Shown: positions 1 to 64,000 of the stretch, piece by piece
Layout of the letters: each line of letters begins with the position of its first letter
Numbering within the stretch: position 1 is the stretch's first letter
IMG/VR virus record: IMGVR_UViG_3300028490_000007
Span: 1 to 64,000 of that record
DNA length: 64,000 bases
Source: a virus
Strand: one strand, 5' to 3'
The notes under the pieces: generated by a model
The model's database searches: none
What the model was told of the DNA's origin: nothing
What the model saw: the letters and a program-made list of their open reading frames with translations, nothing else
Translations under genes and position numbers: made by a program

Positions 1-75
1 ACCATCTGATAATTCTTTGTCTAAGATTAGTGCGTTTGGAACTTGAGTAAAGTTACCATGCAATCTTGTTTTCAT
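1..75 (-). CDS. N-terminal fragment of a winged-helix/replication-initiator-like protein (cut by window edge)
   Basis: Only the first 25 codons are visible and the gene runs off the left edge. It starts with ATG after a clear ribosome site (AAGGAGAGATAA). The segment FTQVPNALILDKELSDG matches the way many phage and plasmid winged-helix proteins of the DnaD/RepA type begin (F-T-x-V-P-N, then l-D-k-x-L-S). The family link is inferred from this short motif only. It lies 10 nt downstream of the exonuclease gene, so it is probably in the same operon. Confidence 0.5.
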   Translation of the reverse strand, partial: MKTRLHGNFTQVPNALILDKELSDG

Positions 76-85
76 TTATCTCTCC

Positions 86-1240
86 TTAGTCTTTCACCTC
101 CGTAATCATTACTGATAACGCAGTCATTTTTGTTGTCATGTGCTTCTCATCAACAATCCAAGCATCCTTCTCATCCGGGTCACTCATAAATCTAGCTAAG
201 TTCTTCACACTTACATCAACGAAGTTACCATCTCTTTTTGCTAGAGTAAGTTTCTCTGCATCAGTAAAGGCTGTTGGGTCAATGATATCTTTCTTATTAC
301 CACCTTTTAAAGTGATAGCATAACCAGGTGCTTTAGCTTTTTTCGCCCCTAAGTTTAGCATAAGCTTCTTAACGTCATCTTTCATAGCTTTCATGTTCTT
401 CTCTTGTATTGCCCACTTCTTTACGGTGTCAACGTCTCTCGCCATATCAGGTGACAATTCAATAGTTTCGCCTGAACCAAGACAGTTATGTGCAAACTTA
501 CATATTGAACATAAGTTACCGACACGACGGTTCACGTCATTAATTGAAAACTCCATCATGTCTTTTTCTTTGTTTACAAACTGAATGTAGTCTTCAATAA
601 CACTGACGAAACTGAGTGCATCATCTTGAGCAATAAGGACTTCTTCTATCTCGAAAGGGATATGGTACTCCTGCTCTCTACCGTCATTGATTTCTATTGC
701 ATACACATAGATATCAATCTCTTCTGGCTTAATACCTTTCTTTTCTGCAATGTATTGTGCTTGCATGTTCGTCTGTCTCACCCAATAGTCATGTGGCTCA
801 GTAGGTATCGCATTTGATGTTTTCAATTCATACAGTATGTACTTTGCACCTTTTCTCTTTGACCTGTTTATGAAAGCCTTCGCTTCTTTTGACTTAATAG
901 TACCTGGGTTTGCCAAGTCTATCAATAGGTCTGGGTGAACTTGAATGAAACTAAACTCTTCTGTTCCGTGGTACTCTCCCTGCTTCTCGTAGAGTACCCC
1001 AAGTTCATCTAGGTTAGCTTCTATAACTCCTTCTGCAATATTACCTTTACGCATACGTATAAACTCTGATAATGTAGGTGGCTGTTCTCCAAAAAGAATT
1101 GGGAATGCAGCTTTCCTTGCACACCCAGATACTGTAGAAGCACCAACCTTTACATCGTGACCATCATACGTCAAACGCTCATGACTTGTTCTTGCCTGCT
1201 CTTGCAGAAAGGCGGTGAGCATTAATTCGCTGAAATTCAT
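86..1240 (-). CDS. Cas4/RecB-like exonuclease (PD-(D/E)XK, Fe-S type)
   Basis: 384 aa. Motifs seen in order: C40 in the N-terminal part, G-N-x-x-E around 66-70, H-P-D at 102-104, E-L-K at 138-140, a Q-rich helix near 157-162, and C244-x2-C247-x5-C253. One N-terminal cysteine plus three C-terminal cysteines around a PD-(D/E)XK core is the arrangement of Cas4/AddB-type nucleases, where the cysteines hold a 4Fe-4S cluster. The likely role is resection of double-stranded DNA ends for phage recombination or replication. Its start overlaps the stop of the upstream putative annealing protein by 4 nt, suggesting a nuclease/annealase pair. No cas1 or CRISPR array is nearby, so an adaptation role is not supported. 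Confidence 0.85.
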   Translation of the reverse strand: MNFSELMLTAFLQEQARTSHERLTYDGHDVKVGASTVSGCARKAAFPILFGEQPPTLSEFIRMRKGNIAEGVIEANLDELGVLYEKQGEYHGTEEFSFIQVHPDLLIDLANPGTIKSKEAKAFINRSKRKGAKYILYELKTSNAIPTEPHDYWVRQTNMQAQYIAEKKGIKPEEIDIYVYAIEINDGREQEYHIPFEIEEVLIAQDDALSFVSVIEDYIQFVNKEKDMMEFSINDVNRRVGNLCSICKFAHNCLGSGETIELSPDMARDVDTVKKWAIQEKNMKAMKDDVKKLMLNLGAKKAKAPGYAITLKGGNKKDIIDPTAFTDAEKLTLAKRDGNFVDVSVKNLARFMSDPDEKDAWIVDEKHMTTKMTALSVMITEVKD

Positions 1241-1821
1241 ACGTCATCCCTTTCGCAAATATACTTGTCTTGCAAAAGCTTAAAACCATAACGCTTAAGT
1301 ACCGTCGCAGACTTTGGCTTAACATCAGACTTTTTAATAATAAAAGTTTTATCTGTTGTTTCAAAGTCAAGTTTCATTCTTCCAAGATTTTGGACTATGG
1401 ATGGCACACGAACCTTACTCGGTGCAGGTACATTTTCTACTACTTGTGGACCTCTGTAGTCTATACCACACTCAAGATCATCCCTGCTAGACATTCCAGC
1501 ATCAAGACCTATACCAAGTGCACCAAGTGCACGTCCTCGGCTTGATGTCTCGCAAAACCTAAACGCATCAATAACTCTATCTTTATTTCCAGACATGTTT
1601 TCTGCTGCTGTTCCGTTCACCATAAAAAACTCTTCACCTTTACTGTTTCTTCCAAGTACCTGTACTTCAAAAACAATATATGAACCATCCTTTGTATGCT
1701 CCCAATAGTGTGATGATTTCATAAACATACCCTTTGGCTGATATTCTTCAACAAAGATTTTGTTTTTCTCTGCCACAGTCATATATTGCTGTAGCTCTTC
1801 AACCGACATTGTGTTACTCAT
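1237..1821 (-). CDS. putative single-strand annealing recombinase (Erf/Sak-like)
   Basis: 194 aa, with a good ribosome site (TAAGGAGAAG). Residues 91-115 contain E-T-S-S-R-G-R-A-L-G-A-L-G-I-G-L-D, then S-S-R-D-D. The pattern 'A-E/T-S-x-G-R-A-L-x-x-L-G-I-G' is common in phage ssDNA-annealing and ssDNA-binding proteins of the Erf/Rad52-like group, and that is the basis of the call. Direct coupling to the Cas4-like exonuclease (4-nt overlap) fits a two-component recombination system. It could instead be a different ssDNA-binding protein with the same local motif; full-length similarity cannot be judged here. Confidence 0.5.
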   Translation of the reverse strand: MSNTMSVEELQQYMTVAEKNKIFVEEYQPKGMFMKSSHYWEHTKDGSYIVFEVQVLGRNSKGEEFFMVNGTAAENMSGNKDRVIDAFRFCETSSRGRALGALGIGLDAGMSSRDDLECGIDYRGPQVVENVPAPSKVRVPSIVQNLGRMKLDFETTDKTFIIKKSDVKPKSATVLKRYGFKLLQDKYICERDDV

Positions 1822-1842
1822 ACCTTCTCCTTATAAGAAAAT

Positions 1843-1866
1843 TTCGTGTAATAGCCTCCACACGAA
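1843..1866 (-). promoter_or_regulatory. hairpin in the leader of the annealase gene
   Basis: Perfect 7-bp inverted repeat TTCGTGT/ACACGAA with a 10-nt loop. On the minus strand the loop contains GGAGG. It lies 22 nt upstream of the 1237-1821 start codon and downstream of the 1911-2390 gene. It could be an RNA processing or stability hairpin, or a weak regulatory site. It has no U-tract, so it is not a classical terminator. Confidence 0.35.
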
Positions 1867-1910
1867 GAGGAAAAATTGTGCTATTCTTGTTACTATCCAA
1901 CTAAGGAAGT

Positions 1911-2390
1911 TCAATTATAGACGACCCATTCAAATGCAGCTTGCTCTGCATTAACTATTAAGCAGGGGTTATCTTCATCATCTAAGTCATAATCATATAC
2001 GATATCAGATGCATCACACCCAATAATCTTCTTAAACTCTTCATCTGAAATGTCAATATCACATCCAATCGAGTCATCATATTCACTGAGTGCAAACATG
2101 CCATCAAGACACACTGTTCTATACTCAGTTTCTTCTTTGTTTATTTTAAAATCAGATAGTACATGTCTTAGTGCAACACCTACATTTCTCATTACTCCTC
2201 CATTAAACTCAAGCAAGAGCCCACCTCTATCCACAGGATATCCGACATCCTCACCATCAGACTGCCACATGCTTGTATTTTCTGCATCTGTTACGATCCA
2301 TTCATTACTCACAAGCCAATCAAATGCCTTCTTCTTTTCTTCTACGGTAACAAATTTTATATTACCATAGACCTCTACATATGTACTCAT
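1911..2390 (-). CDS. hypothetical acidic protein
   Basis: 159 aa, not recognised. It has no obvious signal peptide or membrane segment. The central and C-terminal parts are rich in D/E (for example D-D-S-I-G-C-D-I-D and Y-D-Y-D-L-D-D-E-D). The ribosome site is GGGAG. The ATG follows the stop of the upstream -1 frameshift extension by a single base, so translation may be coupled to frameshifting. Confidence 0.7.
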   Translation of the reverse strand: MSTYVEVYGNIKFVTVEEKKKAFDWLVSNEWIVTDAENTSMWQSDGEDVGYPVDRGGLLLEFNGGVMRNVGVALRHVLSDFKINKEETEYRTVCLDGMFALSEYDDSIGCDIDISDEEFKKIIGCDASDIVYDYDLDDEDNPCLIVNAEQAAFEWVVYN

Positions 2391-2391
2391 T

Positions 2392-2555
2392 TTATCTCCC
2401 TAGATATTTTTTGCTATCAACCATGTTTACGATAGGTGACAACTTGAATAGTTCGTCAGCTCTAATAAATAAACTCTCAGAAGGACCGTCTAAACTCAGC
2501 TCTTTTTCAAGAAGAGCAAATCGCTTAAGGTACTCTGGTATTGACAGCTTTTTTA
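2392..2555 (-). CDS. -1 frameshift extension of the 2553-2846 gene
   Basis: After slippage on G_GGA_AAC the -1 frame stays open for 54 codons, beginning L-K-K-L-S-I-P-E-Y-L and ending K-K-Y-L-G-R at the TAA 2392-2394. It has no start codon of its own near its beginning. It fills exactly the otherwise unexplained gap between the zero-frame stop and the next gene's ATG. The composition is protein-like (an amphipathic helix such as E-Y-L-K-R-F-A-L-L-E-K-E-L). The fusion protein would be about 151 aa. This is an inference from sequence; no expression data are available. Confidence 0.65.
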
Positions 2556-2846
2556 GTTTCCCGATTTACCCACAAAGGTAACTCGAATTTTAGCTTTACT
2601 TTTTAGATATTTATGTACCCATTGAGTAATACTCATATCAATTAGGTCCTCTTCTGGTATTGTGAATTCAAAAACCTCACCTGCACTATATACTGCTTTT
2701 TTACCGTCAAATGAAATGATACTACTTTGTTCTACTGTAGTTCCAACTTTGTCTGACAATACCTCCGCTAGAGTACCATTCATAAGTAGCTCAGGCTTGA
2801 TTGTAGCTGTCTTATTTTTCCCTTTTTCTACTTTAACTTTCATCAT
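2553..2846 (-). CDS. small protein with a programmed -1 frameshift site at its stop codon (zero-frame product)
   Basis: 97 aa; function not recognised. The start ATG overlaps the TGA of the upstream gene and follows AAGGAG. The protein is basic at both ends, with a predicted beta-rich middle. Its last codons are TCG GGA AAC TAA, so the heptamer G_GGA_AAC sits directly before the stop in the correct phase for -1 slippage (see the separate extension entry). The organisation resembles lambda G/GT-type tail chaperones, but the neighbours are early-type genes and no tape measure is nearby, so the role is unknown. Confidence 0.8.
   Translation of the reverse strand: MMKVKVEKGKNKTATIKPELLMNGTLAEVLSDKVGTTVEQSSIISFDGKKAVYSAGEVFEFTIPEEDLIDMSITQWVHKYLKSKAKIRVTFVGKSGN
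2556..2562 (-). promoter_or_regulatory. -1 ribosomal slippery heptamer GGGAAAC
   Basis: Read on the minus strand and in the phase of the 97-aa protein, the heptamer is G GGA AAC, a canonical X_XXY_YYZ site, followed at once by the zero-frame TAA. No strong pseudoknot or hairpin is obvious within the usual 5-9 nt spacing; only weak stems are seen (AGC-gattt-GCT further downstream). The stop codon in the next position may itself promote slippage. Confidence 0.65.
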
Positions 2847-3295
2847 TTTGCTCTCCTTGGAAATTCAAATCCTCTACATCCTTTGATGCGTTGCTGTCGT
2901 GTTGTCATAGGCTCACCCTTGCTATCAGTAACAACTTTATCATACCCATCACGCAACGTCTTTGTTACATGTTCATGTTGAATGTTGATAGGGTAGACAA
3001 AATCTGACCTGTGCTTGTAATCTTTGTCTAAAGCTAATGCCTCTGCAACCTTTTGACTTACGATATAAATCTTACTGTCATCGTGTTCTGGTATCTCTCC
3101 GTATACTTCCTCCTTTATTGCAAATATATTACAGTCCATTACAGACCCCTGTAGTAGTGATGATTTCTGAACCCTAAGTAGATCCTTCCCTCTTGCCGGA
3201 CCTGCACTAAAACCAGATGCCAAGTCCTCCATGTTGTGAGGAGTGAGGTTTATAAGCTCCACTGCTCCACTCACTATGTCTTTTAAATTTAACAA
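2843..3295 (-). CDS. conserved phage hypothetical protein (N-L-T-P-H family)
   Basis: 150 aa. It contains the landmarks I-N-L-T-P-H near residue 16, V-Y-G-E-I-P near 64-70, and Y-I-V-S-Q-K-V-A followed by a C-terminal G-C-R-G-F-E-F. This order (N-L-T-P-H, Y-G-E-V-x-x-L/I-P, Y-I-V-S) recurs in a widespread phage family of unknown function. The start appears to be TTG, positioned 6-7 nt after AAGGAA; the only nearby ATG is out of frame and closes immediately. Its stop overlaps the next gene's ATG. Confidence 0.7.
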   Translation of the reverse strand: MLNLKDIVSGAVELINLTPHNMEDLASGFSAGPARGKDLLRVQKSSLLQGSVMDCNIFAIKEEVYGEIPEHDDSKIYIVSQKVAEALALDKDYKHRSDFVYPINIQHEHVTKTLRDGYDKVVTDSKGEPMTTRQQRIKGCRGFEFPRRAK

Positions 3296-3296
3296 A

Positions 3297-3833
3297 TCAT
3301 TTCCTTTTTGCTTCTAGGTTAACAGTGTCTATAGCACTGAGTATATGTTTCGTCTCAAAGGTACGCCATAGGCTAATACAGAATACACGCCACTTACCTT
3401 TGCCCCATTCGTATTCACGGCTCTTTCCGTATTTCTCACCCTCTTCTCTTGATAGGAATACAGAGTCTGTATGCCAGTAGGTAAATGTGTTACCGTCATT
3501 TTCTGCAAGCTCAAACATTTCCTCTGTGACTTCATCTTCATCGATGTTGTTTTCACAGTAGTCACGGATCACTTCTGGATACCATGTTCTCTCTATTTGA
3601 AATAGCCAAATAGGTTCAGACGTACCTTCTGCTCCACGAGGGCCATTCCCTTTACCTATGTGTGCTAGGCACTTCATATCAGGAACATCTACTGGATGAA
3701 CACGTTCTAGTCTGTCAAGCAAGGAACACACATCATTATTGTTTCTTGAGTCATCAGTCTCACTAAACATATGGTTTTCAAGAACTGATTTAATTTCAAG
3801 AAAAAATTCTCCCGGTATAATTACGCTTCTCAT
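3297..3833 (-). CDS. hypothetical protein
   Basis: 178 aa; function not recognised. It has a moderate ribosome site (AAGGATAAAA). The C-terminal half contains F-L-S-R-E-E-G-E-K-Y-G-K-S-R-E-Y-x-W-G-K-G-x-W-R-V-F-C-I, a motif I associate with a small-protein domain seen in other phages, with no known activity. Its TGA lies 1 nt before the TTG start of the next gene. Confidence 0.7.
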   Translation of the reverse strand: MRSVIIPGEFFLEIKSVLENHMFSETDDSRNNNDVCSLLDRLERVHPVDVPDMKCLAHIGKGNGPRGAEGTSEPIWLFQIERTWYPEVIRDYCENNIDEDEVTEEMFELAENDGNTFTYWHTDSVFLSREEGEKYGKSREYEWGKGKWRVFCISLWRTFETKHILSAIDTVNLEAKRK

Positions 3834-3842
3834 TTTTATCCT

Positions 3843-4766
3843 TTATATTTTAACTACAGTTAATTTTGTATCTGTTGAAGAGAAATCAAACCCGTATTTT
3901 GTAGGGGCTTTTCCTTCTGCTATGTCTTTATATGTAACAATGTAATCTTTATTGTCTTGACTGTATACAGTTAACACCACTGCATCACCAGTTGCTTTAA
4001 ACGCCTTCATGATTGAATACGGACGTGTTAGTGTGAAATTGAAGTCAAGACGTCTCTTTCTTGTTTCATTTAAAATATCTTCCCACTCCTCAAAGAACTG
4101 TCTAACTTTTGCATCTATAGTTTTAGGGAATGTAGCCCTAGATATAGGTGCAAGTCTTGGGTCTATATATGTTTCGCCTATATCTTCCAAAGACATATTA
4201 AGCATGGTTTCACGCTTCTTTTCATACTCATACTTATCCGTAATTGATGACCATAAACCTTTCGCTTCACGAGATATCCTATTGACAAGTTCTTCTTTTG
4301 TCATTCCATATATCTCACGGTCAGTAAACTCAAGTCTGATGTTTTCAAAAGTGGTCTCTCTCATTTCTTTTGACCACGCTCCTGTATCATTTGCATATAT
4401 ATTTATGTATATTGTCTCGTACGGCATTCTAATTATAGCCCTACTAGCATCTATATATGCAGAGATTTCGGGTGTATGATATCTCCGCAACGACAACTGT
4501 CTATGCCCTGAGCCATTAGATTTCACATCACTCTCGTAGAACAGCTCCATGCATTTAGGCAGGAGCTTCTCTAGCTCACTAGCCATAACATCTGAGTAAG
4601 AGTAAGAACTTGTACCAAACCGAAGCTTGTTGTGCTCTCTACCACATCCACCACAGAATTTAAACACCTCTCCACTCTTAAAAGATACCGTCTCTCCACA
4701 CCCACACTTCTCACTACATTCACTGTCTACCGTATATTTACCTGGTTCTTTTTTTGGAAATTTCAT
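3843..4766 (-). CDS. hypothetical protein with N-terminal zinc ribbon
   Basis: 307 aa. The first 45 residues carry C-x3-C-x-C-G and C-G-G-C-G cysteine pairs, which would form a zinc ribbon. The remaining 260 residues are mixed alpha/beta with many charged residues and no motif I recognise. There are no membrane segments. A nucleic-acid or protein-binding role is possible from the ribbon alone, but this is not established. Confidence 0.7.
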   Translation of the reverse strand: MKFPKKEPGKYTVDSECSEKCGCGETVSFKSGEVFKFCGGCGREHNKLRFGTSSYSYSDVMASELEKLLPKCMELFYESDVKSNGSGHRQLSLRRYHTPEISAYIDASRAIIRMPYETIYINIYANDTGAWSKEMRETTFENIRLEFTDREIYGMTKEELVNRISREAKGLWSSITDKYEYEKKRETMLNMSLEDIGETYIDPRLAPISRATFPKTIDAKVRQFFEEWEDILNETRKRRLDFNFTLTRPYSIMKAFKATGDAVVLTVYSQDNKDYIVTYKDIAEGKAPTKYGFDFSSTDTKLTVVKI

Positions 4767-4769
4767 TTA

Positions 4770-5270
4770 CTATCCTATCCCAAGATTTTTCTTGGCTTCA
4801 TCTTCCGTCCATCCTAAAAACTTCCACACACCATTATACATGGCATACATCTTATCGCTTCCAAGACACACAACTCTCTTTTCGTGTTTGTTTATAGATA
4901 GCCTATTTAGTATCTCATCAATACTATTTGTAACAGAAGGCTTATCTTCATCGTCATCTAAATCTGTAATAAGCAGTGTTCTTTCATCCCATGAGTCGAG
5001 AACAAAGCTTGCTATTTTTCTCTTGAATTTTTCGTCTAGCATAAATAGATCACCTACGTAATCTTCTTGTCCGGTAGCATAGTGATTGTGCATACACACA
5101 GGCCCGTATCCTGCATCAACAGACCTTGGGTCACTCAGACCTTTTCCACACACACTACACTTTGCTACTGCTGCTTTTCTTTTCTTTTTTATTTTAGGCT
5201 CAGGGACATCAGGTAGTTCCACTTCAAACAATACTCCCTGCCTAGTATCTTCTTCATTATCTTTTTTCAT
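4770..5270 (-). CDS. DUF6011-like zinc-finger protein
   Basis: 166 aa from the chosen ATG. It has a C-S-V-C-G-K-x-L-S-D-P-R-S-V-x-x-G-Y-G-P-V-C segment near residues 37-60, which matches the small C-x2-C ... G-P-x-C domain (DUF6011) found in many phage proteins. An in-frame GTG 9 nt upstream is an alternative start. Neither has a strong ribosome site, and the gene overlaps the end of the upstream 49-aa gene by 14 nt, so it is probably translationally coupled. Function is unknown. Confidence 0.65.
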   Translation of the reverse strand: MKKDNEEDTRQGVLFEVELPDVPEPKIKKKRKAAVAKCSVCGKGLSDPRSVDAGYGPVCMHNHYATGQEDYVGDLFMLDEKFKRKIASFVLDSWDERTLLITDLDDDEDKPSVTNSIDEILNRLSINKHEKRVVCLGSDKMYAMYNGVWKFLGWTEDEAKKNLGIG

Positions 5271-5406
5271 TAGGAACACACTTTGCTATTGTGTTGTTGT
5301 TCTCAAAAGTTACCTCATAGTGCTCACCATTTGCACATATTGTCTGCACATAATGGTATTGTCCATACACTGAAACTGCTATCAACGCTATTAAAAAAAT
5401 CTTCAT
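5257..5406 (-). CDS. small secreted or membrane-anchored peptide
   Basis: 49 aa. It has a strong ribosome site (GGAGGAATAG) directly before ATG. It begins M-K-I-F-L-I-A-L-I-A-V-S-V-Y-G, a short positively charged and then hydrophobic signal-like segment. The mature part has two cysteines, 20 residues apart (C24, C43), which could form a disulfide in the periplasm. The stop overlaps the following gene. The role is unknown; small exported peptides next to early genes are sometimes exclusion or host-takeover factors, but that is only a possibility. Confidence 0.65.
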   Translation of the reverse strand: MKIFLIALIAVSVYGQYHYVQTICANGEHYEVTFENNNTIAKCVPNEKR

Positions 5407-5859
5407 CTATTCCTCCGGTTCTCTTTCATATACTAACTTCATGGAGTCGTCTTGCTGTAGACTCCAAAACTCATTGTCTGCCTCAACACCACCTGTGTCA
5501 AAGTTAATTATCCCTACGTCTGCTTCAAACTCACCTACTTTATATTGACTGGCAAATACATACTTTGGCGTTCCCTTCTCTATAATAATAGCAATGCGTG
5601 GCTTACTGTCATCAAACTCACGTGCAACCCATTCTGGGGACTGTCCTTCTTCCCACTCAACAGTTTCACTATAAGCATCAATCTTTTCCGTATCGATAAC
5701 TCTTGTCTGGATACACTCATATTTATTGAAAGCAGAACCATCTTCACTGATAGCTGCAATAACCTTTTTGATAGCATCCTCTTTTGACTCAGCCTCAACT
5801 TTAGCTGTATATTGAATTGTCGCCTCTTCTACTGTGTCTACATCTACTTCATATTTCAT
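5407..5859 (-). CDS. hypothetical protein
   Basis: 150 aa from the ATG placed 4-5 nt after AAGGAGAA; longer in-frame starts lack a ribosome site. The N-terminal half reads as an amphipathic strand-helix pair (T-V-E-E-A-T-I-Q-Y-T-A-K-V-E-A-x-S-K-E-D-A). The protein is acidic throughout, with no recognised domain. Its start overlaps the upstream stop by 4 nt (ATGA). Confidence 0.7.
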   Translation of the reverse strand: MKYEVDVDTVEEATIQYTAKVEAESKEDAIKKVIAAISEDGSAFNKYECIQTRVIDTEKIDAYSETVEWEEGQSPEWVAREFDDSKPRIAIIIEKGTPKYVFASQYKVGEFEADVGIINFDTGGVEADNEFWSLQQDDSMKLVYEREPEE

Positions 5860-6182
5860 GAACATTCTCCTTTTACTACGCAAATTGACGCATCTAAACA
5901 CGCACCTAATGTTTCACCCAGCGATCTATTTGACTCCTCTACTCTGGCACTAAGATCCTCAGATGCAATTCTTCCACTAGCCTTAGATGCATTAAGCATC
6001 ACCCCTGAAGAACTAGATATGTTATCAGCCAGTTCAAAATTACCAACCATGTTTAGTGCTCTAGCTAAGTCTCTTAGATATGCAGCTTCAACCCTTAGTA
6101 TTTGCTCCATCTCAACTCTTTGAGTATGTAGATCTTTACTTGTGTCCAAAAAATCTCTATCTTCTTCTAATGTGCTTCTCAT
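5856..6182 (-). CDS. hypothetical helical protein
   Basis: 108 aa, almost entirely predicted helix, with heptad-like spacing of L and A. The ribosome site is AAGGGGAAAC. It shares a general style (small, Ala/Ser-rich, helical) with the 7122-7691 product, but no clear homology can be shown by eye. It overlaps genes on both sides, consistent with an operon. Confidence 0.65.
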   Translation of the reverse strand: MRSTLEEDRDFLDTSKDLHTQRVEMEQILRVEAAYLRDLARALNMVGNFELADNISSSSGVMLNASKASGRIASEDLSARVEESNRSLGETLGACLDASICVVKGECS

Positions 6183-6345
6183 TTGTTTCCCCTTTAATTA
6201 ATACTTCAAGTGTATCTATCTTGCATGAGGTGTCACTCATAGCAAATACAACCTCTGTTTTGGTTCGCTCTTTAGGTACAGTCTTGACCATGTCCAATAA
6301 CTCACCTATAGTCTTTTCTGTGTTTTTAATGTCTTTAACTTTCAT
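6157..6345 (-). CDS. hypothetical small protein
   Basis: 62 aa. It overlaps the downstream gene by 26 nt and the upstream gene by 11 nt, so translation is probably coupled; its own ribosome site is weak (AAAGAAAAAAG). Charged, with no recognised motif. Confidence 0.55.
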   Translation of the reverse strand: MKVKDIKNTEKTIGELLDMVKTVPKERTKTEVVFAMSDTSCKIDTLEVLIKGETNEKHIRRR

Positions 6346-6646
6346 CTTTTTTCTTTGGTTCAGCCATTATATAATCCAAGCGTATCTTCATTGTTCTGTT
6401 CAGATCATCAGTTAATGCAGCTATGGTATCATCAGATAGTCCATCTTGAATTAACACAGGCTCGACCAATTCTTTTCCTGTCAAGTTAGTAATTTGGACA
6501 ATGACTCCACTCGCCATATATCTATCTTGAGTAAGCTTTTTTACATCACGAATGGCACTATAAATAGACATCACATCTTGTGCTTTGAACATTCTAACCT
6601 CTGCTCTTAACGCTTTAATCTCTTCTATCATTTCTCTCTCATCCAT
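6335..6646 (-). CDS. hypothetical small protein
   Basis: 103 aa. It starts M-D-E-R-E-M-I-E-E-I-K-A-L-R-A-E-V, a likely N-terminal coiled coil, followed by a mixed segment ending in P-K-K-K-D-E-S. The function is not recognised. The gene fits the spacing of the operon. Confidence 0.6.
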   Translation of the reverse strand: MDEREMIEEIKALRAEVRMFKAQDVMSIYSAIRDVKKLTQDRYMASGVIVQITNLTGKELVEPVLIQDGLSDDTIAALTDDLNRTMKIRLDYIMAEPKKKDES

Positions 6647-6655
6647 AATTGACTC

Positions 6656-6853
6656 CTACTTTCTTATTTTAAAATTATCTGGGCCATTTCCAAAATGGTC
6701 ATTGATGTTGTCCAGCTTCTCTTGTATATCTCCCACATGACAAGACATGCCAATAAGGTTTATCAAAGCCGAGGTTTCACTCTTTTTGAAGTAACCTCTT
6801 TCTACTGCATTAAATATTTTAAGCTTGTCTTTCATTGAAATCGAACCTGCCAT
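6656..6853 (-). CDS. hypothetical small protein
   Basis: 65 aa, basic and mostly helical, with one cysteine. Its start overlaps the stop of the upstream gene by a single base (TAATG), which supports it being real. No function can be assigned. Confidence 0.6.
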   Translation of the reverse strand: MAGSISMKDKLKIFNAVERGYFKKSETSALINLIGMSCHVGDIQEKLDNINDHFGNGPDNFKIRK

Positions 6854-7122
6854 TACAGCTCCTTTAGTATCGTATTACAGAACAATTCAAGTTCTTTCTT
6901 TATGTATTTGATAGCCGTGTCTGTCTTCTTGAACCCCATTATTCTTGAGTCCAAAGGAAGAACATCAACATCTTCAAAGAATGATGAGATGTATATCATC
7001 TTGCCATTACCTATATCTTCAGCGGTAAATTGAAAAGCAACACCTCCAATATGTAACACCGGAGCACAGCATCTTCCGCTGTTCTGTATTGCCTCAACTT
7101 CTAATATTGTCATGTTCTCCAT
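6853..7122 (-). CDS. hypothetical small protein
   Basis: 89 aa. It has a C-C pair at residues 18-19 and a C-terminal helix rich in lysine and leucine. The start overlaps the upstream stop by 1 nt. Not recognised. Confidence 0.6.
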   Translation of the reverse strand: MENMTILEVEAIQNSGRCCAPVLHIGGVAFQFTAEDIGNGKMIYISSFFEDVDVLPLDSRIMGFKKTDTAIKYIKKELELFCNTILKEL

Positions 7123-7691
7123 TACAGTCCTTTTTCTGCTTCTCTAGCAGTATTGTCAAACTTCTCCCATCTCGAAGATGGAAGATTGTCCCATGACTTA
7201 TCAAGAGCCATGCGACGGTCAACAACAAGTCTAGCTCTCCACAGAAGCCTACGTGCTAGTCCAATATCATCTAGTGCTAGACTTAGGATTTTTAGACATA
7301 GACTTGCTGCTTCATCAACAGCCGTAATAAATACGTCCAGTCCTTTTTCTCCATCATAGTAATACTCCATATCCAAAACACCGTCAGCAACACCCAGCAT
7401 CTTGTCTACAGAACTCATCAGCTCCAGGTGCATGTCAATTATTGACTTGTGTGGAACGATTAAAAATCCTGCTTCTGCAAGAACAATACTTGCTGTCTCA
7501 GAAAACTTATCTACGTTTGTAGTATCTCTGCACATAACTCTTGCTGCTTGTATGTGCTCCCTTGCATGTCTTACACTAAATGAAGACTCTGCTACTGTTT
7601 GTCCTTTAGCGATTTCCTCAACATGCATATTCATTGCTGACGACGCACTTATTAGCTCACTACCTATGCTATAATTCATTGGCTCTGACAT
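7122..7691 (-). CDS. hypothetical helical protein
   Basis: 189 aa, Ala/Ser/Met-rich, predicted largely helical (for example S-S-F-S-V-R-H-A-R-E-H-I-Q-A-A-R-V-M). It begins 1 nt downstream of the previous stop and has AAAGGGGAT upstream. There is no signal peptide, no transmembrane segment and no motif I recognise. Confidence 0.65.
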   Translation of the reverse strand: MSEPMNYSIGSELISASSAMNMHVEEIAKGQTVAESSFSVRHAREHIQAARVMCRDTTNVDKFSETASIVLAEAGFLIVPHKSIIDMHLELMSSVDKMLGVADGVLDMEYYYDGEKGLDVFITAVDEAASLCLKILSLALDDIGLARRLLWRARLVVDRRMALDKSWDNLPSSRWEKFDNTAREAEKGL

Positions 7692-7692
7692 T

Positions 7693-8094
7693 TTATCCCC
7701 TTTGAGATTTTTTGTATTCTTTGGTTAGCTTACTCAAAAGCTTATCGACTGCTTTTCCACCATCCATTGTAGCTGATGGTATAGTGTGCGGTATACCAAG
7801 TATTTTATGCTGTATGTTATTTACTGACGCACCATATGTTTGTTCATTAGGATAGTTCCATTGACCATCCTCCCAAATACGAACACTCTCTCTGTCATAA
7901 CATGCTATGATCCATGGGTCTTCTGTTACAATAGATTTCACATACTGTCTATAGTTTATGCGTTCAAACATAGACATAGCCTGCTCTGGATACCATACTA
8001 GGTCATGTCTTGACTCAGCTATCTTGTGCCATGTTCCTGCTTGTGGGAGAACGTAACATACGCCTTCCAATTCGAGTTCTTGTTTCTTTTCCAT
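7693..8094 (-). CDS. hypothetical protein; first gene of the left minus-strand operon
   Basis: 133 aa from the ATG after TAGGAGAAAAA. An upstream in-frame ATG at 8151 would add 19 residues but lacks a ribosome site. The middle has several tryptophans (W-H-K-I-A-E, D-L-V-W-Y-P, D-P-W-I-I, W-E-D-G-Q-W), suggesting a small beta domain. No function recognised. It immediately follows the structured element at 8152-8475, which may carry the operon's leader or terminator. Confidence 0.65.
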   Translation of the reverse strand: MEKKQELELEGVCYVLPQAGTWHKIAESRHDLVWYPEQAMSMFERINYRQYVKSIVTEDPWIIACYDRESVRIWEDGQWNYPNEQTYGASVNNIQHKILGIPHTIPSATMDGGKAVDKLLSKLTKEYKKSQRG

Positions 8095-8154
8095 TTTTTC
8101 TCCTAATATATATTGTCTCCGCTTCATGTAATACTTAACTATGAAACGCAATCT

Positions 8155-8216
8155 AAAAAAAATACAACCACCTGCCCAGTACAGACAAGACGGTTAAGTC
8201 TCATCTGCACTGGGCA
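8155..8216 (-). terminator. terminator-like hairpin with U8 tract
   Basis: The arms 8173-8185 and 8204-8216 form a 13-bp stem. On the minus strand the single imperfection is a G-U pair, whereas on the plus strand it would be an A-C mismatch. This favours minus-strand transcription. A second small stem (AGAC/GTCT) sits inside the loop. A run of eight U (8155-8162) follows 10 nt after the stem, a slightly long spacing for a Rho-independent terminator. Confidence 0.5.
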
Positions 8217-8470
8217 ATAATGGATGCTGGTTTAATGCCCTTAGCTGGGCTGTACACTTCGTCCACGTCACAGTATGGCTCGCCGCATGTGTACCCGTCT
8301 GATCACTGATTACAGTTAGTGAACCCACTTACCTAAGTCTTCCGACAGGATTTAGTTTTTGTTACCATGATGGTATTTTGTTTTTGATAGCCGGCTATTA
8401 TATAGCTCTATCTTTTATTAAGGTTTGGTGGGTTGCCCACAAGTTTCGTATATGGATCTTTTCACGGACC
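8165..8470 (-). ncRNA. candidate structured RNA of about 300 nt
   Basis: This stretch has no convincing gene apart from a 25-codon reading frame at its start and is visibly more GC-rich than its neighbours. Minus-strand stems include GTGGG-caa-CCCAC, GATAGCCGGCTATC, ACCAT-c-ATGGT, TCACT/AGTGA, GGGTACAC pairing with GTGTAC..CCC, GCCC/GGGC and the terminal hairpin at 8173-8216. The string of local stems ending in a terminator-like hairpin argues for a discrete transcript. The family is not recognised. Confidence 0.45.
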
Positions 8471-8475
8471 TGCAT
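8398..8475 (-). CDS. possible 25-aa micropeptide
   Basis: A short reading frame with an excellent ribosome site (AAAAGGAGGTAAT) before ATG. It begins M-Q-V-R-E-K-I-H-I-R-N-L and is basic. It overlaps the 5' part of the structured element, so it could be a leader peptide. Too short to judge by composition; the main support is the ribosome site. Confidence 0.3.
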   Translation of the reverse strand: MQVREKIHIRNLWATHQTLIKDRAI

Positions 8476-8490
8476 ATTACCTCCTTTTAT

Positions 8491-8667
8491 TTAGTTGAGT
8501 TCCCAGAACTCTTGTTTTGCTACCTCAAGGGCAGCATTGTTTTGGAGAGTTACACTGTGGTTATCCCACTTGACTCTTCCTTTTTTGTCCTGTATCTTTC
8601 TGATTAGAAATCCTGCATCAGGTGCAGAAATTTCCAATAAGACTTGCTTCTTGTATCTAAGTTCCAT
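8491..8667 (-). CDS. hypothetical small protein
   Basis: 58 aa from the ATG that follows GAAAGGGTAGC. An upstream in-frame ATG at 8700 would overlap the previous gene and has no ribosome site. Predicted beta-rich N-terminus with a C-terminal helix; no recognised domain. Confidence 0.55.
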   Translation of the reverse strand: MELRYKKQVLLEISAPDAGFLIRKIQDKKGRVKWDNHSVTLQNNAALEVAKQEFWELN

Positions 8668-8677
8668 TGCTACCCTT

Positions 8678-8776
8678 TCAGATAAGTGACTGTATGCCAA
8701 TCACGAGTTGACCAAGAACAACAAGTGCTCCTGATACCTTTATGCCTACAATAAGACATGCCTCCATCTTGTCCAT
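8678..8776 (-). CDS. tiny membrane peptide
   Basis: 32 aa. Residues 8-32 are a nearly continuous hydrophobic stretch (C-L-I-V-G-I-K-V-S-G-A-L-V-V-L-G-Q-L-V-I-G-I), consistent with a single membrane span. The frame is open further upstream to 8872, but that part overlaps the better-supported 48-aa gene. The ribosome site is weak, so the start and even the gene are uncertain. Confidence 0.4.
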   Translation of the reverse strand: MDKMEACLIVGIKVSGALVVLGQLVIGIQSLI

Positions 8777-8789
8777 TACTTTGTCAGGA

Positions 8790-8936
8790 TTAAATACTTG
8801 CAAAATTCCAGCCTCCGAATAATGATGACATGACGTCTTCAGTATTAACGTGTCTAATAACGCCATCTTCATCCGACATTAACACTCTGCCCCAAATATC
8901 TAAACCACCGTAAAGGTTATTATCTTTCTCAAACAT
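8790..8936 (-). CDS. hypothetical small protein
   Basis: 48 aa, starting M-F-E-K-D-N-N-L-Y-G-G-L-D-I-W-G with a very strong ribosome site (CGGAGGTACAAA). It sits directly at the 3' end of the large structured region and begins the tiny-gene cluster. The composition is protein-like, with W and G in loops. Not recognised. Confidence 0.6.
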   Translation of the reverse strand: MFEKDNNLYGGLDIWGRVLMSDEDGVIRHVNTEDVMSSLFGGWNFASI

Positions 8937-10470
8937 TTTGTACCTCCGTACTGTAGCCCAACGCTTAGGTGCTACGTGATCAAAATTTTCGTACTAGACA
9001 GTCGATCAGTTCTGTCCGCCTTTTCTTTTTCGCTTTAAGGTAGCTATTCTTTTCAAGTTTCAATGCCTATACAAAAATTGCAATAGACTCGCTTCTGCGT
9101 GAAAGACAACCGCCAGTTATAAGGCTCAGGGTGAGCACAAACGCCTCCTGCAAGCAGGTTTGACTTCCGGGGACTTCCGGCTATTACGAGCCTTCTCTAT
9201 CGGCAGACTATGTATAAGCCACTAAGAGAACACTTCCTACAATCTGTAGGCTACCTCACTCATAGACAGTGGGGTTATGTATAAAACACAACAATCAATA
9301 TTCCGTGGAATACTCATTGTTACGATTTACATTTATTATGTAATCGCAACTGAAACCTTAATCGCTACCCCGTAGTAAGGGTCATTGCGATCTCGGTCCT
9401 CGTTGCTTCCCGGTTTTTAAAACCGAGTACAAAAATTGTACCCGGTTCGTTTCCGGGACAACGGTCATACAGAAATCATTGCATGTGAAAGGTATGACAA
9501 CCTCACATGCTCTACCCTACTACGTTCACCGATTGAGTGAAACAGGGTTGGCAAGCCTAAGCTCACCGGTTAGCTTTCTTTGTCAATAGTAGCTATACTA
9601 TTAAGAAGCCGGGAAATGACCCAGCCTCAAAACTTGTTTTTTTACAACCCACAAGTAACGTGATGGCGGTTTTTTAACGTGGTTTCTCACGCTGATTTTT
9701 ACGTCTTATCTGACGGGACGGTTCTCTTCTTACCGACAACGGGGTCTCACCCAGTCCTTCGTTTTCACACCAAACAGGTAACGGCTACGTTTAACGCCCA
9801 GCTAGGCAACGAAATCATCAAAGCTCCAATAAGCTCTCATGGTCTCGCCCTCCGTAGAGGACCGGTTTGATTACCGAGTTAATGACCACAATCTTATGCG
9901 TCAAGACCTTCTCGGTTGCAGAGCACAGAATTCACTGTGTTGACTTCGCATGCGTCTTGCACATGCTTCCCAAGACTTTGCTCTTCAGCTTGGGGTTCTG
10001 GTTCGTCTGGTAGCTACCCAGACTCTGATCTTCACCTCTCGTGCTAACGATAGGCTATCTTCCACGACATTGCTGTCTGAAGCCCTTACACACCGACATG
10101 TGTAAGCATATTAAATCGGCTATTGTTCAGCGTTGCTAATCCCTGCCGGAGAAGTAGCTGCTTTATCCAGGTTCACTGGTTCTGGCGTGTATATATTCCT
10201 ACTGTACACCAGAAGTGTGGAGTTGACATAACCCACAATAGCTCGTTTTCCCGTAACCGGATTGGTGGTAGCACACCGTGTTGTACCCTTTATGGAATAC
10301 ATGTTCATTCAAGAGACTATGCCGCCTCACTCGAACCAGGTCTCAACCTGTAGTGTTGTTCTGTTTCAACACATCTAGCCATCACAGGCAATACAGTGTA
10401 AATCATCCAACGATGACTTAGTGCTGTATTCAATGGACTTGTATACCGCCCATTGAGAGCGGTTTTATGA
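8937..10470 (-). ncRNA. large structured non-coding region, candidate giant phage ncRNA
   Basis: About 1.5 kb without a credible gene, more GC-rich than the coding regions and dense in inverted repeats. Examples: GTCATAC/GTATGAC interleaved with GCATGTG/CACATGC (9464-9510); the arms around 9342-9370 that form a 12-bp stem; CTTACACA/TGTGTAAG near 10085-10106; AATACAG/CTGTATT near 10390-10430; GTACAA/TTGTAC near 9427-9441; and CCTAC/GTAGG near 9237-9251. Several imperfect stems become G-U paired only on the minus strand (9342-9370, 10402-10420), and all neighbours are on the minus strand, which favours that strand. One stem near 9253-9273 fits the plus strand better. Size and location are compatible with the ornate phage RNAs GOLLD or ROOL, but I cannot match a consensus by eye. 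It may be more than one RNA. Confidence 0.55.
9464..9510 (-). other. perfect H-type pseudoknot
   Basis: Two 7-bp perfect stems are interleaved: 9464-9470 pairs with 9492-9498, and 9481-9487 pairs with 9504-9510. Chance occurrence of two perfect interleaved 7-bp stems in 47 nt is low. It lies in the middle of the large structured region and is the clearest tertiary-type element there. Confidence 0.55.
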
Positions 10471-10608
10471 CTATCCTAGCTCACAAGCTACTCCGGGGTT
10501 GGAGTCAAGCATTCGATTAAATCTTTCGATCCAATTCTTCTGCTCAAGAGTAAGCTGCTTAGCTGGTATGGCCATCATTTTTTTAAAGTTTTGTAACGTA
10601 TATTTCAT
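10471..10608 (-). CDS. hypothetical small basic protein
   Basis: 45 aa with a strong ribosome site (TGGAGGTGTGTT). It begins M-K-Y-T-L-Q-N-F-K-K-M-M and contains a helix L-E-Q-K-N-W-I-E-R-F-N-R-M-L. It is the first gene downstream of one of the two 31-bp promoter-like repeats and directly precedes the large structured RNA region, so they may be co-transcribed. Not recognised. Confidence 0.6.
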   Translation of the reverse strand: MKYTLQNFKKMMAIPAKQLTLEQKNWIERFNRMLDSNPGVACELG

Positions 10609-10702
10609 AACACACCTCCATTATTTTGTGTGGCGATACTTGTTTCCAGAGTATCTGAACCCATATAAATGCAATACTTAGCTATCTACTTAGGGAAATT
10701 GT

Positions 10703-10733
10703 AAGATATATTCTCCTACATAGTATATACCCG
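10703..10733 (-). promoter_or_regulatory. promoter-like 31-bp repeat, copy 1
   Basis: Matches 11547-11577 at 30 of 31 positions. On the minus strand its core is CGGGTATATACTATGTAGGA, containing TATACT. It is 95 nt upstream of the 10471-10608 start codon. Both copies sit at the same kind of place, 100 nt or so before a minus-strand gene, which is why I read them as phage promoters rather than random repeats. The motif does not resemble the TTGACT/TATAAT sites of the virion region. Confidence 0.55.
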
Positions 10734-10757
10734 AAAAACGGCCATTTTTACACCTTT

Positions 10758-10789
10758 TTAGGGCTATTTAGGGCTATTTTAGGGGCAAT
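10758..10789. repeat. three tandem 10-11 bp iterons
   Basis: TTAGGGCTAT occurs twice back to back (10758-10767 and 10768-10777), followed by the variant TTAGGGGCAA (10779-10788). The run lies between the end of the MazG-like gene and the promoter-like repeat. It could be an operator or a protein-binding array. The rest of 10609-10801 is AT-rich leader with no gene. Confidence 0.5.
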
Positions 10790-10801
10790 ATACAGAAGCA
10801 A

Positions 10802-11095
10802 CTACGGCTTATTAAGCTGTACTGTGCCTCTTTCTATGCTGTATAGGAGCCATTTCTCGTATTTAACGTCACGAGAATTGAACTCCTTACGGTTTGGGAA
10901 GTCAGTTTTGATGTCCAATCGTCTACAAAAGTAAACTGTATCAAGCATCTCACGCTGTATGGCGTCAGCATTAGACTCTCCTGTCTCAGGATTTCTATCC
11001 TCAAGACCATGCTGAATAGCCTTGCCTATCGCCTGCTGAACTTCAGCTAGTTCAGCGGCTAGACGAGATAAGTCGTGCTGTGTAATGTCCATCAT
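10802..11095 (-). CDS. MazG-like nucleotide pyrophosphohydrolase-type protein
   Basis: 97 aa. It contains L-A-A-E-L-A-E-V-Q-Q-A-I-G-K-A-I-Q-H-G-L-E-D-R-N-P-E, then E-M-L-D-T-V. This fits the E-x-x-E/E-x-x-D metal-binding helices of small phage MazG-type NTP pyrophosphohydrolases, which hydrolyse NTPs or (p)ppGpp-like substrates. Short, as usual for the phage versions. The ATGATG start overlaps the stop of the upstream membrane protein. The family assignment is moderate because only the helical motif is visible. Confidence 0.6.
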   Translation of the reverse strand: MMDITQHDLSRLAAELAEVQQAIGKAIQHGLEDRNPETGESNADAIQREMLDTVYFCRRLDIKTDFPNRKEFNSRDVKYEKWLLYSIERGTVQLNKP

Positions 11096-11439
11096 ACGAA
11101 CATCCTTCTGCAGTAGCTTCTTACCTCACGGTTTATGACGTAGCTTCTATATGAAGCGTTTATCATTGAACCGAGATATGCAGACATGATATATGTTGCA
11201 CCGAAGTACGACAACATATCTGTCATATTCTCAGGAGTTAACAGTATTAACGTCCCAAGAAATACAAGTTCAGCACCTATACGAGCTATACTCATACGGG
11301 TAACTATCCTACTTGCAAACCCAATAAGGGCAAACGTAGCTATTGCTACATACCCTGCGTTTGCAACAGGGAAGATATAGTATCCCAATGCCATAATAAG
11401 GGCTACGGCTGAGCCACCCAAATACATTCTATTATTCAT
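11092..11439 (-). CDS. small polytopic membrane protein
   Basis: 115 aa with about three predicted membrane segments (near residues 8-30, 32-48 and 55-70) and a basic C-terminus (R-E-V-R-S-Y-C-R-R-M-F-V). The ribosome site AAGGAGGTTATT is strong. It lies downstream of promoter-like repeat copy 2. Proximity to the amidase could suggest a holin, but a better holin candidate exists at 25816, so the function is left open. Confidence 0.6.
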   Translation of the reverse strand: MNNRMYLGGSAVALIMALGYYIFPVANAGYVAIATFALIGFASRIVTRMSIARIGAELVFLGTLILLTPENMTDMLSYFGATYIMSAYLGSMINASYRSYVINREVRSYCRRMFV

Positions 11440-11500
11440 AATAACCTCCTTGGTTATATAGTCATCAAACGATGTCTCTATGTGCTATAGTCTAATCCCT

Positions 11501-11527
11501 ATACTATTTTTTTCTTAGATATAGTAT
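11501..11527 (-). promoter_or_regulatory. hairpin in the 5' leader of the membrane protein gene
   Basis: Inverted repeat ATACTAT/ATAGTAT with a 13-nt loop, between the promoter-like repeat (11547-11577) and the start codon at 11439. It would form in the transcript leader. It may affect stability or ribosome access; no known riboswitch is recognised. Confidence 0.35.
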
Positions 11528-11546
11528 GAGTGATTGACACAAAGAG

Positions 11547-11577
11547 AAGATATAATCTCCTACATAGTATATACCCG
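11547..11577 (-). promoter_or_regulatory. promoter-like 31-bp repeat, copy 2
   Basis: Near-identical to 10703-10733 (one difference). Reading on the minus strand gives TATACT in the core, with the start codon of the membrane protein gene 108 nt further on. The remainder of 11440-11659 is AT-rich leader and carries no gene. Confidence 0.55.
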
Positions 11578-11629
11578 TTTTCTGTCGGTTTTTACAGTTG
11601 TTTGGAATGGTGTTTCTGGGGGATAAGAC

Positions 11630-11645
11630 AGAGCTGAGAAGCTCT
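11630..11645. other. hairpin after the amidase gene
   Basis: AGAGCT/AGCTCT stem with a 4-nt loop, extended by an outer AGA/TCT-type pairing, 14 nt past the amidase stop. There is no U-tract on the minus strand, so any terminator function is doubtful. On the plus strand the loop would be GAGA, a GNRA tetraloop. Confidence 0.3.
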
Positions 11646-11659
11646 ATCTGGAAGGTGGG

Positions 11660-12211
11660 TTACGCTACTTTTTTGAAAAACTCTATAAAGGAATTGGTCA
11701 ACTCTTCACGTCCTCTTTGTCCGTGCATATACTCACTCTGATGTGATGCAAAGAATGGCTCTATGAGAATACAATAAGATCTACCTCTACACAGGAAGCC
11801 ACCACCTCTGTTTTTCTTTGTCTTAGGTTTGACGCCTCTATCTCTATTGTTTAAGTGTTTAGTAAAGATGGTATTCATCATTCCTGCATACCTAGCACTT
11901 GTCGTACTTCTTGAGCAATGTAGAACCTCATGACCATTTGCACTAGCATGAGAAGAAGCATTGAAGTGTAGGGAAATAGATATGCTTGCACCCCATGCAT
12001 CAATCTCTTTGTGTAGCATCTTCATTCTCTGAGTGTATCCATGCCCTGACTCTTTTCTATGGAATATTTTAAGTTCAACACCGGTTCCTTTGGCTTCCTC
12101 TACTATCTCTTTGGCTAGGTCATTATAAAATGCCCATTCAGACACCCCACTATTACCATACGCTCCACGACTTCTACTTCTATGTCCTATGACAAGTGCT
12201 ATCTTTTTCAT
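11660..12211 (-). CDS. endolysin, N-acetylmuramoyl-L-alanine amidase (Amidase_3)
   Basis: 183 aa from the ATG following AGGAGAAC. The zinc-amidase signature is complete: H10 in V-I-G-H, E25 in S-E-W, H82 in S-L-H-F-N-A and E151 in I-E-P-F-F. This family cleaves the bond between MurNAc and the stem peptide of peptidoglycan. There is no signal peptide, so release would depend on a holin. The start codon overlaps the HNH gene stop by 4 nt. The lysis partners (holin, spanins) are 14 kb away on the other strand. Confidence 0.92.
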   Translation of the reverse strand: MKKIALVIGHRSRSRGAYGNSGVSEWAFYNDLAKEIVEEAKGTGVELKIFHRKESGHGYTQRMKMLHKEIDAWGASISISLHFNASSHASANGHEVLHCSRSTTSARYAGMMNTIFTKHLNNRDRGVKPKTKKNRGGGFLCRGRSYCILIEPFFASHQSEYMHGQRGREELTNSFIEFFKKVA

Positions 12212-12519
12212 TTTTGTTCTCCTGTTAATATTGATTTTAAGTACGTACACAGTACCATAAAGTTTGCGAAGTCGTACTTTGTACACTTCTCTCTATACGA
12301 GCGTTTAAAGTTGGTATGGAAGTTCATGTGACATTTTCCACACAGTGTTATCCCATTGTCAACATCATGCCTCTCTTCCGGGAAGTAAGAGCCACTGTTT
12401 AGATGATGAGCTGATCTTCCCTGTATGCTACCACATCCGGGAACTTGGCAGACCTTATCTCGCAATATGACTCTTACCCTCCATATCCTATAATCTCTAG
12501 TGTGATGCCATTTTGCCAT
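12208..12519 (-). CDS. HNH endonuclease
   Basis: 103 aa. It has C-Q-V-P-G-C, A-H-H-L, the D-N-G-I-T-L-C-G-K-C-H segment and a closing H-x3-H; this is the HNH fold with two structural zinc-binding cysteine pairs. Free-standing HNH proteins of this size act as homing or DNA-processing nucleases. It is translationally coupled to the endolysin, which is an odd pairing and may reflect a homing insertion beside a lysis gene. The ribosome site is moderate (AAGGTATTACT). Confidence 0.85.
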   Translation of the reverse strand: MAKWHHTRDYRIWRVRVILRDKVCQVPGCGSIQGRSAHHLNSGSYFPEERHDVDNGITLCGKCHMNFHTNFKRSYREKCTKYDFANFMVLCTYLKSILTGEQK

Positions 12520-12553
12520 AGTAATACCTTTTTGATATTATACTGTCTAATTA

Positions 12554-12583
12554 AGCAAATGTTAATACCTGCACTACTATAAT
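12554..12583 (+). promoter_or_regulatory. putative sigma-70-like promoter for the structured RNA and tRNA
   Basis: A perfect TATAAT at 12578-12583. The -35 side is poor (AAATGT-like at the right distance). It is the only good -10 site before the plus-strand RNA genes and would start transcription near 12590. Confidence 0.4.
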
Positions 12584-12589
12584 GCTTTT

Positions 12590-12741
12590 CTACAACGAAA
12601 TAGTCTAGGTCCGTAGGGCTATTAGAGTATGCGAGGAAAGTGACTACGGGACAAACAAAACTGTATGAAACATAGCAGATGTCCTTCGCATTTTAATTGG
12701 CAGTGAAACATATGTCAGCTCTAGTTATACTGTAGAACCGT
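12590..12741 (+). ncRNA. structured RNA directly upstream of tRNA-Ser, RNase P-like motifs
   Basis: No gene fits here. Stems: 12609-12616 with 12644-12652 (one bulge) and 12629-12637 with 12682-12691 (one bulge) are interleaved, giving a pseudoknot, and 12661-12667 pairs with 12671-12678. CCGTAG occurs twice (12611 and 12738), both able to pair with the single CTACGG at 12644, and the second copy reaches into the tRNA 5' end. The motifs GAGGAAAG (12633), GTGAAA (about 12703) and GTAGAA (about 12732) appear in the same order as the conserved blocks of RNase P RNA, but the element is far too short for a normal one. Identity unresolved. Confidence 0.4.
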
Positions 12742-12830
12742 AGATGGTTGTCTGAGCGGTTTAAAGAGCTTCCCTGCTAAGGAAGTGTGGGCCTGTCTCA
12801 CCGAAGGTTCAAATCCTTCACCATCTGCCA
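12742..12830 (+). tRNA. tRNA-Ser (GCU)
   Basis: 89 nt with an encoded CCA. The acceptor stem is AGATGGT/ACCATCT with discriminator G; the anticodon stem CTTCC/GGAAG encloses CTGCTAA, giving anticodon GCU; there is a long variable arm as in class II tRNAs; the T stem is GAAGG/CCTTC with loop TTCAAAT. It would read AGC and AGU serine codons. It is the only tRNA I found in the window. Confidence 0.95.
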
Positions 12831-12933
12831 CAACTCCCTATCTCCAACAATAACTTCTTAAACGCCAAACTTTCTCAACTATAGTAAAATAGCTTTTATT
12901 ATGGTAAAATTTTCAAGACACAAAACTAGAGTC

Positions 12934-12963
12934 TTGTGGGTTGTGGTATAAAAATGCTACAAT
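12934..12963 (+). promoter_or_regulatory. sigma-70-like promoter with extended -10 for the first virion operon
   Basis: TTGTGG (12934-12939), 18-bp spacer, then TACAAT (12958-12963) preceded by TGC, an extended -10. It is 28 nt upstream of the 12991 start codon. A hairpin CAAGAC/GTCTTG (12914-12936) overlaps the -35 box; it may be the end of the tRNA transcript or an operator. Confidence 0.55.
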
Positions 12964-12990
12964 ACAGAAAATAAAATAAGAGGAATTAGT

Positions 12991-15186
12991 ATGGCTAGTT
13001 ACAACGTAAATAGTGGAGACACAGTTACTATTGACGAAACACTTGCTGAAACTATTGACTATCTGAATATAAACGGTGTTTGTAATATCGTGAACACATC
13101 AAACACAGGCTTAGTGCTTGCATTTGAGAGTTCTGGTTATATATCAGTTAAGTCTTTTGGACAGTTGAATGTCCGTGGTTCTATGATAGAACTAGGTTCA
13201 GCAGATGGGTCAAGAGGTTACAGTGTAGCACACTGGCAATCAGCTCACCCTATAAATGTTATATGGGTAGAAACTGCTTCTGGCTCAGACGAGTATGAAC
13301 CTTGGTATGCAATAAACACACCAGGCTCAACACTATTGTCTTTTTCAGATTTTGCAAACAGCAAAGAGACGGGAAGAATGTTCGAGTGGAATGCTGGAAC
13401 AATCGAGTTCTCATCTACACTTGGTGAAGGAGCTGTACCTGATAGTGGATGTAAGATAAAAGTTCCAAACATAATCTTCTCAACAGTATCACCTTTCGGA
13501 AGCACAACTACTGCAAAGATACAGTATGACGAAGGCGGTTTCATTTCAATGAAAGACGTGTCGTTCTCTGACTTTAGTGGAACACTTAAGGGTATCGGTC
13601 ACTTGGACCTTGAAAGAGTTGGTTTTTATGGATCTGCGTATATCCAATATTGTAACGACTTCGATATTAAAGATACTCATGCAGGCATCAAAGACAACTA
13701 CTCTACAGGCTTAAGTTTCAGCTACTCTTCAAATGGAGTAATGGAAAATATCTCAGGTGCCTCTACCAAAACAAAAGGTGTTACATTTAACTACCTTAAG
13801 AATGTTACAGTAGATGGTATTACAGGTATTGTTGCTAAAAGAGATAGTGCTTCTGACTTCCCTGTGTTCTTGTCTACTGTTCAAGGCTCTGAGTTTAAAA
13901 ACCTTACTGCTCTAGGGGGTGCTTTGAAGGCATCAAATGTTAGTGCAAGTAGAGTTGTCGGTATTAAAACAATCGACAGTATCAAGCTGATTGAGAATAG
14001 CTACAAGGCTACTGCCAACATAGACATTGAGAGTTCTTCTTCTACTGTCTTTAGAGATTGGGAAGTTCCTGTTAATGGTGGAGCTAAGATAGCATACGCC
14101 AAAATCAAAAACTCACCAAATATTGATATCCTTAAAGCAGACATCCATAGTACATACGCTACAAACGTAGTCTCTGGTGATGTTTCTTTTGGTACTCGTA
14201 TCTCAGAGATGCATTATGAAGGCTTCACCGGTGCAGATGCATTTAACATGCCACTGAAAAACAACGGTGTTCTTCTTCAGCACATCACGAGTCCTGTAAG
14301 AGGGGAGCTTTCAATAGAAGCTTCAAATGCTATCATTAAGGGTGCAGATGCTTCTTCCATCAAGACTGACAACCCAGGTGCTTCTGGCTCAAACTTTGCA
14401 CAACTATATACAAGTGCTACCGATGGAAGCCTAGTTTTCATTATGGCAAAAGACTCAACAGAAACACACTTCTTCAATAACCTTATTGGTGATGTAAAGC
14501 TATCTAACAATGGACGTGCATATTTCAGTAATGTTGGAGACAGTGTAGAAGTCAGAACTCCTTATCGTGTGAAGGGTGTCACTTTCCAGAATGTAGCCCC
14601 TGTGATAAATGGATACGGAACAGCAGTTCTAGCTCTTGACTACTCTATAGACTTAGGTGAAGGCTTCGGGTCATACAAGGCTCTGAATGCCACTAATCTA
14701 TCAGCAGAGCCTATTGACCCTAATGATGGGTTCCTCCTAAAAATAAGAATGGTTGCAGGTACTATATCTGGAACTACTTACATCTCATCAATAGATATGC
14801 CTACTTTAGATAGTAGATATGTATATCCACTTGACTTTGAGAAGGGTAAGATTATCTTTGACGAGAATGCTTCTATTGATGTTAACGCTAAGTATTTCGC
14901 ATATTACTCAGATGGATACGGAACTGTTGATGCAGAACTTGTAAAAGATGCTGATGGTCAACCTATCACCGGACTTATTGACAATAGAGAATTCGTTGAC
15001 TTTACGTACGACTTTATCGGAGATGAGTCTAATGGACGAGTTGCTGATGAGCCGTTCAATATTACAATCGTGTTCGCAGGTAGCGACATGGGTAAAAACG
15101 TGGTTATTTCTCAAGAGTTTGACAAAGGGCAAGTAAACGTGTTCTCACTCAGACCTGACAAAGACTACGGTTATGTGGGAGAATAG
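12991..15186 (+). CDS. large beta-helix virion protein (tail fibre/spike-like)
   Basis: 731 aa. The sequence is rich in G, S, N, T and V with repeated short strands such as V-T-V-D-G-I-T-G-I and N-S-P-N-I-D-I-L-K, typical of right-handed parallel beta-helices in phage fibres and spikes. It has no signal peptide and few charged helices. It opens the rightward virion operon, preceded by AAGAGGAATTAGT. No catalytic motif is obvious, so an adhesin or structural fibre is more likely than a depolymerase, but this cannot be excluded. Confidence 0.65.
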   Translation: MASYNVNSGDTVTIDETLAETIDYLNINGVCNIVNTSNTGLVLAFESSGYISVKSFGQLNVRGSMIELGSADGSRGYSVAHWQSAHPINVIWVETASGSDEYEPWYAINTPGSTLLSFSDFANSKETGRMFEWNAGTIEFSSTLGEGAVPDSGCKIKVPNIIFSTVSPFGSTTTAKIQYDEGGFISMKDVSFSDFSGTLKGIGHLDLERVGFYGSAYIQYCNDFDIKDTHAGIKDNYSTGLSFSYSSNGVMENISGASTKTKGVTFNYLKNVTVDGITGIVAKRDSASDFPVFLSTVQGSEFKNLTALGGALKASNVSASRVVGIKTIDSIKLIENSYKATANIDIESSSSTVFRDWEVPVNGGAKIAYAKIKNSPNIDILKADIHSTYATNVVSGDVSFGTRISEMHYEGFTGADAFNMPLKNNGVLLQHITSPVRGELSIEASNAIIKGADASSIKTDNPGASGSNFAQLYTSATDGSLVFIMAKDSTETHFFNNLIGDVKLSNNGRAYFSNVGDSVEVRTPYRVKGVTFQNVAPVINGYGTAVLALDYSIDLGEGFGSYKALNATNLSAEPIDPNDGFLLKIRMVAGTISGTTYISSIDMPTLDSRYVYPLDFEKGKIIFDENASIDVNAKYFAYYSDGYGTVDAELVKDADGQPITGLIDNREFVDFTYDFIGDESNGRVADEPFNITIVFAGSDMGKNVVISQEFDKGQVNVFSLRPDKDYGYVGE

Positions 15187-15187
15187 A

Positions 15188-15766
15188 ATGAAAATTATTA
15201 CATTTAAAATACCGGCAACGTCATCTTCTACAATACTCGCAAACGCTGTGAATATGCTTGAGTCTATACCTTCTATACCTCTTGATGTAACCAAGTCTTC
15301 TTATGTTGGCTCTGGAATATCAGGAGAGAGGGATGTGTTTGTTATTCTTCCAAGTGAAATACTAGATAGAGACGGGTTCTCTATCTGGTCTATGGAACTA
15401 ACTATAGGTGGTGATCTAAAAGACACTACCGTATTTGAGATAGACAATACAGTGACTCCAATAGTTATTGATCCGGCACCAATTAGAGCAAGAGTTGAGG
15501 CTGATATTTCTATGTCGCTAGTCAGGGCTCTGATTGATGGTCGAACGGAAGCAAAATCTGGAACAGAAACCCTTGTGTTCAACAATGATGATGTCGTTAT
15601 CCAAAAGATATCAATCGTAGGTGGAGCCAGAGGTAGTGAGTTTAAAGGGCATATCTTGTCTTGGACTGGGAACAGTGCAACACTGGACACTACCGCCGTA
15701 ATGTCACACGACAACGAAGGCAACCAAGTTTGGGTTCGTGAATTAACACAAGAAGGAGTCCTATAA
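15188..15766 (+). CDS. virion-associated hypothetical protein
   Basis: 192 aa from the ATG after GTGGGAGAATAG; a longer in-frame start overlaps the previous gene and has no ribosome site. Predicted beta-rich with an immunoglobulin-like pattern. It is in tight linkage with fibre-type genes on both sides. Not recognised. Confidence 0.65.
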   Translation: MKIITFKIPATSSSTILANAVNMLESIPSIPLDVTKSSYVGSGISGERDVFVILPSEILDRDGFSIWSMELTIGGDLKDTTVFEIDNTVTPIVIDPAPIRARVEADISMSLVRALIDGRTEAKSGTETLVFNNDDVVIQKISIVGGARGSEFKGHILSWTGNSATLDTTAVMSHDNEGNQVWVRELTQEGVL

Positions 15767-16233
15767 TGGCAAAGGTAACATTTGATGGAGAACGTGAGTT
15801 AATTATCGTTGACCCAGGTATCACCTCACTAGACGTAAGAGAGGACATTTATTCTGCATGGAAAAGATGGTTCTTGCAATCAGATAACTCAAAGTTCTTT
15901 AAAGCTCTGGACATAGTAGGTGGAAACCCACTTCCAGAAGATCAACTCGGTCTTACTTACTTCCTTTTATCAGGATGGAAGATTAGACCATTTGAAGGAG
16001 ATCACAGACTTAGAATAAAAGGTAACTTATATAGACAAGACGGTTCAGACCCAATCGCAGACACTGTAGGCGATTTCAAAGTAACTGTCTCTATGAGAGT
16101 TTCCAACCTGATTGATATGGTTGGCGTAAATGGTTCCACTGGTACAGGTGGCGGAAGCACTGAAGTCATACTCGACCCTGAGTTACTAGATAGTATTTCT
16201 AGTCAGGAAGAGTGGACTATCACAGCTAGTTAA
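15766..16233 (+). CDS. conserved phage structural protein (fibre/baseplate-associated family)
   Basis: 155 aa. It contains V-T-F-D-G-x-x-x-L-I-I-V, D-V-R-E-D-I-Y-S-A-W-K-R-W and Y-F-L-L-S-G-W-K-I-R-P, a recurrent pattern in proteins encoded beside phage tail fibres. It ends in a glycine-rich linker and a short acidic tail. The start overlaps the previous stop by 1 nt (TAATG). Confidence 0.65.
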   Translation: MAKVTFDGERELIIVDPGITSLDVREDIYSAWKRWFLQSDNSKFFKALDIVGGNPLPEDQLGLTYFLLSGWKIRPFEGDHRLRIKGNLYRQDGSDPIADTVGDFKVTVSMRVSNLIDMVGVNGSTGTGGGSTEVILDPELLDSISSQEEWTITAS

Positions 16234-16251
16234 AAATAAAAGGAAAATCAA

Positions 16252-16860
16252 ATGATTAAAAAAGTTGGAACCCCGTTCTATTTAGAACTTAACAGTCACC
16301 AAAAGTTTTTCGGTGCATCAGGCTTTGTTACTAAAGTAGTAGACCTTGCAGACGGATCAATCACAACAGCAGCTAACGACGGAGTAGAGATTACTGAAAC
16401 AATCGCAACACCAGGTACAGCTACAGTTGATGCAGCGGCAGCAGCCGGAACAAAACAAATCACTGTTCAATCAGGTGGTGGTATCGAAGATGGTATGGTA
16501 TTTGCAGACGGTAACGGAAACAAGTATTATGTTGACAAAGTTGTAGGCGATGTGCTTACTCTTAAGTTTGGACTACTTGATGGTATTGCATACGGAGACA
16601 CTCTTACTCAAGTTGGTAACACAGGTATCTATAAAATAGAACTTACAATCAACTCTGCAGGAAACTTCGGTATCTATATTGCAAATCCTTCAATCAACTT
16701 GCGTTCTAAAGGAATTCAATACACGATGAAAGATGTTGTGCTTGAAGATGTAGATGCAAAGCTTGATACAGAATTCGCTGCGATTAACGCAAAACTTGAC
16801 AGCATTGAAGCTGGAATTACTAACAGTGATACTGAAGACTTCACTGTATTCTCAGGGTAA
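16252..16860 (+). CDS. virion protein, predicted fibre or decoration-type
   Basis: 202 aa, low in charge and rich in A, G, T and V. The middle has an Ig/OB-like strand pattern and the C-terminus a coiled-coil segment (L-E-D-V-D-A-K-L-D-T-E-F-A-A-I-N-A-K-L-D-S-I-E-A), which suggests trimerisation. The ribosome site is AAAGGAAAATCAA. Not recognised beyond style. Confidence 0.6.
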   Translation: MIKKVGTPFYLELNSHQKFFGASGFVTKVVDLADGSITTAANDGVEITETIATPGTATVDAAAAAGTKQITVQSGGGIEDGMVFADGNGNKYYVDKVVGDVLTLKFGLLDGIAYGDTLTQVGNTGIYKIELTINSAGNFGIYIANPSINLRSKGIQYTMKDVVLEDVDAKLDTEFAAINAKLDSIEAGITNSDTEDFTVFSG

Positions 16861-16870
16861 AGGAACACTT

Positions 16871-17203
16871 ATGACTAACTATATAATCCCAACAATCACT
16901 CCTTCTGGAGAAGCTCTTGACCTGTCTGGTCTTAAATTTCCATGTCGTATTACAGACCTTAGAACGGGTACTGAATATGTACTTGAGTCTGCAGAAGGAA
17001 ATCCTGTCAAGATGGGACTTCAGGCATCAGACGTTACTGTTGAAGCATTTACTCCAATGCCTTCTTCTGCAATCATGTCTTTAGATGGAACTGAAACACC
17101 TACAGCCTTTGATACTGATGCATATAAACCTGTATGGTTTGTCGGTGGAGAATGGTATTATGCTTCTGGCGATATTATGACACAGACTGGCGGCGGAGAA
17201 TAA
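16871..17203 (+). CDS. virion-associated hypothetical protein
   Basis: 110 aa from the ATG after AAAGGAACACTT; the open frame extends upstream to 16754, but only as an out-of-frame overlap with the previous gene. It contains W-F-V-G-G-E-W-Y-Y-A-S-G near its end. Probably a small structural protein; not recognised. Confidence 0.6.
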   Translation: MTNYIIPTITPSGEALDLSGLKFPCRITDLRTGTEYVLESAEGNPVKMGLQASDVTVEAFTPMPSSAIMSLDGTETPTAFDTDAYKPVWFVGGEWYYASGDIMTQTGGGE

Positions 17204-17227
17204 TATGAGAGGGTGCTGTATAGCATC

Positions 17228-17256
17228 TTCCATAAGCGAGCTATTTATGATAGAAT
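17228..17256 (+). promoter_or_regulatory. weak sigma-70-like promoter
   Basis: TTCCAT (17228-17233), 17-bp spacer and TAGAAT (17251-17256), in an 87-nt gap before a large virion gene. The -35 is poor; support comes mainly from the -10 box and the position. Confidence 0.35.
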
Positions 17257-17290
17257 ATGCTCATAAACAACAAAAACAAAAGGAACACAC

Positions 17291-19198
17291 ATGCCTAACT
17301 TTACTACTCAAATAACAGACGCAAATGTTATTGCTGAACTACCTGACGTAAGTGTACTTGCCGGTCTCTATGCAGATGACTTAACGCAAGCTAATCTTAT
17401 TTCTTCAATGAACTCTGTATCTTTCAGAAAAAAGTTTCAAGCCTTGCTTAACTTTAAACTGTCTGATACTTCAAAGACATCAATGAACGATGCACTAAAA
17501 GCAGGATACATCCAATTTGAAACAGACAACGGACGAACTGTCACTGAGTCAAACGGAAACGTATTTGTAGATGACAGACTTGTCGCTTTTACTGTTGACG
17601 GTTTTGCAGATGGACTATTTGAAGATGCAACTTTTGCTGCATTATTCTTCACTCCTGAAGTTATCGATGCATTATTCGGTTCAGGAGATGAGTCATTCAT
17701 TGCTTCATTAACATCAGTATCTAACTTTTGGGACAAGCTTCTAACAGACGCTACTCTTGCTGCTCACTTTGAGTCTACTTATACTGACATGCTTACATCA
17801 TTAACTAAAAAAGTTGAAGTTGCATATGTTAAATATGTTGCATTCAAAGCAGGACTTGATGTACAAAAGTACAAAACAATAGAGTATTTAGCAGAAGACT
17901 CACCGGCAATGGATGCCATCTTCCTTACTCCTGAAGCTAAAGCTATCGAGGGTGACTCTACTTTTGGTGTTAGATCAAGACTTATGTACGTATTCAACAC
18001 TACTGACCTAGATGCTATTGCAGATAGTGACGATAACATTGCTAGACTTGTGTCTGACACAGCTCTTCGTAACATTGTTGTAGATATTGATACTGTACTA
18101 GCACTTCCTGTTGGAAGCAAGATGAGAAACTTTGTTGTTAATAACGATGGGTATTTTGGAGCTATTGCTGCAGAGCGTCTATCTATTGAGACTACAATCT
18201 CTTTATCAAACATCTTCTACGATGAGACATTTGCCTCTGAAAGAACAGCGTTTGTTCAAGACCAAGAACTTGTAGGTCTATTGTTCGAGAGTGCATTGTA
18301 TGCTAACTTTGAACAGCAATTCTATACGGCGTTTACAGCACTTAATGTATCTGCTCAGAAGTTCTCGTTCAAAGTAAATGAAGTAGGAAATACTCTTGCT
18401 GCACACTATACGAACTCTTCTTTTGAAGCTAAGAAATTAGCATTATCTTTGGACTCGTTCACAGAAACTAAAGCAGGAGCTATTTCTACAATCGTAACTG
18501 ACGAGCGTATCTTCTTTGCTCCTTATACTTTCATTGACGAAAGTCTTATTGGTGTACAAATCGACCATGGTATTGAGTTTACTAACTCAGACAACTATAA
18601 CCTATACAATGAGCTTCTTGATGACTCATTCAATACTGTTATTGGTGGCTCAGGACATATCCTTGCTATCGCTACAGACGGACGTGTTGTTTCTTCTAAA
18701 TTCGCAGTTGACTTAAACTTGTCTACTGAGACTATTGAGAACATTACTGTTTCAGCTAATAATGCATTCATTAAGACAGCAGAGTCTTTCCATGCTATCG
18801 GAAACCTTGGTGCAGACAGAGCTGATATTATCAACACTTTAATCACGAACAAAGACACTCTTTCAAAAGCTGTGTACTTCAACGGTAATGTTCTTGGTCT
18901 AGGAACAGATAACAAAATCAAGATCGTAGATGCCGCAGGTGTTAGTGACTTGTCTGTAACAGCAGGACTTGACATTGAAGACATTATGGTTATCGCAGGG
19001 AAGCTTCTTATTCTTGCTACTGATGCAGAGCTTAGTGAAGTGAAAGCAGACAATACTATTGTTGCTATTGCAAGCACTGTCGGAAGCGTTGTATATTCTC
19101 AAGATGCTATTGTATGTACTGTAGCCGGTGCAGAAAGAGCAATCTTCTCAAACTCTGGTACTTGGTTGACTTACGACTTCAACGTAAATACACTTTAA
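17291..19198 (+). CDS. large virion protein with propeller-like C-terminus
   Basis: 635 aa. The first 400 residues are helical with regular short alpha segments. The last 230 show repeating strands of the type G-H-I-L-A-I-A-T-D-G-R-V-V and G-K-L-L-I-L-A-T-D-A-E-L, reminiscent of the RCC1-type propeller in the 28835 product. It lies between fibre and baseplate genes. The ribosome site is AAAAGGAACACAC. Function unknown; a receptor-binding or baseplate-periphery role is an inference. Confidence 0.6.
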   Translation: MPNFTTQITDANVIAELPDVSVLAGLYADDLTQANLISSMNSVSFRKKFQALLNFKLSDTSKTSMNDALKAGYIQFETDNGRTVTESNGNVFVDDRLVAFTVDGFADGLFEDATFAALFFTPEVIDALFGSGDESFIASLTSVSNFWDKLLTDATLAAHFESTYTDMLTSLTKKVEVAYVKYVAFKAGLDVQKYKTIEYLAEDSPAMDAIFLTPEAKAIEGDSTFGVRSRLMYVFNTTDLDAIADSDDNIARLVSDTALRNIVVDIDTVLALPVGSKMRNFVVNNDGYFGAIAAERLSIETTISLSNIFYDETFASERTAFVQDQELVGLLFESALYANFEQQFYTAFTALNVSAQKFSFKVNEVGNTLAAHYTNSSFEAKKLALSLDSFTETKAGAISTIVTDERIFFAPYTFIDESLIGVQIDHGIEFTNSDNYNLYNELLDDSFNTVIGGSGHILAIATDGRVVSSKFAVDLNLSTETIENITVSANNAFIKTAESFHAIGNLGADRADIINTLITNKDTLSKAVYFNGNVLGLGTDNKIKIVDAAGVSDLSVTAGLDIEDIMVIAGKLLILATDAELSEVKADNTIVAIASTVGSVVYSQDAIVCTVAGAERAIFSNSGTWLTYDFNVNTL

Positions 19199-19210
19199 TA
19201 GGAGGACATG

Positions 19211-20470
19211 ATGGACGTTAATCTACCTTATCTCGGATCAAGTGAGGCTTCTGGCCCATCTGTCGAGAATATCAGCATCTCAGGAAACGTAGGCATTTTG
19301 GCTGCGGTGGTTCCTGTTAACGCATCAGTAAGACCTATTGAGGCGATAGCCACAGCAGACTTTATTGTAGGAGCGGACACCACTGAATTTCATGTTGATA
19401 TAGACATGAAACAAACAGGGAACATCCTGCAGAAGTCTGGTACTATCAATATGTCTGGGGATGTTATCCAAGACAGCTCAACGGGAGCAATCCTAACCGG
19501 AGAAGCTACTGAGCTTGTCGAAGAGCCAACTAATGCTCCTGTATTGTCAACGACCATACATGAAGTATCTGTTGATGTTAATGTTGCTCTTCATGGTGAA
19601 GCAAAAGAACAAGTAGCTGGGTCAGTTATTGATGTCAGCTTGGTAAACAAGACTGAAGTCCACTACTATGATATTTCATACAACCTACTAAACCTATTTG
19701 CAATTTCTCAGAGAATTCCATTCTTTGCAGGTAAAATTGTAGCCAGATCAAGTCACTTTGATGATTTCAATATGACTGCAGAAACAACAGAAACAGGTGA
19801 CGTAATTCTGAATGGCTCTGTCATAGAGAGTAATGAACACGAGAGTGTTGAGATTAATGTTCCTGTAACAAGTATCGCCCATGGGTTACTAGACAACTTT
19901 ACTATGTCTGGCTCAAGTACGATCCTAGACTATGTTGCTATCTCCCCTGTCTCTGCATTTGCGGTATCACTATCTATCCCTATAAGCATGAGTGGAAAAG
20001 CAGAGAGTGGTTCACAACCACAGTTCTCTGTGGATGCAGCCATCAACAGTGTGGATGTTCGTCTTACAGCAGAAGTGTATGACCAGGATGCAGTAAGATA
20101 TGAGATTGCAGATATAGACCAAGGTGTTGCAGACGGAAAGATTAAGATCTTCCCTAATGAATGGACTTTGTGTTTTGCAAACAAACCTGTTAATGAGGAT
20201 GGTACTCTGGCAACAGCAACATCGTTCCTTATTAATGAGCTTGTTGCAAAGTATGGTTCTGACCTTCATACTAAAATTTCAATGATCGTTGCGAAGCATC
20301 CAGAAACCGGTGCCGAGTATAACTTTGTTGTTCAAGATGGGTACATTACCCCTGAAGGTTCAATGAACGACTTCCCTATGTGCTATCTTAGAGATGGTGC
20401 TTACTACCCTGTGCCTTTTATGGTACAATCTGTTTCAGATGAAACACTAGAACTAGACTGGGCTGTATAA
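19211..20470 (+). CDS. beta-rich virion protein
   Basis: 419 aa from the second of two adjacent ATGs, which gives better spacing to GGAGG. Repeats of the style I-S-M-S-G, N-M-S-G-D-V-I and T-M-S-G-S-S-T are spaced through the first 280 residues, consistent with stacked beta-structure. The C-terminal 120 residues are a globular domain containing W-T-L-C-F-A-N-K-P-V-N-E-D-G-T. Probably a tail/fibre component; family not recognised. Confidence 0.55.
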   Translation: MDVNLPYLGSSEASGPSVENISISGNVGILAAVVPVNASVRPIEAIATADFIVGADTTEFHVDIDMKQTGNILQKSGTINMSGDVIQDSSTGAILTGEATELVEEPTNAPVLSTTIHEVSVDVNVALHGEAKEQVAGSVIDVSLVNKTEVHYYDISYNLLNLFAISQRIPFFAGKIVARSSHFDDFNMTAETTETGDVILNGSVIESNEHESVEINVPVTSIAHGLLDNFTMSGSSTILDYVAISPVSAFAVSLSIPISMSGKAESGSQPQFSVDAAINSVDVRLTAEVYDQDAVRYEIADIDQGVADGKIKIFPNEWTLCFANKPVNEDGTLATATSFLINELVAKYGSDLHTKISMIVAKHPETGAEYNFVVQDGYITPEGSMNDFPMCYLRDGAYYPVPFMVQSVSDETLELDWAV

Positions 20471-20496
20471 GCTCGGTCTACTCCCGGAGAAAAACA

Positions 20497-20730
20497 ATGA
20501 CTATAAATATACTTTTTAAATTTGACACAGACATGGATACTTTCTTTAGCCAATTCTCAAACAACTTACCAGAAATTGTAAGAACTGCAGAAGTACAGGT
20601 TAAGCACAAAAGTGTAGTTCTAAGCATTGACCCATTCCACGAAGACTCTCTGGACGTAGAGAAAGTCTTGGTGAACGACATAAAACAATACATGAGAGAT
20701 AATGAAATCGATCATGAGATAACAGTATAA
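20497..20730 (+). CDS. hypothetical small protein
   Basis: 77 aa, acidic, alternating strands and helices in an alpha/beta small fold; no motif recognised. The ribosome site is CGGAGAAAAACA. It immediately precedes the prohead protease. Confidence 0.6.
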   Translation: MTINILFKFDTDMDTFFSQFSNNLPEIVRTAEVQVKHKSVVLSIDPFHEDSLDVEKVLVNDIKQYMRDNEIDHEITV

Positions 20731-20739
20731 GAGGCAACT

Positions 20740-22047
20740 ATGTTAACAAAGATAATAGACTTTCAGGTAGGACAAATGGAGATTGAGCACAGTTCTTGTT
20801 TTGGTGGCGTTTGCCCAATGACCAAGACTGCATCAGAGAACCCTCTTGAGAAGATCAACCAAAAGAAAAACCATGCATACCTACATGTTATTGCTATGGG
20901 TGCAGGTGACTTCTATGGAGAGAACAACAATGGTGACTTCTTCTACGAGAAAGACCTTAGAGAATATTACAAGACATTTGAGACAGCAGGTATTTTTGTA
21001 CAGCATTTCAACAAAGACCCTTCTAAGTCAATAGGTAATATTGTAAAGGCTATATATAATGAGGACATGCATCGTGTTGAGCTTCTTCTTGAGATAAAAA
21101 AGAGTAAAGCAAAAGATATCTATGATGATATCGAAGCAGGAAGAAGAATTAAAGTGTCAATGGGTGTTAAGGTTCCTCAAGAGATGTGTTCATATTGTGG
21201 CTCAATCACAAAAGGGTCTCTTGCCAATAGATGTAACCACTTGAAGTTCGAGATGCATGAACAGAAAGAGAATGGCCAAATTGTATATGCTATAAATATA
21301 CCTCCTATGAATTTCTTTGACATATCTGTAGTGCGTAAGCCTGCGGACACTCAAGGGCATGCTTTGTTTCAAAAGGTTGCATCAGAAGAGGAAGAATTTT
21401 CTATGCAGGACAAGGTAGCAGAACTTGTAAAAAGGATAGAGGCTATAGACGCTCTTCCTAATGCTGTAAGTGTAGACGAGATGGATAAATTCAGAAAAGG
21501 GTTCAGTCCAGAAGCTATAGTTAGAATAGTTAACTCAAAGCATATGATGTTCAAGCCATCAGAAGCACTGTTTATTGGGTCCAAGATGCCCAAGGAGGAG
21601 TTTTCTTCATGTCAGGCTACTTGTGATACTCCGGGCTTCATTAAGATCCTCATGGACAAGCTACATTCACAGCCACCATGTGCAATGATGAAACATGCTT
21701 CCGACACAGACTTGGACTACTCTAATGATTTTATAGCCAAGATAGAAGCTCGTACATTTTTAATCAAAGAAGCCATGAATGCAGTAAACAGCACAGACTT
21801 CTTTGGAAACCAGAAGAAGGCACGTCCTGCTTCTGTGGCAAGAAGGGCTTTTAATAGACATAAGTTTTCTCAATACAAAGTAAACTTTACTGATGGGAAA
21901 AGTGTAACTCTTTCAAGACAGGGGTTTGGTGTAACATCAGATATCCCTGCATACTATGTAGACCTTGTTGATGATGGGTTTGCTCACAATATCACTGGTG
22001 TACGTGCAAATGGAGATGAAGCAATCTTATATGCAGGAGAGAAGTAA
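20740..22047 (+). CDS. prohead (capsid maturation) protease, S78/U35-like
   Basis: 435 aa. The catalytic-type dyad is visible: H89 in F-V-Q-H-F-N-K-D and S140 in R-I-K-V-S-M-G-V-K-V, with the family's N-G-D-F-F turn at 64-68 before them. A zinc-like C150-x2-C153-x11-C165-x-H insertion follows, and then the N-F-F-D-I-S-V-V-R-K-P-A-D strand. This enzyme processes scaffold and capsid proteins during head assembly. The C-terminal 200 residues contain F-Q-K-V-A-S and T-K-T-A-S near the N-terminus, motifs repeated in other virion proteins, so it may also process itself. It is unusual that it lies far from the capsid gene and on the opposite strand. Confidence 0.75.
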   Translation: MLTKIIDFQVGQMEIEHSSCFGGVCPMTKTASENPLEKINQKKNHAYLHVIAMGAGDFYGENNNGDFFYEKDLREYYKTFETAGIFVQHFNKDPSKSIGNIVKAIYNEDMHRVELLLEIKKSKAKDIYDDIEAGRRIKVSMGVKVPQEMCSYCGSITKGSLANRCNHLKFEMHEQKENGQIVYAINIPPMNFFDISVVRKPADTQGHALFQKVASEEEEFSMQDKVAELVKRIEAIDALPNAVSVDEMDKFRKGFSPEAIVRIVNSKHMMFKPSEALFIGSKMPKEEFSSCQATCDTPGFIKILMDKLHSQPPCAMMKHASDTDLDYSNDFIAKIEARTFLIKEAMNAVNSTDFFGNQKKARPASVARRAFNRHKFSQYKVNFTDGKSVTLSRQGFGVTSDIPAYYVDLVDDGFAHNITGVRANGDEAILYAGEK

Positions 22048-23450
22048 TGAGTGGTCACGTTGGAGTTAAGTCTGGACGTGTAAAATCTGTCACAGAAGGC
22101 GAGACAGTAATTGAACTAGACAACGGTCATGAATTAACACTCCCTAGATATCTAGGAGAAAGTCCAAGAAGAGGAGCTGCTGTAGTAGTAGACTTCTCTT
22201 CTGGTGATGCACAAATATTCCCTGCTCCCCCACTAATGAAAGTATCTAAGCAAAAAAGATACATGAACTTCAATGCTGTTGAGAAAGACGGAACGAAGCC
22301 CACAGTAGAGCCTGAGCAGAAGCCTATGAAGAGAGGCGAGGGAAAGAAGGACGTTCAAGAGATTGCACAATATAGCCTGTTTGGTTTTGCGGATACTCCC
22401 TATGGAGCCAGAACCCTTACTGCAGGAAATGGTAACTTATGCTTTGCAAGTCCAACGGCTGTAGGTATGGCTACCTCTTGTAGTGCAAAATTTATTATAC
22501 GTGATGATGGAACATCAGAGTTTGTTACTCCACACTATATGGCACTGGAAGGAAGAACAATAGTAATTAGTTCATTCCATGATAATCTAAAAATAGAAAT
22601 AGATATATCTTCTTCAAAGCTTGGAAAGTCCCCTATTGATTTTACGGACTTAAAAGAAAAGCTTGCCAACTTCATGGTAGGAAAAGATATTGTAGAGCCA
22701 ATGACATATGAAGAGGCTTTCTTGGCAGTTTCTGGGTCTGCACCAGAAGCAGCATTTCTACAAATGTTCGGGCTTCATTTAGCTGAACTACTTGTGACTT
22801 TTAAGTGGGAAAGATTATTGTTCCGAGGAAATGAACAAACTTTTCACGAGGTATTTGGCTCCGTATCGTCACTGGATGCGATGTACCAATTCTGTCAAGA
22901 CTGCTACAATACAGACTCTGTGGCTGAACTGGAAGTATTTCTAATTGACGGACTTCCTGATGATCCAACAGAAGAAGTAAATGTTCCTTCTTGTGAAGAT
23001 AAGACATATGGAACTATTGGTTCAATGGGAGCTGTTGTAGGGCAAGACTTCTTTGAGATATTCGCTTTAAACATGACGCTTAAAGATGGTACAGTTATAG
23101 AATACAACAGGGCTAAAAGAGTGTATTCTCTATCCCATGGAATTATGGCTAGTCACCAATGGACATCTTCAAATAAGGGAGCTATCTATTGTGACAACTA
23201 TACTGTAAATATAGACTCGCTTGCGTTCCCTGATTTGACGGTGTCCCCATCGGCAGAGGGTTTTTGTGGTGGCACTATTGCTATCCCAACAATTACCTGG
23301 GGTGGAGACTTCAACTTAAACGTGCTTGGTGATGCATCTATTACAGCCGCAGGAGACACTCTCTTGTATGGTGGTGGTAGAGCAATTATCGGAGGTGGAT
23401 CAAAAGGTATTCTTATTGACTCCTCTGGTTCGGCAGCAATCACCCTATAG
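22047..23450 (+). CDS. baseplate spike-like protein (OB-fold plus beta-helix tip)
   Basis: 467 aa. The N-terminal 60 residues read as an OB-fold (G-R-V-K-S-V-T-E-G-E-T-V-I-E-L-D-N-G). The last 45 residues are a repeating beta-helix (N-L-N-V-L-G-D-A-S-I-T-A-A-G-D-T-L-L-Y-G) like the tips of gpV/gp5-type spikes. The middle part is not recognised. The start overlaps the protease stop by 1 nt. Probable role: membrane-piercing tail spike or hub. Confidence 0.6.
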   Translation: MSGHVGVKSGRVKSVTEGETVIELDNGHELTLPRYLGESPRRGAAVVVDFSSGDAQIFPAPPLMKVSKQKRYMNFNAVEKDGTKPTVEPEQKPMKRGEGKKDVQEIAQYSLFGFADTPYGARTLTAGNGNLCFASPTAVGMATSCSAKFIIRDDGTSEFVTPHYMALEGRTIVISSFHDNLKIEIDISSSKLGKSPIDFTDLKEKLANFMVGKDIVEPMTYEEAFLAVSGSAPEAAFLQMFGLHLAELLVTFKWERLLFRGNEQTFHEVFGSVSSLDAMYQFCQDCYNTDSVAELEVFLIDGLPDDPTEEVNVPSCEDKTYGTIGSMGAVVGQDFFEIFALNMTLKDGTVIEYNRAKRVYSLSHGIMASHQWTSSNKGAIYCDNYTVNIDSLAFPDLTVSPSAEGFCGGTIAIPTITWGGDFNLNVLGDASITAAGDTLLYGGGRAIIGGGSKGILIDSSGSAAITL

Positions 23451-23474
23451 AAAAACACATTTTTTGTGTATAAT
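23446..23474 (+). promoter_or_regulatory. putative sigma-70-like promoter
   Basis: A perfect TATAAT at 23469-23474, 30 nt before the next start codon. The -35 region (TATAGA) is weak. It lies in a 54-nt gap within the virion operon. Confidence 0.35.
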
Positions 23475-23504
23475 AACAGTAACTAAAAAAACAGGAGTAT
23501 CAAA

Positions 23505-24047
23505 ATGGCTACTAACTACGAACAAATTCAAGCTGACTTAGCTTTATGTAATATCACAATGTGGGAACCGGACTCACTAGCAACAGTACAACTTAGCGTG
23601 TGCAGATTAACATGTATGGAGGGTGAAATTGACAGCGTTGTGACCAAGGTTACTGCGGCAGCAAATGCACTTACAGACATTGAAGATGTTGCGACAACAG
23701 ACAGTGGGATTAGCGATGTCAAGTTTCTAATCAACAGTGTTAGAGGTGCTTTCGCATGGGCGATGACTCCAACTATTAGTGGTGTTATTGACTTTTCATA
23801 CAACCCGAATTCTGAGTTTTACAATGACTACATTATTCCAAATGTATCTACTCTTCTTGTGCCTATCGAAGAAGATGATGGTCAAGGTGGAACACAAGCT
23901 AGAACCGATGCTGCTATCCTACGTGATAGACAGAATAAGCTACAGGCAAGCCCTGCAGATGTTGTAGAAACTACCGTAACTGCACTAAATGCGTTCAAGG
24001 CTATTGTTTCAGCTAAGAGAGCACAACTAGAAGCAACTTACGCTTAA
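23505..24047 (+). CDS. hypothetical virion-associated protein
   Basis: 180 aa, mostly helical with Ala/Thr-rich segments and three cysteines in the first 40 residues. The ribosome site is CAGGAGTATCAAA. It directly precedes the RNA polymerase-like gene. No recognised family. Confidence 0.6.
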   Translation: MATNYEQIQADLALCNITMWEPDSLATVQLSVCRLTCMEGEIDSVVTKVTAAANALTDIEDVATTDSGISDVKFLINSVRGAFAWAMTPTISGVIDFSYNPNSEFYNDYIIPNVSTLLVPIEEDDGQGGTQARTDAAILRDRQNKLQASPADVVETTVTALNAFKAIVSAKRAQLEATYA

Positions 24048-24056
24048 GGTTAACCC

Positions 24057-25799
24057 ATGGATGCACTAAGAGAACTCAACAAGCTTATGCCAAGCGACGT
24101 ACAGTTTACTGGTGCAGACATGCCTTTAACTAAGGCATCTATAATGCCGAAGTTAACACAATTCGCTTCCAAACACCCTTCCCTCTACGCACAAAAGATA
24201 CACAAAATACGTGAACTCGGAGAAGAGCTTGCCTACTTAAATGGTCACAACATGGGACCAAAAGATTTAACATATTCAAACCAAAAAGATATTGATAAGC
24301 TTCTGTCCACCGAAGATGCTAAGGTTCGTAAGATGAGCCCAGAAAAAGCAAAGACGCATCTTATCAATGTATTTAATCAAGTCCAGAACATAGTTATGAA
24401 AAACAAGGATAACAACCTAGTGTCTCAGGCTGCTTCTAAGGGAAGAGGTAATCCTGCCACAGCTTCAAGGATTGGAGCAGGAGTTGTATATGCAGTAGAT
24501 ATGAATTCAGAGCCCTACCCCTTTATGATAAAGAACAGTTTATCTACAGGACTAAATGCTCATGAGCAATATGTATCTGGAGGACAAGCAAGATATGCTG
24601 CCGTTCAAGCAGCCGTATCTACTTCTGAACCAGGAGCAATGGGCAAGGTTCTTATTGCAAATACCGAAGACCTAAAGATCGCAGAAAAAGATTGTGGGAC
24701 AAGAAACGGTATCATGGTTCCGGTTATGGGGAATGATGCTATATCAAGATATGAAGCAGGAACGAACAAACTTGTAGATGAGCAATATCTAAAATCCTTG
24801 AGAGCAAGAGGCAAGCGTAAGATTAAAGTCCGATCACCAATAACTTGCAAGTCAAGACATGGCGTGTGCTCAATGTGTATGGGAAAAAATTCTAACGGCA
24901 ATCTTCCAACAGTAGGTCACAATGTTGGGATAGAGGCTGCTCAATCTATGTCTGAAAAAGCAATACAGCTCATTCTTAGTGCAAAGCATAATGTCGCAGG
25001 TAAGACAGCTTCTCATATTCCTACAGGATTTCAGGCAGCCAAGATACTGCTAAACTCGACAGAGAAATTCAAAGGGAAGGCGGCTGTATCCTCTATTGGT
25101 GGAAATGTCAAGTCTATACACAAGCTTACTACTGGTGGGTACAATATCAACATATCGGGAGTAGACCACTTTACTTCACAGCATGTTTCCCCGAAGGTTA
25201 CAGTTGGGTCAGTGGTAGACAAGGGAGATATCTTAACTAATGGTATCGCCTCTACAAAAGATATTCTATCCCACAGAGGCGTATTAGAAGCCAGAAAGTA
25301 TTTGTCTGACGAGTTGGACAAAGTGCATGGTGGCTCCATAGACAAGAGAAACTTTGAAGTTGTAAGTAGAGGGTATCTAAACCTCGTTAAACCGATGAGC
25401 GATAAGTCTCATGGCAATATGAAAACATTTGACGAATTTGTTCCAACTATAAATGGAACACATATGAAAATGATGAACACATCAGACAAGCAAATAACTA
25501 AAAAATTCTTAGCTGAACCGGCTCTGCATTTTAGCCCAGGTAAACAAATTACAAAAACAGTGGCTGGCTATTTAAAGAAAAATGGGGTAAAATCCGTTAA
25601 GGTTTCTCATACTCCTCTTGATTACACACCTGTATTCAAGACGTATGAGCAGAGACCTCTATTCAATAAGTCTATGTGGCAACAGATAAACTATAGAGGC
25701 ATCAAGAAGGGACTCACTGATGGACTACTGTCCGGAGGTGAAGAGGATCTTAATCATATAAAGTCTGATAGAGCCCGTTTCGCTCTAGGCATACTATAA
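24057..25799 (+). CDS. RNA polymerase beta-prime C-terminal-half homologue
   Basis: 580 aa. It aligns with bacterial RpoC from the bridge-helix region onward: S-K-G-R-G-N (126-132, compare S-G-A-R-G-N), I-K-N-S-L-S-T-G-L (158-166), E-K-D-C-G-T-R (210-216), V-R-S-P-I-T-C-K-S-R-H-G-V-C-S-M-C-M-G (258-276), and the trigger-loop block G-I-E-A-A-Q-S-M-S-E-K-A-I-Q-L-x5-H (291-311). All four zinc cysteines (C213, C264, C271, C274) and the trigger-loop histidine H311 are kept. The N-A-D-F-D-G-D catalytic motif is absent, since that half of beta-prime is missing. It sits among virion genes and contains no own promoter. It may be part of a split phage polymerase, or a structural protein derived from one. 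Confidence 0.85.
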   Translation: MDALRELNKLMPSDVQFTGADMPLTKASIMPKLTQFASKHPSLYAQKIHKIRELGEELAYLNGHNMGPKDLTYSNQKDIDKLLSTEDAKVRKMSPEKAKTHLINVFNQVQNIVMKNKDNNLVSQAASKGRGNPATASRIGAGVVYAVDMNSEPYPFMIKNSLSTGLNAHEQYVSGGQARYAAVQAAVSTSEPGAMGKVLIANTEDLKIAEKDCGTRNGIMVPVMGNDAISRYEAGTNKLVDEQYLKSLRARGKRKIKVRSPITCKSRHGVCSMCMGKNSNGNLPTVGHNVGIEAAQSMSEKAIQLILSAKHNVAGKTASHIPTGFQAAKILLNSTEKFKGKAAVSSIGGNVKSIHKLTTGGYNINISGVDHFTSQHVSPKVTVGSVVDKGDILTNGIASTKDILSHRGVLEARKYLSDELDKVHGGSIDKRNFEVVSRGYLNLVKPMSDKSHGNMKTFDEFVPTINGTHMKMMNTSDKQITKKFLAEPALHFSPGKQITKTVAGYLKKNGVKSVKVSHTPLDYTPVFKTYEQRPLFNKSMWQQINYRGIKKGLTDGLLSGGEEDLNHIKSDRARFALGIL

Positions 25800-25815
25800 A
25801 AACAAGGAGAAACAA

Positions 25816-26067
25816 ATGATAGTAGAATACGTAATTAACCCAGTCAAGATTTCATGGGAATACTTAAAATCGAGCAAGACTCTTATCTTCAACTTCGTCT
25901 TAGGTCTCGCAGGAGCAATCGAGGCATATTCAGGTTTTCTTGGTGGGTTATTCCCAACACAAGAAATATTCGGTATGTTCATGGTGTCAATCGCAACAGT
26001 CGGAGCTATGCTTAGATTTGTAACGAGTAGACCTCTTTCTGAAAAAGTAGCAGAGGGAGACCTGTAA
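25816..26067 (+). CDS. holin-like protein
   Basis: 83 aa with two membrane segments (about 23-44 and 51-70) separated by a short turn and a charged C-terminus, the layout of class II-type phage holins. It is followed immediately by i-spanin and o-spanin genes, which supports a lysis cassette. The ribosome site is AAGGAGAAACAA. The start of the next gene overlaps its stop by 1 nt. Confidence 0.75.
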   Translation: MIVEYVINPVKISWEYLKSSKTLIFNFVLGLAGAIEAYSGFLGGLFPTQEIFGMFMVSIATVGAMLRFVTSRPLSEKVAEGDL

Positions 26068-26372
26068 TGTTTGCTCCAGATATAATGACATATGTACTTG
26101 GAGCACTTGTAGCAATACTTGGTGCTCTCGGCTTATACACTAGAGGACAACACTACAAGATAAAGAGTCTTGACAGTGAAGTTAAAACAGCAGAAGGCAA
26201 AGTCGTTGCGGCAAACAAAGTCGCTAAGATAAGCAAGGCAAAAGCAGATCTTCACAAAGATGTCGCAAAGACTGTAGTGAAGAATACAAATATCTCGAAA
26301 GAGAAAGTAAAACAAATTCAGGAGAAAATCGATGAAATTAAAGATGGCGAAGATTTCACTGTGGTTATCTAG
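26067..26372 (+). CDS. i-spanin (Rz-like)
   Basis: 101 aa. An N-terminal membrane anchor (Y-V-L-G-A-L-V-A-I-L-G-A-L-G-L-Y) is followed by a long lysine-rich coiled coil, the arrangement of inner-membrane spanin subunits that span the periplasm. The o-spanin gene overlaps its end by 41 nt in another frame, a typical nested or overlapping Rz/Rz1 layout. It implies a Gram-negative host. Confidence 0.75.
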   Translation: MFAPDIMTYVLGALVAILGALGLYTRGQHYKIKSLDSEVKTAEGKVVAANKVAKISKAKADLHKDVAKTVVKNTNISKEKVKQIQEKIDEIKDGEDFTVVI

Positions 26373-26682
26373 TGTTGCAATCGCTTTCGGGTTGACTGGA
26401 TGCTTCGGCACCTGTCCTGCTCCTGTAGTGATTGTTCCAAACCCAGAACTGGTTTACCCAAGCTTTGACACAAATAAGAGCTTGGTTATAAATGGTAGAA
26501 AAGAGAACGGGAACATAATCCTGTCACCTAAAGTGTTCAAGGCTATGACTACCGAACTCGTCGAGCGTAAGTATCAGGTCAAGACTCTTACTCAAATTAT
26601 GAAGACTTACAACAAGTGGGACCCCACTGCAGTACAAGTAAAACAAAAAGAAGAGCCTAGCAAGAATTGGTTCGGCTTCTAA
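26332..26682 (+). CDS. o-spanin lipoprotein (Rz1-like)
   Basis: 116 aa. A signal peptide with the lipobox L-T-G-C (cysteine at 24) is followed by a proline-containing linker (C-P-A-P-V-V-I-V-P-N-P). It would be lipidated and placed in the outer membrane to pair with the i-spanin. The ATG follows AGGAGAAAATCG inside the i-spanin gene. Larger than lambda Rz1 and with a helical C-terminal region. Confidence 0.75.
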   Translation: MKLKMAKISLWLSSVAIAFGLTGCFGTCPAPVVIVPNPELVYPSFDTNKSLVINGRKENGNIILSPKVFKAMTTELVERKYQVKTLTQIMKTYNKWDPTAVQVKQKEEPSKNWFGF

Positions 26683-26741
26683 AACACCTCCAAATTGGGT
26701 GCGACTATATCTGTCGTACCTACATTCCACAACAAAGCCTA

Positions 26742-26768
26742 TTGTTATCAAAGAACTTTTGCTATAAT
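26742..26768 (+). promoter_or_regulatory. sigma-70-like promoter with extended -10
   Basis: TTGTTA (26742-26747), 15-bp spacer and TATAAT (26763-26768) preceded by TGC. The short spacer is offset by the extended -10. It lies in a 135-nt gap before the next operon. Confidence 0.55.
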
Positions 26769-26817
26769 ATTGAGAACGTAACTGTATTTTATACAAAACC
26801 AATCGGAGTATTGACCA

Positions 26818-27417
26818 ATGATTACATGTAAAGAACTAGAAAAGACCGCTGCCTCCGTGGAAGCAGACGGCTTTGAAGATGAAAACCAAGAGAGACTTGA
26901 GAAAACAGCACAGGCATTATACTTGCTTGACCACCTAGAGAAAGAGATAGCTTCTGACTTTAAGGGTGTTGATTTCGAGAAGACAGCCGGGTTCGGCAAA
27001 AAAATGACACGTGGATTAGCTCAGACAGCAGTTGTTGGTTTGGGCGTAGCTATGGCAGGTAAGCTTGCCGAGCATGCCGAAAAGTCATACGATAAGCATA
27101 TGTTCAATAAACACCAGAACGGTCTCATCGCTTTTGCAAGAAGAGAAAACCCTAGCCTTCAAGGTGTAAGCAATGGGAAAATGAAGATGTGGCTACGTAG
27201 TGCATATTCTGTTTCTCCCAAAGTAGCAAACGATCCAATGCTTGCCTCAACCTTTCTAAACACAGCTCATGCCGTAGGTGGTGTTGATTTAAACACTGCC
27301 AAGACAGTCAGCGATATAAATGCAAAAGGGGGAGGAGATTACTCAAAAGTATATGATGCAATTCGTGGATCATCTTCAAATCTCCCCTCTTATGCTATGT
27401 CTTCTTCAGGAGCGTAA
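26818..27417 (+). CDS. K-x-A motif virion protein
   Basis: 199 aa. The first 65 residues carry three copies of the E-K-T-A motif (residues 8-11, 28-31 and 57-60), followed by a hydrophobic helix (Q-T-A-V-V-G-L-G-V-A-M-A) and a helical C-terminal region. The motif-rich N-terminus looks like a propeptide that could be removed by the maturation protease. No known fold. It has its own promoter and a ribosome site (CGGAGTATTGACC). Confidence 0.6.
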   Translation: MITCKELEKTAASVEADGFEDENQERLEKTAQALYLLDHLEKEIASDFKGVDFEKTAGFGKKMTRGLAQTAVVGLGVAMAGKLAEHAEKSYDKHMFNKHQNGLIAFARRENPSLQGVSNGKMKMWLRSAYSVSPKVANDPMLASTFLNTAHAVGGVDLNTAKTVSDINAKGGGDYSKVYDAIRGSSSNLPSYAMSSSGA

Positions 27418-27418
27418 C

Positions 27419-27907
27419 ATGGGACCACTTGACCAAAAAAATGAAAAAAAGAAACCACAGAAGCCTATCCTCAAGAAAAACAAACCTGTATTTAGTGGCA
27501 ACTTTGCAGACTTCAATCCTGAGACAGGAGAAAAAGTAGCAGATGCTCAACAGCAAGGTGCTCTAGCAAAAATGGAAGCTCTTGGTGAGGCGAAGAAAAC
27601 TAGACGTTCTGCGTCAAACAAAGAAGAGACACTAAAGGATGCAGCAACCGGTGGTTCTCTATCTTTTCTTGTATCAAATTCAGCGGTAGCAAAAGACAGT
27701 ACAAGATTTAAGGCTTTAACGGCACTTCGTAAAAAAGGTCTTATTGGTGTTGGTGGAGCTATTGGGGCAGGTGTACTATCTCAAAGAAAGCAGAAAAGCG
27801 AATACAACCGGCAACAAGCTTCGAGAGAGCTGTTCGCAGGCAAAAAGACTGGTCGTTCAGAAGCGTACAAGAGCTATCTGAATGGTAAGTACAATAAGGA
27901 CAAATAG
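27419..27907 (+). CDS. hypothetical basic virion-region protein
   Basis: 162 aa from the ATG after AGGAGCGTAAC. A lysine-rich N-terminus (K-N-E-K-K-K-P-Q-K-P), a central glycine/alanine-rich hydrophobic stretch (G-L-I-G-V-G-G-A-I-G-A-G-V-L) and a basic end. Not recognised; perhaps a DNA- or membrane-associated internal protein. Confidence 0.55.
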   Translation: MGPLDQKNEKKKPQKPILKKNKPVFSGNFADFNPETGEKVADAQQQGALAKMEALGEAKKTRRSASNKEETLKDAATGGSLSFLVSNSAVAKDSTRFKALTALRKKGLIGVGGAIGAGVLSQRKQKSEYNRQQASRELFAGKKTGRSEAYKSYLNGKYNKDK

Positions 27908-28440
27908 TGTTTGTAAGAGCAACTACGGACGATACTAGACTTAAACTCTACAGGGATGTCCTTGCTGTGTTTAAGTCTATTCTTTCTTCTGGTCTTGAAG
28001 CATATGGTATAGATACCGAAGCAGTGATAATAAAAAACACTGTTGACAAGAATGTGAACAGAGCACCTCTTATAGTTTTAGAAAGAGGGGACATGCAGCA
28101 CGTTCCAAGATCGTTAATGTTCGGTGAAAAAATCACTGCAGACCTTGTCGCAGGAACTATGAATTCTCATACGGCACACATGATAGAATATCCTATCGAA
28201 ATAACGTGCTACGGAAACTCTTATCTTGAGAGTGAAAAGCTAGGTGGTCTTGCAATGGAAGCTATTCTGACAACAGGTTTAGCTATAATAAAGCAAATGC
28301 ACCCAAATATAATCGGCTCTGAGTTTATAGGTTGGGGTAAGTCCGGTCTAGTAGAGGGAAAAGACTCATCTCTTGTCTCTTGTACAGTGCTAGGTAAAGT
28401 ATTTCTCAAAATTGAGGGATACTATTCAATTCAAAATTAA
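27907..28440 (+). CDS. tail completion/terminator-like protein
   Basis: 177 aa. The start is GTG, overlapping the previous stop by one base; there is no ATG near the N-terminus. The size and the pattern (N-terminal helix with L-x-x-Y-R-D-V-L, then strands ending in a compact C-terminus) suggest a tail terminator or minor tail protein fold. The identification rests on size, context and style rather than on a decisive motif. Confidence 0.45.
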   Translation: MFVRATTDDTRLKLYRDVLAVFKSILSSGLEAYGIDTEAVIIKNTVDKNVNRAPLIVLERGDMQHVPRSLMFGEKITADLVAGTMNSHTAHMIEYPIEITCYGNSYLESEKLGGLAMEAILTTGLAIIKQMHPNIIGSEFIGWGKSGLVEGKDSSLVSCTVLGKVFLKIEGYYSIQN

Positions 28441-28451
28441 AGGAACACGAA

Positions 28452-28823
28452 ATGAAAAAAGATATAAATGTAGCAGACTTGGTAGCTTCAGTTACTGACG
28501 AGCAAAATGAGAAAAAAGCACTTAACAAAACTGCTGGACTAGCTTCACTAAAAGAGCGTATGTCTGGAGGAACACTTTCTAAACATGCAGAAGATGCAAA
28601 AGTTGTAGCTGATGCGGTAGCTGATGAGATAGGTGTAAATTCACTTTCTTTGTCTCAACAACTCGAAAAAGTAGCCTCTGAAATGGAAGGTGCAAACTCA
28701 GTAGAGGACATTATCAAAATTGCATCGTCTTTAGACAACTCAGACTTGGCTCATATCTCAACTATCTCAGCAAAAATGGCTGACGTTGTATTTGCTGACC
28801 TTCAAAATAAACTAGAAGCATAA
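28452..28823 (+). CDS. K-x-A motif virion protein
   Basis: 123 aa, nearly all helical. It contains N-K-T-A-G, S-K-H-A-E, E-K-V-A-S and I-K-I-A-S in succession, the same motif as in other head and internal proteins here. Possibly a scaffold-like or internal protein processed during maturation. The ribosome site is AAAGGAACACGAA. Confidence 0.6.
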   Translation: MKKDINVADLVASVTDEQNEKKALNKTAGLASLKERMSGGTLSKHAEDAKVVADAVADEIGVNSLSLSQQLEKVASEMEGANSVEDIIKIASSLDNSDLAHISTISAKMADVVFADLQNKLEA

Positions 28824-28834
28824 GGAGATCCATC

Positions 28835-30661
28835 ATGGCATCAACTATATTAACAGGTAATGATTTCCTTACTAATAGTAACTTGGCTCTAGTTGGCCAA
28901 GATGGAAATGTGTCCATTAACAGAGTGCGTTCAAATGATTATGACGTTGCTCTTGTTTCAAGAGATGCATTCGACTTCACTACGGGTAATAAATCTGTCC
29001 GTTTTGTATTCAGCGTGGCTCCATATACAACTGCTGCAAGACCGGGTGTTTTCGGTGCCGGTGCAGTAGGTAGATTTGCAAGCCTTGTTGATGACGGAAC
29101 TTCTATTGAGTGGAAAGGTGATACTTTCAGTTCTCCTTGCCCAGGAACTCCAGATTGTCAAACTATGACAAAATACCAGTGTAATAAATACTACTCTGCA
29201 GATGCTTCAAGTTCACACTCTATCGTTAAGACAGGTCAGTGCTTTGGAACATCTGGCGACAATACTCATGGGCAACTAGATTTGACTACCGTTGAGACAA
29301 TAGAAGGTATCGCTTGTGGTAATGGGTTTACTGTAATCATGCGTAATACTGGAGTTGTTGAGGTTATCGGAAATGACCAAGGTGGGGACATTGTTGTTCC
29401 TGCATCATGTGTCACTTTTGATGAGAACGATAGACCCGTCTCTATTGTGGCAGGAGAAGACTTCTTTGTTGTGCTTAAGCGTGACGGTACAGTTGTGTCT
29501 GTTGGTTCTATTCTGACAACAGCATTCTCTACAATCGAAGAAACTATTGTTGAAATGTCAGCAGGTTCAAACTTTGTAGTTCTTCTGTCTTTATCTGGAC
29601 AGATCTTCAGTATCGGAGGAGCAGGAGCAAACGGTGAGTTAACTCCACCATCTATAAAGGCATTAAAGGTGTCTGCCAGTGCCAACAGAGCTGTTATTCT
29701 TGCAGAGAATGGTAATGTGTATGAATGGGGAGAAGGTCTTGCTGATGTCCAGCAGGTTCAATCTATTCCATCTGGCTCACAAGTTATAGATGTTATTGCA
29801 GGGGAAAGCTTTTCCATGGCAGTCCTTAAAGATAGATCTGTTGTTATCTCAGGTTCTGTGCCTGCATATCTTTCTGACATTACAGGAGAGAAGAGTGGTA
29901 ATGCTGAGAGTATTTCTGAAATGGATGATGCCTACGACATGTTCCCTATGCTTAGAAATATAACGGGCGTGAACATCATGGCAGGAGTTCAAGAAGATAA
30001 TCTTGATAGCACTTATCACAAATATGTAGCACCAGATAATACGGTTAAACCTATCGTTGTAGGAAGAGACGGATTTAGTTCTGTATTTACAGGTATACGT
30101 GGTGGCTTCAAAGGTGCTATTATTGCTAAGACAGACAATGGTGGAGATATGTGTTTTGACCTTAGAGGTTCAGAATACGACCCTTACACAGCAACAGGTC
30201 ACTTACCAATTTCAACTGACTTTATCACATCAAATGCGGCAGAGAAATATGAGGTTATAATCTCATTCAGTCCATTTGGTAAGATGATTAAGTTCAGAAA
30301 AGTAAGTGGTGAATATGCTCAAGATATGCCGTTCAAACATTTATCTGTTGAAGAGACAGGATATTCTGCAGGTCGTGTAGCCTTATACGTTAGAAATGCA
30401 AAGGACTTCGTTCTTGATTTTGCAGAAGTTACAGATGAGATAAATGCATCTATTCTTCCTGCTGACATACTGTATAGGGATATGGATACTGCGGTATTAC
30501 ACACTCAGGCTGCAGAGCTAGTAGTTGACTTGGCTGATGCTGTGGAAACTATTGGTGACGCTGTTACTAAGTCATCTGAGACTGTACGTTCTCTTAATGC
30601 GAACTACAAACAAAACTTGGCTGATATTTTCTCAAGACTTGAGACACTAGAGGCAAACTAA
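28835..30661 (+). CDS. virion protein with RCC1-like beta-propeller
   Basis: 608 aa. Residues of about 120-360 carry a series of RCC1-type units: G-Q-C-F-G-T-S-G-D-N-T-H-G-Q-L, G-N-G-F-T-V-I-M-R-N-T-G-V-V-E-V-I-G, A-G-E-D-F-F-V-V-L-K-R-D-G-T-V, A-G-S-N-F-V-V-L-L-S-L-S-G-Q-I. RCC1 repeats form seven-bladed propellers that bind proteins or sugars. The C-terminus has a helical trimerisation-type tail. The likely role is in a tail fibre or host-contact structure. Confidence 0.7.
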   Translation: MASTILTGNDFLTNSNLALVGQDGNVSINRVRSNDYDVALVSRDAFDFTTGNKSVRFVFSVAPYTTAARPGVFGAGAVGRFASLVDDGTSIEWKGDTFSSPCPGTPDCQTMTKYQCNKYYSADASSSHSIVKTGQCFGTSGDNTHGQLDLTTVETIEGIACGNGFTVIMRNTGVVEVIGNDQGGDIVVPASCVTFDENDRPVSIVAGEDFFVVLKRDGTVVSVGSILTTAFSTIEETIVEMSAGSNFVVLLSLSGQIFSIGGAGANGELTPPSIKALKVSASANRAVILAENGNVYEWGEGLADVQQVQSIPSGSQVIDVIAGESFSMAVLKDRSVVISGSVPAYLSDITGEKSGNAESISEMDDAYDMFPMLRNITGVNIMAGVQEDNLDSTYHKYVAPDNTVKPIVVGRDGFSSVFTGIRGGFKGAIIAKTDNGGDMCFDLRGSEYDPYTATGHLPISTDFITSNAAEKYEVIISFSPFGKMIKFRKVSGEYAQDMPFKHLSVEETGYSAGRVALYVRNAKDFVLDFAEVTDEINASILPADILYRDMDTAVLHTQAAELVVDLADAVETIGDAVTKSSETVRSLNANYKQNLADIFSRLETLEAN

Positions 30662-33600
30662 TGGGTATCGATAACGACTGGTTACTAGAAAACTTATCTG
30701 GAAGCTACTCTCTCGGTGCAGTAGATGATGCTGTTGACTCGCTTATTGGCGAGTACGACACGCTCATCGACAAAATAACTGATGATAAAAGAAACTATAT
30801 GCTGGAGGCTGTAAGCACTATGAAAGAAAAGATAATTACTTCGAGGGTCGAAAATGTACTTGAATTGATCGACTCGACACAATTTACGGATGGCGATGAA
30901 TTCAGGGTCATAGGAACGGGTATTACCGTTACGGCACGAAAGTATATCGATGGAGAGACAGGAAGCCCTGCATGGACCATAGAAAAGATAGAGCAAGCAA
31001 TGAGTGGTTCTTTCGAGGAAGTTTCAAAAATAGAGACTGCTGCAGTACCAGGTGGGTATTCTAGTGTCTCTAACTCTATGACCAAGAAAGACTTGGCGGA
31101 GACTAGGAATGCTATTGCATCAAACACGGATACAATTACTGTTCCTTTTGCAGAACTTGAGACAGTCGCTACTTCTGACGGGTATTCCATACTTGACATA
31201 TCTACTTTCATTACGAGGTATATCCCGGCACTCACAGAAGGTCAGATAGATCTCGTAAAGCTTAATATAGCATCAGAGCTGAAAAGTGTAAAAGTGTCTG
31301 TGTCTAATGTATCCTTTATTGAACACAATATGACAGATGGTGAGCTTAAGGGGTCTGGGTCTAAGATTACAGACTATACAGAGACAACAGCAGCCTCGTC
31401 AGCATCTCCGTATAGTGATACTCTACATGTTGTGCTTAACTATGCAGATGACTATGTAGTTAATGTAGGTGGAGTTGACTACACATATTCTGCATCAGAC
31501 TTTGAAACAGCAGAAGATGTTGCAGCAGGCATAGAAGGTGAGCTTGGAAACGATACTTCTCTAAACGTATCTACAGATACAGGATATTGGTCTAAAGTGT
31601 TTCAGAACGGAAACGGAGATAGAGTCTTTGGTTGGTATGCTGAAAATACAGATGATGGTGTTTCTTATGAAGTTCAAATGATAGTCCCTACTGGTGTAGC
31701 TGACTTTGGCATAGAGCAAGATGGTGTAAATCCAGAAAAAATAATAATCACTTTCGAGCATGATGGTTTTGATCCTGTGTATCCACCTATTGCAGATATC
31801 AGGGATGCCGTAAATGCTTTTGCCGATGTGGATATTAGAGTCGTAGTTATGCCAGGGTTCTCTGATGGCGACGAGTATAATACTGCAGACAATGTAACTC
31901 TTGAGCAAGGTGCTTCCAAGATAGTTATAGAGTCAGCTCAACAGCAAACCATAACTGTATCTACAGCCAAAGCCCACAAGACAAAATTAGTTCACAATAC
32001 GGACTTCTCTGCAGCTACAGCACAGATAGGGGTGTTCGAGGTCGTAAAGTTCAACCCTACAAACACATACTCTGTAACTATTGGTGGACAGCAATTAGAT
32101 TTAGACCCGTCAGCAAATGGCAATGAGTCAGTTGTAGATGAGACGTCTCTTGCTCAAAAAATTGCGTCTATGGTTAATGCTGCGGCACTAGGTGTAGTTG
32201 CATCATCTACTGGAACAATAGTTACTATAGTGGTATCATCTGCAGGCTCTACTATTACAGTGTCTAACTCAGGAGAATTCAATTATGTGCAGCCTATAAG
32301 TAGAGACACATTGCTTAGATATGACATCAGAAACATTCCTAATGTTAATGCATCTACAATATCTCAATTAAGAAAATCAGGTAATGTGGTAACATCAAAA
32401 GGAGAGCCTTTAAATAAAACTGATGTGAGCAAATTATCAACTTCAGGGATCGTGTACAGTGACTCATTTATTATGTTTCCACAAGTTCCTACTCTTGTAG
32501 ACGAGACAGAGAATTTCGTGCAGAAGATTGGAAGATCAGCAGTTGCACTTGAGCAGACAGTCAAGATAGAGAAAGAGAAAATAGCTACTGCAGGAGATCT
32601 TGTTTCTCCGATAGTTAGAAGTATGGCTAAGCCATTATTTCCACTTTACTCAACAGATCAAGCAAAGTCTAGTAGATGGTTCTTTGTTGAAGCAGGGGCA
32701 AACAGTTTGGCGGCAAGGTCAACGATAGGTATCGCATTGTCTACGATAGCTCCAAAAGATTACGAGAAGCTTGTGTTGAAAGATGATAACGCTACATTCT
32801 CGTCAGTAAGAGAAAAAAGACTTCCTAGTGTAGGGCAGAACTATGAGTCTATCATCAGTCTACTTTCCGAGAAGACACAATCATATAATGCAAGTGGGCA
32901 GAAAGCAATTATTCCTATCCCCTCAGATATCGTTTCGTCGAACATGATTGACATAATAGAGGCATACCTAACTAAAGTACAACTTGATGGCTTTATTAAG
33001 TTTGCCTTGCTTCCTCAAATAGTTTCCGGTGACGAGTTTATGAAGATGGACAAACTGAAGGCTGAAGTAGCCAGTATCTTTTCAACACTAGATCTTGTTG
33101 GCACGATTGTCTCAGTGAGCGATAAATATAGAGTGGTTGTTGACTTTGAAGATTTGGAGCCAGATGTGTGGGCTATTAGAGATGCTTTCACCGGCACAAC
33201 TTTTGAAGTTGAGCATGTTGTTCCTGACTTTACATGGGAGACAAAAGCTCCATTCCCTTCAACGGACATAATAGAGCACACAGGTACAAGATATGTAATC
33301 AAGCCTGAGATAATGAATAGCTTTATTATACTAAAAGACCCAGACTCATTATACAAGGCTCTTCTTGAGCTTACCATACAGATAGACGACTCTCTTATGG
33401 AGCAAAGGTTTATAGCACTAGCAGGGTCGTACGTCATTGATGCCTCTAAGGTATTAGAACTGTATGCAGATGAACTGTTCGCATCGTATGTGTTTGGTGT
33501 AAACGAGGCCGAGACTCCTCCTGAAAACAACTACGGGCTTGGGGGCATCCCAATAGATGCTACTGTGACAATGAGTAAGCTTTACTTTAGAAACATGCGT

Positions 33601-34833
33601 AACCAGGCATTGCCAAAGCCTGAGAAAAGATATGCAATGTCAACAGAGCTTACTCTACAGAACTATACCAAGCACCTGTATAGAAAAGTGCATATTGGTG
33701 ATGTTGACTCAAGAGTTGATATTCCATGGAGAGCTGTACTTACAAGAAGAGTATATTCCGGCAGAAAGTGGGTAAATGTTACAACTCTTGGGAACAAGAC
33801 TGAAGAGACCATAAACAGTTTTCACATAGAGATAAATAGTGACAGCCCAGTCGAAGATAGAGTATATAGAGAAATAGCTAGAACCGGATATTTCTCATCA
33901 AATATAGACCTTGGACTAAACCACTTGTCAACTGGAATTTCAACAGAATTTAAAGACTCTGTTTGGAATATACTTATTGATGCTATAGAGATAGCAGACG
34001 ATGGATCTATTGTGTCCATTAACAGTGCTAAGTCATACCTTCAAGCATTGTATCAAGGGTTTGAGCGAATGACGCAGGAGCAGTTTGGTACACTTCTCCT
34101 TGGTAGGAGTGCGTATTTTGAGTTGGAAGACGAGGAGCAAGACGACATATATAGTCCAATCACGACTTTATTCCTAAAGATCCTCTTATACTTCAAAGAT
34201 AAAAAAGCAACCATAGCATACGCTAACTGGAATGCTGAGTTTGATAAGATACTAGGTCTACTGTTTATGGATGATGAGTTTGAAGAAGAAATTCTTTCAT
34301 ATGAGGCATTCCTTCTTTGGGTTGGAGCCATGGGTGCAATGTCTGCATTCTCATGGGAAAGCTCATTGAGTACAGATATCCTAGCTATTGCTGGGTCGGT
34401 AGATATGGACGGATATAAAGAAGCGATACTGAGAGTGGAGACGGCTATGGCTCCAGACTTTGAAAGTGTCAATGAAAATAGTTATAGTACGACAATATCT
34501 ATGTCCAATGTTGATGGGTTCATAATTCCGACCATAAACATAGTAGCAATAAATGTTGCTCCTGTGGCAGATGCTGGACCTGACAAAACAGGTACAACAA
34601 GTGTAACTTTTGAGTTGAATGGATCTGCAAGTACAGATGCTAACACACTAGACACTTTAACCTACATATGGACTATAGAAACAGACCCTTCGTCTGGAAC
34701 TGACAGTATTGTCAATTCCGGAGAAAAGATAGCGAGCTTCACTCCTAGTACAGCAGGGACTTACACAATTAAACTTGTTGTTAGCGACGGAACTCTAAGC
34801 AGTGAAGATACTGCAACATATACAATCTCATAA
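30661..34833 (+). CDS. giant virion protein with C-terminal PKD-like domain
   Basis: 1390 aa, the second largest product. It begins with a coiled-coil segment and continues with mixed domains. The last 90 residues form a PKD/Ig-like domain (A-D-A-G-P-D-K-T, L-N-G-S-A-S-T-D-A, F-T-P-S-T-A-G-T-Y-T-I-K-L-V-V-S-D-G). Such domains bind surface glycans or act as spacers. It starts in the last base of the previous stop. Candidate adhesin or large baseplate component; its core family is not recognised. Confidence 0.65.
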   Translation: MGIDNDWLLENLSGSYSLGAVDDAVDSLIGEYDTLIDKITDDKRNYMLEAVSTMKEKIITSRVENVLELIDSTQFTDGDEFRVIGTGITVTARKYIDGETGSPAWTIEKIEQAMSGSFEEVSKIETAAVPGGYSSVSNSMTKKDLAETRNAIASNTDTITVPFAELETVATSDGYSILDISTFITRYIPALTEGQIDLVKLNIASELKSVKVSVSNVSFIEHNMTDGELKGSGSKITDYTETTAASSASPYSDTLHVVLNYADDYVVNVGGVDYTYSASDFETAEDVAAGIEGELGNDTSLNVSTDTGYWSKVFQNGNGDRVFGWYAENTDDGVSYEVQMIVPTGVADFGIEQDGVNPEKIIITFEHDGFDPVYPPIADIRDAVNAFADVDIRVVVMPGFSDGDEYNTADNVTLEQGASKIVIESAQQQTITVSTAKAHKTKLVHNTDFSAATAQIGVFEVVKFNPTNTYSVTIGGQQLDLDPSANGNESVVDETSLAQKIASMVNAAALGVVASSTGTIVTIVVSSAGSTITVSNSGEFNYVQPISRDTLLRYDIRNIPNVNASTISQLRKSGNVVTSKGEPLNKTDVSKLSTSGIVYSDSFIMFPQVPTLVDETENFVQKIGRSAVALEQTVKIEKEKIATAGDLVSPIVRSMAKPLFPLYSTDQAKSSRWFFVEAGANSLAARSTIGIALSTIAPKDYEKLVLKDDNATFSSVREKRLPSVGQNYESIISLLSEKTQSYNASGQKAIIPIPSDIVSSNMIDIIEAYLTKVQLDGFIKFALLPQIVSGDEFMKMDKLKAEVASIFSTLDLVGTIVSVSDKYRVVVDFEDLEPDVWAIRDAFTGTTFEVEHVVPDFTWETKAPFPSTDIIEHTGTRYVIKPEIMNSFIILKDPDSLYKALLELTIQIDDSLMEQRFIALAGSYVIDASKVLELYADELFASYVFGVNEAETPPENNYGLGGIPIDATVTMSKLYFRNMRNQALPKPEKRYAMSTELTLQNYTKHLYRKVHIGDVDSRVDIPWRAVLTRRVYSGRKWVNVTTLGNKTEETINSFHIEINSDSPVEDRVYREIARTGYFSSNIDLGLNHLSTGISTEFKDSVWNILIDAIEIADDGSIVSINSAKSYLQALYQGFERMTQEQFGTLLLGRSAYFELEDEEQDDIYSPITTLFLKILLYFKDKKATIAYANWNAEFDKILGLLFMDDEFEEEILSYEAFLLWVGAMGAMSAFSWESSLSTDILAIAGSVDMDGYKEAILRVETAMAPDFESVNENSYSTTISMSNVDGFIIPTINIVAINVAPVADAGPDKTGTTSVTFELNGSASTDANTLDTLTYIWTIETDPSSGTDSIVNSGEKIASFTPSTAGTYTIKLVVSDGTLSSEDTATYTIS

Positions 34834-34843
34834 GGAGTAAGTA

Positions 34844-35068
34844 GTGAAATATAAAAAACAGGTGGGGCTAGTAACTCACCCGGAACTCAGAGATTTATCC
34901 AAGACAAAAACCTTATTCGTTGATGGAGTTTCTGCTGCACGTATGGCTCTTGACTCAAAGGATGCCCTTGTCCACGGAGACGTTACAGGAATGTGCGACT
35001 TTCTCCTAGCAAAGGGACACACCAAGCGACTTTATGATATGATTGCAGACGTAACTATATCACATTAA
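34844..35068 (+). CDS. hypothetical small protein
   Basis: 74 aa with a GTG start after AAGGAGTAAGTA. Helical, with no motif recognised. It lies in a run of small genes between two large virion genes. Confidence 0.55.
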   Translation: MKYKKQVGLVTHPELRDLSKTKTLFVDGVSAARMALDSKDALVHGDVTGMCDFLLAKGHTKRLYDMIADVTISH

Positions 35069-35077
35069 GGAGAAAAA

Positions 35078-35278
35078 ATGGATTTCCACACTATGTCATG
35101 CACGAAGCTGAGAGGCTTTTTGGAAGGCAAGCGAACCGAATGGTTTACTGACAATATCACACTTACTGATCTTCAACTTATAAAGAGAAGAATGTATCAG
35201 TGTAGCCCACAAGTGTATGCAAAGATGAGTAGATTTTTTGGCTTTGTTGAACACAATATAGCGAGAAAGAGAAAATGA
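35078..35278 (+). CDS. hypothetical small basic protein
   Basis: 66 aa, rich in K and R at the C-terminus, with two cysteines. The ribosome site is AAGGAGAAAAA. Its stop overlaps the next start by 4 nt (ATGA). Confidence 0.6.
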   Translation: MDFHTMSCTKLRGFLEGKRTEWFTDNITLTDLQLIKRRMYQCSPQVYAKMSRFFGFVEHNIARKRK

Positions 35279-35490
35279 GATGGCTTCGTGAGAAATTAAA
35301 TCCTGTATCTAAAACAACATCTATACATTCTCAAATGTATGTATTTGATGAGCACACGGAGGCAACTGTATATGCAGACCTTATGACGCAAATAGAGCAG
35401 AGTCCAAATCTGGAACTTGTAAAAGAAGAAGAGAATTGGGATCAAACAGGTATTCTTACGAAGATTGTAACATATAGAAGAAGGAGCTGA
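35275..35490 (+). CDS. hypothetical small protein
   Basis: 71 aa, mixed composition, no recognised domain. The tight overlaps with both neighbours indicate an operon. Confidence 0.55.
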   Translation: MRWLREKLNPVSKTTSIHSQMYVFDEHTEATVYADLMTQIEQSPNLELVKEEENWDQTGILTKIVTYRRRS

Positions 35491-35491
35491 C

Positions 35492-35821
35492 ATGGCCAAG
35501 AGTGACTTAACTAAACTTGAGATTTCTGGAGTGCTGAGAAAAATGCATATCTTTAATTCATTAGACATAGAGACTGGTTTAATAGAGGGCAAGACAGATA
35601 GTATCAGGAAGTCACACAGGGTAGGGCTCAACACCTTTGCAAGCGGTGGATACAATGAGAAATTCGGTATCGACATGATGAATAAGATTGTTGGAGGGAA
35701 TGGCATCATAGCTGTATCTGCAACAAGAGGTCTCGACTTCGCTATATTCACAATAGACATAAAGTCTGTCTTTGATGACAGAACACTACAAATTAAATAC
35801 CCACACGGAGGATATAAATAA
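35492..35821 (+). CDS. hypothetical protein
   Basis: 109 aa with a central glycine-rich loop (F-A-S-G-G-Y-N-E-K-F-G) and a C-terminal beta segment. The ribosome site is AAGGAGCTGAC. Possibly a small structural or baseplate-wedge protein by context; not recognised. Confidence 0.55.
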   Translation: MAKSDLTKLEISGVLRKMHIFNSLDIETGLIEGKTDSIRKSHRVGLNTFASGGYNEKFGIDMMNKIVGGNGIIAVSATRGLDFAIFTIDIKSVFDDRTLQIKYPHGGYK

Positions 35822-36501
35822 TGGCAAATATTGTTATAAATGCAGGTGTTTCTAAGATATACAAGAATAAAGCTTCTGGTATAGCTTCAGCACTTAAAGG
35901 GAAAAGTATTATTGGGTTCATGGATGTGAGACCAGTAAAATACAAAAACAAGACAAAGCACATAGCCGGTCTAAGATATGATAAAAATGAGAGAACATTT
36001 TTCCTCACCTCCCCAAAGAGAGCTGACGCTGTAAATATTGGTGTCTTTATTTCTACATATGACCTTGAACTTGTTCACGGTAAGATTATGGCAAAAGAGG
36101 AGCTTCGTGATGTGTACGAGCTTCCGTCTGTGTCGGCCAAGTTTGAAAGAGGTGGATATGATAAAGAAATGGAAGCTGCACCCGGAGAGCGAACAGTAAA
36201 CGTGCAGCCAAAAAAAGTAAACCTTAAGATCATAGTTGCAACTGCAACAGACAGGCTTATCTTGAGAAACTCCAAGGGGTTTATTTTCACTTGTGACTTC
36301 AAAGATGGAAAATGGTATACATTGCGACCTGGGACAAAAAAAGCTACAATATACAATATGAAAACAGACGACTTAGAAAGTGCCAGTGTATTTAGAGACT
36401 CTCTACCTTTCCCTGCACTTGACAGAAAGCTGTTCGACAACTCATCTATGCTTGAATTTGAAGATTTCGACATGGATAAGCACATCAAAGAAAACGTGTA
36501 A
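35821..36501 (+). CDS. virion-region hypothetical protein
   Basis: 226 aa, mixed alpha/beta. The start overlaps the previous stop by 1 nt. It contains a repeated K-x-K/K-K pattern but no motif I can name. Placed among baseplate-type genes. Confidence 0.55.
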   Translation: MANIVINAGVSKIYKNKASGIASALKGKSIIGFMDVRPVKYKNKTKHIAGLRYDKNERTFFLTSPKRADAVNIGVFISTYDLELVHGKIMAKEELRDVYELPSVSAKFERGGYDKEMEAAPGERTVNVQPKKVNLKIIVATATDRLILRNSKGFIFTCDFKDGKWYTLRPGTKKATIYNMKTDDLESASVFRDSLPFPALDRKLFDNSSMLEFEDFDMDKHIKENV

Positions 36502-36513
36502 CAGGAGACAATT

Positions 36514-37905
36514 ATGGCAAGGAATTTCGACTTTAAAAAGTATAAAGCTATCGTAGATTATATTCAGGGGTCAACTGGTGGAATAACCACATCAATAGAC
36601 AACCTCCTTAAGGGGAGCATTGAACTAAGAAGAAATTCCGTAGCTTCTATTGTTAAGTACAGTACGTCAATCAAAGAGGTTGTTATCGGGAGACTGACAT
36701 CAACCATCAGGACTGACATATGGGCTTCCTCTGGTGATATAAAGCTTGCAGTTATCGCAGGTACTACAGTATCATTTGAGGAAGACTATAAATATGAGCC
36801 TGACTCTATGTTGCCATCATCCATAAACCCAAGCATACTTAATGCTATTGGTGAGAAGTTTGTAAGGAAGAGTAGTGGAGAAATTGTCCTTCAGAGAGAA
36901 TATTCTCCATCAGTAACAACTTTTGCAGACGGTGATATTCCAAGCATTCTCTTCCTAAAGGAAAATTATGTAACGAAACAAGATGGAACTTTCTATGGAA
37001 AGGTGATCTTAGCCTCTGACTCTAAGAGTAACCGGAAGTCTGCAGTAAATGGAATTATAGCCGAGAAACTATCTGGGACCTCAAAAGAAAAAAAAGAAAT
37101 GCGTACCTATTCAAAAAAGGTGTTGTCCAACTTTTTTGATGTTGCAGATAACGGAAAGATATCAATGTCGTCAAATCCAACAGCTCTCGTTGTTGGACCA
37201 GGTGTTGTGCTATCAGATGCACCTACAGAGAAGTCATTAATCACGTCTAGTAACATTTACAGTGCAGCAGTGAGAAAAGACCTCTCAAACATGACTCCTT
37301 GTGTCATGGAAACAAGTGGAGTAGGGATAGATAAAGTATTAACAGAAGACGATGCTATGGTTGATATATTATCAATAGGTACAATTACAGAAGATGTTCA
37401 TACTCTTCCTAAAGACTGTCAGCCGGGGTACACGACTTCTATAATTCACGCCTCGATTGAAGATATGTCAAACAACTCTGTTCTTGATAAGTATGGTGTG
37501 ATTGAAATGGAAGGAATACTAAACTTAGATAAAGAGCAGTTTAGACCTACTGAAGCTGTCTCTATGTTTACTAGGCTATTTGCCTTGACGCCTCTAGGAC
37601 ACACTCCTGCCCAAGAAGATGTTGTTAAAGCTCGTGGAAAAACAGCATCTACAATAAAGCTCGTTTATGAAATGGTTGCATCTAGGCTACTTATAGAAAA
37701 CAGAGGCTTGTTTATTGACAATAGAGAATACTTAAATCAAGTAGCCATATCATCACTGTTGTTAAAGCCTACATCGTCCCCGGAATTCAATAGACGACCA
37801 GTATTGCAGTCTCTAGTTAACGACATAGCAACTGTCAGAGATCTATCTGACATGCTGAATGGCATCACCTCTTCTACTTCCACTGGAAAAGTAAGGAGTT
37901 GGTAG
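36514..37905 (+). CDS. large virion-region protein (baseplate or tail component)
   Basis: 463 aa. Beta-rich, with an E-D-V-H-T-L-P-K-D-C-Q-P-G-Y-T-T segment and a helical C-terminal end. The next gene begins directly after its stop. Size and location suit a baseplate wedge or sheath-like protein, but no diagnostic motif is seen. Confidence 0.5.
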   Translation: MARNFDFKKYKAIVDYIQGSTGGITTSIDNLLKGSIELRRNSVASIVKYSTSIKEVVIGRLTSTIRTDIWASSGDIKLAVIAGTTVSFEEDYKYEPDSMLPSSINPSILNAIGEKFVRKSSGEIVLQREYSPSVTTFADGDIPSILFLKENYVTKQDGTFYGKVILASDSKSNRKSAVNGIIAEKLSGTSKEKKEMRTYSKKVLSNFFDVADNGKISMSSNPTALVVGPGVVLSDAPTEKSLITSSNIYSAAVRKDLSNMTPCVMETSGVGIDKVLTEDDAMVDILSIGTITEDVHTLPKDCQPGYTTSIIHASIEDMSNNSVLDKYGVIEMEGILNLDKEQFRPTEAVSMFTRLFALTPLGHTPAQEDVVKARGKTASTIKLVYEMVASRLLIENRGLFIDNREYLNQVAISSLLLKPTSSPEFNRRPVLQSLVNDIATVRDLSDMLNGITSSTSTGKVRSW

Positions 37906-39282
37906 ATGGCTTTCTTGGAAGATGTGCTCACCCCCATGCTGGGAATATATACAATTACTGCAAGGTCTGAGTTTAATGGATTTGCCCAATGGTATACTAT
38001 TAACGTAGAGCGTTCTCCAAGTTCAGAGTTTGCGGCACCAGAGGGATATATTATGACATCCTCAAACGAAGTAATCAGTACGGCAGGAGTAGCGTTAATA
38101 GAGACTTATGTACCAAAAATGATACTAGATATACAGAAGCTAATTCTTGTACTTCCCAGTCAAGATGCAAAGCCTGACAGCGGACCGACATCAAAGGTTC
38201 CAGTGTTCTCATATGTAGACGCTGCTGATATTGCAGACCATGCTTTAAATATCCCTTATGTTCTTAATGCCCTACTTACTAAAGTCGGGTCTGAGGCAGG
38301 AGTTACAATGTCTTCTTCTCTCCAACAGACATATATATTGTTTGGTCAATACTTTGTAGTCCCACCGTATACGATAACATATATGCTACAAGTAAGCAGG
38401 CTTACTCCTATGAGTGCTATGGGGACAATATATCAAGGGCTAGGACTTGTCCTTAAGCAACAGACTGGAGGGGAATTCGTTCTTACTGACTTGACAACAC
38501 TAATGGGTGGTCCAGCCACTTCTGTGAGTAGTGGTAATATCGTGTCGGTTACTTCTGGGTACGACTTTACGAGAATACCAAAGACGCAATCTATTCACTT
38601 TGATGCCGGTGGAGACATAACAGATACCGACTTAACAAAGAGACAAGATGCCGAAGCTATTGGAAACGCAGACTTGGAGAGCCACAGTAATTATGCCAAC
38701 AACCATTTGCTTACCAGAGGTACAGCAGGAGCTGCCGTTTCGGTAGCTGTAGGATCTGATGCTCATATGGTTCAAGAACCAGTGCCTCTTCTTATGACCG
38801 CAGGGCTAAAAGATATTATCCCAGACGGTGATGGTAAAGCTACTATATCACTAGGTGATGTAGAAAAGGTAGTACAGCTTGAGCGTATAAAGAAGGTCAA
38901 TGACCAACTGTTTGCTAAGGTTGACATGAATGCTACAGAAGAAGAATGGAACTATGCTGCGGCTAAAGTTGTACTTGTTGCCTTGTTTATGGAGAAACTA
39001 CAAGCTATAATGAGTCTAAAGATATTAATGGCATCATCGTCCAAAACAGCAGTTGTAGATGATACTCTTGTTGAAGCATATGGAAATATTGAGTTCTCTG
39101 ATGGAGAAGTATCCCTTCAGAAGGCTGTAATAAGCAATACGGGGGTGGAACAAGTTACTGAAGAGGGGAATTTGGCAGACCACGGATTTGTCATCGGAGT
39201 AACTCTGGTACTACAAGCAGGACTTCAGACATCAACAGTATCCTATGTAAACTTATCAGAAGCATATGAAGGAATTTTTTAA
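37906..39282 (+). CDS. large virion-region protein (baseplate or tail component)
   Basis: 458 aa. The first 150 residues have alternating hydrophobic strands; the C-terminal half has a helical segment (E-E-E-W-N-Y-A-A-A-K-V-V-L-V-A-L-F-M-E-K-L). The start follows immediately after the previous stop. Not recognised; likely a tail structural protein on context alone. Confidence 0.5.
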   Translation: MAFLEDVLTPMLGIYTITARSEFNGFAQWYTINVERSPSSEFAAPEGYIMTSSNEVISTAGVALIETYVPKMILDIQKLILVLPSQDAKPDSGPTSKVPVFSYVDAADIADHALNIPYVLNALLTKVGSEAGVTMSSSLQQTYILFGQYFVVPPYTITYMLQVSRLTPMSAMGTIYQGLGLVLKQQTGGEFVLTDLTTLMGGPATSVSSGNIVSVTSGYDFTRIPKTQSIHFDAGGDITDTDLTKRQDAEAIGNADLESHSNYANNHLLTRGTAGAAVSVAVGSDAHMVQEPVPLLMTAGLKDIIPDGDGKATISLGDVEKVVQLERIKKVNDQLFAKVDMNATEEEWNYAAAKVVLVALFMEKLQAIMSLKILMASSSKTAVVDDTLVEAYGNIEFSDGEVSLQKAVISNTGVEQVTEEGNLADHGFVIGVTLVLQAGLQTSTVSYVNLSEAYEGIF

Positions 39283-39578
39283 TGGAAACACTAGACGTAG
39301 TAGTAGGTAACACGGTTGACTTTTTTGTGGACGTAGAGGGTATGACAGACTCCCCTACTGAGGCAAAGATTGAGATTTACAAAAACAAAGTATATGGTAT
39401 TGGACTAGAAGAAATAGTTGATACTTTCTTGCCATCTCTCATATCGGGGCAGACTATTCAGTTCTCCTTTGATACCGATGTGATGGCACCTATCCCCTCT
39501 GTGCTGTATGGGCGTTTTTTTGTTAACGATAATGGCAAGAAGATAAACGCCTATTTCAAGCTAAAATTTATATACTGA
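39282..39578 (+). CDS. hypothetical small virion-region protein
   Basis: 98 aa, predicted as a compact beta-sandwich (E-T-L-D-V-V-V-G-N-T-V-D-F-F-V-D-V-E-G pattern). The start overlaps the previous stop by 1 nt. Possibly an Ig-like accessory domain protein. Confidence 0.55.
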   Translation: METLDVVVGNTVDFFVDVEGMTDSPTEAKIEIYKNKVYGIGLEEIVDTFLPSLISGQTIQFSFDTDVMAPIPSVLYGRFFVNDNGKKINAYFKLKFIY

Positions 39579-39603
39579 CTTTTGCACAAAGTTAAGGTAT
39601 AAT
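39575..39603 (+). promoter_or_regulatory. strong sigma-70-like promoter
   Basis: CTGACT (39575-39580), 17-bp spacer and a perfect TATAAT (39598-39603), 37 nt before the next start codon. It would drive a protein likely made in large amounts. Confidence 0.65.
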
Positions 39604-39639
39604 TACAGTGTTATTAAACACACATAAAAGGAATACCCT

Positions 39640-40482
39640 ATGGCATTAAGAAAAAGAAGAATTGGATCGATTGACGGTCTTACAAACCTACTAGCTAGTA
39701 AGGTTGGCGTAGCAGCTATTATGGCTGCAAAAGCTGACGTTGAAGCTTCAAACAGTGTTTCTACAGTTGCATCATCTGCAGCAGTGAACGAAATTGTATT
39801 AGGTTTAACTAACCAAATCAACAACTTGTCTACAGGAATGAATGGACTTATTGATGATGCGGCTGACACAGGTAACACTGTAACTTGGTCTGTTGATAAG
39901 ATCAAAGGATACGTTGCATCTGTTGATGACTCTATTGTTGTCTCTGACATCTCTGAGAGAGATAATGTTTCTGACGTATACGACTCATTGATTGCATATG
40001 TAATTGATACTACTGGAGATACTTCTCTTGGTAATGAAGAAGGTACTGCTGCGGCATATATCTACATTGACGGTTCAGGTTGGGCTCTTTTACAGATCCT
40101 TGCACAGAACATTGACGTAACTCCATTCGTTAAGTATTCTGACATCGTTAACGATCTTACTACTGGTGGTACAATGGTTCCATTGTCTGCTGAGCAAGGT
40201 AAAGAACTTAAAAGTCTTGTTGACGCTGCGGCTGACTCAACTGAGATTGCTGTTGATAACGGACTTGTTATTACTGGTGACGGATTTGACTCTACATACA
40301 CTCCTGTTGGAGCTGTTATCGGAGGAACTGCAGAAGTTGAAGTATCGTCTGGCGTTTGGGACGTTGTTGATATTGTTGCAGGTGCAAATGGTAAAGCATG
40401 GCTTTTACTTCCAACTACAGCTAACGAGTACGATGGTAAAACTTGTCGTATCTCATACCTTAAGTCTTCTACTGAAGCATAA
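39640..40482 (+). CDS. fibre-type virion protein with S-A-E-Q-G-K motif
   Basis: 280 aa. It contains D-L-T-T-G-G-T-M-V-P-L-S-A-E-Q-G-K-E-L-K (190-210 region), a motif common at the start of phage head or tail fibre modules. Its N-terminus is basic and helical and its C-terminus beta-rich. Own promoter and ribosome site (AAAAGGAATACCCT) point to high expression; a head fibre or fibre adaptor is the best guess. Confidence 0.65.
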   Translation: MALRKRRIGSIDGLTNLLASKVGVAAIMAAKADVEASNSVSTVASSAAVNEIVLGLTNQINNLSTGMNGLIDDAADTGNTVTWSVDKIKGYVASVDDSIVVSDISERDNVSDVYDSLIAYVIDTTGDTSLGNEEGTAAAYIYIDGSGWALLQILAQNIDVTPFVKYSDIVNDLTTGGTMVPLSAEQGKELKSLVDAAADSTEIAVDNGLVITGDGFDSTYTPVGAVIGGTAEVEVSSGVWDVVDIVAGANGKAWLLLPTTANEYDGKTCRISYLKSSTEA

Positions 40483-40489
40483 TCTACCA

Positions 40490-40509
40490 GGCAGGGGGCT
40501 TCCCTTGCC
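40490..40509 (+). terminator. hairpin between the fibre gene and the next promoter
   Basis: GGCAGGG pairs with CCCTTGCC (one bulge) around a 5-nt loop, 8 nt after the stop codon. The following U-rich run is displaced (about 22 nt downstream), so it is at best a weak intrinsic terminator. It separates two promoters, consistent with an operon boundary. Confidence 0.45.
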
Positions 40510-40543
40510 TACCCTCCACATAAAACCACCCTTTTTACATTGT

Positions 40544-40571
40544 TTGTTTTTATTAAACTTTACGCTATAAT
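40544..40571 (+). promoter_or_regulatory. strong sigma-70-like promoter
   Basis: TTGTTT (40544-40549), 16-bp spacer and perfect TATAAT (40566-40571). It lies 45 nt before the start codon of the repeat-containing protein. Confidence 0.6.
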
Positions 40572-40615
40572 ACTGTTGTGGGCAAAACCAAATCAAAACA
40601 GAAAGGAATAATGTC

Positions 40616-42061
40616 ATGACATTTTTTCAAAAAGTAGCAAGCTTCGGACAAGCAGTTCAAGCAAGCGAGGACGTAGAAAGCATCGTAAAAGTTGCAGCAG
40701 AGAGTGATGTATCACGTAACGATCTTATTGTATTACACAACCTAACAGTAGGTAATGTATACACAGGTGAAGATATTGTAAAAGTTGCAGAGGACGAAGC
40801 AGATAGTATTCTACTTGTAGCTGTATCAGCATACGAGAAAGTAGCATCTGGAGAAATCGACGAAGCACAAGCTATCTCAATGGTAGAAGAAGCTGGTCTT
40901 GTAGCAGACGATCTTTATGACGTTGCAGGTCTTATTGACAAGCAAGCATCAGAAGCTGGCGTTGTTGCAGATCAAGATGTATGGGAAAAAGTAGCTGAAG
41001 CTCATGAGTTCCTTGTAGAAGCAGGACTAGATCCAGTAGCTTCAATGGAATTTGCTGAAACTTATTCTGCTGCAGAAGATGGAGAAGCTCAAGATAAAGT
41101 AGCTTCAGAATTTGACGGGCTAGACGAAGAGTCTTTTGACAAAATCGCAGAAGCTCATGAATTCCTTTCAGACATTGAAGGTGTTTCGCTTACTGATCTT
41201 ATGGATGAGTATGACAAAGAAGCAGGTTCTAAAGTTGACGCTGCAAAAAAAGCACTTAACTCTGTGAAAGACGATCTTTCAGGAGAAAAGTCTAAGCGTG
41301 TAGCTAAGTCAATGAAATCTGGTCTTTGGAATAAAAAATCTAAAGAAGATGTTGGAATGAAGTCATTCGGTGTCTATTCGCAGAAGAACCTTAAAGGTAA
41401 GCAGAAAGCTGTAGAAAACCGTAAGCATTTAGCACGTGGTGGAGCAGCAGTAGCAGCACTTGGTGCAACTGGTGCAGCGGCAGGCTCAATGAGTAAAGAA
41501 GCATCAGAAGCATTCCAAGCAGAAGATGCAGTATGGGAAAAAGTAGCTGAAGCTCATGAGTTCCTTGTAGAAGCAGGACTTGATCCAGTAAATTCAATGG
41601 AATTCGCTGAGACTTTCTCTGCAGCAGAAGATGAAGAGGCTCAAGATAAAGTAGCTTCAGAGTTTGATGGTCTTGATGAAGAGTCAATCGATAAGATTGC
41701 TGAAGCACATGAGTTCCTTTCAGACATCGAAGGTATTTCGCTTACTGACCTTATGGGTGAGATTGAGAAAGAAGCCGGTTCTAAAGTAGACGCTGTTAAA
41801 AAAGGTCTAAAGAGAGCTAAAGATGACTTTACTGGTGCAAATGCTAAAGCAGTTGATAAGTCAATGAAATCTGGTCTTTGGAATAAAAAATCTAAAGAAG
41901 CTGCAGGCGTTAAATCGTTTAAAGGCTACAGCAACAAGACACTTAAGGGTAAGCAGAAAGCTGTTCATACTCGTAAGAACTTAACTCGTGCAGGTGTTGT
42001 TGCCGGTGGTACTGCTGTTGCAGCAACTGGTGCAGACGCTACATTTAACGGTAGAGGGTAA
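40616..42061 (+). CDS. tandem-repeat virion protein rich in K-x-A motifs
   Basis: 481 aa. After a short unique start (T-F-F-Q-K-V-A-S-F-G-Q) it contains two near-identical units of 184 residues. Each carries E-K-V-A-E, D-K-V-A-S, D-K-I-A-E and K-E-A-G-S motifs and a basic segment (K-S-M-K-S-G-L-W-N-K-K-S-K). Within a unit the E-K-V-A-E-A-H-E-F-L block recurs as D-K-I-A-E-A-H-E-F-L. The many potential cleavage sites and high helix content suggest an internal head or scaffold protein. It has its own promoter. Confidence 0.65.
   Translation: MTFFQKVASFGQAVQASEDVESIVKVAAESDVSRNDLIVLHNLTVGNVYTGEDIVKVAEDEADSILLVAVSAYEKVASGEIDEAQAISMVEEAGLVADDLYDVAGLIDKQASEAGVVADQDVWEKVAEAHEFLVEAGLDPVASMEFAETYSAAEDGEAQDKVASEFDGLDEESFDKIAEAHEFLSDIEGVSLTDLMDEYDKEAGSKVDAAKKALNSVKDDLSGEKSKRVAKSMKSGLWNKKSKEDVGMKSFGVYSQKNLKGKQKAVENRKHLARGGAAVAALGATGAAAGSMSKEASEAFQAEDAVWEKVAEAHEFLVEAGLDPVNSMEFAETFSAAEDEEAQDKVASEFDGLDEESIDKIAEAHEFLSDIEGISLTDLMGEIEKEAGSKVDAVKKGLKRAKDDFTGANAKAVDKSMKSGLWNKKSKEAAGVKSFKGYSNKTLKGKQKAVHTRKNLTRAGVVAGGTAVAATGADATFNGRG
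40979..42061 (+). repeat. 552-bp tandem duplication inside a virion gene
   Basis: Unit 1 starts at about 40979 and unit 2 at about 41531, offset by 552 bp (184 codons), so the reading frame is preserved. The first 60 bp are almost identical at the DNA level; divergence grows later in the unit. This indicates a fairly recent in-frame duplication or ongoing homogenisation. Confidence 0.8.
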
Positions 42062-42084
42062 AACCTCTACTTAAGGAGTAGACC

Positions 42085-42333
42085 ATGAGCACTTATTCTT
42101 TTGCAAGAGATGCGATGTCTGGCAAGTCTGTCAGACAAGCTAAGAAACTTAGAAAAAGTCTAAAAGCAAGTGGTGCTAACGATGCAACAATGAAAGCAGC
42201 TTCTAAAAGCGTAAGGAAATCCAAAGCGGAAAGTACATACGTTAGAGGAACTGCTGCCGCTGGTGCAGGTGGAGCATACATTGCTACAAAAGACAAGAAA
42301 GACGACGATAGCTTTATCCCAAAAGACTATTGA
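42085..42333 (+). CDS. hypothetical small basic virion protein
   Basis: 82 aa, with a lysine-rich middle and a glycine/alanine-rich C-terminal stretch (G-T-A-A-A-G-A-G-G-A-Y-I-A) that resembles the ends of the upstream repeat units. It may be a diverged, partial third copy. The ribosome site is AAGGAGTAGACC. Confidence 0.55.
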   Translation: MSTYSFARDAMSGKSVRQAKKLRKSLKASGANDATMKAASKSVRKSKAESTYVRGTAAAGAGGAYIATKDKKDDDSFIPKDY

Positions 42334-42394
42334 CTTTCACCCTCCCATCCAAGGATGCGAGGACTGAGGGCCCATGAAAAGACAAGGACATAGA

Positions 42395-43450
42395 ATGGAC
42401 TATAAAACACTAGCCATATCAATAGCATCAGCAGAAGACCCTTACGGTGAATTTGCAAAAGAAGCGTCGGATTTAGACGAAGTGCATAAGACAACTCTAG
42501 CAAGAGAAGTTAATAAGCAAATGTTTATAAGCAGACTAGACGGACGAGAAGGTGATGGACATATCGACTTCGACGTTATAGAACCTGAGTTGAAAGATAC
42601 TCATGTGACAAAAAGTGTAGGAGATCCAACTGTGGAAAAAGTAGCATCAGAACAGCCTAGCAAATCTCCTCTTGAGAAGAGAGCTATGGTTGAAGACTCT
42701 ATGTTTGTCGTTGCACCAAGACAGACTATTAAAGCAAAATCAACAACAGGTGGAAGTGCTAAAACTTTCAGAAAAATAGCAGAGCATATTATAGACGATG
42801 ACTTAGATAGAATTTCAGACAAAGAGAAACAAGCTTTTGATGAAACTAAAGTCAGAGCTGTAGCTTTATTGAATGATATGTTTGGTGCAGAGCTAGAAGG
42901 CATCACTAAGATGGCTGACGATGCCTCTGAGCTTAGATCCGTGATAGGTGCAGCCATTGGTAAGGGATTGAGTAATGTAGTCCCTGAGATAGTAGCTATA
43001 TCAAATGACGCAGAGAGTACGCTTCTTAAGGTGGCATCAGTTGATTTAGATGACACTAGAGCTAAGGCTGTCGATGCTTCACTTGACTATATGGTTAATC
43101 TGAACGAAGCAAAAGCATTGGTGAAACAAGCTTCCACACAACAAGAACTTGATAAGCTTGCATTCATCGCCCCATTGCTAGGGGGAATAGCTCGCTTGGG
43201 TTTTAATGTAGCCAAGGGTGCAGCCAAAGGTGGCCGTGCTCTTGGCAAGGGTGCGTGGGGGACAATGAAGCTACCTGGTAGAGTTACCGGTGCGACTAAG
43301 AACCTGCTCACTTTGAAAAACCCAGCTAAGGGTTGGAAGGATGGAGGGGGCTTAATGACAACATTAGGAACCACTGCTGTTCTTGGAGGGGCTGCTCTTA
43401 CAGCAGGTCCAACTATGGATAAATATCAAGAAATGACACAACGCATATAG
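42395..43450 (+). CDS. K-x-A motif virion protein, possible scaffold or internal protein
   Basis: 351 aa from the ATG after AAGGACATAGA; an ATG at 42374 is an alternative. It carries A-K-E-A-S, E-K-V-A-S, E-K-R-A, R-K-I-A-E, T-K-M-A-D, L-K-V-A-S, K-Q-A-S and D-K-L-A. The C-terminal 90 residues are glycine/alanine-rich with hydrophobic segments (A-K-G-A-A-K-G-G-R-A-L-G-K-G-A-W-G). The long motif-rich part and different C-terminus would suit a protein that is cut into several pieces. Confidence 0.6.
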   Translation: MDYKTLAISIASAEDPYGEFAKEASDLDEVHKTTLAREVNKQMFISRLDGREGDGHIDFDVIEPELKDTHVTKSVGDPTVEKVASEQPSKSPLEKRAMVEDSMFVVAPRQTIKAKSTTGGSAKTFRKIAEHIIDDDLDRISDKEKQAFDETKVRAVALLNDMFGAELEGITKMADDASELRSVIGAAIGKGLSNVVPEIVAISNDAESTLLKVASVDLDDTRAKAVDASLDYMVNLNEAKALVKQASTQQELDKLAFIAPLLGGIARLGFNVAKGAAKGGRALGKGAWGTMKLPGRVTGATKNLLTLKNPAKGWKDGGGLMTTLGTTAVLGGAALTAGPTMDKYQEMTQRI

Positions 43451-43475
43451 TGTCGTTAATTAAAGGGAACGCACT

Positions 43476-44726
43476 ATGAACATTGAACTTATAAAGTCAC
43501 GCTTTACTCCAGAGATGCTTGGAGCTATAAAAAACGAAGTTGATACTTTTGTGCAGGAGCGTTTCACTCTTGATGACTACACGATAAACAAACACCTTAT
43601 TGACACATTCTTCATTCAGCCAATCTTCTATTCCACCTTACTGAACTACTACACGATGTATGAACAGCGTTCCACATTGTCTTTGTCTGACATATATAGT
43701 GACGATGCAATCTCTCCAACAAAAAAGGATGCGTACTTCGCTTCTTTTGCTGCGGACATAGGGATTAATACCACAAACATGTCATCAGAGGATATGGTCT
43801 CTGCCATAGAGAATAGACTTACTGTGTCAGATACAAGAATTCACTCTGACATGATGAGAATTGTTAAACAATACGACAAGGCGATAGATGGTGCAACTGG
43901 TGTATTTTGGACGATGTTCAGAAACTCACCAGACCACATGTATTTTAGTCACAATAAGTTTGGTGCCGCAATGATGTACGAAGATCTAGTATCTGAGGTT
44001 GAGATTGTAGATATCATGAACCAACCTATTACCATGGGAGATATTGAGAAATACAGAACAATGTCTAATTCCGGTAGAGTTACTAACTTTATAGATATCT
44101 ATGTGGACACTCATACCTTTAAGGAACAGCTCGTAATAACTCTCGCTGACGGGGAGACAGACACATATGTTCTCCCTGCTAAAAAATGGAAGAAAATTGA
44201 AGTAAGCGAAGCGGACAAAAACAATATTAAATGTACAAATATGGAAGGTGGGTATATAGGATTTGCCTCACGGTCTATAACATTTGAAGCAAAAGGTCCA
44301 CTAAACACAGTGATTAACCTAGAAAGCTATCTTGATGATGTCGTAGTTGAAGATCAAGTCAAGTCAGACAATCCAACATATGACATTGAGTTTTTCGGAC
44401 TACTCCCAGTATATGTAGATATTAAACTTCAAAATCAGAACTCGATAGCCAGAGTAGCTTCATATCTTGGTACACCTTTAGATGGTAGCAAATGGACAAT
44501 GAAAGTGTCAGAGCTTTCGAGAGTATTACAGAAGAGTGGAAACTCTATAGTGGGCATGGATGCTGTAATCTGGATAAATCCTCTTATTAGTAAAAAGATA
44601 TCCATCTACAACAACAACTTGGCACTAAGCCCAAAGTCTATATTCTCGTGGATAGATATTGACAATACATGTATCAAGGCTTCCACAATTACTGATTTGG
44701 AGACAGGCGATGTTACAAGCCTATAA
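43476..44726 (+). CDS. virion-region protein (baseplate/neck candidate)
   Basis: 416 aa, mixed alpha/beta. The N-terminal 130 residues are helical; a central section contains N-F-I-D-I-Y-V-D-T-H-T-F-K-E-Q-L. The end overlaps the next gene by 17 nt. A baseplate or neck assembly role is only an inference from the place just upstream of the tape measure. Confidence 0.5.
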   Translation: MNIELIKSRFTPEMLGAIKNEVDTFVQERFTLDDYTINKHLIDTFFIQPIFYSTLLNYYTMYEQRSTLSLSDIYSDDAISPTKKDAYFASFAADIGINTTNMSSEDMVSAIENRLTVSDTRIHSDMMRIVKQYDKAIDGATGVFWTMFRNSPDHMYFSHNKFGAAMMYEDLVSEVEIVDIMNQPITMGDIEKYRTMSNSGRVTNFIDIYVDTHTFKEQLVITLADGETDTYVLPAKKWKKIEVSEADKNNIKCTNMEGGYIGFASRSITFEAKGPLNTVINLESYLDDVVVEDQVKSDNPTYDIEFFGLLPVYVDIKLQNQNSIARVASYLGTPLDGSKWTMKVSELSRVLQKSGNSIVGMDAVIWINPLISKKISIYNNNLALSPKSIFSWIDIDNTCIKASTITDLETGDVTSL

Positions 44727-45432
44727 TTCACTTTATCCATATCAGTTTGAAGCGTTGAAAGATGATGAGTATATAATAGCTGCCACAAGCAGATTAGACT
44801 CACACAACTCCATAATAAATGCTAACATATTGTCGTCAAAAACAGGTGTTCTTATACTCCCATCAACGATACATGATATCGATGCAACCACTTTTGAATT
44901 TAGAGACGGTAAAGGTGAGCCTATCACGACAGAGATAGTTAAAATAAACTCTGGTAACGGGTGGGTAAATGTTGGACTTAGTGGACCAATACAGAACACA
45001 AATGACTTATACTTGGAAAAAGGTAAAGTGGTTTTTGTTCAATTCTTAACACCTGCAATCCTCTACAATAAAACGCTTACTGGAGACATATCTACAGACG
45101 GAGTTATGTTTTCAAAGACATATTACTCTAGGCTAGAGATGTTATATAACTTTAGACTTGGATGTCACTATTGTAAGGTTCCAGAGACCATAACAAGCAT
45201 AGACCTACTGACTGGAGATATTGAAACCAATGAGGGTTCTTTCCATACAGACTATCCTTTGTCTATATCTTATTTGGTTGGGGACACTGTTCCCATTGGC
45301 GAGTTTGTAGATAAGGCAGTCACTCTCACTCTCGAACCTCCATACGTTAAAGTTTCCATAAAAAAAGAGTATCATTACATAAAAAGAATATTCTCGTTCG
45401 ACTCTAATAAGATTATCGAACTCCTAGACTAA
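44710..45432 (+). CDS. virion-region protein with a C-terminal beta domain
   Basis: 240 aa from the ATG after GGAGACAGGCG; longer frames upstream overlap the previous gene without a ribosome site. Strand-rich, with two cysteines (G-C-H-Y-C-K) in the middle. It directly precedes the tape measure. Not recognised. Confidence 0.55.
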   Translation: MLQAYNSLYPYQFEALKDDEYIIAATSRLDSHNSIINANILSSKTGVLILPSTIHDIDATTFEFRDGKGEPITTEIVKINSGNGWVNVGLSGPIQNTNDLYLEKGKVVFVQFLTPAILYNKTLTGDISTDGVMFSKTYYSRLEMLYNFRLGCHYCKVPETITSIDLLTGDIETNEGSFHTDYPLSISYLVGDTVPIGEFVDKAVTLTLEPPYVKVSIKKEYHYIKRIFSFDSNKIIELLD

Positions 45433-45444
45433 CAAGGACACACT

Positions 45445-48400
45445 ATGATCGATCCGTATATCCAACAATCACAAGCAAGTATGTATATGAGCCCTTGGCA
45501 GGGTTTCACGTCTAGTCCAGGAATGATGTCTGGTGGACCACAAGGATATATGGGTACAGGCAGTATGTCTAACATGCAGAACCAATTTGGTGGTGGAGGC
45601 TCAGGTGTAGGATCTTCTGCATATGGAGCTATGTACGACAATCCATTTACAACAGCTTTTGCTATGCAGAGGACAAATGTACTGGCTAGACCAAAAGGGG
45701 CTCATTTTGCAGGGTTTCAAGCTCATGCAGACAATATTGCAATGGGTACTGGTGCGGCAATGACTGCAACAGGAATGGAAATGGGAGGAAGCCTTGCCGG
45801 AGGTGTAGCAGGTGCAGCAATGGGTTCAGCTATACTTCCTGGTATCGGAACACTTATTGGTGGTATAGCAGGTTCTATGCTTGGTGGGTCTGCCGGAGAA
45901 ATGGCAGGAGGTGCTTTTGCAAATAGAGCAGGTGCTCAAACAGAAGTTCATAGATCCCTTATGGGGTTAGCAAATCCAAGTAGCCCGTATGGTGGCGGTT
46001 TTGGTATGGGTAAAAAAGATACCAAAGATATTTTCCGTGGAATGGAGAAAATGGCAGGAGACGATCCGTACTTTGGAATGGGCGACATTAGTAGAATACT
46101 CGATGAGGGTATTAAATCAGGAAACATAAAAGGTGGCTCTGGTTCAGGAGATATAAAATCCAAACTAAAAGGTCTGAAAGAAACAGCTAAAAGTCTAGTT
46201 GAGATATTCGGTGATAGTGATATATCTGAGATAATGGATACATTGAGACGATTAAACGGAACAGGAATGTCTAACTCTCAGGCAGTTCAAACATCAAGAA
46301 CAATCGGAATGGCTGCTCGTGCTATGGGAATGAAAGAAGGGGATATGTTCAACCGTGTGTCTCAGGACTCACAAGCAAAAGCAGATGCAGGAATTATGAC
46401 AGAGGGAGATGCCTTAATTAATGACTCTACAAATCTTCTTGCATTTAAGTACAGTGGTGACTTGAAAGATAGATTTACAGGCAATGATGACTTCATTAAA
46501 AAGGCAGGAGCATCAATGAGTAAGTACACTAAATTACTAAGTGGTAATTCAGGTGCACACATGCTCGCAACTAAGAATGAGGCCAGTGAAGCGGCATTAA
46601 TGGCGATTGCGGAAGCAACAGCAAAAACTAATGTCGGAGGCAAAGAAGCCTTTACTAATCTGTCGAGAGAAGACCAGGTAAAAGAGCGTCAGAAGGCAAT
46701 GACACAAGTTATAAACCAACAAAAGAATGGAGTGGCTCTAACAGGAATGGTCGCAAGTCTTTCTGCAAACGGAACACTTGAGGAAAAAGATCGCTCCGAT
46801 ATCCTTCATGGTAACACGGTGGCTCTCACTAAAAGAATGAGTCCTGTCTCTACAGACTATACAACAGGTGACGACTATGTTAAGAACCAAGGAGACAGAC
46901 AAGCTAGGGTGATAAAAAAGGCATACAATGACACCATAGCTCAATACTACTCTGGAACTTCTGTCACAGAACAGGACAAATACGTGGCTGATGTACTTGA
47001 CCAAAAAGGTGAGGCACAATACAAGAGTGCTATAAATAAAGAGGTCCAAGGGGAACAGGCAAGTGCTATGAGTAAGTCTGGGTCTTTTGACTCAAGATGG
47101 CAAGCTATGTTGACTCAGATGTCATCAGCATGGGGTCAGTTTACAGAAGACATTGTAGGCAAAACAAAGATGGCTCTCACTGGAATGCAGACAGGGCCTG
47201 CTGCTAGTGCGGCAAGTATGTCAGCTACGGTTAATGTGGCCAACTCTTCTTCTATCGCACAAATGTATGATGACAAAGCAAGTCCTACATTCGACTCTGC
47301 TGATATGGTAACAACTGGAGATAGAGGCACTAGCATCTCAAATTCTTGGAGTTGGAGAAGTAATGAAGTAAATACGATGGTCAGAGGCATGGCACATCAG
47401 GCAGGTCTTGACAAGGGTAGTCTAGGTACTATGAATGTAGAAGAATTGTCAGCAATGACAAAGAGTGGCTTTGCAAGTGAGGCATCAAGAATAGAAGGGT
47501 TAAACGAGACAGACCAAAGCTTCAAGCCTGTCATAGAGGGAAGCAAATCTATGGCAGAGCTATCATCAGAGATGACAGAAATAGGGGGAGATGGATACAC
47601 TAAAAAACTTGAAGCATTCGCTACAAAAGTGAAAACATCAAACCTTAAAGGTGCAGACGGAATGAACACTGCCGTGACTGACATAAATAATGATGGAGCT
47701 GACATATTCAATACTGGTTCGGCAACAAGATATGGGCTGTCTGTATTGTCTAACGAGAGTGAGCAGAGCTTATTCGGATTAGACCTTCTTGGTGGAGATG
47801 CCAAGGCGAGAGGAAAGCAAACACAAACAGTAGATGATATGGTTCTGCTTAATAAGACTGGTCAGAAGCACAACATGGCTGTAAAGAATGCAATGAGTGT
47901 TGCTTCTAGTGTTGACTTTGAACAATTAAAGGCAGACATTGGAGATCTTGGTTCAAGAGACGGTGTAGCACAATACCTAGAAGAGTCTGGTGTTGGCAAA
48001 GATTTAGACAAGCAGTCCAAGGCTGTATTGTCTCAAGCTTTGAGAGCAGGTCATGGAGACAAGACAAAGACAAAAGAGGCATTCAGATATCAAGCCGGCA
48101 CTGCTAAAGAAACCATACGCTCAGGAACAAACTTTCATTCAACAATGAGAACCCTTGGGTTTAAGGTTGAAGGAAGTGTCTCTAAACAACAAATAGACAG
48201 ACTGGGTAAAGAGTTGGAGTTTGCAGGGACAAGAGCTGTACTTGACAAGACTGAAGAGGACACAAGCCCTATGGCTAGACGACTAAAAGGGTATCAGTCA
48301 ATAATTAGGGAACAGCAAGGGTTCGCTGATGACAAAGAGGGTAATGCAAAAGCACTAGAAATTATGCATGCCCAAGGAAGACAACTTCAAAGAACTTCTG

Positions 48401-51036
48401 GTGAGCAAGCAATGGCTTCTCAGCAACCATTTAGCACAATGGGTAGACTATTCAAGCAGAAAGACACAGTTGAGGAGCAGGAGAGCTTTGGCTCAAACCT
48501 AGTTAAAGATGCAGTGGCACTAGATGCTTCTTCTCAAATGCTAGGAAAAACAGAGAGTGAGAAGAAGGCTATCTTTCAGGCAGCTCAAACATTTGGTTCT
48601 CTATCTGGAGGAGATGATGGTGCTCTGGTTATGCCTGCTAATGTTAAGAAATGGAAGAATGACCATTCAGACATGAGTAAGGAAGATATTCTTATTGCAC
48701 AAAAGTTATCTCGTGTAGATAAAATAAAAGGCATAAGTTTTAAAGAATTTAGTAGTGCTACCGGTGATGGTGCGATGCTGGACGCTGCAAAGAAAACTGC
48801 TGAGAATGTATTTGGTAAATCCTTGAATACAAAAAACGAAGTAGCTCAGAGTCTAGGGTTGCTGGGTACATTCAAACAAGGAGCCGATGGAAAGTTTGCT
48901 TCAATGACAGATACTGAACTTATGCAAAAAGAGAAGGTCGCTAGGTCCAAAGATTTCAAAGAAAGAGATTTTACAGAAAGAGCGTTGGTCAATGCTGCCG
49001 ACAACTACAAGAAGAGAACACACCATGATGCAGATGCAACACAACTATCTGCACAGATGTTTACTGACGCAGGGATTAGTGGTATGACAAGAGGTAGTGT
49101 TGCTGATAAAATGAATGGTTCGGCAAGAAGCCTTTCAGAGGATCTATTGAGTCAGATAAACCAAAACCTAGTACGCTTAGTACAGAAAGCTGAAAACCCA
49201 GCAGGTAAGTCCCAGAACAATAATGTTTATGGGGATGGTGGTGATGGCAACATGGGAGGAGCCAACAACCCTATCGTGACAGACATTTCTCTAAATCAAG
49301 ATACAGAAGCCAAGAAGATACCTGTATCCAAGTCCCCTGAAGACACAGTAAGACAAGATGCTCCGATAGAAGTCAGTGGTGGAAACAAGCAAGCCAAGCC
49401 AATTAAAGGAAATGAGCCTGCAACAACTGGGTCGGATAAGGCACCTCCTCCTGCACCTACTCCAGTAGCATATTCAGTCGAGGCTATAACAGAGAAGAAG
49501 AACAAGAGTGGGGATATGTATAATCCTACTGTTGGTGGATCTTCAAGAAGTACCGTAGTGTCAAAAAAGGGTGTAAGCTTTGATGGTCTACAGAAAGACA
49601 CAGCGAAACTAATGTTGGTAGCAAGTAGATCCATGGCCAGCGATGGTCATTCTATGATTGTAACTTCAGGGACGGACAGACCTGAAGGGTACGTTGGACC
49701 AAACGGGAAACCGGGTAAGTCGAAACATGAAGATGGAAAAGCCTTTGATATAGGAATAAAATCCTTCAAGAATAAAGATGAGGCAAGAGCTGCAGGTAAG
49801 AAAGCCTTGGCAAGAATGCAAAAAGGATATACAGGAGGGATTGAAGCCATTGAAGAAAAAGGTCATATCCATTTTGAGTTCAATGATGACAAAGAAAAGT
49901 CCGGATACATAGAAGACAATAAGGCTATGGATGCAACAAAATTTGGGCAAAAGAGAAAAGCCTCAAACCTACAGTCTGTACAGTTAGGCGTTGGTGGGTC
50001 AGCAAAATCCGATGCAGTTGACGCAATAGGAGCGAAAGCACCTCCTAAATTAAAAGCCACTAAAGAAGAGGCCGAAGCATCCAAAAAAACGATGAAGGAA
50101 CTGTACAAGAGAGCGACTGGTGGACTTCGTGACTTCATAGATAAGAGAACTACAGACCGTGCCAATGATGACAGAACTATGCACCATGGAGATAGCCTAG
50201 TTATAAAAGAGCAAATAAAGACAGATAGGGTAAAAGGCAAAACAGCAAAAACTACGGTCTTGAAAAAAGCAGGGTTTGATAAAGATGGCAAGGCATATGA
50301 ACATATAACAACCAAAGAGTTCAAGCAGAACATAAAAAAACCGGTATCTCGTCACAAAGAAGACAGCAAAGATAAAGTCCGTGAGTCAACTCAGTTTGGA
50401 AAAAACTCATTTGTTGTGTCGGACACAGAAACAGGTGAGTCATCTGAATACAAGAAGAACTCAAAAGTAAACAGTATGACCATGGTTGACAAAGATACAA
50501 AAAAGATGGAGGGAAGTATACCTCTTGCTTCTAAGTCTGGAGAAAAAGATGGTCCTCATGAGTCAACTCAGTTTGGGAAAAACTCATTTACTGTAACTGA
50601 CACTGAAACAGGAAAATCAGAAGAATACAGCAAGAGCCTAAAGACCAATAGTATTGCAGTTGTGGATAGCAAGAGTAAGAAAGTGGAGAGTGTGTCAGAT
50701 ATTAAGCCTATGTCTGAAAAACAAGTGTCCGCAGAACTTGAGAAAGTGTCCCCAGGGAAAGGATCGGGTGGTCCAAAGTCAGAGGCATTCTCAGCCAAAG
50801 TAAAAGGTGACATCAAGGCTCCTTCATATAAAGAATATCAAGACTCCATAACAGGAGGAGATGTTGCTATGCAGAAAACAATGTCCTCGAAAGAAGACAA
50901 GAAGACAAAAGGTGATACAAAGAGAGACATGGCTAGTCAGACCACTTCTCTTCTTGAGAGAATTGCTAAGGCTACAGAGGCTGTCTCAAGTGCAATGAGT
51001 GGGAGTGCACCTGTAGTTAAAAAGCAGAAGAGTTAA
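45445..51036 (+). CDS. tape measure protein with embedded M15-like peptidase domain
   Basis: 1863 aa, the largest gene here. An N-terminal Met/Gly-rich region is followed by a hydrophobic G-x-x-x-G-rich stretch (about 100-175) typical of tape measures, then about 1200 residues of mostly helix. Residues of roughly 1400-1480 contain S-G-T-D, S-K-H-E-D-G-K-A-F-D-I-G and G-H-I-H-F-E-F, the H-x6-D ... H-x-H zinc pattern of M15 peptidases that trim peptidoglycan during DNA entry. The C-terminal part has a duplicated block (H/R-E-S-T-Q-F-G-K-N-S-F) 59 codons apart. Confidence 0.75.
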   Translation: MIDPYIQQSQASMYMSPWQGFTSSPGMMSGGPQGYMGTGSMSNMQNQFGGGGSGVGSSAYGAMYDNPFTTAFAMQRTNVLARPKGAHFAGFQAHADNIAMGTGAAMTATGMEMGGSLAGGVAGAAMGSAILPGIGTLIGGIAGSMLGGSAGEMAGGAFANRAGAQTEVHRSLMGLANPSSPYGGGFGMGKKDTKDIFRGMEKMAGDDPYFGMGDISRILDEGIKSGNIKGGSGSGDIKSKLKGLKETAKSLVEIFGDSDISEIMDTLRRLNGTGMSNSQAVQTSRTIGMAARAMGMKEGDMFNRVSQDSQAKADAGIMTEGDALINDSTNLLAFKYSGDLKDRFTGNDDFIKKAGASMSKYTKLLSGNSGAHMLATKNEASEAALMAIAEATAKTNVGGKEAFTNLSREDQVKERQKAMTQVINQQKNGVALTGMVASLSANGTLEEKDRSDILHGNTVALTKRMSPVSTDYTTGDDYVKNQGDRQARVIKKAYNDTIAQYYSGTSVTEQDKYVADVLDQKGEAQYKSAINKEVQGEQASAMSKSGSFDSRWQAMLTQMSSAWGQFTEDIVGKTKMALTGMQTGPAASAASMSATVNVANSSSIAQMYDDKASPTFDSADMVTTGDRGTSISNSWSWRSNEVNTMVRGMAHQAGLDKGSLGTMNVEELSAMTKSGFASEASRIEGLNETDQSFKPVIEGSKSMAELSSEMTEIGGDGYTKKLEAFATKVKTSNLKGADGMNTAVTDINNDGADIFNTGSATRYGLSVLSNESEQSLFGLDLLGGDAKARGKQTQTVDDMVLLNKTGQKHNMAVKNAMSVASSVDFEQLKADIGDLGSRDGVAQYLEESGVGKDLDKQSKAVLSQALRAGHGDKTKTKEAFRYQAGTAKETIRSGTNFHSTMRTLGFKVEGSVSKQQIDRLGKELEFAGTRAVLDKTEEDTSPMARRLKGYQSIIREQQGFADDKEGNAKALEIMHAQGRQLQRTSGEQAMASQQPFSTMGRLFKQKDTVEEQESFGSNLVKDAVALDASSQMLGKTESEKKAIFQAAQTFGSLSGGDDGALVMPANVKKWKNDHSDMSKEDILIAQKLSRVDKIKGISFKEFSSATGDGAMLDAAKKTAENVFGKSLNTKNEVAQSLGLLGTFKQGADGKFASMTDTELMQKEKVARSKDFKERDFTERALVNAADNYKKRTHHDADATQLSAQMFTDAGISGMTRGSVADKMNGSARSLSEDLLSQINQNLVRLVQKAENPAGKSQNNNVYGDGGDGNMGGANNPIVTDISLNQDTEAKKIPVSKSPEDTVRQDAPIEVSGGNKQAKPIKGNEPATTGSDKAPPPAPTPVAYSVEAITEKKNKSGDMYNPTVGGSSRSTVVSKKGVSFDGLQKDTAKLMLVASRSMASDGHSMIVTSGTDRPEGYVGPNGKPGKSKHEDGKAFDIGIKSFKNKDEARAAGKKALARMQKGYTGGIEAIEEKGHIHFEFNDDKEKSGYIEDNKAMDATKFGQKRKASNLQSVQLGVGGSAKSDAVDAIGAKAPPKLKATKEEAEASKKTMKELYKRATGGLRDFIDKRTTDRANDDRTMHHGDSLVIKEQIKTDRVKGKTAKTTVLKKAGFDKDGKAYEHITTKEFKQNIKKPVSRHKEDSKDKVRESTQFGKNSFVVSDTETGESSEYKKNSKVNSMTMVDKDTKKMEGSIPLASKSGEKDGPHESTQFGKNSFTVTDTETGKSEEYSKSLKTNSIAVVDSKSKKVESVSDIKPMSEKQVSAELEKVSPGKGSGGPKSEAFSAKVKGDIKAPSYKEYQDSITGGDVAMQKTMSSKEDKKTKGDTKRDMASQTTSLLERIAKATEAVSSAMSGSAPVVKKQKS
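50383..50640 (+). repeat. imperfect tandem duplication in the tape measure C-terminus
   Basis: Two related segments begin at 50383 and 50560, offset 177 bp (59 codons). Both encode E-S-T-Q-F-G-K-N-S-F-x-V-x-D-T-E-T-G-x-S-x-E-Y. The DNA is nearly identical over the first 30 bases. Confidence 0.7.
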
Positions 51037-51053
51037 TAATATATGTGTCTAAG

Positions 51054-51081
51054 TTGACTTTTGTTCTAAATACGATATACT
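51054..51081 (+). promoter_or_regulatory. strong sigma-70-like promoter for the chaperonin operon
   Basis: TTGACT (51054-51059), 16-bp spacer, TATACT (51076-51081), 39 nt before the GroES-like start. The best -35 box in the window. Confidence 0.65.
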
Positions 51082-51119
51082 TCTATAGTTAAAAAACACT
51101 TAAATATAGAGGAGACAGT

Positions 51120-51374
51120 ATGATAAAAGCTTTTGAAGACAAAATATTAGCCAAACGTGTAGGTGAAGATAACCTTACATCAAAGGGCGTAGTTAAAACT
51201 TCTACCAATAAAGAGAAGCCGTTAAAGGTGGTTATTATTGACAGTGCAGTCAGTGAAGTGGTAAAAGGTGATACCTTTCTTATTGCGAGATTTTCAGGAA
51301 TGGAATTTGAGTTCGAGAATGAAGAATATCTGACTATTGGTATCGATGATATAATCGCAAGGATTACGTCATGA
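51120..51374 (+). CDS. GroES-like co-chaperonin
   Basis: 84 aa, slightly shorter than the usual 95-97. It keeps the family layout: D-K-I-L-A-K near the start, G-V-V-K, V-V-K-G-D-T-F, then F-E-F-E-N-E-E-Y-L-T-I-G-I-D-D-I-I-A-R-I (compare the E-Y-L-x-x-x-E-x-D-I-L-A ending of GroES). The mobile-loop region is short. It overlaps the GroEL-like gene by 4 nt and shares its promoter. It would cap the GroEL ring and might adapt it to phage proteins. Confidence 0.75.
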   Translation: MIKAFEDKILAKRVGEDNLTSKGVVKTSTNKEKPLKVVIIDSAVSEVVKGDTFLIARFSGMEFEFENEEYLTIGIDDIIARITS

Positions 51375-52807
51375 TAAAATCAACAGGTCCTAATTCTAAT
51401 GAGTTTGTCAAAAATGTGATGGAGCAAGTATCTTCTTTGGTTGAGGTAACATACGGTCCCAGTGGTGGATTTGTAGTCTTATCAAATGGAAATACCTCAC
51501 TAGCAACAAAAGATGGAGTTTCTGTTATTAGAGCACTCGTCTCCAATGATGATTTAGAACAAGCAGTCATTAGTGTGATACAAGAAGCAGCCTTGAATAC
51601 TCTTTCTAAAGCAGGTGATGGTACGACGACAACCATTGTTCTTGCAAACCAACTACTCAAATCATTCTCTACTTACGACTATATGAAAAAAGAAGAAATC
51701 ATCAAGTCTGTAAAAGAGGAAATCCGAAAAAAAAGCAAACCTGTAACTATTGGGTCAGATGCACTTACGTCTATCGCTATGACCTCAACATCTGGAGATA
51801 AGTCATTGGCGAAAACAGTATTGGAAGCTTTCACCATAGCAGAGAGCCACGGTATCTCTGGCGTTATTGCAGAGCCTCATTTAGGAAGATGTACTTCCGT
51901 GGATACTGTTGATGGAATAAGCTTTACCGGTAATATGATTGACACTATATTCTATGATAGCCAAGAGCTTAGAACAAAGAGTGCTATTGATCCACATATT
52001 ATATTTGCTATGGATGAGGTGTCTGGTGAAGATGATATAGTTGAACTCATAACTACCTGTGTAAACAAAGGGGTTGAAGATCTAATTATTATCGCTCCAT
52101 CTTTTGCAATGACCTCCTTATCTGCTCTGTCTATAAACCATAAGGTCTCAATGAACCTAATGCCTATTGCAGTAGATGGTGGTGATGCAGTCCGAACAAA
52201 AATGGCTATTCAGGCTATTGCCACTGCTTTAGGAGCAACTATTGTTGGTGAAGAAAGTGGAGTGTCTATCGGCGATGTCTCAGAGGATATGATTATCCCC
52301 GTAGGAAAGATCTCTATATCTGGTAAATCTGTTGTTGTCTCAGGATACGATAACAGTTCAAAGGAGAGCATCAACGAACTCGTCAATAGATATGAGTCAA
52401 AGCTTAGAGCCGTTGCTTCAGATGAAGAAAGAGACATGATTAAAACTCTCATCTCAATCCTCAAGAAAAAAATGGTAAAAGTCATAGTTGGAGGGCACAC
52501 TTTAAACTCAATCACTGAGAGAAAAGACCGTGCTGACGACTGTATAAACTCTGTAGAACTAGCACTAAAAGGCGGTGTCGTTCCAGGAGCAGGACGAGCA
52601 TATACCAACATGGGGATAGGCATCAATACTGGCACGAATATAGATAAGGCTGTAGAGGCTGTATCTAGGATAATCAACAAAGGGGAAGTGTCTCCTACAG
52701 CACTCCAAACCCTAGACCCGACAATAGTCGCAGAGATCGTCGCAGAGCAGGCTATAGAGCTTGCATTCATGCTAGGTATGACAAGAGCTGTCGTACTTAC
52801 ACAATAA
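51371..52807 (+). CDS. GroEL-like chaperonin
   Basis: 478 aa versus about 548 for bacterial GroEL. ATPase residues are in place: D48 in T-K-D-G-V-S, D83 in A-G-D-G-T-T-T and D390 in R-A-D-D-C before G-G-V-V-P-G-A-G-R-A. The G-P-S-G motif is at 29-32. The apical region is reduced and the C-terminal G-G-M tail is absent. It is encoded directly behind its GroES partner and between the tape measure and the tail chaperone, so folding of large virion proteins is the likely job. Confidence 0.85.
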   Translation: MIKSTGPNSNEFVKNVMEQVSSLVEVTYGPSGGFVVLSNGNTSLATKDGVSVIRALVSNDDLEQAVISVIQEAALNTLSKAGDGTTTTIVLANQLLKSFSTYDYMKKEEIIKSVKEEIRKKSKPVTIGSDALTSIAMTSTSGDKSLAKTVLEAFTIAESHGISGVIAEPHLGRCTSVDTVDGISFTGNMIDTIFYDSQELRTKSAIDPHIIFAMDEVSGEDDIVELITTCVNKGVEDLIIIAPSFAMTSLSALSINHKVSMNLMPIAVDGGDAVRTKMAIQAIATALGATIVGEESGVSIGDVSEDMIIPVGKISISGKSVVVSGYDNSSKESINELVNRYESKLRAVASDEERDMIKTLISILKKKMVKVIVGGHTLNSITERKDRADDCINSVELALKGGVVPGAGRAYTNMGIGINTGTNIDKAVEAVSRIINKGEVSPTALQTLDPTIVAEIVAEQAIELAFMLGMTRAVVLTQ

Positions 52808-52818
52808 AAGGAACCCAA

Positions 52819-53589
52819 ATGAAAAACAGTATCACCCCCCCATCAGACACAGAAGAGACAGCCAAGCAAACTGCAGAAGAGAAGTTTGAAGAGTTCAAGA
52901 AAGTAGAGTCAGCAAATGATAAGCTCACAGAGGACAACATTTCTACGGAGGCTATAGATTTTGAAGAAAGTTCTTTTCTTGAAAAAAATAAACATGCAGG
53001 TCAAAAAACAGAGGCTCCAAAAGAAGAAGACGAAGATAATGCTGAAGCATATGAACAAAGCTTCGTAGACAAAGAAATGAATAAGGCTGAAGAAGAAGAT
53101 CTTTCTCCTGAAGAAGCAATGGATAAGGTTATTCGAGAAATAGCAGACCAACCATTTGAAGTGGCTATGTCAAACCTTGAAGTGGAGAAGAACCAAGTAG
53201 TAGAAGCTGCCTCTGGTATATTCTCTTCTAAGGGGTACTTTGAGAAAGACTACTCACTTCCTTTTGGAGGAGAGGTAACAATGAGAAGCAAGACAGTAAA
53301 TGACTATGTTGACTACACAGAATACGTAAGACGTTTATTGTTAGATCCTATCTCTCAAAAAGAGTTTGATACCTTCACTCAAATGAGAAACTTGTCATAT
53401 GCTATTGTTGCTATTGACGGAGATGATATCTCGGAGTTGTCAATAGACGATAAATTTGCATTGCTGACGGGAATGAGCGAAATCAAGATTACTGCCATAA
53501 TCAACAATACGAAAGTTTTCTGGAGAATTACCCACCTTTTACTACACCCAGGTCTAGTCGATTTTTTAGCACAAACGCCAGAGGAGTAA
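52819..53589 (+). CDS. tail assembly chaperone, zero-frame product
   Basis: 256 aa. The first 130 residues are acidic and low-complexity (E/K/A-rich). The C-terminal part carries a compact domain (Y-V-D-Y-T-E-Y-V-R-R-L-L ... L-S-Y-A-I-V-A-I-D-G-D-D-I ... L-L-L-H-P-G-L-V-D-F), in keeping with chaperones that coat the tape measure. Near its end lies a canonical slippery heptamer, allowing a longer -1 product. Here the chaperone is downstream of the tape measure, the reverse of the common order. The ribosome site is AAAGGAACCCAA. Confidence 0.75.
   Translation: MKNSITPPSDTEETAKQTAEEKFEEFKKVESANDKLTEDNISTEAIDFEESSFLEKNKHAGQKTEAPKEEDEDNAEAYEQSFVDKEMNKAEEEDLSPEEAMDKVIREIADQPFEVAMSNLEVEKNQVVEAASGIFSSKGYFEKDYSLPFGGEVTMRSKTVNDYVDYTEYVRRLLLDPISQKEFDTFTQMRNLSYAIVAIDGDDISELSIDDKFALLTGMSEIKITAIINNTKVFWRITHLLLHPGLVDFLAQTPEE
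53562..53568 (+). promoter_or_regulatory. -1 ribosomal slippery heptamer TTTTTTA
   Basis: In the zero frame the codons are GAT TTT TTA, so the heptamer is T_TTT_TTA, one of the most efficient -1 sites. A perfect 6-bp hairpin CCAGAG/CTCTGG (53578-53583 with 53592-53597) begins 9 nt downstream, and the zero-frame stop (53587-53589) lies in its loop. Site, spacing and hairpin are as expected for programmed slippage. Confidence 0.85.
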
Positions 53590-53810
53590 TTCTCTGGGCC
53601 TTCAAGAGGCTTGATGCTATGGACTCACCTCCTGAGCATTCCCTTGAAAAGAGTGTTCTTGAAGGTTTGTTATCATATAGGGCTAGACGAAATAACATGA
53701 TGAGCATCAATAGTTCGCTGCTTGGAGTGTATGGTAGCCTGCTTGCTGCAGGAGGCGGAGACGCAACAGATATAGACGACTTGATAAGAGAAATGTCTAC
53801 TGGCCTTTAA
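53568..53810 (+). CDS. -1 frameshift extension of the tail assembly chaperone
   Basis: After slippage the -1 frame continues for 80 codons to the TAA at 53808-53810. It reads through W-A-F-K-R-L-D-A-M-D-S-P-P-E-H-S-L-E-K-S-V. The complete fusion is about 330 aa. An internal ATG at 53619 has only a poor ribosome site, so independent translation is less likely. The extension has a helical middle and a glycine-rich tail, comparable to the T part of lambda GT. Confidence 0.8.
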   Translation, partial: STNARGVILWAFKRLDAMDSPPEHSLEKSVLEGLLSYRARRNNMMSINSSLLGVYGSLLAAGGGDATDIDDLIREMSTGL

Positions 53811-53819
53811 GGAGGGTTT

Positions 53820-55646
53820 ATGAGTAACATATTTAAAAAATCTATTGAGTTAATAAACTCTTGCATGAGCACCAATATTACCATTACTGGAGACATGTAT
53901 ATCGTAGATGGTCTATACTTCAAGAACTTCAAGAGAATGATATCTCACCTTGGAATAGAAGATGATTTAATGGACAGTATGAGACAACATAGAGCGTTGT
54001 ATTCATTAGCTAGGCATTATAAGTCTTACCCTGAACCGGCATATGACAACTTTGCATGGCAGGGAGCTAAAGGCGAATACTTTACGAGGCAGAATGTGTA
54101 TAGAGACGGGGATGCATATGTTGCTAATGTGGACTTCCGTATCCGTATGCCTTGGGGAATGATTGACATAAAGAAAACAAACAGAATTCAGCCGGCATAC
54201 ACAATGGAGGGATTTGACACAGGCATCATACTTGTACGAAGCAGATCTGACGCAGAAGTATTTTGTCCAGACAAAAGTATGCTTAGGTTTATCAACCATG
54301 ATACAAATGCGATGAAGGCATCTATACTTAGTAGCTATATCACAAAGAGAGCAAGTAGCGAAGTGAAGAATATCGTAATATCTGATATGTTCCCATCTCT
54401 GCTTAATGCATGCAAGGCAGGGCTTGTTTCTGAAATATCTTGTGCCAAGTCAAAAGAAAGAGCATTCGCCAAAGTATTGCTTCTTGACAGGGATGCAATG
54501 GCTGTATCTCACCTCCGAATAAATGGCGTAACACCCGTATTGTTTATTGCTCAATACATCTCCGTTCTAACAAACAAAGAGGTTAGAATTGGCGTACAGA
54601 ATGGGATATTTGCATGCAGGGAAACAGGAGAGGCGATCCCAGACATTTTTGCATCCTTGCTTGCAATTAATGCAGAGATGCCTTCTCCTGTAGCTCCAGA
54701 GATAAAAGCTTTCATCTTCAAGACAGTTGATGCATTCTACTCAATAAGCTATGGGTACAGAACATCTGTGACTGAAAAGTTTGGAGGTACGGTTCATGTT
54801 TATACCGGAAAATCAGATAACAAGACCGCAAGAAAGGTAGCAAGTGCAATCACAAGCCTTCCTGTAATAAAAGATGAACTGAAAGATATCAAGATAAAAG
54901 ATGTAGTGTCTTTAGTCCATGAGTATTTAGGGGCAAAGAGGAAAACAAATGCCTCTGACAACTCAAGTATTGAATTCGGTGGAGTTGATATGGTGATGGA
55001 CTTTACAAATGGGGCACTTGTCTTTAATGATATCGGGAACAAGTCAGTCTCTGCAAGGTGGCTCTCGTCTCCAAATTTGGGCAGGAAGCCAACAGGACAT
55101 GCAAGTAGAGCAATGACCTTCAAGTATATCTTTTCGTCCACAGAGGATGCACAGAGAGCTTTAAGGGGGACATACTTGATGAGTCTATCTGTACTCTTTG
55201 ATGTTCCCTGCAGAATAGCAGTATCTGCTAATACAACTAAAGCAGCAAGGAATGTTGTTAGGTATTTTTCATCCACTGCCTTTAATACATTCAGTTCGTC
55301 TTTTAAGCATCCGGATATTATGTCTTTTTCTGGTAGGGAAGTTGCTGTGATTATGGAGAGGGAAGAGGCTGATTTTGGTGGACTAACGCACAAGATTGTG
55401 ATCTTAAGGGACGAAGAAGATGCTGAAATAGACTTCTATACGGGAGCACTTTCTCCTGCCAAAAGCACAAGCCTGTATAACTTACAGGTCACAAATCCTG
55501 ACAAATGGTATATCTACTATCTTGGTAAAATGCTGAAAGAGTTGGCTGAAGAGTATTCCGACATGGAGCAGTTAAAAGCACACATGTCTATAGGCGACAA
55601 TTTGAAGAGGTTTGTTGATGCAGCAGAGGTTGACTCAATCTATTAG
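53820..55646 (+). CDS. large virion-region protein, last rightward gene
   Basis: 608 aa, mixed alpha/beta, not recognised. It has a strong ribosome site (TAAGGAGGGTTT) and no obvious domain boundary. Its C-terminal 12 bp overlap the end of the convergent 55635-56417 gene. By position next to the tail chaperone it could be a tail or baseplate protein, but nothing in the sequence proves this. Confidence 0.55.
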   Translation: MSNIFKKSIELINSCMSTNITITGDMYIVDGLYFKNFKRMISHLGIEDDLMDSMRQHRALYSLARHYKSYPEPAYDNFAWQGAKGEYFTRQNVYRDGDAYVANVDFRIRMPWGMIDIKKTNRIQPAYTMEGFDTGIILVRSRSDAEVFCPDKSMLRFINHDTNAMKASILSSYITKRASSEVKNIVISDMFPSLLNACKAGLVSEISCAKSKERAFAKVLLLDRDAMAVSHLRINGVTPVLFIAQYISVLTNKEVRIGVQNGIFACRETGEAIPDIFASLLAINAEMPSPVAPEIKAFIFKTVDAFYSISYGYRTSVTEKFGGTVHVYTGKSDNKTARKVASAITSLPVIKDELKDIKIKDVVSLVHEYLGAKRKTNASDNSSIEFGGVDMVMDFTNGALVFNDIGNKSVSARWLSSPNLGRKPTGHASRAMTFKYIFSSTEDAQRALRGTYLMSLSVLFDVPCRIAVSANTTKAARNVVRYFSSTAFNTFSSSFKHPDIMSFSGREVAVIMEREEADFGGLTHKIVILRDEEDAEIDFYTGALSPAKSTSLYNLQVTNPDKWYIYYLGKMLKELAEEYSDMEQLKAHMSIGDNLKRFVDAAEVDSIY

Positions 55647-56417
55647 GTTGAGCATCTTTGATACCCTTGCATCATTAGGCTTGATAAGGATACCTATAAA
55701 CATAGTTGATGTTCTAACACTACCTATGTTTGCTATTGTCCTGTCTGAAACTTCGTAGAATTGCTTGTCTGACAAGTCCGCAAAGATTGTACCTTTAACA
55801 AAGTCTGTTCTAGCATATGTTTGAAACACTGCTTGTTCTCGTATTTTTGAACCACTATTGTTAAACTCTTGCTTGCTTTGAGTTTTGATCTTTTTACAGA
55901 GAATGTCTGTCTTGTTGAACTCTGCATCAGAACAAGTACAAGTAGATGATATCGGTTGCCCTAACTCTTCATCCCAACACTCTTCACACTTAGCTGCAGT
56001 AAGAGATTGCGTTAGTACCCTGACAGTTGTTCCGGAGAACCTTGCAAGTTGATTAAATTCAACTGTGAGCTTATTCACAATTCCATATAATGCTTCAATC
56101 CCCTTCGGCGAAATCTGGAAAGTATTTGTAGTGTCCACAAAAATATCATTGACGTCAAAAAATTGCATATTGAAGTTCTTGTAATAGATGGAGTCAAAAG
56201 GTAGTCTATTTAAGTCTACTGTTATTTGCCCTGTTCCTGTGTCTACACGCACAACAGAGTTCTCAGATACACCAGAGGTAGCATCAAAGACATCAATCTC
56301 TTGATCTTCTGACCCCGAAACACTGAGCAACAATTTGGCTTTAGCAAAAGTTATCTGTGTCCCTATCGTAAACTTAAAAGATGAGGCGGTATTGCTTACT
56401 ATTGATATATTAAGCAT
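55635..56417 (-). CDS. virion protein with zinc-type cysteine motif
   Basis: 260 aa. It has A-K-C-E-E-C-W-D-E-E-L-G-x8-C-x-C, similar to the small Cys-rich knuckle C-x-x-C-W-D...S-x-C-x-C found in some phage head-tail joining proteins. The first 120 residues are beta-rich. Its 3' end overlaps that of the rightward 53820-55646 gene; I see no bidirectional terminator there. Confidence 0.6.
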   Translation of the reverse strand: MLNISIVSNTASSFKFTIGTQITFAKAKLLLSVSGSEDQEIDVFDATSGVSENSVVRVDTGTGQITVDLNRLPFDSIYYKNFNMQFFDVNDIFVDTTNTFQISPKGIEALYGIVNKLTVEFNQLARFSGTTVRVLTQSLTAAKCEECWDEELGQPISSTCTCSDAEFNKTDILCKKIKTQSKQEFNNSGSKIREQAVFQTYARTDFVKGTIFADLSDKQFYEVSDRTIANIGSVRTSTMFIGILIKPNDARVSKMLNLID

Positions 56418-56868
56418 GAGTGATTATCTGTTCGTCTGCACCCTTCACAGACTTAACTTCATTTGTATTCACTGAAACAACTTGTCCATTCCCTAGTTCA
56501 ACATCAACACGATCCCTATACACAACAACATTACTCATAGAGTCTTCATTGACGACTTCTATCTTCATGGTCTCAAGGATCTCTTTACTGAGCATGTACT
56601 GCTCAGAGAAAGTCTTATTCATTGCACTGAAGTATTCGTTTACTTTGTCGATGTTACGATTTAGTACATTTGTTACCTGGGTTATATTCCCAATACGCTC
56701 AAGCTCTATATCATTCATGTTATAACCCCTATCTCTTAGTTTGGCGACTATTTTATTGATAGCCTTTTCCATGCTCTCTGAAACAGCATTCATGCCTGTG
56801 ATATCAAATCCAACTTCAGGATAATTAACAAAATCAACCATTGCCATAGAAATAACTTTAGCTACCAT
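56410..56868 (-). CDS. virion-region hypothetical protein
   Basis: 152 aa from the ATG after AGGAGGTATAAT. A longer in-frame start is possible but has no ribosome site and would overlap the upstream gene. The middle is helical (M-E-K-A-I-N-K-I-V-A-K-L-R-D-R-G-Y) and the end beta-rich. Not recognised. Confidence 0.6.
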   Translation of the reverse strand: MVAKVISMAMVDFVNYPEVGFDITGMNAVSESMEKAINKIVAKLRDRGYNMNDIELERIGNITQVTNVLNRNIDKVNEYFSAMNKTFSEQYMLSKEILETMKIEVVNEDSMSNVVVYRDRVDVELGNGQVVSVNTNEVKSVKGADEQIITHA

Positions 56869-56869
56869 A

Positions 56870-57496
56870 TTATACCTCCTGCGTATTGTTTCGTATATAT
56901 GATTTACGCATTCTAGCACGAAGCTTATTAAGACCACTATAGTACGCACCATTTGACATACCAGTATGCTTCAGTGCCTTTGGCGTTGACATGCCTTTCT
57001 CTATAGTCTCTGATATCTTCTTTTCTTTACCAGACAGGTCAGGCAATAGTGACTGCATAGAGACATAATTTGTCCCTCCACCAAACTTGTCAGTTACGAC
57101 AGCTTTTATTTGACCCATCTTCTTATATTTGTTTACAAACTTTGACTTAAAGCCTGTGTGCTTAGCTAGTTCTGCATCTGTAGCATCTCTACCATGCATC
57201 ATGTAAAGCTCATCATTAGCTGTTCTCAACTTGTTTATTGCCATACCTACGTCTTCACTAACTTTTAAGTTAGAACTAGACTCGTGTACGTCTCTCTTCA
57301 GTTTGTTGAGGTGATTGCTTAGGTGAGTTTTAAATGAGGCATTCTTTGTTTTATCAAAAGTACGCTCTGCATTTTGCGAGTACGTATATAGCTTATAATC
57401 CAGTTCAGCAGGAGATAGCTCTGACGAGTATGTCCGTTTGAAGTGGTTTATTGTATCCATATGGCCTGAGACCATAGGACTATATACGTTGCTCAT
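56870..57496 (-). CDS. sigma-70-family-like protein
   Basis: 208 aa. Region 2-like: F-D-K-T-K-N-A-S-F-K-T-H-L (47-59; compare F/Y-D-P-S-K-G-x-F-S-T-Y). Region 3-like: L-R-T-A-N-D-E-L, then H-G-R-D-A-T-D-A-E-L-A-K-H-T-G (101-115). Region 4-like: L-S-G-K-E-K-K-I-S-E-T-I-E-K-G-M-S-T-P-K, then a recognition-type helix S-N-G-A-Y-Y-S-G-L-N-K-L-R-A-R-M (154-196). The order of all three regions supports a divergent sigma factor, although the region 2 core-binding helix is not strongly conserved. It is encoded within the head gene cluster. Confidence 0.55.
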   Translation of the reverse strand: MSNVYSPMVSGHMDTINHFKRTYSSELSPAELDYKLYTYSQNAERTFDKTKNASFKTHLSNHLNKLKRDVHESSSNLKVSEDVGMAINKLRTANDELYMMHGRDATDAELAKHTGFKSKFVNKYKKMGQIKAVVTDKFGGGTNYVSMQSLLPDLSGKEKKISETIEKGMSTPKALKHTGMSNGAYYSGLNKLRARMRKSYIRNNTQEV

Positions 57497-57811
57497 TTAC
57501 GGAGTGTAGCCAATTACATCTGTAGCCCATACGGACTCTGCGATGACAAAAGGCTTTCCTGAAGAGTAAGACTCCCCTTCAAATAGTGAAAGGCCACTTT
57601 GAGGAATTTGCCCATTACCATCTACAATACTTGCTTGGTGTTGCTCGTACATCTCTAGTGCGATATATCCCACAAGGGCCTCATTATTTACTGAGAACAA
57701 GGGTTCATTCTTGTTTACTGCAGAGACGGTTTCATTTAGTTTAATAACTGCATTTCCCTTAATGAGCCCTTCTGCGTCAGCGGTTGGTGCTGCTGTTGGT
57801 ATCATTGCCAT
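57497..57811 (-). CDS. small virion-region protein
   Basis: 104 aa, low charge, beta-rich, containing F-E-G-E-S-Y-S-S-G-K-P-F-V-I-A-E-S-V-W-A. The ribosome site is AAAGGATATAAA. A capsid-accessory or stabiliser-like protein is plausible by location; not recognised. Confidence 0.55.
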   Translation of the reverse strand: MAMIPTAAPTADAEGLIKGNAVIKLNETVSAVNKNEPLFSVNNEALVGYIALEMYEQHQASIVDGNGQIPQSGLSLFEGESYSSGKPFVIAESVWATDVIGYTP

Positions 57812-57821
57812 TTTATATCCT

Positions 57822-58091
57822 TTACACCGGTACTTTGACCATTGTTACTTGGCCTTGGAATTTTGTGTATCCGGCTATCCCGGAAATCTGAGCACTGATA
57901 ACGGCTGTTTTAGTTGCTGTATCAGATGCGTTGTCTATACTTCCTGCACTACTCACGAGTCCTGCAGCAGTAATCTTCTCGCCTTCATTACGGTAAATCC
58001 AGTCTACAGGCTTAGCTGTTCCTGCACCGAAAAAAGGAGATAAACTCTTTTCTGTTCCTGCTCTATGGTCGAGCATGATATCGTCTGCCAT
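57822..58091 (-). CDS. small virion-region protein
   Basis: 89 aa from the ATG after AAAGGATCTACC; a longer frame upstream overlaps the previous gene. Glycine/alanine/serine-rich with beta propensity. Adjacent to the previous small gene and similar in size, perhaps part of one head-surface set. Confidence 0.55.
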   Translation of the reverse strand: MADDIMLDHRAGTEKSLSPFFGAGTAKPVDWIYRNEGEKITAAGLVSSAGSIDNASDTATKTAVISAQISGIAGYTKFQGQVTMVKVPV

Positions 58092-58101
58092 GGTAGATCC
58101 T

Positions 58102-59076
58102 TTATTTTTGTTGCGTAGCCACAAACATAGCTATAGCTTCTTTCTCTTGTGGACTTGCAGCATCTGTAACATTCTTTAACATGTTTATGTCAAGTGTTCC
58201 TTCGCTAAACAATTCCGATACAAGAGGTCGAGGAAAGACGTCTGTCCAGTCCTCTGCATCTATTGATGCAATCTTTTCCGTTGGAACTTCTTCATCCCCT
58301 ATGCTATACACATCAGACACTTGACCTGGTATAACAAGTTCTAAGATAGCTTCTTCAGCAGTCTTCTCGAACCCGTTAACTTCATCAAGATCTAACATAT
58401 CAAACACAAGAGAGGCAACCTTCTCTACTGAGTAGAGATTGGTCCCACTTAATTCAGATGCTAACTTTTCATAGCTATCATCCCCCGTAAGTAGTTTTCT
58501 GTCATGTAGAATGCTTCGTGCCGTTGAGATGTCTATAGTACCATACAACCCAAGAGAAAGAGTAGTGTCAGATACAGGCTCGCCAAGCTCTTCAGCTTTC
58601 TTAACCAGTTGTCTGTTAGCAACTACTAAATCTTCCGAGGACAGCATACTAGCTACCTTCTCAAGTGCACTGCTTGACATCCTAAGAGTGTCAGCATCCA
58701 CAACAGGAAGTTTACGTTGAGCTGGAAGAAGGAAATCAGAAGCGTCTAATTGCTCAGGCTCTGATGCCACTTTTTCCAACGAACCGATTTGAACATCTAG
58801 TCCAAACAAAGCACATGCTTCTTCACACGCTTCCTTGACAAAGCCGGGAACGTCTTCGTTCCCTTCAAGGTAAACACTTGACACAAGAGCATGTGCAGGT
58901 GAGTATATTGGGAACAACTTTTCATCCGGCCAAGCGAAAGCCTCTTTTGTGAGATCATTTCGTTCGTCCATAGGCAACGCTGCAACTTTTTCAAGTCGGT
59001 GTGCTGCCCCATCAGTCTCGGCAATTTTTTCCTTAAGGATTATCATATCCACGTCATTGAGTGCATCAATTAGCAT
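58102..59076 (-). CDS. K-x-A motif head protein
   Basis: 324 aa, almost all helix. It carries at least ten K-x-A motifs (for example E-K-V-A-A, T-K-E-A-F, V-K-E-A-C, E-K-V-A-S three times, E-K-L-A-S, E-K-T-A-E, E-K-I-A-S). It lies in the head operon, so it is a strong candidate for a scaffold or internal protein that is processed. The start follows AAGGAGGACACC. Confidence 0.65.
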   Translation of the reverse strand: MLIDALNDVDMIILKEKIAETDGAAHRLEKVAALPMDERNDLTKEAFAWPDEKLFPIYSPAHALVSSVYLEGNEDVPGFVKEACEEACALFGLDVQIGSLEKVASEPEQLDASDFLLPAQRKLPVVDADTLRMSSSALEKVASMLSSEDLVVANRQLVKKAEELGEPVSDTTLSLGLYGTIDISTARSILHDRKLLTGDDSYEKLASELSGTNLYSVEKVASLVFDMLDLDEVNGFEKTAEEAILELVIPGQVSDVYSIGDEEVPTEKIASIDAEDWTDVFPRPLVSELFSEGTLDINMLKNVTDAASPQEKEAIAMFVATQQK

Positions 59077-59173
59077 GGTGTCCTCCTTCAGAAAGCATTT
59101 GCTTTAGGTACTTGATGATTAGATGAGCTAAAATCATTCTCTCTATCTTCTCTTTACATACTCCGTCAAGCAT
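59066..59173 (-). CDS. tiny helical peptide
   Basis: 35 aa, ATG after AAGGGGCTAAT. It is basic to neutral with an amphipathic helix (E-R-M-I-L-A-H-L-I-I-K-Y-L-K-Q-M-L). It overlaps the start of the next gene by 11 nt, so it may be translationally coupled to it. Real translation is likely but unproven. Confidence 0.5.
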   Translation of the reverse strand: MLDGVCKEKIERMILAHLIIKYLKQMLSEGGHHAN

Positions 59174-59185
59174 ATTAGCCCCTTA

Positions 59186-59641
59186 CTATTTTGTACGCTT
59201 TGTGCGTTTAGGTGCTGCTACAGTTTCGATAACTTCAGGTTCTTCCTTTACAGGAGCCTCTTCAATTTTCTCTTCTGTTACAGCTTCTTTTTCTGTAGCG
59301 TCTGAAGCATCTGCTTCACTTGTTTGTGTTTCTGTTTTTTCAGTTTCGCTATCAGGGTCAGTTTTATCTTCTCCAGCATTTGCGTCTGGTGTTGTGTCAG
59401 TAGCTACAGGAGGATTTTTATCCTCCGTAGTTTCTACAACATCTTCACTATTATCTGCTGAAGTTGATTTACCGGCATTACCAAAAGACAATCTTCTCTC
59501 TTTAATCATACGATCAATGTAAGATGCTTTACGCTCAAAGTCTTTTTGTAAAATCTTCTCTGTCTTGCCGGGTTCGATTGTAGTCATTCCGACTGCAATG
59601 TTCCCCTTAGACAGATTTGTTAGGTAAATATCAACTCTCAT
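59186..59641 (-). CDS. head-region protein with long acidic tail
   Basis: 151 aa. The first 65 residues form a small beta-type domain (I-Y-L-T-N-L-S-K-G-N-I-A-V) with E-R-K-A-S; the rest is an extended T/E/D/K-rich acidic tail ending in K-R-T-K-R-T-K. Such tails often link or decorate capsid proteins. The ribosome site is AAGGATCTGAT. Confidence 0.55.
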   Translation of the reverse strand: MRVDIYLTNLSKGNIAVGMTTIEPGKTEKILQKDFERKASYIDRMIKERRLSFGNAGKSTSADNSEDVVETTEDKNPPVATDTTPDANAGEDKTDPDSETEKTETQTSEADASDATEKEAVTEEKIEEAPVKEEPEVIETVAAPKRTKRTK

Positions 59642-59650
59642 ATCAGATCC

Positions 59651-60628
59651 TTATGCTTCGATGTCGGTGAATACACCCTTGTAAACACCTTTAGTGTTAC
59701 CAATAGCGTGTGCGATATACGCTTCACTGTCCATAGTCATCATATCTCTATCAACTTCCATGTAAGAAGTGTGATCTTGAAGGATGAAGAAGTGTCCATA
59801 CATGTCTTGAGGAGCGAAAGTATAAATTTCGTTGTTCTTAACAATGTGTGACTTGATTGTTGTAACGATCTTCTTATTCCAGAAGTCAGAGATGTTATCC
59901 ACACCATCTTCCCAGAATTTAGAAACAACGCTATCACCAACTTCTTGCATAGTCATATGCATAAGCTCTTGGATAAGAGTCTCTGTCAATAGAACAGTTT
60001 TGTTTGCGATACGGTTACGTGTCGGCATTTGGAACAAGAACACCAAGTTTGACTTGTCTAATGTTTCACCATTATCGAAGTATACTGTTTGTCCTGAGAA
60101 ACGCTTGTTACCTTGAGTAGTAAGGTTTCCACCGTTTGCTGCTTTAAACGCTGTCTCTTCGTCACCAAGAACTTGGTTAACTCCACCCATAACTGTCAAG
60201 TCTTCAACTTCATACATTGCTTCCGAGATACGATCTCTAAACAATTTCTTGTAGTCAGTCTTAACTGTCATCATTTCCATTTTTGATTTACGGATCTTCT
60301 CAGATACAACTTTTTGGAAGTAAACTGTGTAACGATCTGTTTCATGGTAACGGAACTCACCACGACCACGTAAAGGAACTGTCATTGCACGTGCATCAAC
60401 ATCTCTCTCTACCATGATTGCTGGTTGGTCTGTATGCTCAGTAGGAACTAAGTCTTTTGGTGAAATATATGTAGGTTCAACGATCTTACGAGCGAAGCCT
60501 TTTTCACGAATTTTGTCTTGGATAAAAAGTGAGATACCCTCTGCTGCTTCTTTAACAAATTCAGGGTCACTGAATAGTCTTGAAACGAACTGGCTTGAAC
60601 TCACTGTAGTAGATACTGCTGGTTTCAT
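59651..60628 (-). CDS. major capsid protein candidate (HK97-like)
   Basis: 325 aa. Position (between decoration-type and head genes, two genes after the terminase), size and pattern (N-terminal helical part, F-R-Y-H-E-T-D strand, long spine-helix segment R-D-R-I-S-E-A-M-Y-E-V-E-D-L, glycine-rich P-domain-like loops, G-V-F-T-D-I-E-A end) fit an HK97-fold capsid. F-V-K-E-A-A-E-G near residue 24-31 is the K-x-A motif and could mark an N-terminal processing site. The ribosome site AAAAGGAGAACAC is strong. Confidence 0.65.
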   Translation of the reverse strand: MKPAVSTTVSSSQFVSRLFSDPEFVKEAAEGISLFIQDKIREKGFARKIVEPTYISPKDLVPTEHTDQPAIMVERDVDARAMTVPLRGRGEFRYHETDRYTVYFQKVVSEKIRKSKMEMMTVKTDYKKLFRDRISEAMYEVEDLTVMGGVNQVLGDEETAFKAANGGNLTTQGNKRFSGQTVYFDNGETLDKSNLVFLFQMPTRNRIANKTVLLTETLIQELMHMTMQEVGDSVVSKFWEDGVDNISDFWNKKIVTTIKSHIVKNNEIYTFAPQDMYGHFFILQDHTSYMEVDRDMMTMDSEAYIAHAIGNTKGVYKGVFTDIEA

Positions 60629-60639
60629 GTGTTCTCCTT

Positions 60640-61071
60640 TTAACCAAGTACGATAGCGAGCCAGTCGGTTCCACGACCAACAACTGCACCAACTTCAATA
60701 GTATTTGTTCCGTCAACGTGAACAATAACACCATCTTTTAAAGATACATTGTCGCCTGCTGCAAACGCCGTACCATCCTCTTCATACATTTTAGTGTGAA
60801 TTAACATCTCACCAAAAAAACCTTCTACTACGCCGGCAGGTTTCATTCTGTCAAGCATATCATTGTAGTGGCTATCTTCTGTTACAAGAAAAAAAGCTTT
60901 CTTTGTATCAGTAAGTGTAATTTTTGCTCCGTCATAACCAACAAACTCACCAGACTTTACAGCCTCGCCATTCGCCAATTCGATTTCTAGTTTCGGTAAA
61001 GCAAGAAAATCTGGAGACACAATGTGTACCATTTCTCGTCTACCGAATACCTTATCTGTTTTATAACCCAT
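60640..61071 (-). CDS. head decoration-like protein
   Basis: 143 aa, beta-rich, with repeated glycine turns (S-G-E-F-V-G-Y-D-G-A-K-I and A-A-G-D-N-V-S-L-K-D-G). It sits immediately upstream of the capsid gene, the usual place for decoration proteins. Ribosome site AGAAGGAATTTCCT. Identification by context and fold style. Confidence 0.55.
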   Translation of the reverse strand: MGYKTDKVFGRREMVHIVSPDFLALPKLEIELANGEAVKSGEFVGYDGAKITLTDTKKAFFLVTEDSHYNDMLDRMKPAGVVEGFFGEMLIHTKMYEEDGTAFAAGDNVSLKDGVIVHVDGTNTIEVGAVVGRGTDWLAIVLG

Positions 61072-61094
61072 AGGAAATTCCTTCTGTTTTAATT

Positions 61095-61421
61095 TTATTC
61101 AAAGTCACTAGGTGACTCGCCTGAGAGGATCATGTCCAGTCTCGCTTCCGAAGATAAGTCTGAACTCATCGATGGAAGGTCGTCTGCCGATGACCCAAAT
61201 CCGTTTCCACTTCTAAATGAAAAACCTTCTTCCGCCTCTTTCTGCAGTGCGGTTTCATGTTTAACATCAGAAGGATCAGAAATCTGGTCCTTCTCTAGGC
61301 TTGCTACCTTCAATAACAATTCGTCTCTCTCAGATGTGATAATTGCTTTTGCGTCAGTAAGATTTTGTATCTCTGTTGCCGCAGCTCTCAACTGAGAAGC
61401 GACATGTTGTCTTGTGTGCAT
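61095..61421 (-). CDS. K-x-A motif head-region protein
   Basis: 108 aa from the ATG after AAGGGACTACT; a start 15 nt upstream lacks a ribosome site. N-terminal coiled coil (L-L-L-K-V-A-S-L-E-K-D), then L-Q-K-E-A-E, then an S/D-rich flexible end. It may be a scaffold-type protein. It is the first gene downstream of the best minus-strand promoter. Confidence 0.55.
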   Translation of the reverse strand: MHTRQHVASQLRAAATEIQNLTDAKAIITSERDELLLKVASLEKDQISDPSDVKHETALQKEAEEGFSFRSGNGFGSSADDLPSMSSDLSSEARLDMILSGESPSDFE

Positions 61422-61449
61422 AGTAGTCCCTTGCATTAGTGTTTATAAA

Positions 61450-61478
61450 ATAGTAGCACAATTTGGCGAAAAAACCAA
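61450..61478 (-). promoter_or_regulatory. strong sigma-70-like promoter for the head operon
   Basis: On the minus strand: TTGGTT, 17-bp spacer, then TACTAT preceded by TGC (extended -10). The -10 lies 28 nt before the start codon at 61421. It would drive the scaffold-like, decoration and capsid genes separately from the terminase. Confidence 0.65.
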
Positions 61479-61491
61479 TAGGTGCTTCTTT

Positions 61492-63075
61492 TTAGTAGAA
61501 TGAAACCGCATTTTTATGATGCATATACGCATACATTCCAAATACAATGGCGTGTAGCGTGTCATCTGGCTTCATTGTACTGTGAGTCCACATCTTTCTT
61601 CCCTGTTTCGTCTCTTGCTCAAATTCGGCAAGGATATCAGCAACAAAGAAGCGTGAGTCATCATAGTCTGGAAAAATAAAGTTAAGAGTACGTCCACCTG
61701 AAAGTCTCTGTGGTTTAAATTTCTTTATCAACATCCCCATTATAGTATCAATACCTTGGGTTTTGTTTAGTTGGATCATGTTTCGGTCAGCATCATATGA
61801 AAAACTTCCATTCCCCATATACATAACTTGCCTAAACCTATTATATCCTAAAGCCTGCATCATGTCAGCATTCTGTATCATACCCATACCTGCATCGGCA
61901 CCTACAACATCACATTGAAATAGTCGAGCTGTCTTCACTAATTCGTCTGCCTGAGTATTCGTTCCTCCTGGAGGGAAAATCTTACCCCATACCATTTCCA
62001 TATTTCCATCTTTTCTGTGACCCATTACAACAGCGACAGTTCGTGACTTTATAAGTACACCATCTCCCGTCCAGTCAATACCCATAAAGAAGCCATGGTA
62101 TCCCTTCATCCACTCTTTGTTTGGAGTGTGTGTCATCTTTCCGCCAGTACACATTTCTTTCATCATGTCCAAGTTCAAGAAACGCTGTGCAGCACCATTT
62201 GGAATACCTAGAACTTCTTGGTTGAACTTCTCTGGTGTGTATGTCTGATACTTAGTCCATACCTCTGCCCACTTTGACTCTGAAGTATGAAAAGGCAGAC
62301 AGATCTGAGGAATTCTAAATGCAACATAGTTTGCATGCTTGTCCCCTGTTTCCATCCACTCACCATTGTGTACAGATATTGGCTTTCTACACTTCATGTT
62401 GTTACATATGAGACCCTCTTTTGATATGTTTCTCAAATCCAATATATTCCACTTGTGGCAATGCTTACAGTGTATCATTCTCTCCATCTTGTTAGAGAGT
62501 TCCCATATTACACCAGTTGTATTCTCTAAACTCTTTGCAGTACCGGCATAGGTGATGACAGGTTCTTTTGACGAGGTAGTTACTTCCTCAATAGCAGGAA
62601 GAATATCATAGTCTATGTCTTGGGCTTCGTCTATGTATAAATCATCGGCAGACTTACCACGCACACGTACGGGGTCCATTCCTGTGATAGATGCATAGGT
62701 AAGTTCGATATAGCTTCCGATTATGTTCTTCTTGAAGAATACGTCGTTCTGTGCGTCCTTTCCTGTGAAGGCTGCTTTCAGATGAGGTGTATCATCTATT
62801 ATCTTTTGCAGCTTAGTCTTGGAGAAGGTTTTTGTTTGTGACTCTAGTGGGGCTACATACAAGGCTCTGTTTGGGTGTCTAATAATAGATTTTGTCCCAA
62901 GCTTGGCTGCAAGATATACAGTCTTCCCGACCTGTCTACCTGCAGTAATCATCATCTTTCTCTCGTCAACATCGTACGGTAGCCTAAAAGCCTCGTACTG
63001 GTCAAAGTCTAGCTTCATCCCATCTATATGCACATACTTATCAATAAAATGCGATACTCTTTCATCTGTCTTCAT
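61492..63075 (-). CDS. terminase large subunit
   Basis: 527 aa. Walker A G-R-Q-V-G-K-T (46-52) and Walker B L-Y-I-D-E (146-150) with A-Q-D after it form the packaging ATPase. The nuclease part begins at M-G-I-D-W-T-G-D-G (D334). A C203-x2-C206 ... C224-x4-C229 zinc knuckle separates the two domains, as in some GpA-like terminases. The ribosome site is AAAGGGAAGTAA. Confidence 0.92.
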   Translation of the reverse strand: MKTDERVSHFIDKYVHIDGMKLDFDQYEAFRLPYDVDERKMMITAGRQVGKTVYLAAKLGTKSIIRHPNRALYVAPLESQTKTFSKTKLQKIIDDTPHLKAAFTGKDAQNDVFFKKNIIGSYIELTYASITGMDPVRVRGKSADDLYIDEAQDIDYDILPAIEEVTTSSKEPVITYAGTAKSLENTTGVIWELSNKMERMIHCKHCHKWNILDLRNISKEGLICNNMKCRKPISVHNGEWMETGDKHANYVAFRIPQICLPFHTSESKWAEVWTKYQTYTPEKFNQEVLGIPNGAAQRFLNLDMMKEMCTGGKMTHTPNKEWMKGYHGFFMGIDWTGDGVLIKSRTVAVVMGHRKDGNMEMVWGKIFPPGGTNTQADELVKTARLFQCDVVGADAGMGMIQNADMMQALGYNRFRQVMYMGNGSFSYDADRNMIQLNKTQGIDTIMGMLIKKFKPQRLSGGRTLNFIFPDYDDSRFFVADILAEFEQETKQGRKMWTHSTMKPDDTLHAIVFGMYAYMHHKNAVSFY

Positions 63076-63789
63076 TTACTTCCCTTTTAAGTGCTTAATC
63101 TCTTTCTGTAACTCATTTAGTTTAGCATGCATGTACTGGAATATAGGCTTATGCATTTCCATGAAATTTGCCTGTGCAGAACTCATCTCCTTGTCCACAT
63201 TCGTACCACATACTGACAACAACTCGCCTTCATCGCAAATTATTGACTCGTAGTAGTCTTTATCGTAATACTCAAAAAAGTCACTGAACTTTTGAATATT
63301 CAATATGTATGGTGGCATAGTCCACCCATCTGATTTAAGACAAGCAACAACATATCGAAGTGCATCACCACGAAGAGGAACATTGTCCGCATTATAGATA
63401 GCCATCAATACGATGATTGTCCAGATAGCCTTGGCAGGCTCGACAAAATCTACAATAGCAGTTTCAACGTCATCGTCACAAAAAACATCAACTGCAATAT
63501 TGAAATATTCTGGCACAGTCAACACTCTATCTGGATCTGCAATCAAAGCTTTAGCCATTACAGCTTTCTGCACTACGTTGGGTGCAGTTCTGTCTTTTAA
63601 AAGTATATACTGTATAGTCTCGTTCTCATACTCAAGTATATCCTCTCCTATGACCTTAGCTGCTCCATAGAAGCAAAGTATCGCAGGTAAGTCAGAGTTT
63701 GTTGCCAACGCATATTTTGTTGCGTCCTCGTCAAGCTCATTCATTGCATCCGATATCTTCTTGCTAAAATCTAAAAGTATATTCTTCAT
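63076..63789 (-). CDS. hypothetical protein next to the terminase
   Basis: 237 aa, acidic, helical. It ends with a coiled-coil segment (A-K-L-N-E-L-Q-K-E-I-K-H-L-K-G-K) and stops next to the terminase start. Small terminase subunits have an N-terminal DNA-binding part, which is not evident here, so the role is left open. The ribosome site is CAGGAGTTTAG. Confidence 0.55.
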   Translation of the reverse strand: MKNILLDFSKKISDAMNELDEDATKYALATNSDLPAILCFYGAAKVIGEDILEYENETIQYILLKDRTAPNVVQKAVMAKALIADPDRVLTVPEYFNIAVDVFCDDDVETAIVDFVEPAKAIWTIIVLMAIYNADNVPLRGDALRYVVACLKSDGWTMPPYILNIQKFSDFFEYYDKDYYESIICDEGELLSVCGTNVDKEMSSAQANFMEMHKPIFQYMHAKLNELQKEIKHLKGK

Positions 63790-64000
63790 CTAAACTCCTG
63801 TGAATTCCACAGTGATGTTTCCTGAGCTGTCTATCTGACCTTCTGATTTGACAACCTTATCTAATCCCCATTGCCATGTTCTAGCAATAAGATATTCATC
63901 GCCTATCATTTTATCGTCACGTCTTAGACCATAATTCAGACCACCTGCTGTAGTTGCAAATATTCCAATAAACTCATCGCATCCTGTTCCGTAGCCGTAT
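63790..64000 (-). CDS. C-terminal fragment of an unknown protein (cut by window edge)
   Basis: The last 69 codons and stop are visible. Glycine-rich with Y-G-Y-G-T-G-C-D-E-F and W-Q-W-G-L-D. It ends next to the 63789 start with the ribosome site inside its last codons. Too little is visible to identify it. Confidence 0.6.
   Translation of the reverse strand, partial: YGYGTGCDEFIGIFATTAGGLNYGLRRDDKMIGDEYLIARTWQWGLDKVVKSEGQIDSSGNITVEFTGV

Follow-up and report, generated by a model that had tools for sequence, protein, structure and literature searches.

A predicted programmed -1 ribosomal frameshift in a DNA-metabolism operon of a large phage

For tailed phages, conserved -1 ribosomal frameshifts are best known from tail and head genes. 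The tail assembly chaperones, whether of the lambda gpG/gpGT or the DUF1799 type, combine a small zero-frame protein with a slippery heptamer near its stop codon and a minority long form made in the -1 frame, features that recur in the gene described here. Alternative C-termini by -1 slippage are likewise found in capsid genes (gene 10 of T7/T3, and phage A2) and in the cro gene of phage A2, whilst at dnaX, similarly, one replication protein is produced in two forms (tau/gamma) at a set ratio. The present locus departs from each of these systems: unlike the tail chaperones it lies outside the tail region, among DNA-metabolism genes, has no sequence match to a chaperone family, and belongs to a phage whose structural side has a conserved -1 candidate of its own (T_TTT_TTA at 53562); T7/T3 gene 10 and the A2 capsid gene encode capsid proteins with Ig-like or other tails, whereas here a small protein would gain a helical extension; the A2 cro shift shortens a repressor, whereas here the shifted product would be longer; and dnaX, whose protein is unrelated to this one, shortens its product at an A_AAA_AAG site with known stimulators. 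The mechanism itself is already known; what is unusual is the setting in a DNA-metabolism operon and an undescribed protein family.

The gene lies on the minus strand of the window, by which we mean the whole stretch of 64,000 nucleotides analysed, part of a 77-kb IMG/VR fragment. Its zero-frame ORF (2553..2846; 97 aa plus stop) starts at an ATG at 2846, 6 bases downstream of a Shine-Dalgarno-like AAGGAG read from the sequence (2853..2858, minus strand), and terminates in K-S-G-N, encoded by AAA TCG GGA AAC TAA. Within this terminus GGGAAAC (2562..2556) stands in X_XXY_YYZ phase, giving the slippery heptamer G_GGA_AAC (2556..2562, minus strand), which abuts the TAA stop (2553..2555, minus strand). 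After the heptamer the -1 frame (2392..2556, minus strand) reads CTA AAA AAG CTG TCA and continues for 54 codons to a TAA at 2394..2392, and the predicted frameshift product (2392..2846, minus strand) is 151 aa long (97 + 54). An earlier note on this DNA had placed the heptamer right before the stop and followed an open -1 frame for 54 codons; both its coordinates and its sequence are correct, and the junction peptide that it proposed for detection, L-K-K-L-S, lies within the expected sequence, of which the full junction is K-S-G-N-L-K-K-L-S. The zero frame is broken by several stops across the extension region, both here and in the homologue described below. Among window ORFs of at least 90 aa, G_GGA_AAC occurs in frame once in 24,518 codons, at 2562.

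The frameshift reading is well supported by comparison with a single relative, G001, a 187.7-kb IMG/VR contig reached through its terminase (76% identical). This contig encodes a protein homologous to the 97-aa one (E 1.4e-29, 53-54% identical), and its gene ends AAG TCG GGA AAC TAA AAA AGC TTC. The -1 frame there stays open for 69 codons, giving a predicted fusion of 165 aa; heptamer, stop and -1 extension are thus all kept, and the findings that the earlier note had named as refuting the shift (a lost heptamer, or a downstream part with its own start) are absent from the sole homologue found. Identity between the two N-terminal parts at the first, second and third codon positions is 0.69/0.77/0.32, and the third positions look saturated. 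Across the shift site, by contrast with third codon positions elsewhere, the block TCGGGAAACTAAAAAAGCT (2546..2564, minus strand) is identical over 19 bases, against a longest identical run of 14 bases in the rest of the N-part; in a codon-shuffle null, a run of at least 19 bases arose anywhere in 0.7% of trials. Downstream, aligning the two extensions as read in the -1 frame gives 37% identity and 12 codons that differ only synonymously; the alignment scores 92 against 21 +/- 4 for shuffled sequences, about 18 sd above (BLASTP E 8e-12). This degree of identity and the synonymous changes, in a region where the zero frame is broken by stops, argue for protein-coding selection in the -1 frame. 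Because 19 bases at the site have been kept despite 32% third-position identity, together with an extension homologous in the -1 frame, we regard G_GGA_AAC at 2562 as a probable programmed -1 ribosomal frameshift site, giving 97-aa and 151-aa products from one gene, and put the probability of this reading at about 0.88.

Conservation rests on one homologue, the family comprising two sequences (window and G001) among all the collections searched. Viral contigs queried with the 97-aa and 194-aa proteins, the Cas4-like protein and an alignment of the fusions returned nothing or G001 alone, and further homologues were not found in the genome contigs or the phage collection. The 97-aa protein weakly resembled a Pseudomonas phage capsid/Clp-protease-like protein (E 0.02, 28%), a hit that was not reproduced with the G001 protein and was set aside. 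Salmonella phage Arash and Vibrio phage D181, which have related terminases, gave no match to the 97-aa gene or to two of the genes near it. The window terminase (61492..63075, minus strand) is 29-31% identical to those of Arash and D181, phages of 180-187 kb, and the 77-kb record probably represents less than half of its phage's genome.

The slip signal itself recurs in other phages. Scanning viral contigs for the 16-base core GGGAAACTAAAAAAGC recovered 28 stretches, most of which are flanked on at least one side by very short reading frames; the few exceptions include L014, L024 and L026 (53 codons ahead of the site and 85 in the -1 frame). Besides G001, one contig unrelated to the window, L036, shows long open frames both before and after the core: GGGAAACTAAAAAAGC, identical to that of the window gene, marks there the -1 shift of a DUF1799-type tail chaperone (1679..2048), and its TAA stop is kept as it is in G001. 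The L036 zero-frame protein matches phrog_569 (E 2e-11) and the tail assembly chaperone family phrog_313 (E 1.4e-4), its -1 part matches DUF1799 (E 9.6e-14), and a strong 11-bp hairpin begins 7 bases past the heptamer. GGGAAAC is also the reported tail-chaperone shift site of Caulobacter phage Colossus (PMC3556154) and of HCTV-1 (PMC5009743). Taken together, the L036, Colossus and HCTV-1 sites indicate that phages do employ this signal for genuine -1 shifts.

Candidate stimulatory elements around the site differ between the window and G001. In G001 a strong 10-bp stem is predicted 7 bases past the heptamer; its pairing is not common to the window, where RNA 3' of the heptamer is no more stable than shuffled sequence (z about -0.6), inspection by eye reveals no Shine-Dalgarno-like stimulator upstream, and Rfam gave no match. 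Stimulators are dispensable at some phage shift sites (PMC5009743). The efficiency of the shift may be low, because the heptamers listed as highly shift-prone in E. coli include G_GGA_AAG and do not name G_GGA_AAC (PMC5009743).

The genes around the site place it in an operon of DNA metabolism rather than in the tail region, to judge from their predicted functions. All lie on the minus strand: an upstream gene (2843..3295; 150 aa), which shares 4 bases with the beginning of the 97-aa ORF and occupies the same place in G001; the frameshift gene; a 159-aa gene (1911..2390); a 194-aa gene (1237..1821; 49% identical in G001); and a gene for a 384-aa Cas4/PD-(D/E)XK-like nuclease (86..1240; phrog_1706 E 1.5e-5; 70% identical in G001). 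The order of the 150/168-aa gene, frameshift gene, 194-aa gene and Cas4-like nuclease is common to G001, where it continues with a DnaD-like helicase loader, and the earlier description of the operon as non-virion is borne out by these neighbours. The longest ORF in the window, likely the tape measure gene, is some 43 kb from the site on the opposite strand.

Under the proposed mechanism, most ribosomes would read through G_GGA_AAC and halt at the adjacent TAA, releasing the 97-aa protein. In a fraction of passages, the tRNAs on GGA and AAC would slip back by one base to pair with GGG and AAA, and translation would proceed in the -1 frame, yielding a 151-aa product (165 in G001) whose C-terminal addition of 54 (69) residues is predicted to be mainly helical. 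That shifting takes place in the cell, with what efficiency and for what purpose, we infer from the anatomy of the locus and its conservation.

Other explanations must be weighed against the same evidence. One could suppose a real frameshift whose purpose is translational coupling to the next gene, with an extension peptide of little importance: shifted ribosomes that reach an overlapping gene have been reported for the coat and lysis genes of MS2-type phages (PMC10885494), and in the window the extension stops one base short of the ATG at 2390, as the earlier note had recognised in stating that it exactly fills the gap. In G001, however, the 159-aa gene is missing between extension and 194-aa gene, and some 110 bases separate the end of the extension from the next long conserved gene; the exact fit therefore holds for the window and fails in its relative, and with the amino acids of the extension conserved, coupling as the main purpose appears improbable. 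It is less probable again that the extension is a separate small gene with its own or coupled initiation. The -1 frame of G001 is open upstream, where an ATG precedes the site by 19 codons (ORF 4362..4634 of L007), but in the window that frame is stopped just 5' of the heptamer and no ATG, GTG or TTG follows until 16 codons from the end of the extension; a separate gene would also leave the conserved heptamer unexplained.

Short heptamers arise randomly and both records are metagenome assemblies, which could lead one to read the site as the product of chance, of gene decay or of a sequencing error, with an extension that is never produced. Two separate contigs with saturated third positions nonetheless have in common a 19-base site and a protein-constrained -1 extension, and we give this explanation very little weight. 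Least likely of all is that the frames are joined by transcriptional rather than ribosomal slippage, at the run AAAAAA that directly follows the T of the stop within the conserved block. Six A's is short for transcriptional slippage, and the stop consists of that T and the first two A's; insertions or deletions of A still leave AAC TAA, and slippage in the run cannot remove the stop because it begins with the T that precedes the run.

If the ribosomal frameshift is accepted, its likeliest purpose, which we propose tentatively, would be to supply in fixed ratio two forms of one accessory DNA-metabolism protein. The shared N-terminal domain would assemble and the minority form would add an extra binding segment, as in lambda gpG/gpGT, here within a replication/recombination operon. 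Direct clues to function from the protein are few: Pfam, PHROG and NCBIfam gave no match to the frameshift protein, chaperone families included, although such families diverge fast, and by sequence the family matches nothing described. AlphaFold models of the separately folded parts, each built from two sequences only, give a beta-rich N-part (pLDDT 84) and a mainly helical extension (pLDDT 82). Structure comparison returned low scores only for both, a missing match being no evidence of a new fold; for the N-part these were ferredoxin-like PurS/PII chains and phi29 p6 at Z of about 4, below the level of trust. Weak sequence matches to UBL4A/ubiquitin (E 0.24 to 1) and Rad60-SLD (E 0.09) were also seen, and the model weakly suggests a ubiquitin-like or ferredoxin-like N-domain. 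Partners of ubiquitin-like conjugation, JAB (PF14464) and E1/ThiF (PF00899), were not found in G000 or G001, the window record being a fragment. A fuller picture, and a more doubtful one, would be a two-form replication/recombination factor of a new family, possibly of beta-grasp fold, whose C-terminus is left free or covered by helices through a shift of the tail-chaperone type.

The conservation of such a site in an operon of DNA metabolism suggests that one decoding signal is reused elsewhere to set product ratios. The second half may have been left out of the annotation of many short 'hypothetical' phage genes, and a slippery heptamer abutting a stop, followed by a conserved -1 extension, offers a rule by which to search for them. 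In the window itself, a scan of the whole sequence for in-phase X_XXY_YYZ heptamers that lie at most 12 codons from a stop and gain 30 or more codons by a -1 shift passed G_GGA_AAC at 2562, TTTTTTA at 53562 and no others. The earlier note had also counted two cassettes; to call the pair unusual was an overstatement, since two are on record both for Lactobacillus phage A2 and for Listeria phages, there in head and tail genes (PMC5009743). The second candidate (52819..53800, plus strand), on the structural-gene side of the phage, has its T_TTT_TTA 6 codons before the stop of a 256-aa ORF and an 80-codon -1 frame, and both heptamer and extension are kept in G001, whose protein is 65% identical. 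Directly 5' of this gene lies one for a GroEL-like chaperonin (51371..52807, plus strand; phrog_5725 E 5e-62), and the sole tRNA found in the window is a tRNA-Ser (gct) at 12742..12830 on the plus strand.

Follow-up and report, generated by a model that had tools for sequence, protein, structure and literature searches.

The window, by which we mean the whole 64-kb stretch of DNA that was analysed, belongs to a 77,122-bp virus record whose terminase is of the phrog_675 kind and which carries an RNA polymerase beta'-like subunit (Pfam PF04998) at 24057-25799 on the plus strand. Its nearest named relatives, all remote, are Salmonella phage Arash and Vibrio phages D181, D148 and D69, with genomes of 180-187 kb and about 30% protein identity; its close relatives are found in IMG/VR only, and consist of G002 (187,664 bp), G004 (97 kb), G005 (165 kb) and two fragments. 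An endolysin gene occupies positions 11660-12286, with an HNH endonuclease gene nearby, and beside it lies a run of small features on the minus strand. Read in the direction of that strand, these are two copies of a promoter-like element, TGTAAA-N17-TATATACTATGTAGGAG (11556-11596 and 10712-10752), a 45-aa ORF (MKYTLQNFKKMMAIPAKQ..., 10471-10608), a 1.53-kb gap (10470 to 8945) that is flanked by tiny ORFs and holds no credible gene, a 48-aa ORF (MFEKDNNLYGG..., 8790-8936), a 32-aa ORF for a predicted membrane peptide (8678-8776), a 58-aa ORF ending in ..EFWELN (8491-8667), and a long hairpin followed by T8 (8155-8216), the probable end of an operon transcript. Both the 45-aa ORF (L018 3750-3902) and the 48-aa ORF have counterparts at the same place in G002; positional counterparts of the membrane peptide and homologues of the 58-aa protein are present in L018 and L110, and the hairpin is kept in G002 with changes in its pairing.

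CGGGTATATACTATGTAGGAG occurs twice in the window and twice in G002, and this element had no other occurrence, with up to four changes allowed, in the stretches scanned. The second copy lies upstream of the 45-aa ORF and the gap, within a block of about 125 bp that is 90% identical in G002, and G004 has a diverged near copy of it. The element is unusually conserved, and each of the two phages has exactly two copies (in G002, L018 near 2837 and 3252), both in the lysis region and not phage-wide. Since a conserved promoter-like block stands upstream and the hairpin with its T8 downstream, the gap probably belongs to the transcript of a lysis-region operon; transcription probably starts at the element at 10752-10712, and the small operon beside the endolysin gene would end at the hairpin and T-run at 8216-8155. 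A tRNA-Ser gene in the window (12742-12830, plus strand) and three tRNA genes in G002 (L018 1069-1487, minus strand) lie 2-3 kb upstream of the gap on the opposite strand, a placement that recalls the tRNA neighbourhood of GOLLD and ROOL RNAs.

The gap itself was characterized as a large structured noncoding tract (8945-10470, minus strand) by the ORF list, folding z-scores, a coding test and a covariation test. It begins directly after the stop codon of the 45-aa ORF and extends to the Shine-Dalgarno sequence of the ORF whose start codon is at 8936. The initial annotation had described a gene-free tract of deviant base composition at 8937-10470, and both descriptions proved correct: no ORF of 80 aa or more is present on either strand in 8152-10801, and GC content in 200-nt windows is 0.456 in the tract vs 0.404 (sd 0.032) elsewhere in the window. 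For minus-strand folding the mean z is -2.25 in the tract, where individual 200-nt windows reach -6.8, vs -0.39 (sd 1.23) elsewhere; on the plus strand the corresponding means are -1.31 vs -0.65. The tract is thereby the strongest minus-strand folding excess in the 64-kb window. The nine 1.5-kb stretches with the most structure in the window all start at 9.0-10.35 kb on the minus strand, so the excess also extends upstream, across the promoter region and a pair of short genes, as far as about 11.4 kb.

A homologous tract in a related phage

The 187,664-bp IMG/VR contig G002 carries a like tract of 1.46 kb in the same place, between matching small ORFs. About 560 nt can be aligned between the two at 67-81% identity, and the alignable parts fall into three minus-strand segments. 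Segment A (10150-10228; 53/79 identical, with two pairs changed on both sides) has a stem that is UUCUGG/CCAGAA in the window and UCCUGG/CCAGGA in G002, around AGUAGGA.UAUAUAC, with a CCAG hairpin next to it. Segment B (9778-9945; 113/164 identical) holds a CCUC hairpin, a GCGAG..CUCGU-type stem with an AGAGCUU/AGCUUU hairpin, and a pseudoknot; double-sided pair changes number three when only the window's fold is used and five with the consensus fold, of which no pair is broken. The conserved 3' domain (8950-9275; 259/319 identical) has a 76-pair consensus fold and is closed by a predicted long-range stem immediately before the Shine-Dalgarno sequence of the next gene.

Between segment B and the 3' domain the window carries a strongly folded block of about 500 nt (9280-9777, minus strand, z to -6.8) that is absent from G002, where the pseudoknot adjoins the 3' domain directly and additional sequence is found elsewhere; the 5' half is mostly unalignable, and the modules come in the same order in both phages. 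The tract is thus modular: its 3' domain is conserved and its 5' half variable, and it has in addition the window-specific insert (about 500 nt) and a pseudoknot-like core of 24 nt. As there are two full-length members, the case for structure in most of the 5' half comes from folding energy, and the structure model is partial. The corresponding lysis loci of the closest relatives, G004 and G005, have no giant tract and show short pseudoknot-bearing gaps only (the G004 contig ends nearby). Neither the tract nor its 3' domain had a blastn match in named phages, and DNA patterns built from the 3' domain recovered from IMG/VR the known relative only, together with chance coding matches.

Covariation was measured by predicting pairs from one sequence alone and scoring them in the other, against a null of independent substitution with the same base changes; the test was confined to the three anchored segments, as a whole-tract MAFFT alignment misaligned the middle. 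When the window's pairs were scored in G002, 127 fell in aligned columns and 37 had changed, of which 18 still pair vs 28% expected (P 0.0005), with 7 changes on both sides vs about 3 expected. In the opposite direction 16 of 32 changed pairs still pair vs 25% expected (P 0.001), and 9 are changed on both sides vs about 3 expected. The signal belongs to one strand, with P <=0.003 in all four settings on the minus strand vs P 0.02-0.24 on the plus strand, in agreement with the earlier remark that G-U pairs complete the stems on the minus strand. Conservation between the two sequences is seen in all six reading frames, and indels are of one to four bases and not in threes; conservation of the tract is therefore not of the coding type. 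The alignment with a related phage proposed in the initial annotation thus gave retained pairing of changed helix bases on the minus strand (P about 0.001 in both directions), and codon-type conservation, which had been named there as a refuting sign, was not seen in it. Retained minus-strand pairing and non-codon conservation together indicate that the tract is a real, conserved, structured minus-strand RNA, as judged from two sequences.

A 24-nt pseudoknot-like core in other large phages

The initial annotation had also proposed stems and a pseudoknot packed throughout the tract. The support found is for one pseudoknot-like element, at 9807-9784, and does not extend to pseudoknots along the whole length. 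This minus-strand core, GCCUAGCUGGGCGUUAAACGUAGC (9784-9807), can be read as an H-type pseudoknot with stems S1 (GCC/GGC) and S2 (GCU/AGC), and the same core, with the consensus GCCnAGCUGGGCKUnAAAnGnAGC, is present in 11 large-phage records: the window and G002, where it lies in the tract, and G004, G005, G042, G043, G044, G045, G046, G047 and G048. With up to three changes allowed it occurs exactly once in 11/11 of these records, between genes, and not at all in 28 others or in reversed-pattern controls; as the 11 records were picked by the motif itself, this count does not tell how frequent the core is. Searching with a model made from 12 copies gave 13 strong hits (>=26 bits), and no other hit scored above 18.3 bits. 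Two records, the window and G005, hold a further copy of variant form, in which S1 and L2 are longer and which immediately precedes a terminator-like hairpin (in the window GCCCAGCUAAGGGCAUUAAACCAGC, 8226-8250, minus strand, 26.5 bits). Because S1 and S2 are invariant in the main form, the pseudoknot assignment draws on topology, the variant copies and conservation, and not on covariation. T-even gene 32 mRNA carries H-type pseudoknots, which resemble the core in having two short stems of the same topology in a phage mRNA; however, the core differs from them in sequence, copy number and position, and shows no sign of an autoregulated protein.

Outside the giant tracts the core copies lie in gene gaps, mostly 5-21 nt past a stop codon and in several cases before a hairpin and T-run (L110 8571-8808 and 9490-9617; L106 545-258; L200 5982-5959; L211 4423-4400; L138 3588-3565). 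In G005 one core stands in a gap of 237 nt, ahead of the ORF that precedes the membrane-peptide and 58-aa homologues; this is the place corresponding to that of the giant tract. In the unrelated 116-kb phage G043 (L125, about 1060-1420) a gene-free stretch of about 340 nt, with terminator-like hairpins on both sides, ends in an identical core and also contains GGAGTATATAC, as does the window's segment A. The upstream part of this stretch was rejected as a homologue of the tract: a short match, GGAnTATATAC, is unique to the window, G002 and G043, yet overall similarity equals that of shuffled sequences. A wider pseudoknot pattern was likewise set aside, as its matches were mostly to a coding family, and pseudoknot matches in genome contigs were coding. 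In L106 a leader, CAAAGGTTTCATAGCCTAAAACTTTTAAGGAG, stands before three genes (about 2040, 1470 and 300, minus strand), two of them for repeat-rich leucine proteins, with the last copy one T shorter.

An RNA polymerase Rpb1 domain-5 match was found in at least 7 of the 11 core-bearing records, six of them over the cut-off (G044-G046 are fragments), PF04998 being matched in the window plus at least six other core-carrying records. We tentatively raise the possibility, which we would put at well below even, that the 24-nt sequence is the universal core of a new phage RNA family, maintained as a single copy in each genome (as two copies in two genomes) across distant large phages, most with their own multi-subunit RNA polymerase, that this family reaches its greatest elaboration in the giant tract, and that the core might act on phage transcription or translation machinery.

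Relation to known RNAs and possible roles

To our knowledge few classes of giant ornate phage RNA have been described, none with a known function. Against 4227 Rfam families, at gathering and lax thresholds, the tract gave no credible match; a cmscan of 8100-10800 at lax settings gave no group I or group II intron match at E <=5, and its only match was a chance one, to SmY. The GOLLD (RF02032) and ROOL (RF03087) models had no match at E <=10 in 8 records including ICP1; because no control genome came over the cut-off for the first model, whose sensitivity is uncalibrated, and none matched the second, these negatives rest also on the empty cmscan of the tract. GOLLD has a conserved 3' and a variable 5' region and late expression has been reported for it, and both GOLLD and ROOL form cages with no known function (PMC12286853). 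The tract likewise has the marks of a large ornate phage RNA, as a long noncoding tract with covariation-supported helices (in two sequences), and it shares with GOLLD a conserved 3' region (81% identical in two phages), a largely unalignable 5' half and a neighbourhood of tRNA genes, near which GOLLD is often located. However, it has no sequence or structure match to GOLLD, is about twice the length of that 800-nt class, and lies in an operon of tiny ORFs by an endolysin gene. ROOL is also a large ornate RNA of phages and prophages with pseudoknots, but the tract does not match it and ROOL is about 580-660 nt long. Among open-licence papers we found no report of the tract RNA. The initial annotation's proposal of a giant ornate phage RNA is thus supported as to a giant structured minus-strand RNA (homologue, retained pairing, no coding signal) and not as to an unusually long GOLLD or ROOL variant; its suggestion of a new class fits best, and a new class within this kind of RNA is the most likely placement.

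On balance we lean towards reading the tract as encoding a structured noncoding RNA, large (about 1.5 kb) and modular, that is transcribed from the minus strand with the lysis operon and forms a stable particle like GOLLD and ROOL. The conserved 3' domain, the pseudoknot-bearing core and the variable 5' half would fold as separate domains, and by analogy with those RNAs a stable RNA particle would most likely act late in infection. In such a role, which is suggested by the likeness to known RNAs, the promoter would be used, and the RNA would be processed from a polycistronic transcript, be stable, assemble with itself and act in trans. The position inside an operon counts against a separate stable RNA, and suits instead a very long cis-acting control region in which the RNA fold would control how the downstream 48-aa, membrane-peptide and 58-aa ORFs are read through or translated, the pseudoknot acting on the ribosome or the phage RNA polymerase. 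The tract is co-directional within the operon, its 3' domain closes right before the next Shine-Dalgarno sequence, most core copies elsewhere lie between co-directional genes, and the polymerase domain is common among the core-bearing records; but 1.5 kb is far beyond what such controls need, genes downstream of the other core copies look unrelated, and the 5' half is freely variable, both in length and in sequence. We regard cis control as a serious though somewhat doubtful contender.

It is rather unlikely that the tract is two or more RNAs in a row, with a pseudoknot-ended 5' RNA (10470-9780), a phage-specific insert (9780-9280) and a conserved 3' RNA (9275-8950). The absence of the insert from G002 and the G043 stretch that ends in pseudoknot and terminator would fit such a series; however, within the tract neither an internal promoter nor a convincing terminator was seen, both phages have the same module order, and upstream of its pseudoknot G043 has no significant similarity in sequence. 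It is very improbable that the tract is an intergenic relic, be it a decayed gene, an intron or a mobile element: an HNH endonuclease gene is near the endolysin gene and the lengths differ between phages, but some 560 nt are kept with pairing retained, and there is neither an intron match nor a coding trace. Least probable is a divergent GOLLD or ROOL RNA, which we disfavour; size class, phage origin, a GOLLD-like division into conserved 3' and variable 5' regions (PMC12286853) and tRNA genes 2-3 kb away speak for it, but neither model matched at E <=10, nor did cmscan with lax settings.

Should the tract be a further class of giant ornate RNA, its doubled length, its place in a lysis-region operon and a short core common to other large phages would offer a new handle on function; its relatives' small pseudoknot units give something to set the giant form against, and cryo-EM and infected-cell RNA-seq have an obvious target in the tract. 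A parallel is found in ICP1, where the transcript of highest abundance, some 800 nt long and free of ORFs, comes from the gp139/gp140 gap next to the lysis cluster (PMC7567579). Like the tract, it is an orphan ORF-less RNA of a large lytic phage beside lysis genes, but it has no pseudoknot core at that place and no significant overall similarity. One block near its 3' part, GCUACC..UAAAGC, has a weak likeness to the 3' domain, as good in 2 of 100 shuffles, and with similarity no more than borderline the ICP1 RNA was rejected as a homologue. The ICP1 noncoding RNA (L239 5098-6108, minus strand) had no Rfam match above the cut-off and, as in the window's tract, GCUACC occurs in it several times.

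Follow-up and report, generated by a model that had tools for sequence, protein, structure and literature searches.

Introduction

In phage T4, the code recognized by the prohead protease is L/I-x-E. This protease, gp21, fragments the core proteins and trims the N-termini of capsid proteins (PMC5694885). For gp245 of SPN3US, the code A-X-E with Ser favoured at P1' is given in PMC10052503, and, for the pseudorabies virus protease, PMC4498786 lists the site YLQA-T and the presumed site VQA-S. In phage G, published N-terminal sequencing revealed that 255 of the 282 residues of the capsid protein are left after processing, and the cut therefore lies after Ala27. A description of a cleavage code for the phage G proteins gp19 and gp27 was not found in the literature consulted, and no paper tying K-x-A (or KxA) to a phage prohead protease was found in the open-access literature searched.

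Here, we analyzed a window of 64,000 nucleotides, comprising positions 1 to 64,000 of the IMG/VR virus record IMGVR_UViG_3300028490_000007. A preliminary description had named eight proteins with a recurrent motif K-x-A-[SGEA] and had proposed that it may be a maturation cleavage code tied to the protease encoded at 20740. The T4 gp21 protease has the nearest solved fold and the same P3-x-P1 grammar, whereas its code, [LI]-x-E, was found at background level in this phage, with no enrichment in the eight named proteins (25 copies versus 24.6 expected). The proteases of phiKZ and SPN3US are alike in self-cleavage and in having numerous internal head substrates, both of which are predicted for this phage, but they differ in P1, which is Glu instead of Ala. 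In the eight proteins, neither [SAG]-x-E (59 versus 51.9) nor the herpesvirus-like [VLI]-x-A-[ST] was enriched. The count of A-x-E was 32 versus 22.2, but it fell to 18 versus 14.3 when the internally duplicated protein 40616 was left out, and this candidate was rejected. The herpesvirus assemblins belong to the same fold class and have Ala at P1 and Ser or Thr at P1' of release and maturation sites; in contrast, Lys at P3 is absent from these sites, and the sequence identity is near 10%. Phage G has a homologous protease, which contains the code, and a homologous capsid protein that loses its N-terminus after residue 27, but P3 of its capsid site is Ala, not Lys.

Results

The motif was present in all eight named proteins, with 44 copies versus 8.0 expected from residue shuffles that keep the composition (Table 1). 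Without 40616, the remaining named proteins contained 29 copies versus 4.8 expected, a number that was reached by 0 of 1,000 shuffles. The frequency was not equal in the non-virion genes: the remaining 78 ORFs of the record contained 26 copies versus 32.6 expected, and enrichment was confined to the head-associated subset. The permuted controls A-x-K, K-A, and K-x-x-A were not enriched. The form E-K-V-A-S, which had been called frequent, does exist, but it is a minority form with 6 copies in the entire 77-kb record, and it was dropped as too narrow a definition of the motif.

The fuller motif is [L/M/I/F]-x-K-x-A-[S/E/A/G] and is sharper than first described, with residues fixed at i, i+2, and i+4. 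At the middle position of K-x-A, V, I, and T were enriched (448 versus 279), whereas A, L, K, M, and R were depleted (428 versus 526). At P1', directly following K-x-A, S, E, and A were preferred and P, K, and I were avoided; proline was found 10 times versus 41.9 expected.

Table 1. Features of the window that bear on the K-x-A motif, with the number of K-x-A-[SGEA] sites per ORF
Feature	Coordinates	Strand	Length (aa)	Sites	Basis or remark
Prohead (head maturation) protease, assemblin-like fold	20740..22047	+	435	4	PHROG head maturation protease match and model
K29-T-A31, predicted N-terminal self-cleavage site	20824..20832	+			alignment of 49 proteases
K212-V-A214/S, predicted cut at C-terminal edge of catalytic domain	21373..21381	+			alignment and model
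Head-associated protein	26818..27417	+	199	3	
Head-associated protein	28452..28823	+	123	4	
Candidate core/internal head protein, internal duplication	40616..42061	+	481	15	
Candidate core/internal head protein	42374..43450	+	358	6	start probably at 42395
Candidate scaffold/core protein in capsid operon	58102..59076	-	324	9	motif density, homologs
Major capsid protein, one predicted N-terminal cut after K26-E-A28	59651..60628	-	325	1	hhalign to phage G gp27
Codons of capsid K26-E27-A28, predicted cleavage after A28	60545..60553	-			region homologous to phage G cut
Small protein between terminase and capsid genes	61095..61436	-	113	2	

The same split between enriched named families and the non-enriched rest was found in three related genomes (G001, G004, and G005). 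In 44 protein families of four related genomes, K-x-A was the most over-represented invariant residue pair (29 versus 6.6). A further pair test did not make use of hand-picked proteins, but of the ORFs neighbouring the 49 related proteases, with each representative's own protease ORF removed. Among 2,352 residue pairs, K-x-A ranked at the top in the 381 ORFs within 2.5 kb of a protease (1,571 versus 744, z 30), and its excess was slight in the 312 more distant ORFs (398 versus 345, z 2.8). In the Salmonella phage Arash, for which a literature search retrieved no paper, the enrichment was again limited to virion-annotated proteins: 69 copies versus 42.9 were found in 63 virion-annotated CDS and 39 versus 36.6 in 188 others, and permuted motifs were not enriched. 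Two distant relatives, Erwinia phage Y3 and Achromobacter phage Motura, showed no motif enrichment, which counts against a cleavage code. Judged from the sequences, the code looks as if it is common to many big phages, most of them uncultured, with the Bacillus phage G as one member of this large group.

When the window protease alone was used as the query, no related loci were retrieved from viral contigs, but an alignment of five proteases as the query yielded 152 relatives, and 80 of these were retained. The protease alignment comprised 48 of 49 representatives (L054 was excluded) together with the window protein. In all 49 aligned proteases, the candidate catalytic residues H89 and S140 were invariant, as was D194, and so were the K and the A of the N-terminal K-x-A site, while the residue between them varied; 10 out of 10 proteases from bacterial contigs also carry the site. 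The four sites of the window protease are at K29, K212, K225, and K318, and all of them are located in or at segments with a pLDDT below 50 in the model. K212-V-A214 (K in 43 and A in 42 of the 49 proteins) opens the disordered segment 211-238. The motif lies on both flanks of the catalytic domain, and self-cleavage at these places is predicted from the sequence. In the model, the catalytic domain is predicted to have the assemblin-like fold that is common to T4 gp21 and the herpesvirus proteases. A comparison of model residues 39-216 using VIA-align gave T4 gp21 as the best match (Z 11.4, rmsd 2.8, 129 residues aligned), and the values for the proteases of VZV, pseudorabies virus, and HSV-2 were Z 10.1, 9.7, and 8.2, respectively; the top five rows exceeded those of unrelated MCE-domain proteins (Z 6-7). 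Foldseek alone did not yield a significant match in the PDB, with an unrelated best hit at E 0.008 and T4 gp21 at E 0.06. The protease gene is located among head genes: most of the related protease loci have a capsid protein in their flanking regions, and about 2.5 kb separate the protease and capsid genes of Arash.

The capsid protein matched phage G gp27 with an hhalign probability of 99.6 (E 6e-24). The structure of gp27 has been solved (PDB 6wkk), and this homology places the window protein with the HK97-fold major capsid proteins. A K-x-A was present within the first 45 residues of all 48 capsid relatives with an intact N-terminus, i.e. 50 rows minus two C-terminal fragments. The phage G cut after A27 aligns exactly with the K-V-A of relatives in the K-[VIL]-A subclade only. 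A shift of one residue separates it from the code in the K-[EQ]-A subclade, to which the window protein belongs, and likewise in the profile alignment. The phage G site itself is V-A-L-A/Q, such that Ala is kept at P1, but P3 is not Lys, which counts against a shared code. The homologous protease gp19 contains LVKTA, LEKVAS, and LLKIAS. PDB 6wkk lists 280 residues of gp27 from residue 1 onwards, and therefore the processed N-terminus cannot be read from the listed sequence.

The candidate scaffold protein 58102 had the expectation of only 0.6 sites exceeded by far, and its homologs carry 6, 7, and 8; at least eight K-x-A columns are common to all four aligned proteins, and the use of this alignment as a query did not retrieve more than these four relatives. 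In a weak model of 58102, 6 of the 9 sites fell into ordered, mostly helical parts, which counts against their being cut sites. Homologs of 61095 were found in G004 and G005, with two sites each, but none in G001. The duplication in 40616 has an offset of 184 residues and 135 identities. The gene that had been named 42395 exists and carries the motif; its longest ORF begins at 42374. For the core proteins, PHROGs gave no function and Pfam nothing above the cut-offs. The motif is retained in homologs although the flanking sequence diverges.

Discussion

We regard it as very probable, at roughly 90%, that the code is the recognition and cleavage site, with Ala at P1, of the phage's own assemblin-fold prohead protease. 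This reading builds on the enrichment, its limitation to head-associated genes, the constant positions at which the motif is conserved, and the match of the fold. The proposed tie to the 20740 protease gained support from the sites flanking the catalytic domain, from the capsid N-termini, and from the mapped cut of phage G. We infer that this protease cuts the bond following the alanine, and the fate of each substrate is deduced likewise; the cut position in this phage is supported by analogy with the published N-terminal data of one distant relative, phage G. The protease would act within the assembled prohead and free itself from its flanking extensions. The capsid protein would lose about 28 N-terminal residues to it, and the multi-site scaffold and core proteins (58102, 40616, 42374, and others) would be chopped into small pieces, which may make room for the DNA.

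The alternative put forward in the preliminary description was a helical packing repeat, i.e. a heptad-like structural element of long helical core proteins that stay uncut. The core proteins are indeed rich in K, A, and E, and the mostly helical placement of sites in the weak 58102 model would suit it. It is a worse fit to the spacing of i, i+2, and i+4, which is no helical period, and to the beta-branched residues favoured at the middle position at the expense of A, L, K, M, and R. The depletion of proline at P1' also argues against it, as do the fixed places that the sites occupy both in the capsid proteins and where the disordered ends of the protease begin, and we consider such a repeat highly improbable. 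An artefact of composition or lineage, produced by K- and A-rich paralogs of common ancestry, has next to no probability: the 40616 duplication and the closeness of G000 and G001 point in this direction, but the shuffles preserved composition, permuted motifs were not enriched, and the retention of the motif between diverging flanks, together with the invariant-pair test, contradicts it.

The motif could also be an uncut linear tag that brings proteins into the prohead by binding to the scaffold or the protease. It lies close to the N-terminus in many proteins, and T4 head proteins have N-terminal capsid-targeting peptides (PMC5694885). A tag would not account for the motif on both sides of the protease's own catalytic domain, for the selectivity at P1', or for the cut of the phage G capsid protein at, or one residue from, the homologous place, and it is very unlikely as the sole function. 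The T4 targeting peptide is itself removed, and therefore roles in targeting and in cleavage can coexist with one another.

A wider reading is tentative. One code, [L/M/F]-x-[K/R]-x-A, may extend across a branch of large tailed phages comprising uncultured metagenomic relatives, Arash, and phage G, as well as the Bxz1/Myrna/E3 actinophages with Arg in place of Lys, and Ala at P1 would then be a candidate ancestral state that links the proteases of phages and herpesviruses. The Ala at P1 and the frequent Ser at P1' would, in this still doubtful one-code scheme, resemble the herpesvirus assemblin sites and not the codes with Glu at P1 that T4 and phiKZ use.

If the cleavage code is true, it could be read directly in the sequences of a large phage group, in which homologs of the head proteins are almost entirely lacking. 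A protein dense in [LMIF]-x-K-x-A would become a candidate head or core protein with a predictable mature N-terminus, and, in uncultured genomes, the sequence alone would suffice to name the capsid, scaffold, and internal proteins. The code takes in phage G, which has long been of interest for its size. The drift of prohead protease specificity between Glu and Ala at P1 would be testable with the available phages Arash, G, and relatives of Bxz1.

Enrichment of the motif in candidate virion proteins

The preliminary description held that a K-x-A-[SGEA] motif recurs in virion proteins as a possible maturation cleavage code. The recurrence was borne out by residue shuffles: the eight proteins named there (ORFs at 20740, 26818, 28452, 40616, 42374/42395, 58102 and 61095, and the capsid candidate) contained 44 motifs versus 8.0 expected. 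The motif was not enriched outside these candidates, with 26 copies (32.6 expected) in the remaining 78 ORFs of the record, which is 77,122 bases long, comes from an uncultured virus and is covered by the window from base 1 to 64,000. The extended form [LMIFV]-x-K-x-A-[SGEA] occurred 32 times in the eight proteins (2.1 expected) and five times elsewhere in the record (8.8 expected). Because of an internal duplication (offset 184 residues), the count for the core protein at 40616 is inflated; without this protein, 29 K-x-A-[SGEA] motifs versus 4.8 expected were found. The long ORF that is probably the tape measure gene, judged from length and place, showed no excess (5 versus 6.9 expected), and the motif is thus not a feature of all virion proteins.

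Three IMG/VR contigs are closely related to the window: G001 (187,664 bases; capsid protein 98% identical to that of the window), G004 (97,197) and G005 (165,427). Homologs of the named proteins were enriched in all of them (32 versus 8.4, 30 versus 4.0 and 33 versus 5.1, respectively), and counts in their other ORFs equaled expectation. G001 and G005 also carry unnamed ORFs rich in the motif outside the region of the window, with 3 to 6 extended sites each and no PHROG match; from their sequences, these are candidates for further head proteins. The large terminase of the window matched PHROG 675. The named relatives, which are distant (capsid protein identity about 29%), are Salmonella phage Arash and three Vibrio phages.

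Features of the window and of related contigs
Feature	Coordinates	Strand	Remarks
Protease	20740-22047	+	435 aa
RNA polymerase beta-prime piece (separate)	24057-25799	+	Rpb1 domain 5; near protease gene; has a relative in Arash; possible subunit of a virion RNA polymerase
1,390-residue protein	30661-34833	+	PKD domain at end
Motif-rich core protein	40616-42061	+	
Probable tape measure	45445-51036		
Chaperonin pair	51120-52807	+	Cpn10 (GroES-like, E 7e-9) with Cpn60 (GroEL-like, E 8e-19) immediately after it; structural gene region
Sigma-like protein	56870-57496	-	Sigma-70 region 3; homologous to Arash sigma factor
Capsid protein	59651-60628	-	325 aa
Code-dense ORFs, G001	64556-69302		locus L019, 4556-9302
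Code-dense ORFs, G005	157436-159808		

Tests without a choice of proteins

Because the eight proteins had been chosen for having the motif, selection-free tests were added. When all invariant residue pairs with gaps of 0 to 5 were counted in alignments of the 44 families common to all four genomes, K-x-A ranked first (29 versus 6.6 expected). All residue pairs were also counted in ORFs neighboring related proteases, using 49 non-redundant representatives from the best 80 of 152 related loci. Up to 2.5 kb from the protease (381 ORFs after removal of proteases and capsid proteins), K-x-A was first among 2,352 pairs (1,571 versus 744, z 30), and the 312 ORFs farther away yielded 398 versus 345 (z 2.8); such counts over relatives are non-independent, as families share ancestry.

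On the basis of the product names given by the depositors, 63 of the 251 annotated CDS of Arash were classed as virion-type (structural, portal, capsid, tail, RNA polymerase beta), which left a second set of 188. K-x-A-[SGEA] occurred 69 times in the virion-type set (42.9 expected) and 39 times in the other (36.6 expected); for E-K-x-A-[SGEA], the values were 13 (2.3) and 4 (2.3). The permuted controls A-x-K and K-A were flat, and K-x-x-A reached 54 versus 43.6 in the virion set. The Arash proteins richest in sites (145213, 148209 and 149568) flank its protease and capsid genes.

The protease and its conserved sites

The window protease matched a PHROG of head maturation proteases. The best structural alignment of its model was with T4 gp21 (Z 11.4), followed by the herpesvirus proteases of VZV (10.1), pseudorabies virus (9.7) and HSV-2 (8.2); unrelated MCE-domain entries scored lower (Z 6-7). 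Foldseek alone gave no significant match for the model, and the fold call therefore rests on the second structural aligner and the PHROG match. By predicted fold, the enzyme is placed in the assemblin-fold class.

Across 49 aligned proteases (the window protease and 48 others), K29 and A31 were invariant, as were H89 and S140, which conservation marks as the likely catalytic residues, while the residue between K29 and A31 was any of at least eight kinds. At the opposite end of the catalytic domain, K212 was kept in 43 and A214 in 42 of the 49. The predicted structure has a confident core at about 35-209 and disordered segments at 1-30 and 211-238, so that the K-x-A sites would lie at the boundaries of the folded enzyme. 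Segments with pLDDT <50 account for 20% of the chain, and each of the four motif sites falls within or at such a segment. Among capsid proteins with an intact N-terminus, 48 of 48 had K-x-A within the first 45 residues, usually as G-[LM]-x-K-x-A.

The N-terminal site was present in all 10 related proteases from bacterial contigs, half of them labeled as Desulfovibrionaceae genera, and K-x-A was again the top pair in their neighbors (262 versus 160). These contigs (loci L135-L144) are labeled Desulfovibrio piger, Desulfovibrio sp., Bilophila, Mailhella and others; they are possibly prophages or co-binned phages that hint at hosts.

Cleavage site or helical repeat

Near proteases, P5 was L, M, I or F, and E and V were preferred at P4. 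At P2, Q, V, E, T and I were favored and G, P, D and N avoided; at P1', S (296 versus 82), E (218 versus 94) and A (203 versus 117) were favored, and P (10 versus 42), K and I avoided. The preliminary description had offered a helical packing repeat as an alternative. This is compatible with the positions of 6 of the 9 sites of the candidate scaffold protein at 58102, which lie in ordered, mostly helical parts of a weak model built from five sequences, and with the enrichment of E, a helix former, at P2. However, the conserved residues are spaced i, i+2, i+4, and P2 is rich in beta-branched V/I/T (448 versus 279) and poor in the helix formers A/L/K/M/R (428 versus 526). An extended substrate in a protease cleft fits this profile better than a helical repeat. 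Cleavage after the K-x-A alanine is predicted, on sequence grounds, for the window phage.

Comparison with a published capsid cut and other phages

Phage G gp19 is a homolog of the window protease, 43% of which aligns with it at 33.7% identity, and carries LVKTA, LEKVAS and LLKIAS at matching positions. According to a study of jumbo phage capsids that used N-terminal sequencing (mBio 2017, PMC5646251), the phage G major capsid protein is encoded as 282 residues and has 255 when mature; if the loss is only N-terminal, the calculated cut follows residue 27, between GRVALA and QAMA. Homology between this protein, gp27, and the capsid protein of the window was supported by hhalign (probability 99.6). 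Among ungapped registers of gp27 against the 16 proteins of the K-[VIL]-A subclade, the best by far placed the K-x-A alanine on residue 27 (score 19.4, next -9.1). For the 19 proteins of the K-[EQ]-A subclade, to which the window's type belongs, the best register was residue 26, and the profile alignment was also off by one. The published cut therefore falls exactly at the code alanine in one subclade and is offset from it by one residue in the other. P3 is alanine instead of lysine at the phage G site, and thus lysine may not be strictly required there.

In phage G, the first 50 kb contained 7 extended motifs in the portal-to-capsid block (1.2 expected) and 12 in the rest (3.8 expected), with permuted forms near expectation. 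The actinophages ET08, Myrna, E3 and Stormageddon had about twice the expected number of [KR]-x-A-[SAGE], and [LF]-G-R-[FV]-A lies near residue 15 in all four capsid proteins. The motif was not enriched in Erwinia phage Y3 or Achromobacter phage Motura. No earlier description of a K-x-A prohead protease code was found in a search of an open-access library.

Relation to known maturation systems

Herpesvirus assemblins cut after alanine at P1 with Ser/Thr at P1', as in pseudorabies YLQA-T and the presumed VQA-S (PMC4498786). P1 Ala would be common to assemblin sites and the window code, through either shared ancestry or convergence. The P1-Glu codes of T4 and phiKZ/SPN3US were not enriched in the eight named proteins, and the window system is therefore outside that specificity group. 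Nevertheless, the system, known from its sequence, resembles them in having one protease and a three-residue P3-x-P1 grammar. In the T4 and phiKZ/SPN3US systems, the protease is described as cleaving itself, trimming the capsid protein and shredding core proteins (PMC5694885, PMC10052503); likewise, the window protease would cut itself, trim the capsid protein and shred the core proteins.

Follow-up and report, generated by a model that had tools for sequence, protein, structure and literature searches.

Organization of the locus and its relatives

Positions 52,819 to 53,810 of the window, a 64,000-nucleotide stretch of viral DNA forming part of a 77,122-base IMG/VR virus record, hold a gene with a slippery heptamer near the end of its zero frame and a -1 frame that stays open well beyond the zero-frame stop (Table 1). 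The gene lies two genes away from a tape-measure-like gene, in an order opposite to that of lambda, and the series tape-measure-like gene, GroES, GroEL, frameshifted gene and 608-aa-like gene was kept in all four genomes in which it was found. The three relatives, L007, L011 and L023, were other IMG/VR contigs; one, of 187,664 bases, was reached via the terminase, and the other two (165,427 and 97,197 bases) were then reached by whole-record and profile searches. The gene was present at 65% identity in the 187,664-base contig, and the fused protein was 67, 51 and 47% identical to those of the three relatives. Nucleotide and protein searches of a phage collection and IMG/VR with the gene or its downstream neighbor gave no match, no relatives were found in bacterial and archaeal genome contigs, and additional scans of IMG/VR, queried with the capsid protein and with a profile of it, recovered no genome carrying the gene beyond the four.

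Table 1. Features at the locus and in two phages with remotely homologous genes (aa, amino acids)
Feature	Coordinates	Strand	Remarks
Tape-measure-like protein, 1863 aa	45445..51036	+	Homology to gp4 of Arash and D181; homologues in relatives 1224-1913 aa
GroES-like co-chaperonin	51120..51374	+	Between the tape-measure-like gene and the putative chaperone gene
GroEL-like chaperonin, 478 aa	51371..52807	+	Immediately 5' of the frameshifted gene
Zero-frame gene	52819..53589	+	256 aa; gpG-like product; homologues in L007, L011 and L023
Possible weak Shine-Dalgarno-like stimulator AGG	53550..53552	+	AGGA, AGGA and GGAG at this position in L007, L011 and L023
Slippery heptamer T_TTT_TTA	53562..53568	+	Relatives have TTTTTTA or TTTTTTG
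Extension in the -1 frame (80 codons and a stop)	53568..53810	+	Predicted 330-aa fusion, gpGT-like; predicted all-helical
Predicted stimulatory hairpin, 8 bp, GUAA loop	53578..53597	+	Spacer of 9 nt from the heptamer; compensating changes among relatives
TAA stop of the zero frame, within the hairpin loop	53587..53589	+	Same spacing in all four genomes
Next gene, 608 aa, no assigned function	53820..55646	+	In all four genomes a gene of comparable size (542-622 aa) comes next
gp2/gp3, Salmonella phage Arash	L002 1622-2538		Annotated as separate hypothetical proteins; resemble one frameshifted gene
VPHD181_0002/0003 (gp2/gp3 equivalents), Vibrio phage D181	L003 1536-2395		Annotated as separate hypothetical proteins

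Several features of the surrounding genes were recorded in addition. By eye, the C-terminal third of the tape-measure-like open reading frame seems to include a D-Ala-D-Ala peptidase-like domain (SKHEDGKAFDIGI...GHIHFEF), a stretch that the two shorter relatives (1396 and 1224 aa) appear to lack. GroEL is placed elsewhere in the other phages examined, lying between the sheath and tube genes in Vibrio phage pv27 and having no tape-measure neighbor in Pseudomonas phage EL and Aeromonas phage pAEv1810. A 208-aa protein encoded on the minus strand among structural genes (56870-57496) showed profile homology to gp10 of Arash, annotated as a sigma factor, and to D181 gp11, and an RNA polymerase beta-subunit-like protein is encoded at 24057-25799; like Arash, the lineage seems to have a multi-subunit RNA polymerase of its own.

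Slippery heptamer and downstream hairpin

The in-frame codons at the end of the gene read GAT TTT TTA GCA CAA ACG CCA GAG GAG TAA, which places T_TTT_TTA in the X_XXY_YYZ phase, as the first-pass annotation of this DNA had claimed. The same annotation had described an 80-codon extension in the -1 frame and products of 256 and about 330 aa; the -1 frame is indeed open for 80 codons (53568-53807) and closes at 53808-53810, and the computed lengths are 256 and 330 aa. The predicted zero-frame and frameshift-extended products share their N-terminal part, and this layout is common to all four genomes. When in-phase XXXYYYZ heptamers were sought across the 17,736 codons of the window's 53 likely genes, only one of 66, that at 53562-53568, opened a -1 frame extending at least 40 codons past the zero-frame stop. 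The distance from heptamer to stop is 6 codons in each genome (the scan of the window lists the heptamer as 8 codons from the stop). About 9-10 nt 5' of the heptamer the window and the three relatives carry AGG, AGGA, AGGA and GGAG, respectively, which could act as a weak stimulator.

A spacer of 9 nt (53569-53577) separates the heptamer from a stem formed by CCAGAG and CTCTGG. The 6-bp hairpin described earlier at this distance is borne out, and the predicted fold is slightly better, since the stem extends to 8 bp (53578-53585 paired with 53590-53597) closed by a GUAA tetraloop that holds the zero-frame stop, as had likewise been claimed. The window hairpin has a minimum free energy (MFE) of -11.8 kcal/mol (z = -2.07), with 5 of 200 shuffled sequences folding equally well, and 2% of 40-nt windows in the genome reach the MFE of the site. 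Because hairpin energy by itself is weak evidence, the case was built on conservation in the relatives.

Conservation of the site and selection on the -1 frame

A structure was predicted downstream of the heptamer in each of the four genomes, with spacers of 7-9 nt, inside the 5-9 nt expected for a stimulatory element, and energies from -10.2 to -14.4 kcal/mol; that of L011 was weaker against shuffled sequences (z = -1.66). The 5' arm of the stem is CCAGAG in the window and L007, AGCCCC in L011 and AGCCCAAA in L023, and the 3' arms match in every case. Since the stems slide 1-2 nt against the codon alignment, stem pairs were tabulated by script, and compensating pairs were evident at stem positions 18 (A-U or C-G), 19 (G-C, C-G or A-U) and 21 (G-C or A-U). 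The 3' arm shifts by 1-2 bases among the relatives; the position of the hairpin is constant and the stop codon falls in its loop in all four genomes. All four likewise have the T6 heptamer, a zero-frame stop that starts at offset +25, and a -1 frame that adds exactly 80 codons.

Past the zero-frame stop, only the -1 frame can be coding. Comparison of the window with L007 over this part of the extension gave pN = 0.18 and pS = 0.84. Counted by -1 codon position, there were 18 differences at the first, 10 at the second and 44 at the third, an excess at third positions. The other two frames contain 4-10 stops over the same interval and lack the third-position pattern. On these sequence comparisons the -1 extension is under purifying selection.

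Identity of the protein

The zero-frame protein has an acidic, probably disordered N-terminus followed by a predicted chaperone-like alpha/beta domain at approximately residues 132-245. A fold model built from the four sequences reached pLDDT 60 and pTM 0.52, with pLDDT of ~76-88 in residues 111-160 and 191-250. The best match among the solved-structure chains re-aligned by VIA-align was the HK97 tail assembly chaperone (2ob9), at Z = 4.7, rmsd 3.7 and 10% identity over 88 residues, a weak score in a range that common arrangements reach; the window protein also differs from 2ob9 in its extra acidic N-terminal region of ~110 residues. The runner-up was a PICI protein of unknown function (Z = 4.5), and the remaining chains scored 2.3 or less. 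Foldseek against the PDB returned nothing below E = 0.6, so that 2ob9 surfaced only on re-alignment with VIA-align, and a sequence-profile search of the PDB gave no meaningful match. Against BFVD, the best named Foldseek match was the tail assembly chaperone of Rhodococcus phage Finch (E = 2.3e-3, probability 1.0); those of Salgado and 9NA matched more weakly. A Z score of 4.7 on its own would not carry a chaperone identity. Pfam and PHROG searches of the zero-frame protein matched no family; tail-chaperone families diverge beyond recognition, and the missing match therefore decides little. The 80-aa extension was predicted as three helices, and its fold had no structural match.

Remote homologues were found in Salmonella phage Arash and Vibrio phage D181. 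The zero-frame profile detected gp2 with hmmsearch (E = 8e-7 for D181 and 0.056 for Arash) and hhalign (91.9%, E = 6.8e-7), and the 1863-aa family aligned with gp4 of both phages over 178 columns (hhalign 97.8%, E = 8.8e-13). As in the window, the zero frame of gp2 ends at an in-phase slippery heptamer, the -1 frame is open beyond it, through the annotated gp3, and strong RNA structure lies downstream (z = -2.3 and -3.9 in the two phages). Unlike in the window, the heptamer is A_AAT_TTC and is followed at once by TAA, the -1 frame is open for 115-120 codons, gp2-gp3 lies directly upstream of gp4, the tape-measure homologue, and no GroEL was found in the parts searched. A profile of the extension found nothing in Arash and D181 (0.5% against gp3 with hhalign), and homology of the extension part is therefore not claimed. 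From their length variation, their position and a hydrophobic, Gly/Ala-rich segment near residue 120-150 of the window protein, we infer that the 1863-aa protein and gp4 are tape measures. Given the gp2 and gp4 homologies, both lineages would thus have a frameshifted chaperone paired with a tape measure, in the classical order in Arash and D181 and in the reversed order here.

The identification as a tail chaperone, which is supported less directly than the frameshift, draws on the weak but specific match of the modeled fold, the tape-measure-like neighbor and the remote homologue in Arash and D181. A real frameshift could instead serve a different protein of the virion or of its assembly, such as a baseplate chaperone or a minor tail protein, and the missing family match, the moderate structural evidence and the position of the gene downstream of the tape measure are all compatible with such a protein. 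We regard this as unlikely, however, in that the fold matches point toward tail chaperones and the remote homologue occupies the classical place upstream of the tape-measure homologue.

Alternative routes to the downstream frame

The same fusion could in principle arise during transcription if a host or phage RNA polymerase added one U within the T6 run, which is kept in all four genomes and from which one extra U yields the same -1 frame; the phage, moreover, encodes an RNA polymerase beta-like protein. This we consider very unlikely. The T run stays at 6, shorter than the transcriptional slippage sites cited in the literature (T more than 8; PMC3711429); the hairpin, placed 7-9 nt downstream and with the stop in its loop, suits ribosomal shifting; and the Arash and D181 homologues use A_AAT_TTC, which lacks a long run.

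Even less probable is that no frameshift occurs and that translation of the downstream frame, as an independent gene, starts at the ATG at 53619 with the aid of the upstream AAGAGG, the outcome that the first-pass annotation had named as counting against a shift. A weak Shine-Dalgarno-like AGAGG does precede this ATG, and L023 likewise has an ATG at the position, but two of the four genomes (L007 and L011) do not, and conservation of the -1 frame already starts 5' of it, at the heptamer, with W, K and D invariant between the heptamer and the ATG position. In L011 the -1 frame has a TGA immediately 5' of the heptamer and lacks a start codon before offset +60, so that, as far as can be seen, the conserved first part of the extension would be reached through the shift only. 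With an ATG that is not conserved and an entry in L011 apparently by the shift, an independent downstream gene is unlikely; nothing, moreover, would then account for the retention of the heptamer, of the hairpin and of the 6 codons between heptamer and stop. A sequencing error or a decayed gene, with two frames that were once one, might be suspected in a metagenomic contig and has next to no probability, being refuted by the same arrangement in four contigs that differ at most silent sites.

Comparison with known systems and proposed mechanism

A programmed -1 frameshift is thus supported by conservation in three relatives, hairpin covariation and purifying selection on the -1 frame, and we hold it to be highly probable that it is real and lies in a G/GT-type tail assembly chaperone. 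As with gpG and gpGT of lambda, -1 slippage shortly before the first gene ends would yield a short product and a C-terminally extended one, and the tape-measure gene is close by. The slippery heptamer of lambda is GGGAAAG. The window differs in its T_TTT_TTA heptamer, in its strong conserved hairpin with the stop in the loop, and in having the gene after the tape measure with GroES and GroEL between. The lambda G/GT-type assignment made in the first-pass annotation accordingly stands with respect to expression strategy and does not extend to gene position or to detectable similarity to the Pfam and PHROG tail-chaperone families. In lambda, the G product binds the tape measure, the rare GT product has the tube protein as a further partner, virions contain neither, and the 30:1 ratio of the two products matters (PMC5009743). 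The tail-chaperone frameshift is widely conserved in long-tailed phages, except T4 (PMC5009743), and efficiencies of 6-7% were reported from measurements on genes of the HK97-like cluster (PMC3711429).

In the mechanism that we propose, most ribosomes would open the hairpin and terminate within it, at 53587, yielding the 256-aa G-like chaperone. A minority would be held up at the hairpin while their tRNAs sit on TTT and TTA; a slip of one base back onto TTT and TTT would then let these ribosomes translate a further 80 codons and complete the 330-aa GT-like fusion. On the model of lambda, the short, abundant form would cover the tape measure protein, and the long, rare form would recruit the tail tube protein via its helical C-terminal domain; actual slippage, the product ratio and the binding to tape measure and tube proteins are all part of the proposal.

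Two further, separate suggestions are rather doubtful. The stop in the loop, 6 codons past the slip site in every one of the four genomes, may be regulatory, in that a terminating ribosome would hold the hairpin open and slippage would track ribosome spacing and release-factor activity; were this so, the short-to-long ratio would be tuned during infection. Separately, the GroES/GroEL pair may be a dedicated tail-assembly chaperonin working with the frameshifted protein.

This kind of system is already well known, and how such genes work stays as thought. The gene described here is a new member of it, in a little-known phage lineage, most of whose proteins have no family match. It is slightly unusual in the constant stop-in-loop geometry, in the reversed order with the chaperonin pair between, and in the re-annotation that it suggests for Arash and D181, in which gp2 and gp3 can be taken together as a single frameshifted gene. 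The locus also supplies a clear example of a downstream hairpin kept through compensating changes and a case in which the order of chaperone and tape measure is reversed with a chaperonin pair between them. For a lineage largely without family matches, the gene offers a functional anchor, in that a probable tail assembly chaperone and a probable tape measure can now be named.
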